From: Sinotaia quadrata
Taxonomy: Eukaryota; Mollusca; Gastropoda; Architaenioglossa; Viviparidae
Direction of reading: 5' to 3'
Assembly: GCA_028829895.1 (NCBI GenBank)
Contig: CM054179.1
Span: 40,934,617 to 40,998,616 of the forward strand
Length of the DNA: 64,000 nucleotides
The position numbers and the translations under genes were made by a program. The notes under the pieces were generated by a model. That model saw nothing but the letters and a program-made list of their open reading frames with translations. It searched no databases and was not told the origin of the DNA. This document shows, in pieces, positions 1 through 64,000 of the stretch. The number at the start of each line of letters is the position of its first letter. Position 1 is the first letter of the stretch.

Positions 1-49
1 AATAAATATAATGCTATTGCTAAGCGGCATAAAAAGTTTTGTAGGTTAC

Positions 50-163
50 CTCCATTGTCGTCTCTTTCACCAGACTTCCCTCCATTTTCACCGGATCTTC
101 CGCCACTTTCACCGGACTCTTCTTCCGTTTCGCCGGACGTTTGTTCGTCCTCACCAGAACGTG
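50..163 (-). CDS. Exon 7: 114-bp phase-1 exon of SGE modules
   Basis: The acceptor is CTTGTCTGAGTGCAG and the donor is GGAG|GTAACC. After (A)R it reads five exact 7-residue modules: SGEDEQT, SGETEEE, SGESGGR, SGENGGK, SGERDDN, then Gly. It is more acidic than the giant exon. Because it ends with a good phase-1 donor, the gene must continue to the left of the window. Confidence 0.7.
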
Positions 164-3100
164 CTGCACTCAGACAAGGTCCAATAGACATTGTGTAGAA
201 AAGAGACAATTTGTGCATTCATAATGAACAATGAAAGTCTACCTTTAAACCAAATATTAGTGTTTGCAATGTCCAATTAACACATAATGAACAATGAAAG
301 CCTACCTTTAAACCAAACATTAGTGTTTACAATGTCCTATTAACACATGCGCACAGAACGAACTCAACACAGCAGAGATTTCGGGATATAGATGATAAAT
401 AAATCATGAGTCCATATCATAGCGGAGTGCGGATTTGTCTACCACGTATATACTTCACCTGTCTTAGCCGCATATCAGGTGACGTCACTACAACGCTAAA
501 TTGATTGCGTCATTGACTGAATTCCTGACACGATTGAAATTGTCAGTAAACCATGGCACTATATCTTAGTTTTAGTCTAAGATGAATATGGTTATATATT
601 TTTTCTTGTTACTTTTTTAAGACGGGGGAGGGGCTCAAATACTTTGTACACGCTCTGAATTTCTGTCATGCCTCTGAGTATGGTGCTGATGTGATTGACA
701 ACACTGAGCAATCAGAAATGTCTTTCTCTTTTTGGCCAGGCATTACACTATTTCATGGATTGTGTGGGAAAATCTGGATTATTTGTCTTATTAAGTTAGC
801 TCTGTGTTTTTGTCAGAGAAATATATGATACTCACATCTTTGAGAGGAGGGGTGAGGGAGGTCAGAGAGGGGTGAGGGAGGTCGGAGTTATTACGACGGC
901 GTTGAAAAAAACAGAACCATGACCATATAACATTTTAAAAGTTTGTTTCTATAACCATAGAACATTTTAAAAGTTTGTTTCCATGACCATAGAACATTTT
1001 AAAAGTTTGTTTCCATGACCATAGAACATTTTAAAATTTTGTTTCCATGACCCATAGAACATTTTAAAATTCTGTTTCCATGATCATAGAACATTTTAAA
1101 ACTTTAAGCTTTAAGTAATATTAAAAGACATTTACGATTTTAGTTTTGTATGTATTTATACTTTTGTTGTCTATTTCAGCATGCAAACACATTTGGTAAT
1201 TGTAACTTATTTGTGAAAAAAAATCTAGGTGAATGATCTTCGTCCCAAAGAAAAGAATGTGTCGGCGGGGGGGAGGTGAGAAGGCAGGTATTTATATAGA
1301 CATTTAAGCGCTAGAAAATCAGTACAACTGCTTAACTCATGATCTAAGTATTTATTGAGAAGGTTTTCAATCTATGCTGTCTGAAAGATTGCTTTTGACG
1401 TGTAGCATTAATTACTGATACCATTTCTATTCTAAGACGCCTTATTCCCGCAAGTCATAACATTTTTCATTTGAATGGAATCAACTTGGGTGTTTTCCCT
1501 TTATATACTGTCAGCAGGTTTTATTTATTCGATAAATGGTTTAGGGTGCAATTCCAGTTTTCGTTCCTTTTGCTGGTGACGCAAGTGCCGAGGAAGTAGG
1601 TCGTGTTCAACAAGGGCGGTAACTAGTGACTTAAAGATATTCGTGAATGTTTGGGAGGAGTTTGAGCATCTTTTAATACATATGGCCTGATACTTTTTAA
1701 CCCAGACAGCTAGACAGTTGGACAGCTACCGAGTAAGGGGAACGTCCAAACTCACTCATAAAGTTTATTCGCCCTGAACTGGGATTGGGAACGTTTAAGC
1801 GTGTTTAACTTACTTCTGCGCCCTGCCGGCCCTTATGGCAGCAGATTGTATTGAAAGCCTTTGGCCAGTATGTGCTTAGTATTCACTTAGAAACCCTATC
1901 GGCCATTGTCAATGCTTAAGGGCTGTATTGTAAGTCTTATGTCAGACATCGCTAAAGTATAAATATATTCATATTGTAATGTATGTTGTAGATAATGTGA
2001 ATAATGATAAAACAAGAGGAAGTAGTGGTGATTTTACTGACCTTGGGACTACCTTGAAGTGTTCATTTCAAGCTTCACGTACATTTTAATTTAAAGATTT
2101 CACATTAATCAGCTTCATTATTTCTAAACCTTGGGCCACTCTCACTAGACCACTTTCACTGGACTTTGGACCACTCTCACCAGACTTTGGACCATTCTCA
2201 CCAGACTTTGGACCATTCTCATCAGACTTTGGACCACTTTCACCGGGCTTTGAACCACTCTCACCAGACTTTGGACCATTCTCACCAGACTTTGGACCAT
2301 TCTCATCAGACTTTGGACTACTTTCACCAGACTTGGACTACTCTCACCAGACTTAGACTACTCTCACTGGACCACTCTCAATGGACCACTCTCACCAGAC
2401 TTGGACCATTCTCACCAGACTCGAACCACTCACCAGACATCGGATTACTCTCACCAGACTTCGGACTACTCTCACCAGACTTGGATCACTCTCATCAGAC
2501 TTGGACCATTCTCACCAGACTTTGGACTATTTTCACCAGACGTGGACAACTCTCACCAGACATAAGACCACTCTTATCTGACTTGGACCATTCTCACCAG
2601 ACTTTGGACCATTCTCACCAGAATTGAACTATCACCAGATTTAGATCGCTCTCACCAGAACCTTTTCCACTTTGATGACCTATCCCTCAATTTTAACTGA
2701 AATTTGTGTCATTTTGCAGGAACCTTTCTTCACAGAATGTCATTAAGCTTTTTTGGAAAATTTATGGATTAAATAAAACTAACAAACTTACTCTAGACCA
2801 TTTTCAAGAAAAAGGTGACATTATGTTCTAGGGTCTAACAAATCACTTGTTTATACATTATCAGGAAAGATATTCTCACCAACCTAGCAATATTAATAAC
2901 AAGTTTAAAATATAAATAGATATTAACGAATTTGATAATTATATTCTTTATGGACCAAATGGAAAAGGTTCATGAAATATCCTAATAATGAATAAGAAGA
3001 CACTAAATTGACATATTTGAACAAACTAAGGAAATTTTCACATTACTTTAAAACTGACAAATTTAATTTAAATTATGAATCCAGAACGGATCTCTATTTA

Positions 3101-6100
3101 TTAATCAAGAAATATGAAAATTAAACAGAAGATTATATATAAGAGACTGTATTAATACAACAGGAATAAAACTGTATGTAATCAAACATGAACACTCATA
3201 ACTCTTTAATCAGATAAATCAACAGAATTTGAAGCATTTTCAACACATATGCCTCTCCTCACAACTGATTTTACAAAGTTTATAACAGACTATATTTCAC
3301 TCTCACCTGAGTTTCCTCCGTTTTCCTTTGACTTTTCGTCAGACTCGACTGATCCGTTTTTGTCAGACTTTCGTCCAGACTCATTAGATTTTCCTTCTTT
3401 TTCACCAGACCTTCCTCCAGCCTTGCCTGATTTTCCTTCTTTATCTCCAGACTTTCCTCCAGCCTTGCCTGATTTTCCTTCTTTATCACCAGATTTTCCT
3501 CCGGACTCGCCTGATTTTTCATCTTTCTCATCAGATTTTCCTCTGTCTTCGCCTGATTTTCCTTCTTTCTCACCAGACTTTTCTCCAACCTTGCCAGATT
3601 TTCCTTCTTTCTCGCCAGACTTTCCTCCGCCCTCGCCTGATTTTCCTTCTTTCTTGCCAGATTTTCCTCCGGCCTCGCCTGATTTTCCTTCTTTCTCTCC
3701 AGACTTTCCTCCAGCCTCGCCTGATTCTCCTTCTTTCTCTCCAGACTTTCCTCTGGAATCGCCTGATTTTCCTTCTTTCTCGCCAGATTTTCTTCCGGCA
3801 TCACCTGATTTTCCTTCCTTCTCACCAGACTTTTCTCCGGACTCGCCTGATTTTCCTTCTTTCTCTCCAGACCTTCCTCCAGCCTTGCCTGATTTTCCTT
3901 CTTTATCTCCAGACTTTCCTCCAGCCTCGCCAGATTTTCCTTCTTTCTCACCAGACTTTTCTCTGGCCTCGCCTGATTTTCCATCTTTTTCACCAGACTG
4001 TCCTCCAGCCTCTCCTGATTTTCCTTCTTTCTCACCAGACTTTCCTGATTGTCCTTCTTTCTCGCCTGATTTTCTTTCTTTCTCACCAGATTTTCCTCCG
4101 GCCTCACCTGATTTTCCTTCCTTCTCACCAGACTTTTCTCCGGACTCGCCAGATTTTCCTTCTTTCTCGCCAGACTTTCCTCCAGCATTGCCTGATTTTC
4201 CTTCTTTATCTCCAGACTTTCCTCCAGCCTCGCCAGATTTTCCTTCTTTCTCACCAGACTTTTCTCTGGCCTCGCCTGATTTTCCATCTTTTTCACCAGA
4301 CTGTCCTCCAGCCTCACCTGATTTTCCTTCCTTCTCGCCAGACTTTCCTCCAGCCTCTCCTGATTTTCCTTCTTTCTCACCAGACTTTCCTCCTGCCTTT
4401 CCTGATTGTCCTTCTTTCTCGCCTGATTTTCCTTCTTTCTCGAAAGACTTTCCTCCGGCTTCGCCTGATTTTCTTTCTTTCTCACCAGATTTTCCTCTGG
4501 CCTCACCTGATTTTCCTTCCTTCTCACCAGACTTTTCTCCGGACTCACCTGATTTTCCTTCTTTATCTCCAGACTTTCCTCCAGCATCGCCAGATTTTCC
4601 TTCTTTCTCACCAGACTTTTCTCTGGCCTCACCTGATTTTCCATCTTTTTCACCAGACTGTCCTCCAGCCTCTCCTGATTTTCCTTCTTTCTCACCAGAC
4701 TTTCCTCCGGCCTTTCCTGATTGTCCTTCTTTATCGCCTGATTTTCTTTCTTTCTCGCCAGATTTTCCTCCAGCCTCACCTGATTTTCCTTCTTTCTCGC
4801 CAGACTTTCCTCCAGCCTCGCCTGATTTTCTTTCTTTCTCGCCAGACTTTCCTCTGTCTGCTCCTGATTTTCCTTCTTTTTCAGGAGACTTTCCTTCTTT
4901 CTCACCAGACCTTTCTCCGGACTCGCCTGATTTTCCTTCTTTCTCTCCAGACTTTCCTCCAGCCTTGCCTGATTTTCCTTCTTTATCTCCAGACTTTCCT
5001 CCAGCCTCGCCAGATTTTCCTTCTTTCTCACCAGACTTTTCTCTGGCCTCGCCTGATTTTCCTTCTTTCTCACCAGACATTCCTCCGGTCTCGCCTGATT
5101 TTCCTTCTTTCTCGCCAGACTTTCCTCCAGCCTCGCCTGATTCTCCTTCTTTCTCATCAGATTTTCCTCCGGCCTCGCCTGATTTTCCTTCTTTCTCACC
5201 AGACTTTTCTCCAGCCTCGCCTGATTTTCCTTCCTTCTTGCCAGACTTTCCTCCAGCCTCGCCTGATTTTCTTTCTTTCTCGCCAGACTTTCCTCCGGCC
5301 TCGCCTGATTTTCTTTCTTTCTCGCCAGATTTTCCTCCAGCCTCACCTGATTTTCCTTCCTTCTCACCAGACTTTCCTCCAGCCTCGCCAGATTTTCCTT
5401 CTTTCTCACCAGACTTTTCTCTGGCCTCGCCTGATTTTCCATCTTTTTCACCAGACTGTCCTCCAGCCTCTCCTGATTTTCCTTCCTTCTCGCCAGACTT
5501 TCCTCCAGCCTCTCCTGATTTTCCTTCTTTCTCACCAGACTTTCCTCCTGCCTTTCCTGATTGTCCTTTCTCGCCTGATTTTCTTTCTTTCTCGCCAGAT
5601 TTTCCTCCGGCCTCACCTGATTTTTCTTCTTTCTCGCCAGACTTTCCTCCGGCTTCGCCTGATTTTCTTTCTTTTTCGCCAGATTTTCCTCTGGCCTCAC
5701 CTGATTTTCCTTCCTTCTCACCAGACTTTTCTCCGGACTCACCTGATTTTCCTTCTTTATCTCCAGACTTTCCTCCAGCCTCGCCAGATTTTCCTTCTTT
5801 CTCACCAGACTTTTCTCTGGCCTCACCTGATTTTCCATCTTTTTCACCAGACTGTCCTCCAGCCTCTCCTGATTTTCCTTCTTTTTCACCAGACTTTCCT
5901 CCGGCCTTTCCTGATTGTCCTTCTTTCTCGCCTGATTTTCTTTCTTTCTCGCCAGATTTTCCTCCAGCCTCACCTGATTTTCTTTCTTTCTCGCCAGACT
6001 TTCCTCTGTCCTCGCCTGATTTTCCTTCTTTTTCAGGAGACTTTCCTTCTTTCTCACCAGACTTTTCTCCGGACTCGCCTGATTTTCCTTCTTTCTCGCC

Positions 6101-9100
6101 AGACTTTCCTCCAGCCTCGCCTGATTCTCCTTCTTTCTCATCAGATTTTCCTCCGGCCTCGCCTGATTTTCCTTCTTTCTCACCAGACTTTTCTCCAGCC
6201 TCGCCTGATTTTCCTTCCTTCTTGCCAGACTTTCCTCCAGCCTCGCCTGATTTTCTTTCTTTCTCGCCAGACTTTCCTCCGGCCTCGCCTGATTTTCTTT
6301 CTTTCTCGCCAGATTTTCCTCCAGCCTCACCTGATTTTCCTTCCTTCTCACCAGACTTTTCTCCGGACTCGCCTGATTTTCCTTCTTTATCTCCAGACTT
6401 TCCTCCAGCCTCACCAGATTTTCCTTCTTTCTCACCAGACTTTTCTCTGGTCTCACCTGATTTTCCTTCCTTCTCACCAGACTTTTCTCCGGACTCACCT
6501 GATTTTCCTTCTTTATCTCCAGACTTTCCTCCAGCCTCGCCAGATTTTCCTTCTTTCTCACCAGACTTTTTTCTGGCCTCACCTGATTTTCCATCTTTTT
6601 CACCAGACTGTCCTCCAGCCTCTCCTGATTTTCCTTCTTTCTCACCAGACTTTCCTCCGGCCTTTCCTGATTGTCCTTCTTTCTCGCCTGATTTTCTTTC
6701 TTTCTCGCCAGATTTTCCTCCAGCCTCACCTGATTTTCCTTCTTTCTCGCCAGACTTTCCTCCAGCCTCGCCTGATTTTCTTTCTTTCTCACCAGAATTT
6801 CCTCTGTCCTCGCCTGATTTTCCTTCTTTTTCAGGAGACTTTCCTTCTTTCTCACCAGACTTTTCTCCGGACTCGCCTGATTTTCCTTCTTTCTCTCCAG
6901 ACTTTCCTCCAGCCTCGCCAGATTTTCCTTCTTTCTCACCAGACTTTTTTCTGGCCTCACCTGATTTTCCATCTTTTTCACCAGACTGTCCTCCAGCCTC
7001 TCCTGATTTTCCTTCTTTCTCACCAGACTTTCCTCCGGCCTTTCCTGATTGTCCTTCTTTCTCGCCAGATTTTCCTTCTTTCTCACCAGACTTTCCTCCA
7101 GCCTCGCCAGATTTTCCTTCTTTCTCACCAGACTTTTCTCTGGCCTCGCCTGATTTTCCATCTTTTTCACCAGACTGTCCTCCAGCCTCACCTGATTTTC
7201 CTTCCTTCTCGCCAGACTTTCCTCCAGCCTCTCCTGATTTTCCTTCTTTCTCACCAGACTTTCCTCCTGCCTTTCCTGATTGTCCTTCTTTCTCGCCTGA
7301 TTTTCCTTCTTTCTCGCCAGACTTTCCTCCGGCTTCGCCTGATTTTCTTTCTTTCTCACCAGATTTTCCTCTGGCCTCACCTGATTTTCCTTCCTTCTCA
7401 CCAGACTTTTCTCCGGACTCACCTGATTTTCCTTCTTTATCTCCAGACTTTCCTCCAGCATCGCCAGATTTTCCTTCTTTCTCACCAGACTTTTCTCTGG
7501 CCTCACCTGATTTTCCATCTTTTTCACCAGACTTTCCTCCAGCCTCGCCAGATTTTCCTTCTTTCTCACCAGACTTTTCTCTGGCCTCGCCTGATTTTCC
7601 TTCTTTCTCACCAGATGTTCCTCCGGTCTCGCCTGATTTTCCTTCTTTCTCGCCAGACTTTCCTCCAGCCTCGCCTGATTCTCCTTCTTTCTCATCAGAT
7701 TTTCCTCCGGCCTCACCTGGTTTTCCTTCTTTCTCGCCAGACTTTTCTCCAGCCTCGCCTGATTTTCCTTCTTTCTTGCCAGACTTTCCTCCAGCCTCGC
7801 CTGATTTTCCTTCTTTCTCGCCAGATTTTCCTCTGGCCTCACCTGATTTTCCTTCTTTATCTCCAGACTTTCCTCCGGCCTCGGCTGATTTTCTTTCTTT
7901 CTCGCCAGATTTTCCTCCGGCCTCACCTGATTTTCCTTCCTTCTCACCAGACTTTTCTTCGGACTCGCCTGATTTTCCTTCTTTCTCGCCAGACTTTCCT
8001 CCAGCCTTGCCTGATTTTCCTTCTTTATCTCCAGACTTTCCTCCAGCCTCGCCAGATTTTCCTTCTTTCTTGCCAGACTTTCCTCCGGCCTCACCTGATT
8101 TTCCTTCTTTCTCGCCAGACTTTCCTCCGGCCTCGCCAGATTTTCCTTCTTTCTCGCCAGACTTTCCTCCATCCTCACCTGATTCTCCTTCTTTCTCTCC
8201 AGACTTTCCTCTAGCCTCACCTGATTTTCCTTCTTTCTCACCAGACTTTCTTCCATCCTCGCCAGATTTTCCTTCTTTCTCGCCAGACTTTCCTCCGGCC
8301 TCGCCTGATTTTCCTTCTTTCTCGCCAGACTTTCCTCTGGCCTCACTTGATTCTCCTTCTTTATCACCAGTCTTTCCTCCGGCCTTGCCTGATTTTCCTT
8401 CTTTCTCGCCAGACTTTCCTCCGGCCTCACCTGATTTTCCTTCTTTCTCGCCAGACTTTCCTCCAGCCTCGCCTGATTTTCCTTCTTTTTCTAAAGACTT
8501 TCCTACGTCCTCGCCTGATTTTCTTTCTTTCTCACCAGACTTTTCTCCAGCCTCCGTTGATTTTCCTTCTTTCTCTCTAGACTTTTCACCGGCCTCACCT
8601 GATTTTCCTTCTTTCTCACCAGACCTTCCTCCAGTCTCGCCTGATTTTCCTTCTTTCTCTACAGACTTTCCTCCAGCCTCGCCTGATTTTTCTCCTTTTT
8701 CTATAATGGTAACAACAATTTATTAAATATTAAATGATGTTTAAATATTCAAAAGTAGAAAATGGAAGTTTATCTTCTTAAGTTACATATGTCTCTATAC
8801 TAGTGTAAAAAAGCAAATTAATATAAATGTTATATATTTTTTAATTATGGCTGAATAATAACCCGAACCAATTTCTGAATTCTTCTATTAGAAAAAATAT
8901 TAAATCAAAATACTAATAGTAAATAATGTCTGGATACTTCTGTTAAAAATTTTAAATCCAAATACTCGTGTAAATTATATTATTACGTAAAGTATAATTT
9001 TTAATGTGCACAAGTGCATACAAACAAATTTTTTTTAATTAAATGATTAAATGACCAAACGATCTACAAAGAAATGCAAACCATGACTATTTTAGTGGTT

Positions 9101-10005
9101 ACTTCGATCAGGTAACCAATTATACAGGTGACCAATGTAGAGTGACTATTTTAGTGGTTACTTGGATCAGGTAATCAATTATACAGTTAACCAATGTAGA
9201 GTGACTATTTTAGTGGTTACTTGGATCAGGTAACCAATTATACAGGTGACCAATGTAGAATGGCTATTTTGGTGGTTACTTGGATCAGGTAAACAATTAT
9301 ACAGGTAACCAATTATACAGGTGACCAATGTAGAGTGGCTATTTTAGTGGTTACTTGAGTCAAGTGGCCAGTCATACATGTAAACATTTAGTAATGATAT
9401 GTGACCTGTTCCATTACTGCCTTTGGTGTTTCAAATGAGGAATAGTTTAAGAGATCACGTGATTCGTTTAAGAGATCAAGAGATTAGTTTAAGAGATTAA
9501 GAAATTAGCTGAAGAGATAAAAAGATTAGTATAAGAGATCAAGAGAATAATTTCAGCGATAAAGAGATTAGATAAAGAGGTCAAGAGTTTAGTTTTTGAT
9601 TATTTATAGAGATCAAGAGATTCGTTTGAGATTGTTACAGAGATCAACATATTAGTTTAAGAGATCAAGAGATTAGTTTGAGATTAATTAAGGATATCAA
9701 GAAAATATTTTTAAGATTATATAAAGAGAACAAGAGATTAATTAAGAGATAAAGAGATTAGTAGTACGAAATCAAGAGATTAGTTAAAAGATGAAAAATT
9801 ATGTTGAAAAGGGTGGGGGTATAATTTCTTCTTAGCTTTCGCTTCCATCGCCATATAATTTAGCGAACGGTTGGATAATGTAAAATCATTCTTAAATCTC
9901 GGTTGGATAATGTAAAATCATTCTTAAATCTCGGTTGAAATAACTTCAACATTTGCAAGTTATAATTTTTAACGCCAAACTTTAGAATGACTATAAAATA
10001 ACAGC

Positions 10006-10085
<80 letters not shown>

Positions 10086-13000
10086 GCACAAATACACACG
10101 CATACATTGATAATTATAGGTATATAATTTTATATACCGGTCTTGATGATATTTTGAATGGTCTTAAGTGCATTTTCAGCGTTAAGCCCACTTTCCCCGG
10201 ATTTGGATGCAATTTCACTCGATTTTCCTCCGCTTTGGCCTGATTTGTCTCCGATGTCACCCAGTTTGGGTGCAATGTGTTCTGATTTTCCTCCGCTTTG
10301 GCCTGATTTGTCTCCTGTGTCACCTGGTTTGGGTGCAATGTGTTCTGATTTTCCTCCACTTTGGCCTGATTTGTCTCCGATTTCACCCAGTTTTGAAGCT
10401 TTTTCATCGGATTTCGGTGCACCTAAAATATATACAAAAATGGAAATAGAAAGTTGATTCTGATCTAGCTGCAAGAAATGTAGCATAATGTTTTGTCATT
10501 TATTCTAAAGCCAATCACTACACATACCTAGTTGTAATGCGACGGGAATATTCCCTTGTCGGGTGTGCTCTCAAAGATCTTTCAAAATTCTATTCTTCAT
10601 TGAATAAAATAAAATGTATGTACCGTTTTATTTGAAATCGTGCACTTGTTAATAATATGACAATATGAATATGAATTGACGACTATAATATAAAACGTTA
10701 CAGAGATAGAAAATGGACGACTATAATATAAAACGTTACAGAGATAAAAAATGGACGACTATAATATAAAACGTTACAGAGACAGAAAATGGACGACTAT
10801 AATATAAAACGTTACAGAGATAGAAAATGGACGACTATAATATAAAATCACAGAGATAGAAAATGGACAATGTTTAAAGAACTGTACAGAGGACCATATG
10901 TGCATAGAACATTGGGTAAAGAGCAGTGTGCAAAGAACAGTGTATAAATGTAAGTGTGCAAAGAACAGTGTATAAATGTAAGTATGCAAAGAGCAGTGTG
11001 TAAATGGAAGTTTGCAAAGAACAGTGATTAAGAGGAAGTGTGCAAAGTGAAACATTATCCAGAAATAAGTGTATACAGTATGCAATATTACTCGATATGC
11101 TTATATATTCTATTTGCGTGGTAAGGTGAAAAGTGTTCATGAAACGTAATTACTAAATAAAACCTTTTGGCACAATGAATAGTAATGATAAATACATATT
11201 CTAATAGTCAAGAATCTCTGGCCGAGGTCTGACCCACAATGCACAGTCATGTTCCTGTAAAGAATTAAGAGTCTGTGTCTCACCTCCAGTGTCTTTAGTT
11301 TCACTGGACTTTAACGCTGTATCTTACCTCCAGTGTCTTTAGTTTCACTGGACTTTAGCGCTGCATCTTACCTCCAGTGTCTTTAGTTTCACTGGACTTT
11401 AAAGCTGTATCTTACCTCCAGTGTCTTTAGTTTCACTGGACTTTAGCGCTGTATCTTACCTCCAGTGTCTTTAGTTTCACTGGACTTTAGCGCTGTATCT
11501 TACCTCCAGTGTCTTTAGTTTCACTGGACTTTAACGCTGTATCTTACCTCCAGTGTCTTTAGTTTCACTGGACTTTAACGCTGTATCTTACCTCCAGTGT
11601 CTTTAGTTTCACTGGACTTTAACGCTGTATCTTACCTCCAGTGTCTTTAGTTTCACTGGACTTTAACGCTGTATCTTACCTCCAGTGTCTTTAGTTTCAC
11701 TGGACTCGAAAGGCTTCTGAATGCCTTGACCAAGCAGCGATGATTTCAAACCGAGATCTGAACAAAAGAAATGGGTCAGTAATCAATACAAATAAACCAT
11801 TCTTTGAACTAGAGATATAAACTTATACACAAATACAAATATATCAATCAGTGAATAAAGACTAGTAAAAATACAAATAATTACTGTGAAAGCGAAATGG
11901 ACAAAGAAACAGAGAATCAATATTGAAAAAGAAAAGAACCTATGAACAGTACAAAGAAATCAAACAGTAAGAAAAAAGAAAAGAACAATACAAATAAACC
12001 AATCAATATTAAAAAAGAAAGGAACTAATGAACAATGCAAATTAACCAGTCATTGTGAAAGAAAAAACTAATATAAACAATACAAAAAAATTAATAACTG
12101 AATATAGAAAAAACTAATATAAACAATACAAAAAAATTAATAACTGAATATAGAAAAAACTAATATAAACAATACAAAAAATTAATAACTGAATATAGAA
12201 AAAACTAATATAAACAATACAAAAAATTAATAACTGAATATAGAAAAAACTAATATAAACAATACAAAAAAATTAATAACTGAATATAGAAAAAACTAAT
12301 ATAAACAATACAAAAAAATTAATAACTGAATATAGAAAAAACTAATATAAACAATACAAAAAATTAATAACTGAATATAGAAAAAACTAATATAAACAAT
12401 ACAAAAAATTAATAACTGAATATAGAAAAAACTAATATAAACAATACAAAAAATTAATAACTGAATATAGAAAAAACTAATATAAACAATACAAAAAAAT
12501 TAATAACTGAATATAGAAAAAACTAATATAAACAATACAAAAAAATTAATAACTGAATATAGAAAAAACTAATATAAACAATACAAAAAATTAATAACTG
12601 AATATAGAAAAAACTAATATAAACAATACAAAAAATTAATAACTGAATATAGAAAAAACTAATATAAACAATACAAAAAATTAATAACTGAATATAGAAA
12701 AAACTAATATAAACAATACAAAAAAATTAATAACTGAATATAGAAAAAACTAATATAAACAATACAAAAAAATTAATAACTGAATATAGAAAAAACTAAT
12801 ATAAACAATACAAAAAATTAATAACTGAATATAGAAAAAACTAATATAAACAATACAAAAAATTAATAACTGAATATAGAAAAAAGTAATAAACGCACAA
12901 AATACACCAATCAGTGTAAAAGGCAAATAGAGTCATACACTAAATCCATCCACTAAATTATGTAAACAGACTAAGAAACTGAGACAGAGTAAATTTGCCT

Positions 13001-16000
13001 ATCCCTATTTCTAAACTTAATTGTATATAAAATATTAAATAAAATATTTAATAATAATAATAATATAAATTGTAGAAGTGACCCGACCTTGCGCACTCCT
13101 TATGATGGTATTTTTGTGTCAGAGTTGGAGTAAGAACTCGAGTTGCTAATGCAACCCAAACCAATTCCAACTGGATGAGTAGTTTTTATTATCCAATGGG
13201 TAAGATTTATGAGAACAAGACCAGCCAATGGGCTGAGATCAAAAGTGTACCTCCTTTGGAGAATTATATTGACTACTCACTTCAAGTTGGTGTGGCAAAA
13301 AGTCCGATCATGAAAGGCTGTTGTTAGCATAATGAATAAGTGACCTTTCCTTGTTTTATCTGAATCTCCTGGTTCACTGATTATAAACTGTTATGACCGT
13401 GGTAGATGTGAGAAGTATCTATTGCAGTGTGTAAATGTAAGGAATGCATTCTGTTGATGTATGGTGGCAAGGTATGCTGACTACATAGAGCAATTTCTGG
13501 TACAAGGAAGTTACTGGAAATTGATACAATAGTTGTTCTGCTTGAGGGAGCTAATACGGCGAAGAAGTGCCCAGATTAACCTTGAGAGAATTGCAACTAA
13601 TCAGTGTTCTCCAACATGAGGATGGAATCACGTGGAACTGACAGTAGTAATGTGAACACTAAACTTGTGACTTTGTTACAAAAAGCGCATGAAAGACTAT
13701 TGAGACAGCACCTAAACCAGGTTATGTACAAACTATTATTGTTTATCTCTAATAACTCCATTTCTGTTCTCTGATAAGAACTACCCTGTGATTTGTATTA
13801 ACACTAAATTGGTGAATTGTGTTTAGGATAGGTATTATGATAAGGATACATATTTGTCAACGGGGTTTCTCAACAATACAAGTAAGTAAATCATTGTATT
13901 TATTCTCGTGTCTCTTTTCTATTTTTATTCTTACTTATATCTAAATTAAATTGTTAACCTTGTACCATTTGTGTTCCGCTCTGTCGTGCGACTCACTATG
14001 TGTTGTGGTACTCACGTGACTTGTTCGTCTGCTGCGTAGTCTTGGTTTTATATCTTCCTAGTACTTTTGCCAAGACAGAGAGGTGGGGCCTGAGCCAGAG
14101 GTGACTTTTAGATATGCATAGGAAGAGGACATCCAAAGGAAAGGGGCTAGCCCAAAGTCGGGACTTTCAATATTATACTGTAAAACCCTTTTCACGGGGT
14201 CAGTAATTAACACCAGGTTTAGGTTTACACATTGAATATTTAGAAAAGTGACTATTAAATAATGCAAATTAACCAATTAATGTGAAAGAGAAAAGGAGTA
14301 ATTAATAATACAATTAAATCTATTATTCTGAAAGGGAAAATAAACAAACTAAATGAGCCAATTACGGTGAAGACAAATGGGTTAATAAACAAATTAAATG
14401 AGCCAATTACTCTGAAGACAAATGGGCTAATAAACAAACTAAATGAGCCAAATACTGTGAAGACAAATGGGCTAATAAACAAGCTAAATGAGCCAATTAC
14501 TGTGAAGACAAATGGGCTAATAAACAAATTAAATGAGCCAATTACGGTGAAGACAAATGGGCTAATAAACAAATTAAATGAGCCAATTACTCTGAAGACA
14601 AAAGGGCTAATAAACAAACTAAATGAGCCAATTACTGTGAAGACAAATGGGCTAATAAACAAATTAAATGAGCCAATTACTCTGAAGACAAAAGGGCTAA
14701 TAAACAAACTAAATGAGCCAATTACTGTGAAGACAAAAGGGCAGGCACAATACAAATAAATCAATCATGGTGAATAAGAAAATTAATAATAAATAATATA
14801 TTAATCAATTATTGTGAAAGAAAATTAGTAATAAGTAATATTAATATGTACGTCACTGAATAAGAATACTTCTAAACAATTCAAATACACCAGTGTATAA
14901 AACGTAACAGACTACTAAACAAGGGAAATAAACTAGTAATAGAAATGTTCTCGTAAACAATAGAAATAAATCAAATGAGCGAATAACAGATATACAGTTT
15001 CTGACGCTTTGCGAGATAACTTCCTCGCGATTAAAACAAATCGATATTGATTGATCCACAGTGTGATTGGGACCCAGGATTAGGGTGTAGGGAACCAAGC
15101 CCCTCCGGAGCTGTGCAGGGTCAAGAACACCCTAAGTCAAAAGGGCTGTGTACAAGCTCTGAAGAGAAAAGAAGCTAACACAGCCCTAACCACCACTTCC
15201 TCGAGATTAATTCAATGTTTGATTTAAGGACGCAAGCCATTTATAAATTCAATGTTTGATTTAAGGAAGCAAGCCATTTATAAATTCAATGTTTGATTTA
15301 AGGAAGCAAGCCATTTATAAATTCAATGTTTGATTTAAGGAAGCAAGCCATTTATAAATTCAATGTTTGATTTAAGGAAGCAAGCCATTTATAAATTCAA
15401 TGTTTGATATAAGGAAGCAAGCCTTTTATAAATTCAATGTTTGATTTAAGGAAGCAAGCCATTTATAAATTCAATGTTTGATTTAAGGAAGCAAGCCATT
15501 TATAAATTCAATGTTTGATTTAAGGAAGCAAGCCATTTATAAATTCAATGTTTGATTTAAGGAAGCAAGCCATTTATAAATTCAATGTTTGATTTAAGGA
15601 AGCAAGCCATTTATAAATTCAATGTTTGATTTAAGGAATCAAGCCATTTATAAATTCAATGTTTGATTTAAGGAAGCAAGCCATTTTTAAATTCAAATGC
15701 ACACACACTCATACACACAGTAGTTTATAGTACAGACAAACAAACTTTTTCTCACCTGTATTCACTTTAGCATCAACATCCAATTTCGTGTCTGTAGACT
15801 CTTTTTCGGCTGGATACAAGAAAGTTTTCACGATTAACATATATAATAAATTTGATGAATTATAAATACATAATCATGTATTTTTCATACATAAAGCATG
15901 TTTATAATTAAATTTATTTGTATTTACTTAAAAATAAATGAAAGAACTAAACTTTACATAGGTCCATCTATAAATATTTGCTCTAAATGATTAAAATTAC

Positions 16001-16319
16001 TGATGTATCACCAAAGAAACAAATTCTTATGCCTTGGTCTTGGAGCGGGAAGCTGGGTGGAGAAAACAGATTACATGTTCATTCCATACAGAGTTCTTGT
16101 CATCAATTACTTGCACACAGAACACGTGCTCATGAAAGTTCTTGTCATCAATTACTTGCACACAGAACACGTGCTCATGAAAGTTCTTGTCATCAATTAC
16201 TTGCACACAGAACACGTGCTCATGAAAGTTCTTGTCATCAATTACTTGCACACAGAACACGTGCTCATGAAAAACAGACGTGATAATAGAAAGAGAAGTT
16301 GGTGGAAATATATATTATG

Positions 16320-16386
<67 letters not shown>

Positions 16387-19300
16387 TACATACATACATA
16401 CATACACACACACAAGTGGGCTTGCATCTGCGTGTATGCGTGTGTGCTAAGTGCATGAAAATGTGCTACGTGATCAAACAGATATGAAACCTATATGTAT
16501 GTGTATGTGAGTGTGTAATCAAGCAGATATGAAATCTATGTGCGTGCGTAACGGGTGCGAGTGTGTCTCTGTGTGTGATCGAGTAAAGTATGAGACCTAA
16601 ATGCGTGCGTATGTGCGTGCGTGTGTGTCTGATCAAGTGTATACGAGACTTATGAAAGTGCACGTGTGTTTGTGGTCGAGTAGATATGTAACATGTGTGT
16701 GATCGGGTAAACCTAAATGTGTGCGAGCGTGCATTTGCGTGGTCGCGAATATATGTGATATCTAAATTCATGCGTGTAGTTGGTCCAGCAGTTAGAGACA
16801 TGAGTGTGTGCGTGAGTGTCTGTGGTCGAGTAAATATGAGACTCCCTGCATATGAGTGATCGGGCAATTGTGAGACCTACTCAGTGTGTATGCCGAAAGC
16901 TCAGCGAGGTTGTAGTATATTACTTAAATTAATACTTGTAAAAAAGTATTAAAAAAAAAAAACCTTTAAACTTACCGCTTTTTTCTTCAGTGCCCCAGTT
17001 TAATAAACCTGGGAAAACATTGAGAAAGAAGAAAACACTTTGAATGTTAATAGGACACAAAACGCACGACCATGCTATAAACACCCACAGACGCACACAT
17101 GCGCGCAGCAGCACATCAGAGACACGGACGCAAGCAAACTCTTAGATTGCATTTTCCCCATTTCATAGATTAATGTAAAAACAACCCAACGATTCTATGT
17201 TCTTCCGTTTAACATGTTAGCGTGAAGAATAACTTTAAAAATAACTTTAAAAATTATAATCAATAAATAACTTTAAAAATTATAATCAATCTGCTTTATT
17301 CAGTTGTGTTAAAGTTTCACATTTTATTTCTGTTATTATATTTCCAAAAGGCAGCCAGCGAAAAACTATTTTTGTTTTGATCACGATAAGTGCTAGAACA
17401 GATGTTGGTAGTCTACTAATCCAACATTATTTTCCCAAAAAAGCACTTTGCCCCAAAGTAACAGGGATTTGGAATCACTTTACAAATTCCCTACTCTCGG
17501 AAACCCAGTACTATGGCATTTCCCAATTCAGTTTGGGTGCTTTCATTTGTAGTCGTTTTAAAACATATTATCCCAAACAGAGCCTCAAGAAAGGGAAGGC
17601 CTTATTTCATGCACCTAGTCCTTGGGCGTCGTAAGAAACTTGAAGGCAATTCATTTGGTGCCGTGTGCATAAATTCGTGTTTGAAGAATAGTTCAGCTCC
17701 AAAATCGAATAATAGTTACTGTAACCTCACTGTACTCTCTTTGACCCAGTTGATATTTTGAAATGGTCTTCAAAATATCTTAAAATTAGATATATTGATT
17801 AATATATCCTAATTTTTTTGACAGTGTTCATCTAAATATCTTACGGGGTTTCATAGGGATTCATAACTTGCATGTTATAATTTCTTATTATGCAGTTGAT
17901 ATTTTGATTAAATATTCGATTTTTATCTCTTCATTAGTTAAGCAAAATAATCGAATGAATAAATATATTCTGCTTGTATAAACTGCTTGATAAATGCAAC
18001 CTGCAAGCTTGCTTAATTGATAAGTGCATCCTGCAGGCATTGGTGATATGATGAATGAATCATGCAGATATTGGTGATATAATCAATGTATCCTGCATAA
18101 ACTGGTGATATGATGAGTATATTCTGCAGACTTTGGTGATATGATCTATGTTTCCTGCGGGTAATGGTGATATAATCAATGTATCCTGCAGACATCGGTG
18201 TTTTGATTAATGTAGTCTGCAGGCATTCATAATACGATCAGTGTTCCCTGGAATCTTTGATGACTTGATTAATGATCTCTCAGGCATTGGTGATTTGATC
18301 AATGTAGTGTATTCTGCAGACGTCAGTGTTTTGAATAATGTACCCTGCATTATGTGAGACTTGATCAATGTATTCTGTAGGCATTATAAGTATACCCTGT
18401 AGGCATCCGGTGGGTTGATTAGTGTATGACCTTATCTGAGAGCCCTGAATGCATTGGTGGTTTCATCAATATATCCTGCAGTCTTGGGGGTGCATAAACT
18501 TATCCTGCAGATCTTTAGGGCAGATCTACTTTTGAACCGCAACTACCCGTCATTCTAAATGGTGAACACCACCTCAGTGTATTGTAACAAAGATGGAATA
18601 GAACTTTAGAGGTAAAAACACAATTTCCATCGTATCAGTACATTGATAACAAAGATGGAATAGAAACTTTAGAGGTGAAAACAATTTCCATCGTATCAGT
18701 ACATTGATAACAAAGATGGAATAGAAACTTTAGAGGTGAAAACAATTTCCATCGTATCACTGCATCAGTTATGACACTTTTTGTGACCTTTTGTCACGTT
18801 TGTTCATTCTGACTGTATATCGATGATACAAAATATTATTTGCCTTCCTGTCATTATCTGTGTTGATGCATTGTTTTCTCTTTATGTCAGTAACTGTCCA
18901 TACTATTACCATTCAAAATTGCCTGAATATTTCCACAAGAGAATAACGCTATTAATAGGTTTAACAGTCAAAATTACATTATAGTTTATTTCCTCAAATT
19001 TCAACAAGTGAGTTAATTTAACTTATTGATTCACTGATTTCTTTGTAACGTCCACATCCAATGTTTTGGACAATGAAGTCAGACATTAAGGATCGTAAAT
19101 TGAAGATGCTGAAATAAATGAAGAGTAATCACGTGATTAAAATGTCAAAGAGAGATGGCAATCATTAGATGATCCAGCGCAGCGATTTGGAAAGCAATTC
19201 TTTATACTCACGTCTGGCATTCTAGTCAATTTGTGTGAGCGCGTGCGCGCCTGTGACTGTATATTAACCATAGTAAAGAAATCGGTGGCAGGGTGCGATC

Positions 19301-21037
19301 AGAATTAGGGTGGGTACAGGCTAGCGTTGGTATCCATCGTTTTGTGGACAATACGTCGGCAAGTGCAAGAAAGAGTTTTTATTCAATAGGTGCTTCCCAA
19401 TGGAATCTTTGAGTATTAATAACAGCGATCTGGGGACAATTAGGTGGATTGGGGAGGGGGTGCTGCTGGAAAGTAATGATGTTCATCACTTGTTTAATTG
19501 TTTCAGCTGCTATCACGTTTATCATTAAACTACTGAAAGAGATGGCCGATGACTTTCTATCATGTTTATCATTAAGCCTACTGAAATTAGATGGCCGATT
19601 ACTGTTGCTATCAGATTTATAGTTAAGCCTACTAAATTTAGATGACTGATGTCTGTTGCTATCAGGTTTATCGTTAAAACTAATGGAATTAGATGACCGA
19701 TGTCTATTGCTATCACTTTTATCATTAAGCCTACTGAAATTAGAGGGCTGGTGGCTGCTGCTCTATAAATACATTTGTCAGTTGTTACGAGTTAAGCTGT
19801 AGATAATATTATCAAAGCTCTATCACATCACACATATGTTGTTTGCGTCTAACATCGTCAACACCAATCCCTAGTGCTTATGTTCTAAAGTTATTTCCCT
19901 TTAAATGAGGCTCCAGATTCAACTCTCTTTGCTTAATGCCCTAGAATCGATACCCGAAATATTTTTTTAAGGACTCATAACATTTTACATATTGATAAAA
20001 TGAACTCTTACTGTTTCTTTCATGCATATGTTTTCTCTTAAGAACTATCACAAATTTTAATTTGAAAACCATTCCTCCGAGAGAGAGAAATCTGTAATCC
20101 AACTCGAATGGTGTTGCTTTAATCACTCAGATCGAAGTATTACAAAAAGGGCGTGCTGGAATTTGGTCACTGATCGCAATCATGCCCAAAGCACGCTAGG
20201 GGAAATAACTCCTTATCAACACTCGTAAAATAAGACGTCTTTGCAATCTGACATTATTCACGAGACCAGCTTTCGCTTGATATAAATTAAATCACTTAAT
20301 TTAACAAAATACTTCAGTGTATTCCGACATAATGTTTCAGGAGACTGGCTTAAAACGATATCTTTACATTAAATATTGGTTTTGGTGTGTTACTTTTAAC
20401 TAATGTATCGCTTTGGGTTTGTTAACTATAGATATAGTATTGGCGTGGGTTGTTATATTTAACTAAAGTATTGCTTTGGGTTTGTTATATATAAATATAG
20501 TATTGGTTTGGAGAAGTCACATTTAAAAGAAGGATTGGGTGTGTTATCTATAGATACAGTATTGGATTGGGTGTGTTATCTATAGATATAGTATTGGATT
20601 GGGTGTGTTATCTATAGATATAGTATAGGATTGGGTGTGTTATCTATATATATAGTATTGGATTGGGTGTGTTATCTATAGATATAGTATTGGATTGGGT
20701 GTGTTATCTATATATATAGTATTGGATTGGGTGTGTTATCTATAGATATAGTTTTGGATTGGGTGTGTTATCTATAGATATAGTATTGGATTGGGTGTGT
20801 TATCTATAGATATAGTATTGGATTGGGTGTGTTATCTATAGATATAGTTTTGGATTGGGTGTGTTATCTATTGGGTGTGTTATCTATAGATATAGTATTG
20901 GATTGGGTGTGTTATCTATAGATATAGTTTTGGATTGGGTGTGTTATCTATAGATTTGGCTTTGAGGACGTTATCATTAGATTATGTATTATTTTCTAGA
21001 TACGATGTATTGTGTTCAGCGCTTTTAACAAGTGTTA

Positions 21038-21098
<61 letters not shown>

Positions 21099-21810
21099 GC
21101 CTCTTTCCACGACTTCTGTTTGACTGTCGGTTGTGATCCAAGGTCTCAGAATCTTACCAAAATTCTGGGAGATCCAAGGTTTTACGGAGGATGTGGGCAC
21201 TTCCGAGGAGCGCTGCTTTGAGTAGTGGAGTGAGTCTGTGGTTTTATTATTATTATTATTATTATTAAAAACGAAGCAAATCTGTAATATTTGTGCGTAA
21301 ATATTTTCAACAAACTTATCACTATGAACAAAGCAAAGCTGTAAATTTGTGTACATTTACTGTGACGCTACTAACGGAAGTAAATTTGCATTCTTAGTGC
21401 ACAAAATAGCTTTCAGTTCCATGCACTATTTATTGATTTAGCAACGCTTCACTATAATAGAAGTGTATAGAGCAACATCTGAGAAACACACAAATTTTAA
21501 AGTTTGATTTATTTCAGAAATGAATGTCATGAAGGAAGTACATGTAAAATTAAACTAACACTTAAAAGATCATTTTTAGAAATGTAATTATATCAAGTAA
21601 GCTGGTAAGAAGGTTTGGATTTATTTTGATTTATTTAAACTTATGACTATTTAAGAGAAAAAATGTTTCATTTATTTATTTATTTGTATATAGACTCAAT
21701 CTAAAGTTAGAAGTGAAAAAGAAATTTAAACAAAATCTTCACTTACTCCAAGCTGACACTGTGTTGGCCCAAAAGACCAGGACACAGCACAGCAATGCAG
21801 ATAGCCGCAT
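50..21810 (-). CDS. Giant secreted SGExxGK-repeat protein gene (seven exons seen, 3' end outside window)
   Basis: I do not recognise this gene. Seven exons can be chained on the minus strand: 21747-21810, 16976-17008, 15756-15809, 11680-11757, 10138-10422, 3307-8700 and 50-163. Every exon has an AG acceptor and a GT donor, and every junction is in phase 1, so each internal exon is a multiple of 3 bp (33, 54, 78, 285, 5394, 114). The first exon encodes a signal peptide, so the product should be secreted. The rest is Ser/Gly/Lys/Glu-rich, largely in 7-residue modules (SGEKEGK, SGEAGGK, SGQSGGK, SGENGGK). No Cys or membrane segment is seen after the signal peptide. Visible coding length is 6,022 bases, about 2,007 residues. 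The composition suggests an intrinsically disordered extracellular polymer such as a mucus, matrix, shell or adhesive component; that role is inference. Extra exons could have been missed, and no terminal exon is visible. Confidence 0.72.
164..2129. other. Intron sequence with short duplications
   Basis: No exon is recognised. A roughly 61-bp segment is duplicated at 223-344. A 34-bp unit (core CATAGAACATTTTAAAA) is repeated about six times at 914-1105. A G-rich GAGGGGTGAGGGAGGTC pair lies near 845-890. The remainder is unique AT-rich DNA. Confidence 0.6.
2130..2660 (-). pseudogene. Frame-broken SGENGPK array, probable relic exon of the repeat-protein gene
   Basis: About 25 units of 20-21 bp. 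On the minus strand the 21-bp units read SGENGPK, SDENGPK or SGESGPK, the same 7-residue module as the functional exons. Several units are 20 bp and shift the frame, so no continuous reading spans the array, and I find no acceptor with a pyrimidine tract in the right phase. Nearly every unit contains TCTG|GTGAGA, a good splice-donor match. A 153-residue plus-strand frame (DHSHQTL repeats) crosses it but has no other support. It may instead be a live exon in a part that I cannot resolve. Confidence 0.45.
2661..3306. other. Unique AT-rich intron sequence
   Basis: Nothing coding or repetitive recognised between the relic array and the donor of the giant exon. Confidence 0.5.
3307..8700 (-). CDS. 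Exon 6: giant 5,394-bp exon, about 128 copies of a 14-residue SGEKEGKSGEAGGK unit
   Basis: The exon starts after the acceptor CCATTATAG and ends at TCAG|GTGAGA, phase 1 at both ends, 1,798 codons. I followed this frame through the array and saw no stop, so all length changes must be multiples of three. The unit is 42 bp and consists of two 21-bp half-units, SGEKEGK and SGEAGGK, with frequent variants (SGDKEGK, SGKAGGK, SGESGEK, SGEAREK). The typical 14-mer has three Lys and three Glu, net charge near zero. There is no Cys and almost no hydrophobic residue. Larger blocks of several units recur, for example those marked by the GATGGA variant near 3.98, 4.28, 4.64, 5.44, 5.84, 6.59, 6.97 and 7.16 kb. 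The other minus frame (Lys/Arg/Glu/Asn-rich) and the plus frame (Pro/Asp/Phe/Ser) are also open, but they do not fit the splice phases or the sister exons. Confidence 0.74.
8701..10010. repeat. Intron minisatellites (59 bp, about 21 bp and 33 bp units)
   Basis: At 9082-9375 a unit of about 59 bp (core AGTGGTTACTTGGATCAGGT) occurs four to five times. At 9430-9800 a degenerate unit of about 20-21 bp (AAGAGATCAAGAGATTAGTT) occurs many times. At 9868-9932 a 33-bp unit is doubled. 8720-9080 is AT-rich with no recognised element. Confidence 0.75.
10011..10083. repeat. (CT)n(CA)n microsatellite
   Basis: A run of CT dinucleotides passes directly into a run of CA dinucleotides, just downstream of the exon 5 donor on the minus strand. 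Confidence 0.95.
10138..10422 (-). CDS. Exon 5: 285-bp phase-1 exon of 7-residue modules
   Basis: The acceptor is TATATTTTAG and the donor is ACCG|GTATAT. It opens (G)APKSDEKASKLGEIGDK and continues in modules of seven: SGQSGGK, then SEHIAPK, then PGDTGDK. This 21-residue (63-bp) block recurs almost three times. It closes with SGESGLNAENALKTIQ and NIIKT. The SG-G-K pattern links it to the giant exon downstream. Phase 1 at both ends. A plus-strand reading also exists, as in the other arrays, but has no splice support. Confidence 0.72.
10676..11045. repeat. Two intronic minisatellites (38 bp and about 29 bp)
   Basis: At 10676-10866 a 38-bp unit (core GACGACTATAATATAAAACG) is repeated five times. 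At 10905-11045 a unit of about 28-31 bp (core GTGCAAAGAACAGTGTATAA) is repeated about five times. Short readings through them have no support as genes. Confidence 0.85.
11283..11680 (-). repeat. 44-bp tandem array with a splice donor and acceptor-like site in each unit
   Basis: Nine 44-bp units plus the boundary copy. On the minus strand each unit is a 33-bp exon-like part reading (A)LKSSETKDTG in phase 1, then GTAAGATACAG, which holds both a donor (GGAG|GTAAGA) and an AG. The 11-bp gap is too short to be an intron between adjacent units, but joining alternate units would remove 55 bp. Differences among units within the 33-bp part (TTA/CTA, GCG/GCT) are silent in this frame. The leftmost copy has GTGAG instead of GTAAG. 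Confidence 0.8.
11680..11757 (-). CDS. Exon 4: 78-bp phase-1 exon ending at the first of ten tandem splice donors
   Basis: The acceptor is CTTTTGTTCAG and the donor is GGAG|GTAAGA. It reads (D)LGLKSSLLGQGIQKPF followed by ESSETKDTG plus one base. The last 11 residues correspond to the 33-bp part of the 44-bp unit that is tandemly repeated downstream at 11283-11680. Each downstream unit repeats the donor, so the exon could end at any of them, but only the first keeps the frame without further splicing. Confidence 0.62.
11758..12064. other. AT-rich intron sequence
   Basis: Imperfect A-rich motifs (AACAATACAAATAAACCA type) that look like degenerate relatives of the adjacent minisatellite. No exon seen. 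Confidence 0.5.
12065..12890. repeat. 45-46-bp minisatellite, about 18 units
   Basis: The unit core is AATTAATAACTGAATATAG followed by AAAAAACTAATATAAACAAT. The copies are almost identical and differ mainly by one A in a homopolymer, which suggests recent amplification. Lies within the intron between exons 4 and 3. Confidence 0.95.
12986..13205 (+). repeat. Interspersed repeat family, copy C (partial)
   Basis: Shares the start GTAAATTTGCCTATCCCTAT, then the segments AAGTGACCCGACCTTG and CCAACTGGATGAGTAG with the longer copies at 22.9 and 28.9 kb. Similarity fades after about 13205. It contains a TAA-rich insertion near 13040-13070 not seen in the others. Element class unknown. Confidence 0.65.
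13206..14340. other. Unique intron sequence, nothing recognised
   Basis: No exon with phase-1 splice sites, no repeat array and no transposon motif was found here. Confidence 0.5.
14341..14745. repeat. 45-bp minisatellite, about nine units
   Basis: The unit core is AATGAGCCAATTACTGTGAA then GACAAATGGGCTAATAAACA. Because 45 is a multiple of 3, frames stay open on both strands (KTNGLINKLNEPITL on plus), which is a by-product of periodicity. Confidence 0.9.
14746..15210. other. Intron sequence, nothing recognised
   Basis: AT-rich with imperfect traces of the preceding array. No exon or mobile element recognised. Confidence 0.45.
15211..15692. repeat. 37-bp minisatellite, about 13 units
   Basis: Unit core TTGATTTAAGGAAGCAAGCC; the copies are almost identical. 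Sits just downstream of exon 3 on the minus strand. Confidence 0.95.
15756..15809 (-). CDS. Exon 3: 54-bp phase-1 exon
   Basis: The acceptor is CTTGTATCCAG and the donor is ACAG|GTGAGA. The reading is (A)EKESTDTKLDVDAKVNT plus one base: hydrophilic and rich in Lys, Asp and Thr, similar in style to the rest of the protein. Phase 1 at both ends. The exon is unique sequence just beyond a 37-bp minisatellite, so it is not a repeat artefact. Confidence 0.6.
16087..16275. repeat. 45-bp minisatellite, four units, open on both strands
   Basis: Four near-identical 45-bp units (core GTTCTTGTCATCAATTACTT then GCACACAGAACACGTGCTCA). Frames are open on both strands. The minus reading is FHEHVFCVQVIDDKN, unlike the Cys-free SGExxGK protein around it, and no convincing splice pair flanks it. 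Most likely intronic. Confidence 0.8.
16323..16870. repeat. (CA)n/(CATA)n microsatellite and degenerate GT-rich tract
   Basis: A CA run with one AA interruption passes into CATA repeats to about 16414, then a long degenerate GTGTGTGTGA-type tract to about 16870. Small readings here are products of low complexity. Confidence 0.85.
16976..17008 (-). CDS. Exon 2: 33-bp phase-1 microexon
   Basis: The acceptor is TTTTCCCAG and the donor is G|GTAAGT. With the split first codon it reads (S)LLNWGTEEKS plus one base. Phase 1 at both ends matches exon 1 and the following exon. It is short, so the splice signals and phase are the main support. Confidence 0.55.
17009..18000. other. Intron 1, unique part
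   Basis: No exon or mobile element recognised. It includes a short ATAACTTTAAAAATTATAAT duplication near 17230-17290. Confidence 0.5.
18000..18770. repeat. Degenerate ~30-bp array followed by a 61-bp array
   Basis: At about 18000-18500 an old, degenerate unit (GGTGATATGATCAATGTATC then CTGCAG) recurs at roughly 30-bp steps. At about 18577-18770 a unit of about 61 bp (core CAAAGATGGAATAGAAACTT) occurs three times. Confidence 0.75.
19540..19745. repeat. ~57-bp minisatellite, four units
   Basis: Unit core TTTATCATTAAGCCTACTGA followed by AATTAGATGGCCGATG, moderately diverged. The flanks (18771-19539 and 19746-20390) show nothing recognised. Confidence 0.8.
20395..20955. repeat. 32-bp minisatellite, about 15 units
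   Basis: Unit core GGATTGGGTGTGTTATCTAT then AGATATAGTATT. The copies near 20530-20950 are nearly identical, and those at the left end are more diverged, as expected for an array that grows from one side. Confidence 0.9.
21038..21266 (-). mobile_element. LINE 3' end fragment flanked by (ATT)n
   Basis: The body (21099-21240) read on the minus strand gives ALLGSAHILRKTLDLPEFW, then a stop, then a Lys/Arg-rich stretch running into AAT repeats. The LGxAHILRK motif is typical of the C-terminal end of reverse transcriptases of non-LTR retrotransposons common in aquatic invertebrates (family recognition from memory). The tail is a trinucleotide run (21038-21098), and a second TTA run lies on the other side (21243-21266). 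Only the last 140 bp or so are present: a 5'-truncated copy. Confidence 0.6.
21747..21810 (-). CDS. Exon 1: start codon and signal peptide of the repeat-protein gene
   Basis: The exon encodes 21 residues, beginning MRLSALLCCVLVFW and ending TVSAW, then one base of the next codon. It has one basic residue after Met, a hydrophobic core of about 12 residues, and a V-S-A motif suited to signal peptidase before the Trp. The donor is A|GTAAGT, a near-perfect consensus. The ATG has an A at -3, and an in-frame TGA lies nine codons upstream, which supports this start. A longer 105-residue frame overlaps in another phase but has no such signal. Confidence 0.7.
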
Positions 21811-21985
21811 GATAGCGCTGTGCACTCCGCTAAGTCACGTGACCTCGAGAGCTCTCTTGTGCTGAAAGAACCAAGACGGTCTAGAACAAGCGTCGAGGAA
21901 TGGGGGGGAACTGAAATATGACGCGATCGGTGCACGCTACCTATTGCAAAGGCAACGTCTCTATTTCGTGGTGCGCTTGCGAGAC

Positions 21986-21994
21986 ATTTAAATA
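21986..21994 (-). promoter_or_regulatory. TATA-like box upstream of the signal-peptide exon
   Basis: The minus strand reads TATTTAAAT here, about 176 bp upstream of the ATG. A CCAATTGG element lies a further 20 bp or so upstream (about 22015-22022). The spacing would put a start site near 21960 and give a 5' leader of about 150 bp. This is a motif match only; AT-rich DNA yields such matches by chance. Confidence 0.35.
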
Positions 21995-22049
21995 CTGCCC
22001 ACCCAACCAGCCAACCAATTGGAGAGACATTCCAACTCGACACGTCACA

Positions 22050-22885
22050 ATAGGCAGAAATATAGGATCGAATTCAATTACGAAGAGTATGTTAGATATA
22101 TATTTTACTTTCGTTTCAGTAATATACAAAAGCGGATTAAAAATGTAATCAATCTTATTCAGTTTGTGCCCATTGCATATAAATGTAGATTTCTTTTGGA
22201 ATAACTCCGTAGCGCGCACTCGTTAATCCTCCAGAAATCTTTCGCAAACAAATGCACGCCTTAAAAGTAACAATAAAATCTTACAATGAACTTCATTTAT
22301 GGGGAGCGCTTCCGGCCTATGCCGATTTCGCATTGGAATTTTTTTGGTGGGTGGATTATGAGGAGTGTTTGGGAGGTCGGAGGGGGGGACCATGTCAACT
22401 CTATAATGTTTGTTCTCTCTCATGTAGTTGTATGTAGTGATATGTTTGTTTCCCTTAATTTATTTTCTATGTAACTTATTGCTTTTAGCTGTTGAATTTT
22501 GATATGAGGTTAAAATAGTTGCTGGATAGGTGATTTTGTTCATGAATGTATCTGTTATTTTATTTTAATTGGTTAAAGTGTGGATATTTAGGTGGTTCTC
22601 CCAATCATTTTATAGGTGGCTAGTCTTGGATTGTGTTGGGTGGTCCAGTCAGTTAGCGTTCCACCATTAGCCATCTATTTTATGTTCGTGGGCTTCGGAC
22701 CACCCAGATATTTGACAATGCTTGTATTAATTATGGAACTTTGTATTTTTTTAAAGTTCATTAAACCATGACCTAGAGGAATGCAGCACACCACGTTAAA
22801 CTTAATAAGGAACTGTTGGCTGGCACGTCACCTTGACAGAAATCATGCAGACCACAAACACCTACTTAGTAAAGAATAGCTCTAT
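22050..22885. other. Upstream flank of the repeat-protein gene, nothing else recognised
   Basis: Unique AT-rich sequence with no supported coding region. Short motifs of the kind AGACCACAAACA...AATAAAGAATAG appear at about 22840-22880 and again after copy A at about 24150-24280, so copy A seems to sit inside an older short repeat. Confidence 0.45.
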
Positions 22886-24150
22886 GGCGAAGTAAATTTG
22901 CAAATCCCTATTTCTAAACTTAATTGTTGTATAAAATTGCTAAACGTCAAAGTGACATGACCTTGGGCACTGCTTATGCTGAAGTTTTTAAGTTTCAAAG
23001 TTGGAAGTAAACAACTCAGGTAAAGAATATGCGAGAATTTGCTAATGTAAACTAAACCAGTTCCAACTAGATGAGTAGGTTTTCTGACTAATAGTCTCAC
23101 AGTTTTCATAACTAATTCATCGAATGGGGATGGATCGAAATTACTTTTTTGAAGAAAGTCCATATTCTAATCACTTTGACTTTGACAAAACTTGAGTCCG
23201 GTCATAAAGGCGATCTTTACCTTATAGCAAGTTAACTGACTGATAAAGAAGGAATAGACATAAATATTTCGTACAAGTTTGCTATTAATCTATGATTTGA
23301 ATTGGATAATGATTTATGTAACTGAACCATTATTTCTTTGTTCACTAATTTATTATGTCGTACATTATACTTCTGAATTTTGATTGATGCTATATTTCTT
23401 ATGCTGTGTGTGTGTGTCAGGTTAGCGAAAGTATTGCAGGATTTGTGAATTGAGAATGTTTGTAAGGGAGAAAGGAGTGTTAGAGATGGAATAAGCCTGA
23501 AATTTAGCGCTGTCTTAATTTGACTTCTGTAGAGAAAAGCAATTTTTTCTTCAGGCTTCAGTGACTATTCTACCTGATTACATTTGTGTGAGCATCCAGT
23601 TTTATCATCGAACTTATCAGTAACATGTGATTATTATTATTATTACTAATATTACTACTACTACTACTACTACTACTACTACCACTACCATTACTACTAC
23701 TACTATGCCTCTTTCCACGACTTTTGTTTGACTGTCGGTTGTGATCCAAGGAATCGGAATCTTACCAAGATTCTGGGAGATCCAAGTTTTTACGGAGGAT
23801 GGGCACTTCCAAGGAGAGCTGATTTGAGTAGTGTTGCTGTAAGTTGATTCCTGTGAATTCTGTTCAAAGAACCATTACAGCAAAAATGGTGGCTTGGGTT
23901 TGGGTCTTGAGAATTAATGAAGATTATTTTGAATATTCCTTGTGGCATCTGAGTAGGATACATGAAAATTCGGGAACATTCCTCCTAATATGTTTCATAG
24001 TGCAAGGTAAATTCAGAATGATTCTCCACAGTGTGCTTGGAGAGCACATCGAAGATTCTGGAACAGTTATCTATCCTGCCTAGAAGGGGTACATGAGCCA
24101 TCATCTAAATAAGAAAGACAGTGACTTGTTGCAAACCATGTGATTGTAAT
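22886..24150 (+). repeat. Interspersed repeat family, copy A (interrupted)
   Basis: Aligns by eye with copy B (28902-29965) from GGCGAAGTAAATTTG through CATTATACTTCTGAATTTTG to GACTTGTTGCAAACCATGTG. Orientation is the same. The copy is interrupted at about 23627-23832 by a trinucleotide run plus a LINE 3' end that copy B lacks. No long reading frame or terminal repeat is evident. Class unknown. Confidence 0.7.
23627..23832 (-). mobile_element. LINE 3' end inserted in repeat copy A
   Basis: A (TTA)n/(CTA)n run at 23627-23705 is followed by the same 3' end as at 21099-21240, with a 2-bp loss inside the conserved motif. Copy B of the host repeat lacks the segment, so this is a later nested insertion. 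Confidence 0.65.
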
Positions 24151-24659
24151 AAACATCTCCTTAATAAAGAATAGTTCATTAAATTCTTTCCCTTCAGACC
24201 ACAAACATCTTAATGAAGAATAGCTCATTATCCCGTGGCCCCTAGACCACAAACATCGCTTTAATAAAGAACTGTCCAATGGCCAAAGGGACGCAGTACA
24301 CAAAAATGAACTCTTTAATTAAGCATTTGTCTCATGAAAGTTTTCTAGTAAGTCTTGTCCACACTGAAGTGTCCAAATTAATTTTTAGGAGACAAGATAG
24401 TTTGTTCACAGTGACAGATGTTGCGGTTGTTTGGTGAATTGTTTGGAGCCTCTGTGGACAATGTCTTATTGCAAACCGTGGTTTTGACCAGCATTGATCT
24501 GGATGTTACAGAGCTGTTATTTTTAACTGTTTTGAAACTCAACATAACTCCACCATCTCTTTCGTCCTGTTTTGCTCTTGTGTACGCATGGTTGTCTTCT
24601 CTTAGTCAAAGAGCGGTGTATGAGACATAATGGTGTGGGAGACAAAATGGTGACAGTAA

Positions 24660-24960
24660 ATAGAATCATATTAGTTGACAGAATCATATCAGTTGACTGA
24701 ATAGAGTCAGTAGACAAAATAGTGTTTGCGACAGAATAGCTTTAGAAGACAGAATCACATCAGTAAACAGCATAGTGTCCAAAGACAGAATCATATCAGT
24801 AAATAGCTTAGTGTCAGAAGACAGAATCACATCAGTAAACAGCATAATGTCCAAAGACAGAATCATATCAGTAAATAGCTTAGTGTCGGAAGACAGATTC
24901 ACATCAGTAGACAGGTAAGTGTTTGAGACAAAATAGTGCTAGTATTAGACGACAGAATCA
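24660..24960. repeat. ~36-bp minisatellite with 72-bp higher-order pattern
   Basis: Units of type GACAGAATCATATCAGTAAA followed by a variable TAGCTTAGTGTC or CAGCATAGTGTC. The two variants alternate, giving a period of about 72 bp. The flanking 24151-24659 and 24961-25735 show no supported gene. Confidence 0.8.
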
Positions 24961-25735
24961 TATCAGTATACAGCATGGTATCAGTAGACAGAATAATATC
25001 AGTAATCAGAATAGTGAAAGTAGACTTACTTATTTTCTTTTTGTCTTGTTCTTTTTTGGGGTTTGTAGCTTTTGTCATTTTCACAGATTTCTGGTAAATG
25101 TGCGTAAATGTGTATCACTTCATTTCATTAACAATATAATGCATAATGATTTATATGATAATAGGTTTTAAAGTAAGTGAATAATATATATGAAAAACAA
25201 AAAAATGTAAAAACTGTCTTCGAGCAAAAATTATTGAGAATTGAATTAGACACAAAGCTATGAACATGATATTTGCAATGAAATGGGGGAAATGTAACAT
25301 TAAACGGTCTCAAATTCTTGATGATAATTTACAATTTGGTATAAATGAATACAATACAAACAACAGCAAAACAAAAGGAGGGGAGGGGAGGATTAAAAAT
25401 GCAATTCACAACTGAACAAAGTTTGGTGAAGCGGAACTAAACAAAATTTAAAATACCAACGGTGAAAAATTTATTATTTTTAGTTTGCTGTTTAGTTTTT
25501 TTATTATTTTATAAACGCTGGGAGGAGGGCTAAATCAAACTGATCATAAAATGAAGGAAGGAATCAATGAAGGAAGGAAGGAAGAAAAACACGAAATATT
25601 GGAATGAAGTATAAAACTATGTACAGGTAGCCTGTTATCATTTTCATTCAACTATTTTTTTATTCGACTGTAATATGAAACAACCTGAGGATTTCTACGT
25701 TGTTTTATATTTCCGTCCAATATTTCGAATTTTCT

Positions 25736-26095
25736 GCCTGATAGCTACATCGTCAAAGTGTTTTTAGTGCTGTCGTTAACAAGCATTGTCTGTTAGCTAC
25801 ATCGTCAGTGTTTTTAGTGCTGTCGTTAACAAGCATTGTCTGTTAGCTACATCGTCAGTGTTTTTAGTGCTGTCGTTTAAATGCATTGCCTGTTAGCTAC
25901 ATCGTCAGTGTTTTTAGTGCTGTTGTTAACAAGCATTGTCTGTTAGCTACATCGTCAGTGTTTTTAGTGCTGTCGTTAAAATGCATTGCCGGAAATCTAC
26001 ATGGTCAGTGTTTTTAGTGCTGTCGTTAAAATGCATTGCCGGAAATCTACATGGTCAGTGTTTTTAGTGTTGTCGTTAAAATGCATTGCCGGAAA
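25736..26095. repeat. ~50-bp minisatellite, about seven units
   Basis: Unit core GCTACATCGTCAGTGTTTTT then AGTGCTGTCGTTAA. The last units share the GGAAATCTACATGG variant. Confidence 0.9.
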
Positions 26096-27150
26096 GGATT
26101 AATGGAACACGTTTCAAGGTAGGACAATCTGCTTCAAACGATTTCACACCATAAATAACTTGTACGGTCACAGATGTCTGGCGACATAACTTAGGTAGCC
26201 GTGCACTTGTCCTATATAAAAATTAAAGTCTTTTTAATAATGGTATTTAATAATGGTATTAAAATAGGATGCATTAGCAGCAGCAGCAGTAGTAGTAGTA
26301 GTACTAGTTGTAATAGTATTTTATTAATATTAGTATTTATTAATATTATTTTGTTGTTATTATTGTTGTTGTTGTCATCGTCGTCTCATTTTTAATATTT
26401 TTATATTGTTTTTTATGATTTTTGATTTTTAAAAATTATGATTATTATTGTTGTTCTTGTATGTGTTTATTACATTATCTATAAAATACCGACTACAGTT
26501 AAATCTCTTTAAATTAACTGTACATCATCCATAAAAAGAAAACTTCGATCAAATTTTACTCTTTAAACAAACAAAGCATCATCCATAATATATCCAGTTT
26601 AATCAGACTTTCTAAAACAATATTTCATCCATAAAATATTCAGTTCAGTTAGGCTTTATTAACAAAACTTGTCATCCATAAAGTATCCAGTTCAATCAAA
26701 CTTTCTGAAAGAAATAATATATCATTCATAAACTATCCGGTTCAATTAGTCTTTTATAATACACATAACATCATTCATAAACTATCCAGTTCAATTAAAC
26801 TTTATAATACACAATATATCATTCATAAACTATCCAGTTCAATTAAACTTTATAATACACAATACATCATTCATAAACTATCCAGTTCAATTAAACTTTA
26901 TAATACACAATACATCATTCATAAACTATCCAGTTCAATTAAACTTTATAATACACAATACATCATTCATAAACTATCCGGTTCAATTAAACTTTATAAT
27001 AAAAAGGGTATCATCCATAAAATATTCAGTTGAGTCAGACTTTCTAAAACAAACCAGTACTTCACGTGAACCATGAAATAGCCACTTCAGCTAGACTTTT
27101 ATAATAAAAAATACGTCATCCATAAAATATCCAGTCCCACAGGAACTTAA
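26096..27150. repeat. AT-rich stretch and ~48-bp minisatellite
   Basis: AGC/AGT and TTG trinucleotide runs at about 26277-26385. From about 26490 to 27130 a unit of about 48 bp (core CATTCATAAACTATCCAGTT) recurs roughly a dozen times; the five central copies are near-identical and the outer ones diverged. Confidence 0.8.
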
Positions 27151-28015
27151 ACAAATAACGCATCACCAAAATCACCGCGTCAACACTTCGATCAAGTTTG
27201 TGGTTTTTAGAAGTAAATAACTCCACCTATCGCTTTATAAAGAGGAAATTAATTAATGAAACATCTGTTACAGCTCTTTCCTGTTTGAAAAATAGGATTT
27301 TTTTTTAATTTTGTATTCTGATTTTTATTTTATTTTTTTTTTGGGAGAGGGGCGTCTTTGGTGCCTTTGCTTTTTTAAAATCTCGTCACGCGCCAAACAT
27401 TTTTGGTGAACTCTATACATGATATACTATACAAAAGTCACATGACTGTGAAATGGCATGATGAAAACAATTTAAATTGAATTTGTAAATGCGTTTTCGA
27501 TTTCCAATGCCAGGATTAAGATATCTATCTTGCATCTTGGGTATCAACGTGCTGTAAAAAGTCATTTGCATTCTTGAGATCAAATGTGTTGCCCGTATCA
27601 GAGTAGACTGGACTTAAAAAACTATCCAGCAAATGAAAATAAAACACGGTCAAGAAAATAAAACTCTTCGGTTGCTTACAGTTTTTCCGTTGAAAGAATC
27701 TTGTACATTTAGGCCAGCTTTGTGCGTCTCAACTCGCACAACGCCAATTAATACGTCACAATATCATACCAAGCAAATATTTATCCTGTTTGATACAAAT
27801 TTAAAGCAGGCAATAGCTAAGTTTTAGAGGGTTTTTTTTTTTTTACATCATAAAACTCCGTGGAGGTTGTATTTTGTTTCTCATTTGAGCACAAGTGCAA
27901 ATTAATCCTGTTTTTCTTTTCCTTTTATTAAATATTTTGTCAAAATTCAATGAACGTTGAAACTGGATACTAAACAGAACTGTCAATTAATCGAATAAAC
28001 AAGTTATTTAATCAT
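27151..28015. other. Unique AT-rich sequence
   Basis: Nothing recognised apart from homopolymer T tracts. No supported coding region. Confidence 0.5.
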
Positions 28016-28800
28016 TTCCTATAATGTGGATTGTATTGGGAGACTCTTAATCATTTCTTATAATGTGGATTGTATTGGGAGACTCTTAATCATTTCCTAT
28101 AATGTGGATTGTATTGGGCGATATTCTTGCTATATCTACGACAATTCTTTTTGTTGTTGTTGTTTTCAATCGTTTAATTTCAAGGCATCAAATCTTGCAT
28201 TATTCACTAACTTCTTAGAAGGCATTATTGACTGCCAGGGTAATATTTCTATGAAAGGCATTATTGACTGCCAGGGTAATATTTCTATGAAAGGCATTAT
28301 TGACTGCCAGGGTAATATTTCTATGAAAGTACGCAAACACGGGACTTTCAAGACAATGACGACTGTTATTTGGTTATTTACAATATTAAGAAATCAATAA
28401 ATTGGTAAATTTTATGATTTTGAAGTCAATAGATTGTTAGCTGTAAAGATAATCAGTGATCTGGTAACTTTAAGATTAGTAAAGTTAAAAATTAAAACTT
28501 CAATAGACTGGTAAATTTTAAGATTAGAACGGCAAAATAATGTAACTGTCAAGACTATGATAGCAATAGACTGTGACTTGCGAAGATCTAAAAGACAATA
28601 GATTTTTTGTTGATTTCCAAGATGAATCTGGCAATAGACTTGTGACTTGCGAAGATCTAAAAAACAATAGCTTTTTTTGTTGATTTCGAAGATGAATATG
28701 GCAATAGACTTGTAACTTGCGAAGATGTAAAAGACAATACATTCTTTTGTTGATTTCCAAGATGAATATGGCAATAGCCAATATGACATTAGAAACGTGA
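28016..28800. repeat. Three short minisatellites (39, 36 and ~69 bp)
   Basis: 28016-28125: a 39-bp unit three times. 28215-28330: a 36-bp unit (core GGCATTATTGACTGCCAGGG) three times, open in frame because 36 is a multiple of 3. 28550-28790: a unit of about 69 bp (core GACTTGCGAAGATCTAAAA) three to four times. Confidence 0.85.
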
Positions 28801-28901
28801 CGTTCAAGACTAATATGACAATTTACGTGTGACGTCCAAGATTAAGATGACAATAAATTGGCAATTTCCTAAGCTAACATGATAATAAATAGATAGTGTG
28901 G

Positions 28902-29965
28902 CGAAGTAAATTTGCCTATCCCTATTTTTACAGTTAATTGCTAAATTGTCAAAGTGGCCCGATCTTGGGCACTCCTCTTGATGGTATTTTTGTTGTAAGT
29001 GTCAGAATTGGAGTAAACAACTTGAATTGAGAATATGCTAGAAAACTGATGATGCAATCCAAACCAGTACCGACTAGATGAGTAGTTTTTCTGACTAATA
29101 AATCTCACATTTGTACATAACAAACTCATCCAATGGGGATGGACTGGAAGTTTCTTTGTTGAAGAAGTACTCTATTCTAATCACTTTGAATTTGAACATA
29201 ACTTGAGTCCAGTCATAAATGTGATCATTAGTTTATGGTAAGTTAACAGACTGGTAAAGAAAGAATGGACTTTGAATATTTCATACATGTTTGGCTATTG
29301 ATCTATGATTTGAATTATAGATTGCTTTAGTTAAATGAACCATTATTTCTATGTTCATTAATTTGACCTCGTTGTACATTATACTTGCGAATTTTGATTG
29401 ACACTTTATTACTTATGTTGCGTGTGTATCAGGATACGAAATTGTTGCAGGATTTTGTAAGTTTTAGAATGTAAGAGAGAAAGGAAAAGAAATATGCTGA
29501 AATTTAGTGCTACCTTAATTTGACTTTTGCAGGGAAAGTACACCTTTTTACCTTTCGCTTCAAGCAGCAGTGACTACTGTACTTGCTTGGTCACGTTGGT
29601 GTGTGAATCCAGCGTTGTCGTCGTCAACTTATCAATTGAATGTGTTCCTGTAAGTTGATTCCTGTGAATTCCATTCGAGAGCCAAAATAGCGGAAATGGC
29701 AATTTGTATTTGGTCTCGAGAATTAACAAAGATTATTTTGAATGTTCCTTGTGGTGTGTTGACTACTGCACACGAAAAGTCGACACATTCCTCCTGATGT
29801 GCTTGATAGTGCATGTGAAAATCAGGACAACTCTCTATAGTGTGCTTTATGGGCTCATCGAAGATTCTGGAACAGTTGTGTAACATGCCTGGAAGGGTCA
29901 CGTGAGGCTGTCGCCCGAATAAGAAAATCAGTGAGTTGTTGCAAAAAATCATGATTGTGAACACG
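28902..29965 (+). repeat. Interspersed repeat family, copy B (uninterrupted)
   Basis: Begins GGCGAAGTAAATTTGCC and ends near GAGTTGTTGCAAAAAATC. It is the most complete uninterrupted copy, about 1.06 kb. A minus-strand 110-codon frame inside it matches no family I know. No terminal inverted repeat or poly-A tail stands out. Confidence 0.7.
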
Positions 29966-31160
29966 TGCTGGTGACAGTCATCTTTGAAAAGGTTATGTGC
30001 CTTTGACTTTCATTTTTTCTCTGAAACTCTGCTCTCGTTTTTGTGATGATATCTAGGAACTTAATTATATATTTATGTTAATTAACTGCTAACGTCTATG
30101 CTAGGATAAACCAAATGATTGTCCAGCGTTAATCGAACATTGTTGTGAAGTGATATAAATGTCAACATTCTTTGATTATATTCACATGTTGTATATTTGA
30201 TTGTTGATTTAATAAATTTATTGACATTCTTACACATTTTCATAACCATATGTTGGAGAGACAGTGGGTGGATGGGGGCTGGCTAAATATAGATTAAAAG
30301 TCGGATTGTCTTCTCCTTTGGTAAGTTTTCCACCTACAAAAACGTTGTGTGACGGTAAATGTTTTGTCTTTAATGTTTTGGAAGGGAGAACATGTTTGCT
30401 GCATCCGCATATCAATCAAAATATCACAGTACTAATCCATTATATAATGAAAAGTGTGGCTATCTTGCAGTTGTTATGCAATGCTGTAATTCCACCCACT
30501 CATTCGATCATGTCTGTCACGAGCTCTTGCACTTTTCGCTCGTGCCTTGCGTAAAAAAACCGAATTTGTGCTTCATTCTTAACAACATACACGGACTTAA
30601 TATTTGTGAGGCTTTTTGACAGATGTCCTAATTTGAAGTGTGAGGCTTTTTGACAGATGTCCTAATTTGAAGCGTGAACAGACGACAAATTTTGAGGATT
30701 TCACGCGACACAAGAGCCCGCACTTGAAAATCGATGTCTTGTCCATTGACACCAGTTGCGTGCGCATCCGAGTGCGAAGACTGCCATTGTGTGCGGGATT
30801 GACGATGGTCCTGTTGCTATCTCAACATAAACAACATCTGCAGCATCAAAATTTCTTTTCTTTTCCCTACTCGTGCGACAAAATTCACTTACATATGTAA
30901 TTCTGAGCCAGCTTTGACACATGGAAGTACATAGTTAGTGCAATTCACTGTTTGTCTTTATATAATTTTATCTCAAATGATGATGATGCAGACAAATTTA
31001 ATGTTACTATGACTATTTGTCTCTTTTACACTCTCACATGAACAGTTTGACCTGAGACTCAAGATCCAACAGCGGCTAGATCTAGATGCTGACTGGCACG
31101 GTAGACCTAAATGTTAACTGGCATAGTAGATCTAAATGTAAAGAAGAAAAATTACTGTAA
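29966..31160. other. No gene supported
   Basis: A roughly 35-bp segment (GAGGCTTTTTGACAGATGTC) is duplicated at about 30607-30675. Short open stretches near 30640-30900 on both strands match nothing I recognise. Confidence 0.45.
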
Positions 31161-31164
31161 AATA

Positions 31165-31950
31165 GTGCTTTTAGTTCGACGAACTCTGTAAGGAGATAAT
31201 GAAACACAAAGTCATTACTACTGCAGGCTAATGAAATTCTACGTTACTAAAACAACATTAATTTGTAGTTTGTCACGAACTCTGTAAGGAGATAATGAAA
31301 CACAAAGTCATTACTACTGCTACGCTAATGAAACACAAAATCATTACTACGTTACTAAAACCACATTAGTTTGTCATGAAATCTGTAAGGAGAAAATGAA
31401 ACATAAAGTCATTACTACGTTACTAAAACCACATTAGTTTGTCATGAAATCTTTAAGGAGAAAATGTAACACAAAGTCATTACTGCGTTACTAAAACCAC
31501 ATTAGTTTGTCATGAAATCTGTAAGGAGAAAATTAAACACAAAGTATTTACTACTATAAAACCTGCTTCCACTTTTCCTGTCGCCATTCTTGCGAGGAAA
31601 AGCATGTATTTATATCTACCGTGTCAGTTTAATGTCTGGATCTGCAGTGCCAGTCAGTTATTGAAAAGTAAATTGTGTTGCAGGTCGTCGTCCTTGACAA
31701 AATGACGTCATCTATGACGCAAATGAGGTTCATTTTCTTTTTTTTAATTAAAAGTACATAGATACGGGTGCTGTGCACAAAAAAAAAATAGTAATAATAA
31801 TAATTGTATGTTGGCAGATGTTACTGAGTATGCTTACACATTCAAATCACATCGACTCGTAAACGCTCCATTTAATACAATAATAATATTAAATATTATC
31901 ACATCGACTCGTAAACGCTCCATTTAATACAATAATAATATTAAATATTA
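31165..31950. repeat. Diverged tandem repeats (~65 bp and ~67 bp)
   Basis: At 31165-31560 a unit of about 60-70 bp (core GAAACACAAAGTCATTACTA) recurs about five times. At 31845-31950 a segment beginning CACATCGACTCGTAAACGCT is doubled. Confidence 0.75.
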
Positions 31951-33795
31951 ACCACTCTTCTGACAGCCTGCATCTGAAAAGAAATCTCTCTTACTGAAGT
32001 TAAAATAAATAAACTGACCAAAACTACATTTAAGAATGTAAGAGAGAAGGAGGGAGTAAAATTAGGTTACTGGTTTATTTACATTTTATTTTTTTTAAGT
32101 TAAACTCGATTTAATTCATGAAATATTTTAAAGGTTAAGAAAAAATATCTAGTTTTCTCCAAGCTTATCCAATATTTACAAACAAACCAGTCCAGTGTAT
32201 ATGTATATATTTGTCTGTGCTTGTGTAGATGTATGTTTGTGTGTCTCTACCTGAATGCGCTTGGGTGTATGTGTGTTTGGGTGCATGTACTACAGCTTTT
32301 CTAGAGAGATTAAAGCAGTTTGACTTGAAACATTTTGTAATATATGTTTGATATGTCTGGTTTTATTTTGTTCATTGACTTTATACTTTTAGATAAATGA
32401 TTTTTCGCATTTTTTTAAACACCATAACAACTTATCATTAAACTGCTGCCAAGAAACGGAAAATGCAAAGCGTCTATTTGTAAACAAATATTTAATTAGC
32501 ACAATTACAAAGAGTACTTTAAACAACAATTACGATTTCAAACTTGGACTGGAATCCAAAACGAAGAACTGTCCCCGACCGTTTCTTGAATACTTCTCGG
32601 TCACGTGACTGACTAGTTGACAATATCCGCAAAGAAATGACTGGAAGGAACCACAACGACACATTTATGTATAACTAGCAGAAAACACAGGATGGAAAAA
32701 GCAATTGATATTCATAACACAAATTATTTTTTATTTTAGTATGCCCGAGACCTGGGGCGGACCCTGACACCTCTACCACCACAATCCCCTACAAAATTTC
32801 AGTTTCTACTTTCCCTGTGGCCGGGAATCAAGCACAAAGGGCACCATGTTTTCAGCTTTATTTATTAGATATGGAGTTGGGAGGAGGGGTTGGGGTTGGG
32901 ATTGGGGGCGTTTTTCTTTTATTGTTGGGTGGGTTTATTATTTGTTTTGCTTTTAAGTGCTCAGAATTTCCCAACCATGCTTATAAAAAGTCCCCTTTAA
33001 TTTTCTAATTTTTTAATGCTGTGATAGCTAAATAGCAATGGTGATTAGATTTCTTTTAGAATGTTTATTGTCTCCCCTTTCTGTCATCCATTTCTGGTTT
33101 CTTTCCCTGTACTTCAGCGACCCTTATAATCCAAGTATTGACTATAAGAAAGATAAAAATTCATGAATCTAAATATGTTGCACTAGAATGCTTATACAAA
33201 ATGTTTCTTAACGATAAAACTCTTTTTTAAAATCATAAATCGCTGTAGGCGAAATAAATAGCTCCAAATAAAATGATAGCCAGCTGTCATAAAGCTGACA
33301 ACAACCGGAACCTATCCTTTTGAAATGATGACAGTGTGCAGCTGTAGTTCTAGTCACGTGATGAAGTTTCTGGGCTCCCGTTCGAACGAAAATCTCGATT
33401 TGCTATATAATATACAAAAACTTAAATCACAAATACGAGGTCGTCACTAACCAATTTCACGTTGCAAAGTTTGGTTTTTAAAATTAAATTTTGAATTAAT
33501 GAAACTTTTTAGAAAAACTTCTTTGTTTACTCACATCCTTGTTCAAACAAATGAATGTCACTCGCGAAAGAATATATGGATGTCGCACATTAAATTTTGC
33601 AAAGTGGAAAAACTAGAGATGATTGTTACATCCATGCATGTACACTCAGTAATCAGATTTGTGTTTTCTGTGTAGTGATCTCTTTATTTGCAGACATTAT
33701 AATAATGTTATCATTTTTATTTCAAATTATGATGATTATCTCACTACTTGATGTAGTGATTGGCAAAATTATATCACTGATATGATGTATAACTG
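31951..33795. other. Unique AT-rich sequence, nothing recognised
   Basis: No coding signal, array or transposon end found. Confidence 0.5.
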
Positions 33796-35190
33796 GCAAA
33801 ATTGCCTCACTATATGACCTGTGTGAACCGTGCGGTCTAATCATTGGTCTTATCAGATTGTTTGTTTCTTCATACTGCTACGTCTTTGTGTGGACCGTGC
33901 TGTCTAATCGTGAAGTCTTGTAAGCATGCTTGTGTGTACCTTACTGTCTAATCATGCAGACTCGTAAGTATATTTGTGTGTACCGTGTTATCTAATCGTG
34001 TAAGTCTTGTAAGCATGCTTATCTGATCATACTATCACGTCTCGTGTGAAACGTGCTGCTAATCCTGTCTTGTAAACATACTTGTTTTGTAAAATGTCAC
34101 ATCTTTGCAGACTGTACTATATAATCCTGTCTTGTAAATATACTTGTATAATGTCACATCTTAGCAGACTGTACTATATAATCCTGTCTTGTAAATATAC
34201 TTGTAAAATGTCACATCTTTGCAGACTGTACTGTCAAATCGTGTCTAAGCTTGTCTTGTAAATTGTCACATCTTTGCAGACTGTACTGTCAAATCGTGTC
34301 TAAGCTTGTCTTGTAAATTGTCACATCTTTGCAGACTGTACTGTCAAATCGTGTCTAAGCTTGTCTTGTAAATTGTCACATCTTTGCAGACTGTACCGTC
34401 AAATCGTGTCTAAGCTTGTCTTGTAAATTGTCACATCTTTGCAGACTGTACTGTCAAATCGTGTCTAAGCTTGCCTTGTAAAATGTCACATCTTTGTGGA
34501 CTGTGCTGACTAGTCGCCTTTAGGCATATTTATTTAATCGTGTTTATGCTGTTAACTTTATTCTGTTCAACTGTTAACTCTGAGCTCTTAATAAGTTAAA
34601 GTAAACTGCTGATTAACAATGTTCAACAGCTAACCTTTGTCTTTTAACAAGTATACTGTACTGATTAATAATGCCTGCTTGCCTTTGGATCTTAAGTTAC
34701 CCTGCAATGATGCGATTAACAAATATGTACACTTGTCAAACTTTGGCTCCTAAGTTAAAATGCAATGATGCTATTAAAAATGTATACTTGTTAACCTTTG
34801 GCTATTAAGTTACAATGCACTGATGTAGTTAACAGCATACACTTCTGAACTCTTTTTTTTTTTTTTAATCTTGTTTACTATAGTGAGAGGACGAGCAGTG
34901 CACCGTTGGATTTTAACAAGTTACACTTACTGATGTAAACATTGTTAACGTTTAGTTCTTGACGAGTTACTCTGCATTGGCATGACTGACAGTACTCCAC
35001 GATTTAGCTACTTCTCAATACATTTTGCCAAAACATTTTCACACTAACATAACTGACAGTACTCCACGATTTAGCTACTTCTCAATACATTTTGCCAAAA
35101 CATTTTCACATCAAGATGACTGACAGTTCTCATCGATTTAGCTACTTCACTACTGTTCTGCCAATACATTTTCACACTAAGATGATTTGC
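33796..35190. repeat. ~55-bp minisatellite and ~66-bp triplicate
   Basis: At about 34080-34500 a 55-bp unit (core CACATCTTTGCAGACTGTAC) is repeated about seven times, with older diverged relatives from 33800. At about 34975-35190 a unit of about 66 bp (core CTCCACGATTTAGCTACTTC) occurs three times. Confidence 0.85.
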
Positions 35191-38100
35191 AATGTTGCTT
35201 CTTTGTCAATGGTCTTTAGAAAGTTATTGTAGGCTGATGTAATGTGTCTGAACATAATTATCTTAATACTGAAACAGTTTTAGAATTAGAATTTATTTCA
35301 ATTTAGCGATTTAATAATAAATTATATAATCACCTTTTTGTTTAAATAATAAATTAAAATGATTTTAAAATATACAAAAATGAACAATATTAAACAAAAC
35401 TTTGTTTATAAATAAATTTGTTTTTATAAAATAAAATATTGTGATGTATATGCTTTACTCAGAGCAATAAATATTTTTTTAAAAAACAAGATTTCAATGT
35501 ACTCATTCTTTAGTCTGTTTTATAGAAAAGAAATATTTATTTGTACTGTTTATAACTTTCATAACCGATTTGTTTTTAAAAGAAAGACTAAATAGAAGCT
35601 AACACTATATTCTATATCTATTTAAAATTCAAAAGCATTGCTTTATAAACAATTCTGAAATATATTTTTTTTTAATTTAATTTATTTTCATTTTTCAAAG
35701 ACATCACTCTATTAAATGCCTTTACATTTGATAAATTATTATTAATCTACACCTACATCAATTAGGGTAAAATGCTGATCTATTACACACAAAATGATCA
35801 GTGTATAAGTATTATGCTCCTCAACTTCACAGAGAATTTTTTATACACAACACCCTTTAACCTCATGCCCTATTTAAAGTGTTGATCTATTACACACAAA
35901 ATGATCAGTGTATGTGTATAAGTATTGTACTCCTCAACTTCATAGAGAATTTTTTATACACAAGTCAACAACACCCTTTAACTTCATGCCCTATTTACAA
36001 GACATTGAGACAATGACTATGAGAGTAGCTATAGTGACAGATAAAAGTGCTATCACATACGAAAACTCATCTGTATATAAGTATTACTCTGCTCATCTTC
36101 TTGAGAAAAGAACATCAGTGTGCTTAGTGTTCTTACTATTTATAAGACAATAAATCTTTTTTTTAAAACTATTGTATCCTATTATGTACATTTTAAAAGT
36201 TTAAATAGTTTCATTAAGTATATTACTTTAGACAAATTGAATTAAACCAAGAGTCCTTTGATAACACAAAATCTAATTGTTATTCAAATGTGAAGCCATG
36301 CTTGCTATTCTTAAGTCACATTTCTTGTTTCTGATCAGTAAAGTAAAATAGCAATTTGTTGTTTATTTAAAAATAAATAAAAATACAATTTTAATTCAAA
36401 ATTATGCTTGATATATTTTTACATATTTCATTATTTTTTTTCATAGATTATACAGAAGTGTTGAATTTTCCCAACAATTTCAACTTAATTTGCAAAATGT
36501 TGTATTTCTTATGTTTTGAAATTAGAAGTATGATCAACAGTTAGGTATTTTTTTAAAAGAATTTTAATTGCAAACATCTTGACACTGTGAAGTCGAGTTT
36601 AGTACTGAATCCAGAGGTGTTCATGAAAGCTCTGTGCTAAATATGGTTCTTATCGCAATTTTCCTGAAGATGAAATAATTATGGAAAGAGAAAATGGTAT
36701 TTGACCCTTGCCTTTTATAACTGAACGTGCACTATTAATTCCTCATTTTTATTTTAATAGAAAAAATTGCAAAATTGTACATATGCAGTTACATTTAATG
36801 CTAGGCCAATTTAATTGTAATACCAATTAGTCTTTAGTAAATCTGTAAGGCTTCCTTGAATTTAAAGTATACAGAAAATGTTAACTATTTCTGTTTTTAC
36901 TTGATGGTATTTGTTCATGCACATGGTTTAAAATAATAAACTTAATAAATCATTGTAAGTAAACATCATTTAATTTTAAAATATCTTTAAACTACAATTA
37001 CTTTGGTGCACTTTCACAAAATAATTGTTGTTTATTTATTTAGCCTGTGTCATACAAGTTGGAAAAAAATCTGAATCTTCTGTTTATTAGATATTGGCAG
37101 GGAGCTACTGACAGAAGTCTTTACCGGTTATGTAAATGACTAAATTTTCTAAAGGCAATATCTCTTAGGCAGGTAAATCTTTTTTGTAATTCTACTCCTT
37201 ATTTGTAAGGGTCAATTTTACTTATTCATTTTTTGCTTAATCATCATTTTTGCAAAAGGTAATGGTGTCTGTATTCACAGCAATATCCACAAATGTAATT
37301 CACATGAATTGTGAGATTTTGTGAGTATAAGTACTATAACTGACATTTAAAAAAAATAACAAAGAAAAATGTATATTAAATATTGTAATTTATTATGTAT
37401 AAACAAACATTCATCAGTTACATGGTTTGTTACGTGAGGTCATCATACTGATCTACTCATCTAGATATAATGACAAATTAGAACTCTTCAAAATTCAAAA
37501 GCAAATAAAAATATTCTGTTCTTAACATCTTTCATACTTAAATGTTTATATTCTGGGCAAGTGGCCCTTATATAGCAAACATCAAATTATAAAATAGCTT
37601 AAATGACAGATAGGTTTGGGACTCCAAAAGTACTTGCAACACATTAAAGTAAATTCTGATTTTAAAGGTGCTGTCACCATTAAATGAACAAGAAATGTAG
37701 CAATTGTTCTAGAAAGAACATGCTCTTATAAAATTTGCTGCCTATTCGTTCTCTTTCTTTGCTTGTTATCCTTGACTATTTTGTTCCTAATAAGAGTATC
37801 AAAATCCTTGGTGTTGATTTGCTCCAAGAAAGAACACATATCTCCTCTATTAAATGAGATAGTCCAAGGACTCCCCTTAATATGACCGCTAATCAAGCCA
37901 TGACCACATAAAACATGTATTCATAAATTATTTCTCTGAGAAGTAATAATAATTAAATAACAAAAAGCTCATTCTTTCACTAACCTGACCATTCTTATAA
38001 AACAGTTATTCAGTAAGGTATAAAGCAAGTATCCTGCAGCCAAGATGCAAATTATATATCCTGGCAGCATTACTGAGTGATCAATATGTTATCTTTGAAC

Positions 38101-38950
38101 AGCACTATTAATACTTCACCAGCATTTGTTTACAATTATGCTTCCAGCATTGGATTCTTTCAAGCATAGAATAAACCACTCCTGTATACACAATCACTCC
38201 TTTAACCTCATGTCCTGTTTCAAAAACGTTTTTCAAACTATGTTTTCTGGTTTCAGCTTTTACTTAATACTATAATAGTGAAAATGAATATATGTATATA
38301 TCAACACACAAGCACACATTCTAAAAGCATATACAAAATGGGGTAAAGGGGTGTCTGGTTTGTGAGAGATAGAATTGGGGAAGTAATTATAATTTTAGAT
38401 ACAAATAATATTCCTAATTTTGTCACTTTGATTAATGTTTCTACTGCTGAATTAAATTTACTTCATAAATAGTCACAATATATTTGACTCCTTAGACAGT
38501 TATCAGTTCTTCTTTTTTAATAATGAAAAAAATTCTGAAGTTTTTCTTTAACGGATACAACTTCTGCAAGCAGGTGAACTTTTACTTCTTTTTTCCTGTG
38601 TACACTCAGTTCTATTCAATAAGTAATTCTGAAGTTGGAATACACTCATTACTCATGAAGGTGTAAATTAAATAACAGACTTAGGAACACATGCATTTGC
38701 ATTAAAATATTTCATCTATAAAATTTAGCATTATTAATATACACTAACCAGCAGAAATTAAATTATTTTGCAATTTAATTTAATTTCTTTAAATAACAAC
38801 AATCAATGAAAAATGTGTTAAATGATAATTAATTATAATTTATCAATCAAACAACTACTATACATATTTACATTTTTTAATTGTTGCAGCAAGAAAAGTA
38901 ATTTTAAAAAATACACTGTTTGAAATTAAACCATGTTGAACCATTTTATT
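35191..38950. other. Long AT-rich intergenic stretch
   Basis: A roughly 110-bp segment beginning GATCTATTACACACAAAATG is duplicated at about 35775-35995. Otherwise nothing recognised in almost 3.8 kb on either strand. Confidence 0.5.
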
Positions 38951-38954
38951 TTTA

Positions 38955-39725
38955 TCTGCAGTTTTAAATTTACATCAATTCCTGGTGTTAACTTTACATC
39001 AGTGCTAAGTGTTTACTTCATGACCTGGTTTTAACTTTAGTTCAGTGTCTGCTGTTTACTTCAGTTCCTGGTGTTAACTTTACTTCAGTTAATGGTTTTA
39101 ACTTTACTTCAATTACTACTAATCCTAATTTAACTTTACTTCAGTACCTGGTGTTAATTTTATTTTAGGATCCAGTTTTAGCTTTACTTCATTTCTAAGT
39201 TTTTAATTTTACTTCAGCTCCTGGTGTTAACTTTACTTCAGTTCCTGGTGTTAACTTTACTTCAGTTCGTGTTTTAACTTTACTTCAGGATTGGGTGTTA
39301 ACTTTATTTCAGTTAATGGTTAACTTTACTTCAATTCCTAGTTTAACTTTACTTCTGTACCTGGTGTTAATTTTATTTTAGGATCCAGTTTTAGCTTTAC
39401 TTCATCTCTAAGTTTTTAATTTTACTTCAGCTCCTGGTGTTAACTTTACTTCAGTTCGTGTTTTAACTTTACTTCAGGATTGGGTGTTAACTTTACTTCA
39501 GTTAATGGTTAACTTTACTTCAATTCCTAGTTTAACTCTACTTCTGTACCTGGTGTTAATTTTATTTTAGGATCCAGTTTTAGCTTTACTTCATTTCCAA
39601 GTTTTTAATTTTACTTCAGCTCCTGGTGTTAACTTTACTTCAGTTCCTGGTTTTAATTTTACTTCAAGATTGGGTGTTAACTTTACTTCAGTTCTTGGTT
39701 TTAACTTTACTTCAGTACCTGGATA
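38955..39725. repeat. ~24-bp minisatellite with higher-order blocks
   Basis: Units of type TTCCTGGTGTTAACTTTACT. A block of about 180 bp with the same variant order (TTGGGTGTTAAC, TTAATGGTTAAC, GGATCCAGTTTTAGC) recurs near 39290 and 39480, indicating a second level of duplication. Confidence 0.85.
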
Positions 39726-40955
39726 CCTATATTTTCAATATTTTTCTCTCTCATGCACACAAACACAAACTCATGCACACGCTTCTTATAAAAAGTATTG
39801 CTTGTGTGAAGGGCTTGATGTTGTATTGTATGCCATATTTGTAATTATACAATTAATCAACTTGGCACCAATCTTTACTCATCAACACTCAGATTAATTT
39901 TACTTTCATTTTTGTTAATTGACAAGTGAAGTTGAAGAGCTCCATTATCTATTAAAAATTAATAGTTTCCAGAAAAACAAAACAATCAATAAAGAATTCA
40001 TGACCAAATTCAAACTCAAGGTTTACAATTACATGTACTAAAAAAGAAACAATTTCCACCTTTATAAACTTAATTTTCCTATAATTTATCAGTGAATGTT
40101 GAAAAGATGAACATCATCTTATTAACCTTTACTTTTATCACCAACTGTCAAGATAACTTATGTCATCTATTAACCATAAGTGTGACTATTATCATCCAGT
40201 GTCAAAAAAATAAAACGTCATCTAAAAAATCTCTAATGTGTCTAATGACACAGACTGTTGAGAAGAATAACATCATCCTATTAACCTCTACTGTATTTAT
40301 TATCACTGACTAATCAGAAGACTAAGATTGTGTATGAATTATTTCTGACTAAAGACATAAATAAACACTGTAGATGGTAGCTGCTCACATGTGTGCACAT
40401 GCATTCATGTGCACGCTTTCTGTTCAAATGACAACCCTTTTAATGTTGACACAGATTAATTAAATTATCAATTTCTTTCAAGATTTTGAGTAAAAATAAA
40501 AACACTGATGTTTAATCCAAAATGAGTGACAATCTACTTATCCGATAAAGATTTAAAATATTATTGCATTACTGTTCTGCTATTATTCTAGTGTTTATTG
40601 TATTTTCATGTCTACCTGCTGCAAGATCCTAATTTTCCACACACAAAAAATGGTGATATATTTTTCAACAAGGCCAATATATATAGATACATGTACTTCA
40701 TTCAAATTTGGTTCTAATATGGTAGCATGAAACTTTTAAAGTTAGATATTTCAAACTTAGGAAATTTCAAAATATTTATGATGGCCTCTAACTTCAATTT
40801 AATAAGTACACAGTAAAAAGTTATTTATCTGACTGCTCTTTTTCATGTATTCCTAATCAATATGAATCAAGAACATGCATATATTTTTTAAATTCTGAAT
40901 TAACAATTCAATTCCAACAATTCAACAATTCCAGCCACAAATGCACTCTTAAGTT
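39726..40955. other. Downstream flank and probable 3' UTR of MRPS27
   Basis: No coding region. Weak minus-strand poly(A) candidates are ATTAAA at 40798-40803 and AATAAA at 40594-40599; neither is convincing alone. Confidence 0.4.
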
Positions 40956-42081
40956 TTAAGTATTCTGATTGAGTTTTTTTCGTTTGAGACGCTTAGCCCC
41001 AAGTGTTATTTCATCTTCCTTTAAGGGTTCTTTTTCTAGTTTTTTCTTTGGCTGGATCATACGAATCTTATCCCTGAGCTCAAAGAATCTGAGCATTTCT
41101 TCCTTTTCTTGCAGTTCTTTCAGCTTAGTCTCAATCTCTTGAATCTTCTGCTGTTTGTTCAGTTCAAATAACTGTTCAGATAAAAGTTTCTGGCGCTCGA
41201 TTTGCCATACTTCTAAGCGTTGGACCTGTGTCTGGATGTCTGAGAGTTCAAGTGAGATAAGTTCCGCTTTCACCATATCATATACAAAAGAACCCAGTGG
41301 CTCCTTCACAATTTTGCCTTTGTCAAGTAAGACTTTTTTTATCTGCTGCAGCCGATCTACAAAAGCACTTTTATCATCCAGTGTGGGCAGCAGTTTGTAC
41401 ATCTCATCCTCAATCGTTAGAAGTCCTGTTTCTTTGGGTGGTTTATTAGGGTCACGCAGCTGTACCTTCTCCAGAGCTTCTTCAACATATGACAAGCTTT
41501 CTTGCACAATTGTTGCATCTGGAAATTCTGCAATCTTCTCCAAGAGATCAAGACAACTGCTGAATTTGTGATACAAACCAAGTCCTAATACCTGCAAAGA
41601 ATTTCCCAACACTGAATTTACAAATTCAGCACCCAGCAGATATAGTGTTTTTCCCAACAGATACTGCTCTGCTTGGATGTCAAAATGGTCGTCATAAGTG
41701 GGATAGCGGATGTATTTAACAGGTATCCAATCCTCTTCTCCTGTTTCATCTTTGATCTCTGGTGGTGCCAAACTATCCAAAGTTGACTGCTCCAAGTGTT
41801 TTGTACAGGCGTAGAGTGCCAGCAGCCGACACACAAGGTGGCTGAAATCCTCCTGTAACATCATCTCATAGGCAACATGTGCTGCATTTTGGTAGTCTTC
41901 TGCTTTGATGAAGTGGTCCAGCAAGAGGCTGAATGCAAAGTGGTCTGGAAAAATACCAGTTTCTGATCGCTGCTTCATGAGTGGAATAAGCCGCTCTGCC
42001 AAATTGCAGTCGATGTAGTTACGAACAATGGGATAAATAATGGCATCTCGGACAGGGTTAAATCCTGGAGACCTTCTGAAC
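40956..42081 (-). CDS. MRPS27: MRPS27 exon 2 (terminal)
   Basis: The acceptor is CTTTTACAG at 42082-42083. The exon opens with one base that completes the split Lys codon, then FRRSPGF. The stop is TAA at 40956-40958. It encodes 374 residues, the bulk of the helical repeat region and the coiled-coil C-terminus. Confidence 0.92.
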
Positions 42082-45000
42082 CTGTAAAAGTAGAGTATAA
42101 CTTAAATTTGTAAGAATATATTTTATCAAACTTACTTATGTCGCATAACTGCAAATATCTTCTACGTTGTAGGGCACATTCAAATCTTTCATGACACTCA
42201 CATTTGAGTGCATATCATTAAAATCAGTTGAATGCCCACAAGGCACCATCATGGCTAGAATCCTATTCAGCATGATATACATGCAGATTAGGCACATTAG
42301 ATACAATAAAGCTAACTCTGATATTCTGCTTCAATTTTCAAGAAAACTGTTACGTGTATTGGCTGTTGCAACTGCATGACAACATTCAAATGAACATAAT
42401 TACTTATTAATCAATTAATAATTAGTTTCCTTGGTTTTATTATCCAACAGATTTTTAAACTGAAAGTGTTTGTATAGTAAGCCTGGTTTTGTTGTAACAT
42501 TTTAAAATTAATGATTATGTAAGGAAGGAATTTGTATAAGTACAATAATAACTAATAAAGTAATAATTAATATACACATAAATACAGTGAAACCCTGCTA
42601 AAATGTGCCCTGTGATAATGTGCATTCAGATATATTATATGATTATGCTGAATTATATGTGTTGTACAGTATGAAAATAAATGTTCAAACATACTGCCGA
42701 TATAATACATAGAAGAAAATAATCATGAATCAATCAGATTTTCTGAATTCGGTTTCCAGCTACAGGCATGAGAAATGTAAACAACTCATCAGAAAATGGA
42801 ATCTACAGCCTGACATGACTTTACGAAAAAAATTATGAACTGATATGAATTTCATCAGTAGAAAAATAATGATCTATAACAGGTTTTCAAACTACCCCCA
42901 TCAAAAATAATAAGCCCAACAAACTGATAAATTTTGCTTACATCAACTTGCCATTGAGTGATACGAGATATTTCAGTATTTTCTAGATCTGCCAGTAATG
43001 CAGCAGCATCTATTATTATATATTTGTATACTCTACAATTTGTTGCACTATACTCTCAGGAAAATATACTTGAAAAACAATGAATTCTGTATCATCTTTG
43101 CCAATTGGGATTTGCACTCCACTATTTCCAGCACAAAAGCATGCAGTGCTGAGTGTGCTAAATCAAATGCCTCACGCCATGCCATTTTGATTTTGATTTC
43201 GACCGGCCACATCTCTGTCCTCAATCTGTGGGAATCACTAGGGACTGGCAAATATTCATCTTCTGATGAATAAATAGAATGACCAGCTTCATCGATATCA
43301 GTGTCAGCAGTTGGATGACATAGCCAGTCAATGAAGCTAAAAGTATTTCATTATAAAGAAGCCATAACTTGCAATGTTGTCTTAAGGAATTCAGGCAACA
43401 AACAGGAAAAAAAAATTTTTAAACGCCTTTTGGATCAAATGAACAGTCTAATTATAACCATACAATTGTAGAAGTGATAACAATTGCCAGCTATTGCTAA
43501 GGGAAATACATATTTGTTTCACACTGATTGGCTTAGTAGTTAGCTAAAAGACTAAGAAAATGTGTGCGTTCTCTGGTGACACCAGCTTTACTATACCATA
43601 TATAGATACATTCTCTCTTTATGACACTAATTGCACAATACCAAGCAACAGGTTAAAACCTGTTTGGAGAGCTCCAGTGTCTGCCCCCACACTCAGCCCA
43701 AAACTGGATAATAATTATTGAATTTATTCCAAGAGAATGAATGGTTGGAATATTGAGAAAATTGGTGAATATCTTATTTTTGGAAGTTTAAAAGTATAAT
43801 TATAAACATTGTTCAGACTATCATATATGTCTGACCACACTCATCCTGCCAAGTTTAAGGGCTCCGCATAAGGCCATACAACATTTTGCAGAACACTTTC
43901 ATGATACATTTGGCTACTACTTACTAGTAGTAGTACTACAAAATTTTATTTTTAGGCACATTTGCAAAAAGCCATACATGACTCTGAAACATTTGGAATA
44001 AGCTCCACTTTCATACTATTTATAATATTGATCTCTATAAATAACCCTCACATTCATCAAGAATTTTAACACTATACGAAATTTTATTTCATATGCTTTG
44101 GCAGCTTACATAAATATTCTCCAATTTGGATAGCAATAGCAATGATGATGGTGTGATTGTACTTATATTATAAGTATATAACTGCAGAGTTTCTTATAAT
44201 TTTGGAAAATCAAAACAAACAAAAAAAAGGCATTCTTGCAGGGTAAGAAAACGGATTAAGCATAGAAATCAGTATGAAGCGTACTCAGCTATTAAAAGAA
44301 TTAATTAAAGAAGATCCAACAGATCTAAAGATCTTTCTTCAGGTGTTTTTTTTTTGACAACTTTCAAGAGCTGATTAAAAAACCAGACAATGTCATGAGA
44401 GAAGCAATAAACCTGGAGAATGTCTAGCAATCACTCTTAGGTATCTCGGTTCTGTAAGTATCTCATATTTTATTTAGACATTGTAATAGACGTAGATAGA
44501 GTAAAAGTTGCACTCATTGATTGTTTGGCTTAATTAATTTGTATTAATACTGTCATATGATTAGAATATCGTTTACTTTTGGCTACAACAAAAGGAAATG
44601 TATAGGACAGGGGTGCACAAACTCCGGCCCTCAAAGAGTCGCCGAGTGGCCCGCCATGTCAAACGAAAAAGTCAAATGTTTACTCATACATTGAGTGATT
44701 TGAAACAAAGCAGCACCTCCTGACCCATTTTTCCAGGCGCTCTGTGCAGATGATGTCTGCCCGCTGACATAACACTCACAGAGACAAGAGAAAAAAGCTA
44801 TACCAAGATAGGCAGCAAACCCCACACATACATGCTTGCCCCTTCCTGTGATATGGTTGGTCAGTAGCTGTTAAGCTTTAGTGTCCAATCTACCACATTC
44901 TGTTGTTTATTTTGATTATATTTTTGTGACAAAATGGCAGCTAATCGTAAAAGAAAAGTTGACAAGGAAAACTGGCAGTTTAATGATGACTGGATAATGC

Positions 45001-46080
45001 ACTTGTCCACACCAGCATACATGGCAGCACATACTGCTGCAAACAGGCTTTCTCACAGATGAAACTGAACAAAAGCAACACCTGCAGTCAGATGATAATC
45101 TGGAAGCAATTTTGCATCTTTCAACGGCAAACATCAAGCCTGACATTTTGAAGCTTGCACTGTTGCAGATGACATGCAGCACTATCCATCACACTGACTT
45201 TGTGAAAGTTGACGTATCATAACATTTTTAGAATGAGTCTTAGTAACTGTCTAAGTATACAACTTCTTTGTCATAATTATAGTCTTAATCGTCATTTGTG
45301 TGTTCTTAGATGTAATGTCCGTCTTGTATGGGACGATTTTGATCTTCACTTTTTTGTGGCCTCCGACGGTTTCGACAAGTCATATTTTGGCCCCCGACTC
45401 AAAAAGTTTGTGCACCACTGGTATAGGAGAAATAGGACCGGCTCTATGCGTCTATCCACACAACATCGGCCATATATCATTATATGTTCGCCATAAATGT
45501 ATTACTATTAGGATCATGTTCGCAAATACATTTGTCCGCACAGAGCCACACTTGTCCCATACAACAGTTCGGCAACACAAATGTATGGCCATGTGCGGAG
45601 CCCTTTAATCATTAATAATAATATTAACACCGAATAGCAGGCATTAAATATCTTGTAATTTGTATCTCAAATTCTACTCTGTCTAAACTATAAAGTATAA
45701 TCAAACAAAATTATGACAAAAAAATACATATTCATATAAGAAACAGTATTCGATATATATTACTTTTTAATGATATCCTCGATAAAGTCTGCTTCGTCAA
45801 GCTCAATTTCGTGCAACTTGTTGGCTAAAATTTCCATGTCCACTGCACTAATCGTCTTCTGCTTCTCAAACAGGTCGCGCAATTGGATAGCAAAGTCGCT
45901 CAGTGGCATTTGACTAAATACGGGATCTTGGAGTCGACTTTTCCAAGCCTCTTTACAGTAATATGCTTCAGATAAAAGATTTCTTTTACACGTCACATTG
46001 TTAATTTGAGGACAAAATTTAACGGCGAATTTCGCAGCGAAAGGCGCTGCACGCCTCACCATAAAGGACGCAGCCATCAT
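40956..46080 (-). CDS. MRPS27: Mitochondrial small ribosomal subunit protein mS27 (MRPS27), two exons
   Basis: Component of the mitochondrial ribosome small subunit, a pentatricopeptide-type helical repeat protein. Exon 1 (45764-46080) and exon 2 (40956-42081) join in phase 2 as K|FRRSPG, giving 480 residues (human about 414). The N-terminus MMAASFMVRRAAPF is Ala/Arg-rich without acids, as expected for a mitochondrial presequence. Family landmarks are RNLLSEAYYCKEAWKSR near residue 35, YKFRHSP-like KKFRRSPG near 106, and GIFPDHFAFSLLLDHFIKAE near 145. The C-terminal 90 residues form a Glu/Lys/Leu-rich likely coiled coil that ends in a basic tail (KRLKRKKLNQNT). The intron is about 3.7 kb and holds two transposon remnants. 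Confidence 0.93.
42082..44240. other. MRPS27 intron, distal part
   Basis: AT-rich with no recognised array. A minus-strand open stretch at about 43048-43320 (includes EAGHSIYSSEDEYLPVP and EMWPVEIKIKMAWREAF) has no stop for roughly 90 codons but matches no family I can name; it may be a transposon relic. Confidence 0.4.
44241..44460 (+). pseudogene. PIF/Harbinger (HARBI1-like) transposase N-terminal relic
   Basis: Read across all three frames, the stretch gives HRNQYEAYSA, KELIKEDPTDLKIFLQ, DNFQELIKK, NVMREAI and AITLRYLGS in the order seen in the N-terminal part of Harbinger nucleases. Several frameshifts, a T10 run and stops break it. The DDE catalytic region is absent. It is antisense to MRPS27, in its intron. 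Confidence 0.6.
44608..45420 (+). mobile_element. Non-autonomous hAT element (813 bp) with 8-bp target site duplication
   Basis: The left end CAGGGGTGCACAAACT and the right end, read inverted, CAGTGGTGCACAAACT match at 15 of 16 bases. GTATAGGA occurs immediately before (44600-44607) and after (45421-45428), the 8-bp duplication expected for hAT. Inside are fragments of a transposase: MAANRKRKVDKENW from 44934, then directly the C-terminal dimerisation region in other frames (CCKQAFSQMKLNKSN, DDNLEAILHLSTANIKPDI), as in GTF2IRD2/ZBED-like hAT proteins. The middle of the gene has been deleted and the frame is broken, so the copy was mobilised in trans. Confidence 0.88.
45764..46080 (-). CDS. 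MRPS27: MRPS27 exon 1
   Basis: Two ATG codons in tandem (46080 and 46077). The second gives MAAS as in vertebrate homologues, so either could be the start. The donor is AAAAA|GTAATA at 45763-45762, leaving two bases of a Lys codon. Confidence 0.9.
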
Positions 46081-47876
46081 GTAATTGAAGGGACGTTACT
46101 CTACTGAAACCTAATGGTCTGCTCTTGGTAAGCTACACTAGATCTACAAGCAACTGCTCCAGTAAATGCCCAAACTTAAAGTTCATTTCAAACGATAGCT
46201 AAAAAGGAATATATATATATAGTGTCTGCCCATAAATGTTTTCAGGCGTCGACCTACAACCCTGTTATGAGAGTCATCTTGACATCTTAATCTGCAGTGT
46301 ACAAAAGGCGGTTATTATTAAACTATAGGAGTATAAATGTAATAGAACTACAGTCCCTGCAGTACATGATGATTTTTTCAGTAAAAGAGGCCCAAGATTG
46401 AAAAAACGACAAACTAGTATTAAAAAATCTACACAGGCAGGCTCGAGTCAAGTGTTCAAAGGACGCTTGGCGATACGCCGCCAATTTAATAATTCGTTTG
46501 GTTCCACAGAAAAAATTTCACAGGGCGTTCAACAGAGATGAAAGAATGGATTACCGGTGATACTGTTGATTCTTGGGAGAATTTCATTTCAACTTCACCT
46601 GGAACCTGTGAATCGTAAAGAAATTACTACTCTTCACTGATGTATACAATACACAAATATTTACTACAAGAGTCCATGTTTCATTTAAAATGTTTTATTG
46701 ATGTACACAATATACATTTACAAGAGTCAACATTTCGGTTAAAACCTTTTTTTGATTTATACAATATACAAACATTTACGAGAGTCGATTTTCGGTTAAA
46801 TAACTTACACAAAGTAAATACATGTATGTATTCTATTAAAAAGTAACAGACGAATCAACAATTTAATAAGTATGCAGTTTTGTGTATGAGTGGTTTTGTG
46901 TGGGTGTGGGTGAGATTTTGATTTTGAATGGCCTGGTGATGGAAGGGGGATAAAAGCAAACAGTAGGCCTACTAAGTAAGTCTATGTGCAAATTAAAGCC
47001 AGAGAGTGATTTACTGATGTACATGAAAAATTGGTTCGAGGTTGAGAGCTTGATGATTTTTCTTCCTTATTGCAACAGAAATTGTTCAATTGTGTTGTCT
47101 GTTTTACAGTGAGTGCATTATTTTGGTTCATGGTTTGGATTGTGTGAATCTTGTGGAGTTGTACCATAGTCTATAAATTGCTCTATTATGGGTTATGTTA
47201 GTTAATTGGGGATAAATTGGGGGGGGGTCTTTCTTTTGTATATTTGATTAGTGCAGATATTTCTGATGTGTGTGTTGGTGTATTTAGAGACATTCCATGT
47301 TTGCTGCCGTATTTTGCTCCCATCTGTTTCGTTCCCTGTTTGTGTGATTGGGGATCCATTGTAGTGTTGTTTTTATGTCCTTTTTTTCCCAGTGTGGTTA
47401 TGTATTTATACATTTGGTTGGTGATTTGTGTTCTTGTACTTTGGAAAGGGTTTGCTAGGTTTTGTAGTTTAAACACTTAATTTTTTAAATCATCTTATAA
47501 ACATATATAAGCAGGTACTATAATTTACAAACATTAGAGCTAACTTTTAAAAGTTACATTGAGATGCATTCAAGTCAGCGATAACAGAAAGCAGATACAT
47601 TTTTACTTAGTTTATGTGAAGCTACTTGGAGTCATGTTCCCATTTTGCAAGTACACAGATCATTTGCATGCTTCTCTTAATAGCTTAGCTTAACTTTTAA
47701 ACTTTGAAATAATCACTGCATTAACAATTTAAGAAATACCTAAGTGACTGATTTAAATTTTTTTTTTTTAATTGTTTGGTACCTGGGGTATGGTCTGATA
47801 TTTTAGCAGAATTGTTTTTATAAATTTAATTTAATTAAATTTTGATTCATAACTTATATTTTTAAATTATGCAGGT
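46081..47876. other. Intergenic sequence upstream of MRPS27
   Basis: Contains the MRPS27 promoter region but no clear motif. An open plus-strand stretch near 46440-46560 (KCSKDAWRYAANLIIRLVPQ) looks like decayed coding sequence of unknown origin. A roughly 60-bp unit with CATTTACAAGAGTC recurs at 46640-46800. Confidence 0.4.
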
Positions 47877-49390
47877 TTGCTGTCACATGATTTCCACTGT
47901 CCAGTACACTTTTTTCTATTTTCATTTTTTTTTCTCCCTCAATTTTTCTGTGCCGTGATATATGAGACATATAAGGCCAAACAGTTAGCATACTTCAGAG
48001 TGATGAGTGAAACATACAGACATAGATTTCAAACGTTTAAGAGAGAACAGATTGATACATTTTTACAGGCAGCTAGTAAGCTACAGCATGTCTTGACCTG
48101 ATGGATAGAACTAGACGAAGTAGGGATTAGCAATGAGAATGACATTAGGGATCACTTTGTGATTGACAAGTTACAGTCATCATGTCTTCTCGCACTTTTA
48201 GCTTACGTTAAGGACAAAGGACCAAAGAGTTTGACAGATTGGTTAAAAGCATCTGACAGTTATAAAGGTTTTAAGAACAAACCAGTATTGTGCTTTAGCT
48301 GTGGCAAACCAGACCATATCAAATGTTATTGCCCAGGTAACATAAATGTCAACTGGTGCACCTCATTTTAATGCATACATAAATGGATATTGTTTCAGTC
48401 CTCTCTGACACTGGTTGAAGAGTAGGGTTAGTATACCCTAACCTAGTGAAGGGAAGTGACTACACTGGACAGTTCCCAACAATCACTCTAGCCAATGGTG
48501 TAAAAGATAAAGTATCCATTGTGATAGTAGACATAGCAAGTATATACATGTATGTGGACGCATTCAGGCAGTACATCTAGTAAATTGTGTTGAGTGTTAT
48601 CTGATATGTAAATATGTTCTCAATGGTGAGCACACCCAGATTTGCTCGACAATGAATGCTTACACACATGCAGGCAAGTTGCAGAGCAGGAGGCTGAAGC
48701 TAGGAGCACGTGTGAAGGTATGCATGGGTGAACCAGGAATAGTCAATGACAAGTGAGAAGATGATGCACTGATGGTGGCTACAGACTCTGGAAGGACACA
48801 TTTGAGTGTTACGGAAGTTATTCTAGCGTCTGAAAAAATGTAATCTTACTGCTTGACCAACCAAATGTTTCTGTGGACATTTTAAACTTGAATATTTTGG
48901 ACACACATTGAGACAAGGTCTCTTGTTGCCAGAGGCATCAAAAGTAAGAAAACTTGAAAAGATAGAGACCCATCTCCAAGACAAATGTTAAAACCTTTTT
49001 GGGGTTGGCTGGTTACTATAGAATAATTCATTCCTAAGTTCAGTGCCATCGCCAAACCATTCATTGGTTTGATGGGGAAAGGAAAACCTTAGAATTTTAG
49101 ATAGTGATTTGGAGCAAGATGTGTGAAGCCAGCTTTTGTTAATTTGAAAAGACTACTTGTCACAAGCTCCTGTCCTCCATTTGCCAGATTTCAATAAAGA
49201 ATTCATACTCATTACAGATACTAGCAATACAGGGCTAAGTGTTGTAGTGATGCAGAAACTCAGTGATATTCTGCATCCAGTAGCTTACTCCAGTCATATG
49301 TTGAATGCGGCTCAAAATATGTATTCTACTTCAGAGAAAGAATGTCTAGGAATTGTCTGCCAGTCCAGATATTCCAAGTCTACCTAAGTA
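47877..49390 (+). mobile_element. Degenerate Ty3/gypsy retrotransposon (gag, protease and pol remnants)
   Basis: In order: a gag region from about 47937 (YRHRFQTFKREQIDTFLQAA) broken by a TGA at 48099; a zinc knuckle CFSCGKPDHIKCYC (CX2CX4HX4C) near 48291; an aspartic-protease motif LSDTG near 48400 followed by a stop; the end of the reverse transcriptase and its connection (YFGHTLRQGLLLPEASKV, then GLAGYYR) at about 48885-49025; and the start of RNase H (LHLPDFNKEFILITDTSNTG) at 49157-49387. The reverse-transcriptase core, integrase and LTRs are not seen. Multiple stops and frameshifts show it is dead. Confidence 0.85.
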
Positions 49391-49399
49391 CAGCAGACT

Positions 49400-49655
49400 T
49401 TCACACTCCCAAAATCACATCATTTTCATGTACAGCAGATTTTTTTTAATCATGACATTTTCAAGTACAGCAGACTTATTCCCATAATCATGTCATTTTC
49501 AAGTACAGCTGATTTTCCCATAATCAGGACATTTTCAAGTACAGCAGACTTATTCTCATAATCATTTAATTTTCAAGTACAGCAGATTTTCCCATAATCG
49601 GGACATTTTCAAGTCCAGGAGATTTTCCCATAATCATATTTTCAAGTACAGCCAA
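49400..49655. repeat. ~40-bp minisatellite, about six units
   Basis: Unit core CATTTTCAAGTACAGCAGAC then TTTTCCCATAATCA, immediately after the gypsy remnant. Confidence 0.85.
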
Positions 49656-50467
49656 ACTAACACTTTTTCTTTCTACTTTCCATGTTTCAATAAATTAGTT
49701 ATGAATTTCCAACTGGATGAATTACATTTTGCCCTTGAACTGATAGTGATTAAAGATTACATAAACATTTTTATTTTCTGTCAGTCTGTAGTGACAGTTT
49801 TCATGTAGAATGTCTATACAACTGTTTGTAACATTTGCTCTTCTCATCATCTGTGTGCCAACACATGATCATAGCACTCTTGATTTTGTTTCATATAAAC
49901 ACAGATGCTTCAATTGTTTTTGCCAAAGTCAATATAATATTTAGTTTTTGAACACTTGCATATGATTTGTGAGTTGCTCACCATGTGGTTTTGTAATAAA
50001 TCAGATTGTGCATTTATGCAAATGTTTGGGGTGGGATGGTGGAACAAAAAGGTAACTACCATTTTTTTTTCTTCAAACTGTATAAAACTGCTGCAAGTTT
50101 GCTTATACACTGTGTACACCACATTCAGTTTCTTTTCAAATGCATGTTTAGACAATGTGTCATCACGTTCAATTTCTTTTTAAATGCATGTTTGTTACTG
50201 GGTACTACTATGCATGTAATCATTCTCTCATTTATTTCACTGAAACAAACCATGTTTACAACAAATAATTATAAATGCCAGTTTATTTCTTTCTTTTTTC
50301 CTTTCTTTAAAACTTGTACAAGATAGAGGCCAGCCCAAAATAAAACATGATATACATTTATTTTAAATAACCAACACTATTCTATTCAAATCCTTATCAA
50401 AAGATGAAAAGACATCACTTAATCAACATCATTATTACTGCAAGTTCAGTCTTAAATAAGTCAATTT
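49656..50467. other. Intergenic sequence and ORC2 3' UTR
   Basis: Nothing coding. A segment of about 45 bp ending AATGCATGTTT is duplicated near 50110-50190. Confidence 0.5.
50357..50362 (-). terminator. ORC2 polyadenylation signal candidate
   Basis: AATAAA on the minus strand about 105 bp after the ORC2 stop codon, a normal distance. Chance occurrence in AT-rich DNA is possible. Confidence 0.5.
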
Positions 50468-50551
50468 CTAATTGAAATCATCTTGCTCCAAAAATTCTTT
50501 CAAAGCTTGAATCTCAATTGGAACCAAAAGATATTCACCACCATCATAGTT
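50468..50551 (-). CDS. ORC2: ORC2 terminal exon
   Basis: 84 bp including the TAG stop at 50468-50470. Acceptor TTTTTCTTACAG. Encodes [14 protein letters not shown] then [13 protein letters not shown], matching the acidic C-terminus of the family. Confidence 0.93.
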   Translation of the reverse strand, partial: NYDGGEYLLVPIEIQALKEFLEQDDFN

Positions 50552-53500
50552 CTGTAAGAAAAATAATAACAATTTTATTGAGTAATTAATACAAATAAAT
50601 AAAACATTTTAAGTAATCCATAAATTATTTATTTCAAAAGAATATAATTACTTTCAGCAGAAGTGATACTAGTCCTTAAGAAGATGTGTATATGCATGTG
50701 TTCAACAAACACAATACCTAAGTGCTGAAAAAGAATATGAAATAGTGTACTGTGCATAAGGTAGTAATGTAATAAGCAGTCCAACAGAACAATTCTTTAC
50801 AATCTGTCCAATTTGCAGCAGGCAATCCAATCAGAATGCAACATAAAATGCATGAAATTTGTAAGTAGAAGACAACCAATATAAACATACTGCCAATAAA
50901 TTCTTTTTTTTTTTTTTTGTTGTAGTATTAGAATGAGCTAAACATACAAACCTAGGTGCTGATAACATTTTTCAATATTCAAATAAACTTACAAAACTTT
51001 TACCATTTCTTGGTAAATAGATAAGAACTCAATATATAAAATTGTAAATGCCAAGAAAATCAAGTTAATCAGCAATTCTGCAGAATATTTATTATTTTCT
51101 GTAACTTGTTTAGCATGTTACTGTAAATTTGATTTGTATTATACTTCTAACTTTAATAGTTGCACTTGCAGTTTTATTACAGTGCACATTTCTCCTTATA
51201 GTTAAATCTTCAAAGACAAATAATGGTTGGTTGCTTAAAAAATAATATTTGACTTTGACTGTAGCCAACCGTTTTTTTCTTTTTCTCAAATGAAGATCCA
51301 AGGGTAACTCTCGTAACTTGACCATTGCTCAGTACCTGTCTTATTTTCTTACAATTAAACCATTAAAAGTATTTGTCTTCTAGTTTTTGCTGATATCAAA
51401 ATGACAAAAAGAAAGAGATCTGCAACTCATTTAGTGGCGGCTGGTCACGTGTTGGTGTTGTCCATGCTTCTATTCCTTATTTAAATAAACAAGGATCAGC
51501 AATATTTGACTGCATAAATGCTTACTTTACGAGACCGGATAAGTTTGTGATCTCGAAATTCCACAAGTTGAGCTCTCAAAGTCTGGTCACTGTTTACTAG
51601 AAACAACTCACGGCATCTGATATAAAGATCCTGGAAAGACATTCCTGAAAATAAACAGACAATTCATTTAAAAATCAAATTAAATTCTCAACAAAGCTAA
51701 TTATCAATATTCTGGTCTGTGATTTATTTATTTATATTTGGTTTTTTTTAAAACAACTAAGGAACACAAATAAAATGATCAACAAAAAAAAAAAGTTGCA
51801 TGTTCAAAAATTAAATTATAATGATAAAACAAATAAAGATAACCCAAAACATTTTAATCTGTTTTCTTGTAATACGGTCTTGATGAAATTTAAGTAACAA
51901 ACAGTAACTTATAAGTGAACCAATAAAAGTGTGAAATACAGTCAAAAGTGGAACTGACCAATGAAGGAAGAGTTGTCAGAATTCTCTAGTTGATAATGTG
52001 CAAGAAGTTGGAAAATTTTTCGAGCATTAGGTGTCAGACTGCGCATGACGTGTGCCAAAGACTTCAAAGCCAGGCCACCAGACTGCTGCACCAGGAGTGA
52101 ATTTTCGTATGATGTCTCAGCAATATATCGATTAAATGTTGTCACATCATACCATAACCAGTTGAAGCGGCTGCATTTAGTTTGGTCCCAAACTTTTTAA
52201 AATAAAAAAATATATATATATGATAGTCAACTAAAAAAATAATCTTTAAGAACAAAGATGAAACAAGTAATACACAGGGAGCTTATTAAAAAATCATAGG
52301 GGGAAAAAAGATAATGAAGTATTTGGAAGAACCCATATGACACAAGTATAGTGATAAATTTATTATTATTATTTAAATTATTCTTGCCTTGACAAAAACA
52401 CACATATCTTGTTAAGAACAAAAGTTTGTAAGCCACAGACATTCTTTTCCATTAGACCATAATTTGAAACAAGAAAAAAAAATGAATAGCTTAAATGAGG
52501 GATGCTACACTAACCAAAATATTTTTCCTATCATACAATACTTTTACTGTAATAAAATATAATTATGGTATATTTGCATGCTTTCATTTACATAAATATG
52601 CACTTGCAGTTATAGAAAAAGTACTGAGATATAACCAATAATCAAAGATAAATAATTCGTAATAGTAAAGGTTTATACGATTACGTCTACACCACTCGAT
52701 TTATTCTCGAATGAAACTGATGTTGAAATGAAAAGGATTTATTTTCTGAAGAAACTTGCTTCAAACCTTGTTTTAAAATGCTGATAAATTAACAAACAAT
52801 TTGTCAACATCACATGAATATGAGAAAATATTTGTAAACTTGAAGAGAATTGGTTATTGGTTTTTGTTCAATACCTAATGCCTCATCAAGTGAGCTTACA
52901 GAAATACTGTGTTAAACATCAATGAAGCAATCCACTTGGCCTTTAAAATAATTATGTCATTTGATTATATGTATTTGTATAATCTATTTCTAAAGTGTAA
53001 ACTTTAAATTAGATATAAAATTATGGCTATGGGTATGAACAATATGAGCCAGTAAGAAAAAAAATTCTTTTATTTATTTATCTTTTATTTTTGATAATAA
53101 AACAATTTTATAATCATATTCTTAATTAGAGATGCTCAACAAAAAATGTCTTTTCAATGACTTTTACAGTAAAATTTGCATTCGATTTTTTCAAACTTCT
53201 TCTAATGATGATGCAGGTTTACTTTAGAAAGATAGCAGATTTTTTTTGCTCCTAGTACTAGGTAGTCCCATTGTTACCTTTTTACAGGGGACAAATGCAC
53301 TTTCACATGCATATTTACTGAACTTTATCTCACAGCAGTTTTCTTCACACTAAACCTGAACCATTTTTATATAAAAATAAAAAGCTATGTTTCGTCTTTT
53401 AAAGTATGTTCTTGCTTTTCATCTGAACTTAATTATTGTATCTGTAAACTTTTACAAAAGTACCTTAGGGTTATGTCAAAAATTTCTCATCAGGAGCGTC

Positions 53501-56500
53501 ACAGCCAAAAAAGTTAAATTTGCGTTTTCGGGTAACATTTTTAAAGAATTTTGCAATACCTGCATGGATAAGTAAGCTAAATTTCAGATTGGTCCATTAA
53601 AAAGATAACTCTGTACACTTATATGTTTTTCATAATGGTATGTTAAGAATAACACCAAAAAAAATTTAAGTTAAAAGTTTGAGACAAATTTTGGGGGTCA
53701 AATATTTTTCACAAAATCATGGGAAAAATATTTTATTTAGCATTTCAACTTCTTTCCAAAAACATGACACAATACGGGATTATTAGTCCAGCTCTGTATG
53801 TTGTATAGTTTTAGAGATATGACAATTTGCTTTTTTATGTTTTCTTTATAACAGTTACTGCTCTTTTTTGGTAAAAATTTGTTGAAATTGCCATTTTCAA
53901 CATCAAATAATTTCTTCAATGTTGTTGCTATGCCTTTGAAAAAAAAAATAGACATTAACTACATAGCAAATGATTTAATAATATGCATCCTGGATATACT
54001 TTGTTCATTAGTTGATTATGCTATGATGCCATGAATATTTCAGTTTGTTGCATTTTGTAAGCAATTTTATGAAACAAAAGCACGCTTTCCTTTGCAATTT
54101 ATAATAAACTGAAACTTCATTTCTGCATTAGGTCTGTTTTTTCTTGTTGTCTGTGAGTATGTTAATTTAAAATGTTGGACTGTTGATCAGTGTGGTTTAT
54201 ATTTTACTTGTACTGAACTTGACAAATTGCACATTCGTTACGTCTAAAAAATGATGATAGCAAATTAGGACACTAAGGTGACAATATCTCAAAAAGTATT
54301 ATAGCTATAATCATAATTTTTTCTGTACAACCTTATTTCATCAAAAAACATATTTTGAGCATAAAAAATTTCTACAATATCAAGTAGAAAGAAATGAGTG
54401 GGACTACCTCCTAGTACCCAGCAGAATACACTGGTACTTTAATTATACAAGTGAAATGACAATCATGGACAAATGATGCATGCATTATTCTGATTATGAA
54501 TGTATGTTAATACTTTTAATGGCTATGTAAATATTTTAAAAATAGATGAACAGCTTTAAATTGTTTTTAAACACTAGTGCATAAAATAAATTAATTAATA
54601 AATTAAGACATCTGGTGACATATTACGAATTTTGACAATTTGTAACAAAAAATAATTTTGAAAAAAGTATTTTTATATATCCTAAAACTAACAGTCGCTG
54701 TTGCTTTCTTAAATCAAAGACAACTCACACTTTATATTTGCAGAATAAATGCAGATAAAAATTTGTTTCCCCTTTTCTGTTTGTAGTAAAGTGGCCTTAA
54801 ATAAGCATAAATTAGACCACAGCATGTGATTTCCAGGGATCAAGATCAACAGATGGATATGAAGAAAGAATGGTGTAGCAAAAATGGACGAGCTGTGAAA
54901 CACTGAACTGGCAATACATCAACAAAATACATAGAAATATAATGACAAGAGTTCTATTTACCAAGTGGTGCATTTATGTGGTCCACTGATGCAATGAAAT
55001 GAATCCCTCGAATCTGAGCAAGTAAGCTGAGTATATTCTGGGTTTTCTCCCCTCGCAGCATTGCTCCATCAATGCTGTTACAGAGGATGAAGAAATCTTG
55101 GTGTGCTGCCAAGAAAAATTAATATTAATGTCTAAAACAAAAGTCTGAAAGCTACTTCTATAAGCCATGCAATGTGACTGAAATATAAAGAAATCTCAAG
55201 TCAAATTATTTTAAATATTTGCTCTAAAAATTTCTTGCATTTAAATCAACATTCATAGAAAATGGAGTCTTTGGTGAATAAAACATAATATTTATGCTTG
55301 TTTTTAATATGAAATTTCATAAAAGATAGGTTCTGTTCAATGGCTTTTACATTTTATCAGTTTTGTAAAAACACTTATTTACTTATAAGTTACTAGAAGA
55401 AGAAATTTGTGAATATAATCATGACTCACTTTTAGTTTCAAACAATGATTTGATGAAATCTAATTGGTCTAATGGAGAGCGGAAACTGCCCTTATGGTGA
55501 AATATGTCTTCTGTGATGCTATTCAAGATCTGTATTGGGCAAGAAATAAAATATTTAAATTTAGCTAGGATAAAGGAATCAAAGAATCATAATGAGCACA
55601 ATTAAAACCAGACACTCTTATACTCATTAAGTACATCCAACGCATACACAAAGAGAGACTGATTGCAATATTTAAATAGAAAGTGGCATGCTTGGAGCGG
55701 AGCCTCTTTATATTTGCAATTCCTTGGCACAAGAAATGCTGCTCAAAACAATTTCACTAATTTAAGACCAATTTAATATTTATTTCTGACAGATGTAATG
55801 TTGATTTTTGATGACACATTTAATGTTGATTTCTGAAGACCTACTTAATACCATTAGGATGGGTATTTTCATCGTTAAAAGAGCTGGGCTCACTCTTCCA
55901 AGCAAACAATTGTTTCAATATCTTTCTGCTGTAATGTCTTCACAGCTCTATTCAGGCTCAGATAGGCACAATGACAACTTGTCAATATGCTTTCTGTTGC
56001 ATCAATGATTACATATTTTTGCACTTTAAATGTGTTTTTCCTCATTATCACTCGACGATTCTAAGAAATCCATTTGAAACACAAAACACGAAAAACAAAG
56101 AAAACTTTATGAAAAAATTGAATGCAGCAAGGCGAAAACGTTTCAAAATGCACGTGAATCGTCATAGAAACGTTAGACTACCTGTAGAAACCGGAAGTCT
56201 CACGATATGAGAAGAAAAGAGCACTGGTTGCTACGGACGCTTTTGGATGTTTTGCCCTTTCGGTAGTAAAGAAGTTTTCAGCCGCTCTGACCCTTAAAGG
56301 GTTAATGAATGACTTGCAATTAATTTTCAGATAAAGAACTTAGTATATTTACTGTCCTGATTCAAGAGAGATTTGTTGAACAATGCAAGGTCTCAAGGAT
56401 ATATAAAGAACTTAAATCATATAGCTTCTACAGAATGAATAGAATTAAAAGTGATTACCTTGGCTCTAAGTCAGATTTCAATAAAGAAATTACCTTGGCC

Positions 56501-59500
56501 CTAAAGTCAGATTTCAATAAAGAAACTACCTTGGCTCTAAGTCAGATTTCAATAAGAAATTACCTTGGCTCTCTAAGTCAGATTTCAATAAAGAAATTAC
56601 CTTGGCTCTAAATCAGATTTCAAATAAAGAAATTACCTTGGTCTAAATCAGATTTCAATAAAGAAATTACCTCAGCATTAAAACATATTTTCTATTACGA
56701 AATTTCAACAGCTTTCATGAAATGAGAGGGGGTACAATTAGCACAACTATGAAATATAATTAGCACAACTAGGATGCACAATTAGTACATCTAGGGAGTG
56801 CAATTAGTTCAACTAGGGAGTGTATTTAGTACATCTAGGAAGTACAATTAGTACATCTAGGAAGTGCAATTAGTACATCTAGGGAGTGCAATTAGTTCAA
56901 CTAGGGAGTGCAATTAGTACATCTAGGAAGTACAATTAGTACAACTAGGGAGTGCAATTAGTACATCTAGGGAGTGCAATTAGCACAACTAGGAAGTACA
57001 ATTAGTACATCTAGGGAGTGCAATTAGTACATCTAGGGGGTGCAATTAGTACATCTAGGAAGTACAATTAGTACAACTAGGGAGTAAAATTAATACAAAC
57101 GAGAAGTACAACTAGAGAATACACTTAGTGCAAACAGGAAGTACAATTAGTACAAACAGGAAGTACATTTGGTACAAACAGGAAGTACAATTAGTACAAA
57201 CATGAAGTACAGTTAGTACAAACAGGAAGTACAATTGGTACAAACAGAATGTACAATTAGTACAAACAGAAAATACAATCAGTAAAAACAGGAAGAATAA
57301 TTAGTACAAACCAGAAGTACAATTAATACAACTAGGAAGTACAATTGGTACAAACAGAAAGTACAATTCTGAATCAATGTCTGATTAGCCATGCATATAA
57401 TTATTCTTCATTTAGAAAGTTGAAAAGGTAAATATATGCAAACCTGTTTAATGGTGAGACTTGGAAAGTATCCATTGACAACCAAATGTGAGAAGTTGGA
57501 GAGATACTCTTTCTCAAACATCTCCAAAAGCTCTCTCTTTGATCCCAGGCCATACAGGAGAAGGTTGAATCCATTGCTGGAACAAAAATACAAACTATCT
57601 TAACTTAATATTCTACCCAAATAAATCAATAAATATTTAATCTAGTTTATTCGGCTCCAAATAAATAGTGACTAAAATCGCCAGTGACTTCAACAGCAAT
57701 GGCGGATTGTATCGAGCAGTTTAGCTTTTCCATGCAGCAAAGTTGAACCAGTTTCCACTTTGCAATCTCATGCCTCATTCTGTTTGAAGACGTTAGTTGA
57801 TAAGTTAAATCAATTAGTTTCAGTTTCTGATGTATTGTTTCGTTTAAAGGACTACATTAACCAATAAATAAGAATTTTCAGGGTCTATAGGCCTAAAGTG
57901 GTATTCATCTTTGAAGGTGTTGATGGGTGAACACGGAAAATGGCTTTATGCTTGCTTTATCCATAGTGTTGTATCATTCAATAGGGAAAAGATTTATTTT
58001 CAATAGAACACATTTGGTTTATTCGTATCGTGTGTTATTTTTGATTCTTTTTATTTTGTGGTCACGTGACCACTTTTTTCTCTTCCATTACTGCATTAGC
58101 AGGGCGCAGTGTAAACAATGAGTAGATCACTAGATGGGTGCATAATCGGTTTTTTATTTTTTAGTTATAATTTTTACCCAATTTTTTTTCTTTTTAAAAT
58201 TATGTTACATACAAGTGAGTTATATTTTATTAGCTATATTTTGCAAGTTTATTTTTCCACAATAAATCTAAGAGTGAGCTGATGATGCACATACTATTAC
58301 AAGGCCTACACTACAGAATTTAACATTGACGGTGGGCGAATTCTGAAAATGACTTCATGAATATATTTTCCTTATCCAATGCTTAAGTGTTGTACCATTC
58401 AATAAGGGAAAGATTTATTTGCAATATAATGCATTTGGTTTATTCAGATAATTTTTTTAAATCTTTTTATTTTGTGGTCATATGACCATTTTATTCCCCT
58501 TCAATAGCACAGCACAGGAACACTTGTTGGGTAGACCCTATGTAGAATTTTTTAATTATGATTTTTATAAATTTTCTTTTTTATTCTGATATATACATAA
58601 GAGTTATGAACGATTGGCAAATGTCTGAGTGTGTGTACAAAATATGAAGATTTCTTTATTGTGATGAGTGCATTCTTAATATAGATCTTTCCAAACTGAA
58701 TCCAATGGTACCAAAACCATGTATCTCTGTAGCTCAATTACAAGCAAAGTTATTACAGTTTTAACATTTTTAGCAGTTTTGTCCATTTGGTGTTAACAAC
58801 TTTTTCCAACCCGAAAATGAATAAATTACTAATTTTGACTAACAGTATATTTGAAAATAACATTGCAAAGCCTCTTTAAAAAATTCAGCCATATTTGTAT
58901 TTTGGATACTACTAAAATGACAAGTCTGAACTATATTGTTTATCATTTCTTCATATTGTGGAACTTTAAAATGAGCTATTTGTACAATTTCATTTTATGG
59001 TACTTTAAAGTGAGCTATTTGTATTTTAGAGCATAGAATTTTTTGAAAAATTAAATATTAAAAAATAAATAACTTTGGTTCTAACTGAGTTACAAAAATT
59101 GATTTTAGTTCCATTGAAATCAGTAGAAAAAGATCTCTCTTATCTAATTTTAAATTATTAGTGATGGTTTTGGAAAATGTTTGGAGTGCCTACTACTTAT
59201 AAACTTCAGATGAAATATATGGCTTTAAAAACTTCTATATCCAAGGTATTCAAGTAGAAACAGTGACTGCAACTATTTAAATACATATTCAAGGTGCTAA
59301 TCTCTTCAAAGGATAGAGGTGCAACAGTAGAAATTTACTGTTTTAAAATGTTATGGTACCAATATTTTCAAATGATCTATGTTGGACTGATAAAACCATT
59401 GCCAACATTATAAAGGTCTGAAAGAAACTTTTTACAAAAAATGTTAAGTGGTGTTGTAAGACATTAAAAAAATCTCAAGTTACATGTATCACAAATTATA

Positions 59501-62500
59501 GGTACAGACAGGCAACTGAGAATCACCATAGATAACAACTCATAAAATAAAATTTAAGCATGTGATAATAAGGCTTCTGTTCCCATATATATATTACTGT
59601 GCAGTCAAAATTTTGCTAGATCTAAACAGGGAAACTCAGGAATGAAAACTAATGTGATTTTACAGATTTAAAAATTTAGTTTATTAAATAAAATCATACA
59701 AAACTCACAAAAGTTAAGAGCATGAAAGAAAAGAACCTTAAATTTGTCACAGTTCAGATGCTGAATGGCTGTTCTAATAAAAGAGATTTTAACCGAAAGT
59801 TGCTATCTTTAACTTTTGGTTGAGGTGTTTTTTTCATTTTTTAAAAACATTTTCGTATTCTCTTAAGGTCACTTTCTTTATGATTTTCTGACATATTCAC
59901 TCATTAATTATGGAAGAAAAATAAGAGACAAAGTAAAAAATAAGGCACACAAACAATTTGGTGATACAAACTTTGTTTTGAAGCTGAGCAACACAGAAAA
60001 AGAAGGAAGAGAAAGTGATAATATGCAAATAAGCTGAGCCAAAACAGATGTTTGGAAGTAATCTTTATCAATGTCTGAATGAAAACCATGCATATTCAAA
60101 AATGCAGATAATGAAATTGTGCACAAGAGTCTACCATATGCCATAACCACAAACCACGAGAGCACACTTAAAAAAGTTTATCACATCAGCCTAAACAATA
60201 TCAGCATTGACACACCCAACTGTTTATTTAGTGTTAAGGGTTTTTTTAAAAAATGCTGTTCTTCTAAGAAAAATTGGCAAAATTATTTTTGAAAAGCTGA
60301 TAAGCAAGGTTGCTACTTTTATGCTTGCAATTTATTTTACTCTCTTTTAATTATATTGGACTGAATGATTGTATTTATAGCCAATAAATTATTTGATGTG
60401 ATTTTTTGTTGAGTTAGGCAATTATGTAATGTTTGACCCTTTTGCTTACCACATATTGTACATCCAGCTACGAAAAAGTTTATGATGCTTGTCACAAAGG
60501 CTTTTTTGCAACTTGCTGTGGCTTGTCACTGTCTTCTGGAGGATATCTCGTAAAACCTCAATATCCATTTGTGGTAACTCTAAGCGTGACATAGTGCGGT
60601 CAGATGTCACCCCTGGGGCAGCATGAAGATCAAAGTATTCCTCAACATTTCTTGTCTGGAATACCAACCAAAATTAAATTTTAAATTAAAAAGATTCTAG
60701 TCAGGCTTTAATTTAAAAGTTTTATGTAGAAAGAACATAGAATAGCTTAAACATCCAGTGTTTGTTTACAATCATACAAGAATACACAGAACTGTTAAAA
60801 TATCCAATGTTTGTTTACAATCATACAGGAATACACAGAATAGCCAAATATCCAGTGCTTGTTTACAATCATACAGGAATACACAGAATAGCCAAATATC
60901 CAGTGCTTGTTTACAATCATACAGGAATACACGGAGTAGCTAAAATATCCAGTGTTTGTTTACAATCATACAGGAATACACAGAATAGCTAAAACATCCA
61001 GCGTGTTTACAATCATACAGGAATACACAGAATAGCTAAAACATCCAATATCTGTTTACAAACATGCAGTAATACACAGAATTGCTAAATATCTAGTATC
61101 TAGACAAAATGTTTCAATTAAAAAAAGAAGGTAAATGTCATAATCTAAAGTCTTTTAGCAATCATAAACATTCACCAATATGTAGAAAATTTAAATAATG
61201 AAAAATACAATAAATGCGTAAGAAAAATGCATTTTCTAACTGCTTCAATAGTTTGTCTGCCTTTGCCCACTTTTGCAACATCTTCTTCACTGTCAGCATC
61301 ACTGGTTGTTTCATCAATACTATCATCAGAGGACTGGTCTGTCAAAAAGAAAATATGAGACAAGGAAGATGAACAAAAACAGAAAATATTAACTATGTTA
61401 GAAGAGTAACATACTATTAATTAACAACCACAAACATAAAAAAAGCTAAGTGTAAACAATGTTTTCTGTTAGGGTTGCTTTTTCAAAATCAAACGTTTTA
61501 TAATCCAACAAAAATAATTATTAAGCACCAAATTGAAAATATATCTGTAGAAAAGAATTTAATGAATTTAATAAATCAATATATTCCTGCTTTGAATTCT
61601 TCTCTAAAATTTTGATTTATATAAAACAATAGCAAAATTTACCAAAAATCAAATGTCAAAAGCAGAAAATTTCAGTTTTTTAAAATTATTTTGCATTGTT
61701 CATATCATGCCAGTGCATATTAATTTAACTTCTGAATGTGTAATTATTCATGCCAGTAAATATACATTTTATGTAACCTCTGAATGTATATCATTCATGC
61801 AATTATACTTGTGTTTTATGTAACCTCTGAATGTGTAATCAGTCCTGCCAGGACATTCTCAGTACAAATGTATCATTTTGTGATATAAAGTGCAAAAAAT
61901 AAAGTGGATTAGATCTAATTATTTTGTGTTAAAGTGTACAACAGATCCTAATGCTCACACACACACACACAAAGAAAAGATAAAAATTATAAAAATTTTG
62001 ACATTATAGGAGTTTGAAACATATAAAAAGCATGTTTCTGTTGAAAACTTGGAAAGTAAAGTTGGTATCTGTTCAGCCAGAATTTTTCTTAAAAAAATAA
62101 TCAATATACTTATCTCATTACAATGAATTCATTTTCTAAATTATTAACAGGATTCATATTTATGTAAAATGGGGTATAAGGCTATAACTTAGTAATGTGG
62201 AAACATTTGGCTCACAGTGACAAAAATATCAACCATTATAAAAGTTTTATTTGTTTAAACTAAAAATAAAACAGACTAAGTTATTATGCTGCAAAGATAA
62301 TGTTAAGTAATAAACAAAGTATCTATTTATTATGTTTTTATTAATACATAACAAGCTTAATCGCGATGTTTATATTCTTGAATGTAATTCAGAGGCTTTT
62401 CTACCCTTACTAGCTCAGGTTTAAAACATACAACCCAACCCAGCTCTGTGAAATAAAATGCAAAAGAAACCAATTCACATCCCCACCACCTTTCATCCTC

Positions 62501-63161
62501 TGGTTTGATCCAAAACAGGATCAGATGTTTTCCAATATACAAGTGATCGTATTATCTCTCAGTATCCAATCAATCACACTGAATTACTGTGCTTGAAGTA
62601 CTCATTAGGGATGAAGTGATGTGAATTAGCTTTGTATCTATTAATAATTGTTAATAATGTTTGCATTCTAGTTCTACCTAAGGCAAGCATATTATCAACT
62701 GAAGTGCAAGTGAATACCTGCAAAAGAATTAATTATTCCAGCCATCCTTCCTCATAATCCTCTTATAACATTGATTCTATCTTAAGACCCATTTAACATT
62801 AACTCCTGAGAACTTAACCAACCACATGTAATTCAGTGACCAAACTGTAAAAATATTCATCATAGTGAGAAAAAAATTATCACTTCTCTGAGATATTTGT
62901 TTAAAATGTAAACAACAAATTTGCAAAAAAAGATTGTTATTACTGAGAAAAGTAGCACATTCATAAAAGAATCCAGTTCTAGACTGTGCAAAGAAAAGAC
63001 AGGGGAAAAGTTTAATTTAATCAGTGCATACACAAATAAGAGAGTAGAATAAAACTACTATGTACCATCAGCATTGCGTTTCCTCAACCGATAAGGTGTG
63101 GTACTTTGAGGGGCCTGCCTCAGACTGGTGGAATTCTGATTTTGCTGTGATGTTTCTTCAT
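50468..63161 (-). CDS. ORC2: Origin recognition complex subunit 2 (ORC2), last nine exons
   Basis: ORC2 is a core subunit of the complex that marks replication origins and loads MCM helicase in the nucleus. Nine exons chain in consistent phase: 63066-63161, 61241-61338, 60450-60655, 57444-57576, 55430-55529, 54962-55105, 51959-52192, 51526-51644, 50468-50551, giving 403 residues. Conserved landmarks, in order: [10 protein letters not shown] and [33 protein letters not shown] (AAA-like core, without a canonical Walker A as usual for ORC2); [90 protein letters not shown]; and the winged-helix part [20 protein letters not shown] with EYLLVPIEI. Human ORC2 has about 577 residues, so roughly 170 N-terminal residues lie beyond the right edge. 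Confidence 0.94.
51526..51644 (-). CDS. ORC2: ORC2 exon, winged-helix part
   Basis: 119 bp, phase 1 to phase 0. Acceptor TTATTTTCAG, donor AAA|GTAAGC. Encodes [20 protein letters not shown] and [19 protein letters not shown]. Confidence 0.93.
51959..52192 (-). CDS. ORC2: ORC2 exon
   Basis: 234 bp, phase 1 to phase 1. The acceptor TTTTAAAAAG has an A-rich rather than pyrimidine-rich end. The donor is ATTG|GTCAGT. Encodes [16 protein letters not shown] to ENSDNSSFI. Confidence 0.92.
52193..54961. other. ORC2 intron (2.8 kb), nothing recognised
   Basis: AT-rich, with T-rich and A-rich tracts and no array or transposon motif recognised. Confidence 0.5.
54962..55105 (-). CDS. ORC2: ORC2 exon
   Basis: 144 bp, phase 1 to phase 1. 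Acceptor TTTCTTGGCAG, donor CTTG|GTAAAT. Encodes [20 protein letters not shown] to [10 protein letters not shown]. Confidence 0.92.
55430..55529 (-). CDS. ORC2: ORC2 exon
   Basis: 100 bp, phase 0 to phase 1. Acceptor CCCAATACAG, donor A|GTGAGT. Encodes [20 protein letters not shown] and [13 protein letters not shown]. Confidence 0.92.
55530..56454. other. ORC2 intron, unique part
   Basis: No element recognised. A plus-strand open stretch at 55971-56210 has no supporting features. Confidence 0.45.
56455..56680. repeat. ~37-bp minisatellite, about six units
   Basis: Unit core AGTCAGATTTCAATAAAGAA followed by ATTACCTTGGCTCTA. Lies in the ORC2 intron. Confidence 0.9.
56735..57368. repeat. ~22-bp minisatellite, about 29 units
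   Basis: Units of type GTGCAATTAGTACATCTAGG at the left and GTACAATTAGTACAAACAGG at the right: two subfamilies in blocks within one array. Lies in the ORC2 intron. Confidence 0.92.
57444..57576 (-). CDS. ORC2: ORC2 exon, AAA-like core
   Basis: 133 bp, ends in phase 0. Acceptor TTTTTGTTCCAG. The donor CAG|GTTTGC departs from consensus at +3 to +5. Encodes [20 protein letters not shown] through TIKQ. Confidence 0.92.
57925..58515. repeat. Diverged duplication of ~170 bp
   Basis: Segments 57940-58090 and 58345-58505 share, in order, a GAAAATG start, GTTGTA-CATTCAATA, AAGATTTATTT, GCATTTGGTTTATTC and TTTTATTTTGTGGTCA. They differ by many substitutions. The remainder of this intron, 58516-60449, shows nothing else recognised. 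Confidence 0.65.
60450..60655 (-). CDS. ORC2: ORC2 exon, start of the conserved core
   Basis: 206 bp, phase 0 to phase 2. Acceptor GGTATTCCAG, donor TG|GTAAGC. Encodes [20 protein letters not shown] through LFRSWMYNM. Confidence 0.92.
60745..61090. repeat. ~45-bp minisatellite, about eight units
   Basis: Unit core GTTTACAATCATACAGGAAT then ACACAGAATAGCTAAA. A one- to two-base length difference between units rotates the frame. Lies between two ORC2 exons. Confidence 0.92.
61241..61338 (-). CDS. ORC2: ORC2 exon, acidic linker
   Basis: 98 bp. Acceptor TTTTTGACAG. Acidic [20 protein letters not shown], then GKGRQTIEA. The donor GCA|GTTAGA is weak, but it is the only one that keeps the frame into TRNVEEYFD. 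Confidence 0.78.
61339..63065. repeat. ORC2 intron with a short ~56-bp array
   Basis: At about 61710-61850 a unit of about 56 bp (core TGTAACCTCTGAATGTGTAA) occurs three times. A (CA)n run lies at about 61956-61970. The rest is unique. Confidence 0.7.
63066..63161 (-). CDS. ORC2: ORC2 exon (first visible)
   Basis: 96 bp, phase 1 to phase 1. Acceptor CTGTTATAG, donor GATG|GTACAT. Encodes a polar, variable region ending [12 protein letters not shown]. Confidence 0.8.
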
Positions 63162-63523
63162 CTATAACAGTTCACAATTTTAACACATTAATGCAGGCAA
63201 AATAAGTATAACTTATCCAATTCATAATACCAGCATGTGGAAATGTTCACACACATAAGCACACAGAATGCAGTATTTTTTTTAAAGCAACAAATGTAAT
63301 CTGTCTATAATTAATTAAACAAAATATTAAAAAGTTTCTGAACTGTACTTGCTAGAAAAATTGTTGCATATGATATATAAATGACTAACAGACTGTCAAA
63401 ATGTCAGATGGAGAGATAGAAAAATGTTCAGACAGAACACATATTTGTACAATGATCTTGACAGGAGGCAAACAATAAGAACTAATTTCTGTTTAATTTG
63501 CAAGAGGAAAAATTCATCTAGGC

Positions 63524-64000
63524 CAGTGGTTCTCAAACTTGGGGTCACAACACAAACAAGGATAGCATGAATGCTTCTGAGGGTCACAAAGGGATTTTTG
63601 GGTGGGGTGGGTAGTGGTTAAAAATGGACAGTGAAATTGCAAAGGAATAGCTCATATACAAAATTAAAGAAGCATCGTGATAGCCACTGAAAAAAACTGC
63701 AATTTTCATTTTATTTAATTTTTTTTTTAAAGTACTGAATTGAATGAATTGCAAATTTTTATTATTATTATGTATTACTACCATGTGTTGCAAAACTGAG
63801 AGAAAAACTGTATTTAGAGTCATAGTCAAAAAATTAGGGAAACAGTGACCTATACACTGCAAAGGAAACTGTCTCCTGCTGACTTGCAAAAAATTCAATA
63901 ATGATAATTTCAAACTAAATAAAACAAACAGATAAAAACATTTTGCAATAAGCCCAGGAAATTGGTGGGATCTATTCATCCATATTGCCTCTAAGTAACT
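63524..64000. mobile_element. Left end of a second hAT-type element, continues past the window
   Basis: CAGTGGTTCTCAAACTTGGG at 63524 is the widespread terminal inverted repeat of Charlie-like hAT elements. The mate end is not found before 64000, so the element is either cut by the window or truncated. No transposase reading recognised. Confidence 0.55.

Follow-up and report, generated by a model that had tools for sequence, protein, structure and literature searches.

A candidate lectican-like matrix protein with a giant SGExxGK heptad spacer in the snail Sinotaia quadrata

Results

Analysis of 64,000 nucleotides of Sinotaia quadrata DNA (the window) points to a minus-strand gene whose product would have three parts: a signal peptide, a giant SGExxGK heptad spacer and, encoded past the edge of the window, two C-type lectin-like domains. 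We give an even chance to the reading that exons 1–7 of a gene for a predicted secreted lectican-like matrix protein lie within the window. The sequence itself shows the exons with their phases, the heptad array, its balance of charges, the absence of Cys and Tyr from the predicted mature part encoded in the window, and the two Lectin_C matches.

Exon model within the window

Seven minus-strand exons join in phase 1 at every junction into a frame without a stop (Table 1), which encodes 2,007 residues, comprising a signal peptide and 1,987 mature residues; both the seven phase-1 exons and the signal peptide ahead of about 1,980 repeat residues proposed in an earlier note on this DNA are thus borne out. 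The module was also said to recur in three exons, and SGQSGGK is indeed found three times in exon 5, SGExxGK throughout exon 6 and SGENGG in exon 7. The splice sites had been called good; the acceptor of exon 6 and both sites of exon 5 are weak, all sites being scored with a splice matrix without training on Sinotaia quadrata. The 3' end and donor of exon 4 fall within a minisatellite, and the exon 7 donor points beyond the window, towards the C-type lectin-like exons. The predicted protein may vary in length, since the frame may stop at 3290 and each of 31 strong phase-1 donors within exon 6 could shorten it.

Table 1 Features of the proposed gene (window positions unless a contig is given; negative positions in the text lie left of the window edge)
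Feature	Position	Strand	Remarks
TATA-like motif TATTTAA	21988..21994	−	184 bases 5' of start codon; short motif, by itself without functional weight
Exon 1: start codon, signal peptide MRLSALLCCVLVFWANTVSA, phase-1 donor	21747..21810	−	Donor top 3.5% of GTs
Exon 2, 33 nt, phase 1-1, reads SLLNWGTEEKS	16976..17008	−	Acceptor top 1.8%, donor top 0.6%
Exon 3, 54 nt, phase 1-1	15756..15809	−	Acceptor top 3.5%, donor top 0.5%
Exon 4, 78 nt, phase 1-1	11680..11757	−	Acceptor top 2.3%, donor top 0.7%
44-bp minisatellite, 9.9 copies, 97% matches	11273..11706	−	Every unit repeats exon 4 end and GTAAGA donor
Exon 5, 285 nt, phase 1-1, three SGQSGGK modules	10138..10422	−	Weak: acceptor top 10.5%, donor top 7.6%
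Exon 6, 5,394 nt, phase 1-1, heptad array	3307..8700	−	Weak acceptor, top 14.5% of AGs
Alternative end: exon 6 donor unused, frame stop at 3290	3290..3306	−	Open frame 3290–8719
AATAAA, possible poly(A) signal of alternative end at 3290	3097..3102	−	Motif
Decayed sister array whose KSGENGP-like modules fall in three stop-containing frames	2148..2662	−	Sequence reading
Exon 7, 114 nt, phase 1-1, six SG sites including EEESGESGG	50..163	−	Acceptor top 4.4%, donor top 3.0%
Downstream exon, model partner of exon 6/7	starts C3:40933427	−	Splice model

The ATG at 21810 is the only one of 2,327 scanned in the window (1,165 minus, 1,162 plus) that is followed by a signal-peptide-like stretch and then a phase-1 donor at a donor cut of 6.5. 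This control is tuned, because the cut was lowered after a first version, in which a cut of 6.7 and a slightly different rule gave no start on the minus strand and one, at 32871, on the plus strand. Nine of the ten phase-1 symmetric exon candidates on the minus strand between 21800 and 8700 equal or overlap proposed exons, and the entire window holds 23 such candidates on the minus strand versus 10 on the plus strand; the proposed exons pass this control by construction, since its thresholds were derived from exons 2–5. Merged symmetric candidates over 24.4 kb numbered 10 for minus phase 1 and 3 to 6 for the five other strand and phase combinations, a modest surplus. The long open frames at the array, including one of 1,838 residues on the plus strand, are without evidential value because four of the six frames are open over most of it.

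The heptad array and its composition

Exon 6 encodes 257 units without a stop, 253 of them regular heptads, and units of the SGEKEGK and SGEAGGK types alternate in 240 of 252 steps. Among the regular heptads, counted in registered units (a pattern-based recount was set aside since it fixed Ser by construction), Ser is retained in 251, Gly2 in 237, Glu3 in 214 and Gly6 in 201, Glu3 being changed to Lys in 19 and to Asp in 18. The predicted mature part within the window has 456 basic and 453 acidic residues, a near-perfect charge balance, and opposite charges are finely mixed along the exon 6 array (kappa 0.045 versus 0.162, s.d. 0.011, across 100 shuffles). It contains neither Cys nor Tyr, one or other of which would be expected in the repeat of a DOPA adhesive or disulfide-linked gel, and its 9 Pro and 18 Thr set it apart from secreted mucins with Pro/Thr/Ser-rich tandem repeats. 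Its 300 Ser include 237 in Ser-x-Glu, versus 60 (s.d. 6) in 500 composition shuffles.

A compensation of charge among heptad positions was rejected: the apparent signal (0 of 2,000 permutations as low) came from misregistered units, and with registered heptads 1,525 of 2,000 permutations were as low or lower, or 1,247 of 2,000 when unit types were counted once. A query of exons 1–5 also matches the decayed array (1.1e-6), with one TAG.

C-type lectin-like exons beyond the window

Left of the window edge and on the same strand lie six phase-compatible exons coding for two C-type lectin-like domains, and the resulting 13 exons (outgoing phases 1-1-1-1-1-1-1-2-1-1-1-0-1) read through 2,300 residues without a stop. 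The gene therefore probably extends past position 50, where the earlier note had ended it; the note's reading of a multi-exon gene for a secreted protein with a giant array of SGExxGK modules is supported by the sequence. Both domains match the Pfam Lectin_C profile above the curated cut-off of 22.6 bits, domain 1 clearly (8.2e-9, 36.6 bits) and domain 2 barely (9.9e-5, 23.5 bits). The sequence relatives of domain 1 in the PDB are the PLA2 receptor and mannose receptor 2; domain 2 matches over its first third only, best to NKG2-D and aggrecan. The claim that no named family can be recognized thus holds for the repeat and fails for the whole predicted protein, because the exons past the window edge encode C-type lectin-like domains.

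The phases failed to match within the second lectin domain, which predicted a small exon, and a 53-nt exon with AG/GT borders was then found in the intron. Exon 7, with its SG modules, sits between the array and the lectin exons. Weak sites in this part are the donors of exons 8 (4.1) and 9 (3.6) and the acceptor of exon 11 (below the listing cut of 4), and exon 13 either ends at ICEKSK-stop or is spliced further. Lectin_C is the only module found in the modelled C-terminal part, with no EGF or CCP modules, and later ones may follow if exon 13 is spliced further. At the other end, a Pfam scan of residues 1–171 returned no family at E 0.5, and no N-terminal Ig or Link modules were found there. 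The extended model has 9 Cys in 2,280 mature residues. The canonical calcium-dependent sugar site of C-type lectins consists of EPN or QPD plus WND; it is absent from the spliced sequence, in which domain 1 has EPD without WND and domain 2 neither motif. A Cys-bearing open stretch between exons 9 and 10 (−4129 to −4446) is left unaccounted for by the model and counts against it.

Discussion

Under the lectican-like reading, the exons would be spliced into one message, and the spacer would be unfolded and swollen because its opposite charges are so finely mixed. The well-kept Ser-Gly pairs might carry the working groups, with xylose-linked glycosaminoglycan (GAG) chains as a first guess and Ser-x-Glu phosphorylation as a second, and the lectin-like domains would serve to tether the chain to partners, so that, we propose, a hydrated gel could form in mucus, in glue or in shell matrix. 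A hydrated extracellular polymer is still the natural guess for the role. GAG attachment sites usually lie in acidic surroundings; of the 266 SG pairs in the extended model, 263 have an acidic residue at most four positions away, and at 220 Lys or Arg directly precedes Ser, which counts against the GAG step. GAGs and proteoglycans are on record in snail mucus, according to PMC10295696.

A serious competitor, though on the unlikely side, is that this is a giant, repetitive, low-complexity protein of the mantle secretome, a polyampholyte phosphorylated at Ser-x-Glu by a Fam20C-type kinase, whose chain would bind calcium or self-condense while its lectin-like domains bind other matrix parts. Fam20C does not require Gly at +1, and in the array that Gly is retained in 237 of 253 heptads and Glu at +2 in fewer, 214, which counts against this reading; the excess of Ser-x-Glu over shuffles counts for it, many such motifs in a secreted chain being a mark of Fam20C-type phosphoproteins. 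Further points in its favour come from other molluscs: about 30% of the shell matrix proteins identified in Lottia, Haliotis and Pinctada are reported with such repeats (PMC4897951), 16 of 46 unique phosphosites in limpet shell are given as fitting S-x-E or related motifs (PMC4094399), and in the pearl oyster fam20C is described as high at the mantle edge, with knock-down disturbing nacre (PMC5824888).

It is improbable, more so than phosphorylation, that the array gene ends with exon 6 as an array-only polyampholyte, exon 7 and the lectin exons then being part of a different gene or of an alternative 3' end. The stop at 3290 with AATAAA at 3102, the 3.1-kb intron 6, 30 other donors within exon 6 that equal or exceed its terminal donor in score, and three TATA-like motifs between 400 and −1189 would all suit such an ending, but exon 7 carries SG modules between two splice sites in the correct phase, exon 8 continues that phase behind an acceptor scoring 11.2, and the first lectin exon has no signal-peptide-like start before it. 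The stretch from exon 7 through domain 2 has 152 ATGs, and the two that passed the signal-peptide test (−2021 and −2752) both lie past the start of the first lectin exon; a stricter scan (0 of 533 ATGs) is given no weight, since the start at −11030 escaped it too. Very improbable indeed is an array that is an untranslated minisatellite or is read from the plus strand (the SPDFPSF... frame). The four open frames are consistent with this, as is the finding that 200 of the array's 201 plus-strand AGs match or outscore the weak acceptor of exon 6, and third-position variation is common to both frames and cannot tell the strands apart, since minus-frame third positions are also plus-frame third positions. 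Synonymous sites that are four-fold degenerate on one strand and two-fold on the other favour neither strand: GGA before Lys at position 6 is invariant although free to vary in the minus frame, and Glu-to-Asp changes are equally common where the plus frame would suffer. Against it, exons 5 and 7 hold like modules with splice borders and equal phase, the signal peptide and lectin exons lie on the minus strand, differences from the unit consensus number 116, 65 and 293 at codon positions 1, 2 and 3, and the adjoining decayed array illustrates what an unconstrained copy looks like.

Returning to the lectican-like reading, its boldest form, which we consider unlikely, is an independent snail counterpart of aggrecan: a proteoglycan whose heptad spacer, balanced in charge and tunable in length, bears upwards of 250 Ser-Gly sites and leads to C-type lectin-like domains, and which would provide the core protein of sulfated gels in gastropod mucus or shell. 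Length would be tunable because the repeat supplies in-frame donors, CAG|GTGAG within SGE reading as a phase-1 5' splice site, so that a coding repeat would bear its own splice-site-like words. As a candidate the locus is concrete, and its layout, in which lectin-like anchors are joined to a neutral polyampholyte spacer, can be tested. GAG chains would make the protein a convergent counterpart of aggrecan in an invertebrate, and phosphate would make it a secreted chain offering 237 candidate S-x-E sites; in both cases it would be a natural hydrated-gel design whose spacer lacks Cys and Tyr.

Relation to known proteins and loci

A long Ser-Gly-rich central region is typical of vertebrate lecticans (aggrecan, versican, neurocan and brevican), and such a stretch before lectin domains is common to them and the snail model. 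The order of a long side-chain region followed by a C-terminal C-type lectin domain is described in PMC4052930. Unlike lecticans, the snail model has a Lys-rich heptad repeat, two lectin-like domains and GAG chains as candidates only, and their hyaluronan-binding N-terminal domain was not found in it, nor were their EGF and CCP modules. Repetitive low-complexity shell matrix and mantle proteins, described as secreted, disordered, built of short-unit repeats and often lineage-restricted (PMC4897951), share predicted secretion, short repeats and disordered composition with the snail model, but they are acidic or Gly/Ala-rich, whereas the model is charge-neutral with a very long array and lectin-like domains. 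Adhesive proteins of limpet pedal mucus such as P-vulgata_1 are secreted with C-type lectin-like modules (PMC7333891), a likeness within gastropods; P-vulgata_1, however, is Cys-rich (7.6%) with vWFD and EGF, in contrast to the few Cys and giant repeat here.

No homologue of the predicted protein was found among the library proteins compared (candidates of 275–875 and about 110–350 residues), ranges outside which full-length relatives would lie. The library includes snail proteins, since a control query, MRPS27, gave 75 matches, among them snails and other molluscs; MRPS27 also places the window with caenogastropod-like snails. One search gave three matches among the 7,996 candidates with most shared words, all rejected by judgement as compositional likeness: a papain-domain protein with SGK-type repeats (P0001, 4.4e-12) and two sigma-factor proteins with SGE-like tails. 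A second search gave no match at E 1 among 2,695 candidates. Titles and abstract openings yielded no publication on such a protein, and none of the library's papers contained five heptad strings.

No second copy of the gene was found in the genome (984 Mb). Contig C5 holds two GEKHGK-repeat loci (53.898 and 53.920 Mb) whose (S/D/A/T)(G/D)EKHGK heptads share the frame of SGEKEGK and, by eye, seem to follow a signal-peptide-like start; they differ in having His in place of Glu, basic cleavage-like sites and a first donor in phase 0, and a Pfam scan of one C5 frame found no lectin module. Adjoining the proposed gene on the same strand is another with VWD, TIL, EGF-like and lectin pieces, similar in kind to those of the limpet adhesive proteins.

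Exon structure and the heptad array

The earlier note proposed a minus-strand gene for an SGExxGK heptad repeat protein (the C3 gene), and its seven exons hold as described: they lie where they were placed, have AG/GT borders and phase 1 throughout, and together encode 2,007 residues without a stop. Ranked with a splice matrix not trained on this animal among 6,831 GT and 7,450 AG sites, the splice sites of exons 2–4 fall in the top 0.5–3.5% and those of exon 7 in the top 4.4% (acceptor) and 3.0% (donor). Exon 5 ranks lower, at 10.5% for its acceptor and 7.6% for its donor, and the acceptor of exon 6 lower again, at 14.5%. A TATTTAA motif lies 184 bases 5' of the start codon.

The array exon, exon 6, consists of 257 units; regular heptads make up 253 of these and come in 51 kinds. 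Of 252 steps along the array, 240 switch between heptads with Lys at position 4 (SGEKEGK, n = 131) and those lacking it (SGEAGGK-like, n = 122), and this alternation accounts for the 42-bp DNA period. Length changes in the four irregular units are whole codons, the frame is open along the entire array, and of 436 spacings in a loose word search a single one was not a multiple of three; we take it to be an out-of-frame chance match. The sister array in intron 6, by contrast, is decayed and frameshifted, with KSGENGP-like units scattered across all three frames and interrupted by stops. This pairing is as expected if one array is translated and its sister is not. Compared with the consensus DNA, the array differs 116, 65 and 293 times at codon positions 1, 2 and 3, a pattern that alone cannot separate the two strands.

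Lectin exons beyond the left edge

The 30 kb to the left of the window were examined, with window coordinates continued as negative numbers (contig position = coordinate + 40934616). Exon 7 leaves in phase 1, the incoming phase of exon 8, and a 13-exon model reads without a stop through the lectin exons to a total of 2,300 residues. Exon 12 was sought because the phases of its neighbours mismatched, and was then read in the intron. Exons 8–13 encode two C-type lectin-like domains (Pfam Lectin_C, 8.2e-9 and 9.9e-5). By sequence, the first has the PLA2 receptor and mannose receptor 2 as PDB relatives; in the second, the first third alone matches, best to NKG2-D and aggrecan. Splice-site scores are low for the exon 8 donor (4.1), the exon 9 donor (3.6) and the exon 11 acceptor (below 4), and the model leaves out a Cys-bearing open stretch that lacks a convincing Pfam match (DUF3586 at 0.053, under its cut-off). 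A signal-peptide test is passed by 2 (-2021 and -2752) of the 152 ATGs that lie between exon 7 and the domain 2 end; both come after the first lectin exon has begun, so no start of its own is seen for that exon. The message may be spliced further from -7950; otherwise it would end at ICEKSK-stop.

Coordinates of the C3 gene, its surroundings and the C5 loci (window positions unless marked).
Feature	Position	Strand	Phase or support
Exon 1	21810-21747	minus	
Exon 2	17008-16976	minus	
Exon 3	15809-15756	minus	
Exon 4	11757-11680	minus	
Exon 5	10422-10138	minus	
Exon 6	8700-3307	minus	
Exon 7	163-50	minus	
Exon 8	-1189 to -1324	minus	phase 1-2
Exon 9	-2430 to -2650	minus	phase 2-1
Exon 10	-5275 to -5316	minus	phase 1-1
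Exon 11	-6386 to -6583	minus	phase 1-1
Exon 12 (53 nt)	-6787 to -6839	minus	phase 1-0
Exon 13	-7722 to -7950	minus	phase 0-1
Sister array	2148-2662		
Cys-bearing open stretch	-4129 to -4446		
Exon 4 donor minisatellite	11273-11706		
GTAAGT-bearing repeats	-7949 to -8437 (C3 40926667 leftward)		
Putative -11030 gene	-11030 to about -29200 (C3 40923586 to about 40905400)	minus	
MRPS27	46095-45763 and 42101-40959	minus	Pfam 6e-14 and 5e-58
ORC2	55118-54957, 52196-51945, 51663-51499	minus	above cut-off
ORC2, further frame	60673-60449	minus	under cut-off
Apparent retroelement remnant	49148-49387	plus	by eye
GEKHGK loci (neighbouring)	C5 53898431-53900771 and 53919509-53921252 (53.898 and 53.920 Mb)		

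Composition and proposed function

A signal peptide, a spacer and, by profile, lectin-like folds are evident in the predicted product. The protein would be a candidate for secretion, with the lectin-like domains as putative anchors and the spacer probably unfolded and hydrated. The mature part within the window (1,987 residues) contains 300 Ser, 263 SG and 237 S-x-E, 456 basic versus 453 acidic residues, and neither Cys nor Tyr. Charges in the exon 6 array are far better mixed than in 100 shuffles (kappa 0.045 versus 0.162, sd 0.011), and a polyampholyte chain of such mixing should be swollen rather than folded. A signal of charge compensation between substitutions inside one heptad was withdrawn as an artefact of bad unit registration.

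The motif permits two modifications, xylosylation and glycosaminoglycan (GAG) attachment at Ser-Gly or phosphorylation of Ser-x-Glu by a Fam20C-type kinase. The commonest residue occurs in 251, 237, 214, 131, 122, 201 and 225 of the 253 heptads at positions 1–7, and the constraint order Ser > Gly > Glu suits a Ser-Gly acceptor slightly better than Ser-x-Glu; exon 7 (EEESGESGG) offers the most favourable GAG context. However, Lys or Arg directly precedes Ser at 220 of 266 SG sites, which opposes the GAG reading, and because these two lines pull in opposite directions our confidence in the mechanism is moderate.

As to setting, the adjacent minus-strand stretch looks like a gene with its own signal peptide at -11030 and has VWD, TIL, EGF-like and C-type lectin pieces, of which VWD, TIL and one of two lectin pieces pass Pfam cut-offs and the EGF and other lectin matches fail. 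Its make-up is like that of gastropod mucus adhesive proteins and recalls limpet pedal mucus proteins such as P-vulgata_1 (PMC7333891); such a neighbour would suit a mucus or adhesive setting for the C3 gene. A shell setting is equally possible (PMC4897951).

Genomic surroundings and uniqueness

The window spans C3 40934617-40998616. MRPS27 (46095-40959) and ORC2 (55118-51499), on the same strand as the C3 gene, are useful synteny anchors. A protein search with MRPS27 gave 75 matches. Those to named species were best for the caenogastropods Nucella lapillus (55% identity over 100%) and Batillaria attramentaria (61% over 68%), followed by Patella caerulea (47% over 95%) and by Haliotis asinina and Lottia gigantea (44% each); one contig protein is 99% identical over 71%. 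These matches point to a caenogastropod snail as the probable source. A plus-strand open stretch looks by eye like a retroelement reverse-transcriptase/RNase H remnant.

In the 984-Mb assembly (26 contigs), a heptad query at E 0.001 matched the C3 array and two contig C5 loci (46 matches; 150 of 164 candidates scored), and a GEKHGK query led to those places again (9 matches; 150 of 206 scored). Exons 1–5 at E 1 gave ten matches: five to their own exons or the array, one to the decayed array, and the remaining four weak and located elsewhere (E 0.098 to 0.54). No second copy of the C3 gene was thus found by these three queries among the candidates scored. Starts that by eye resemble signal peptides, preceded by TATA motifs, are present at the C5 loci, along with a first donor in phase 0, SDEKHGK, SGEKHGK, AGEKHGK and TGEKHGK heptads, and basic cleavage-like sites; metal binding by their His-rich repeats would be a guess.

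Donor-like sites within repeats

Because SGE is often written TCAGGTGAG, exon 6 contains strong internal donor-like sites: 31 of 213 GT sites score at least the terminal donor minus 2 bits, 30 equal or exceed that donor, and all 31 are in frame, in phase 1 and on the minus strand. Splicing from any of them to exon 7 would give a shorter array with the frame intact. Read on the plus strand, the repeat resembles an acceptor array (200 of 201 AGs score at least as high as the exon 6 acceptor). The exon 4 donor sits in a minisatellite that repeats it (9.9 copies of the exon 4 end plus GTAAGA), and GTAAGT-bearing repeats lie 3' of the last lectin exon. Minisatellites are very dense across the window (1-64000; 116 overlapping tandem repeat rows), with many units of 20–70 bp, some nearly perfect, which suggests ongoing slippage or unequal exchange.
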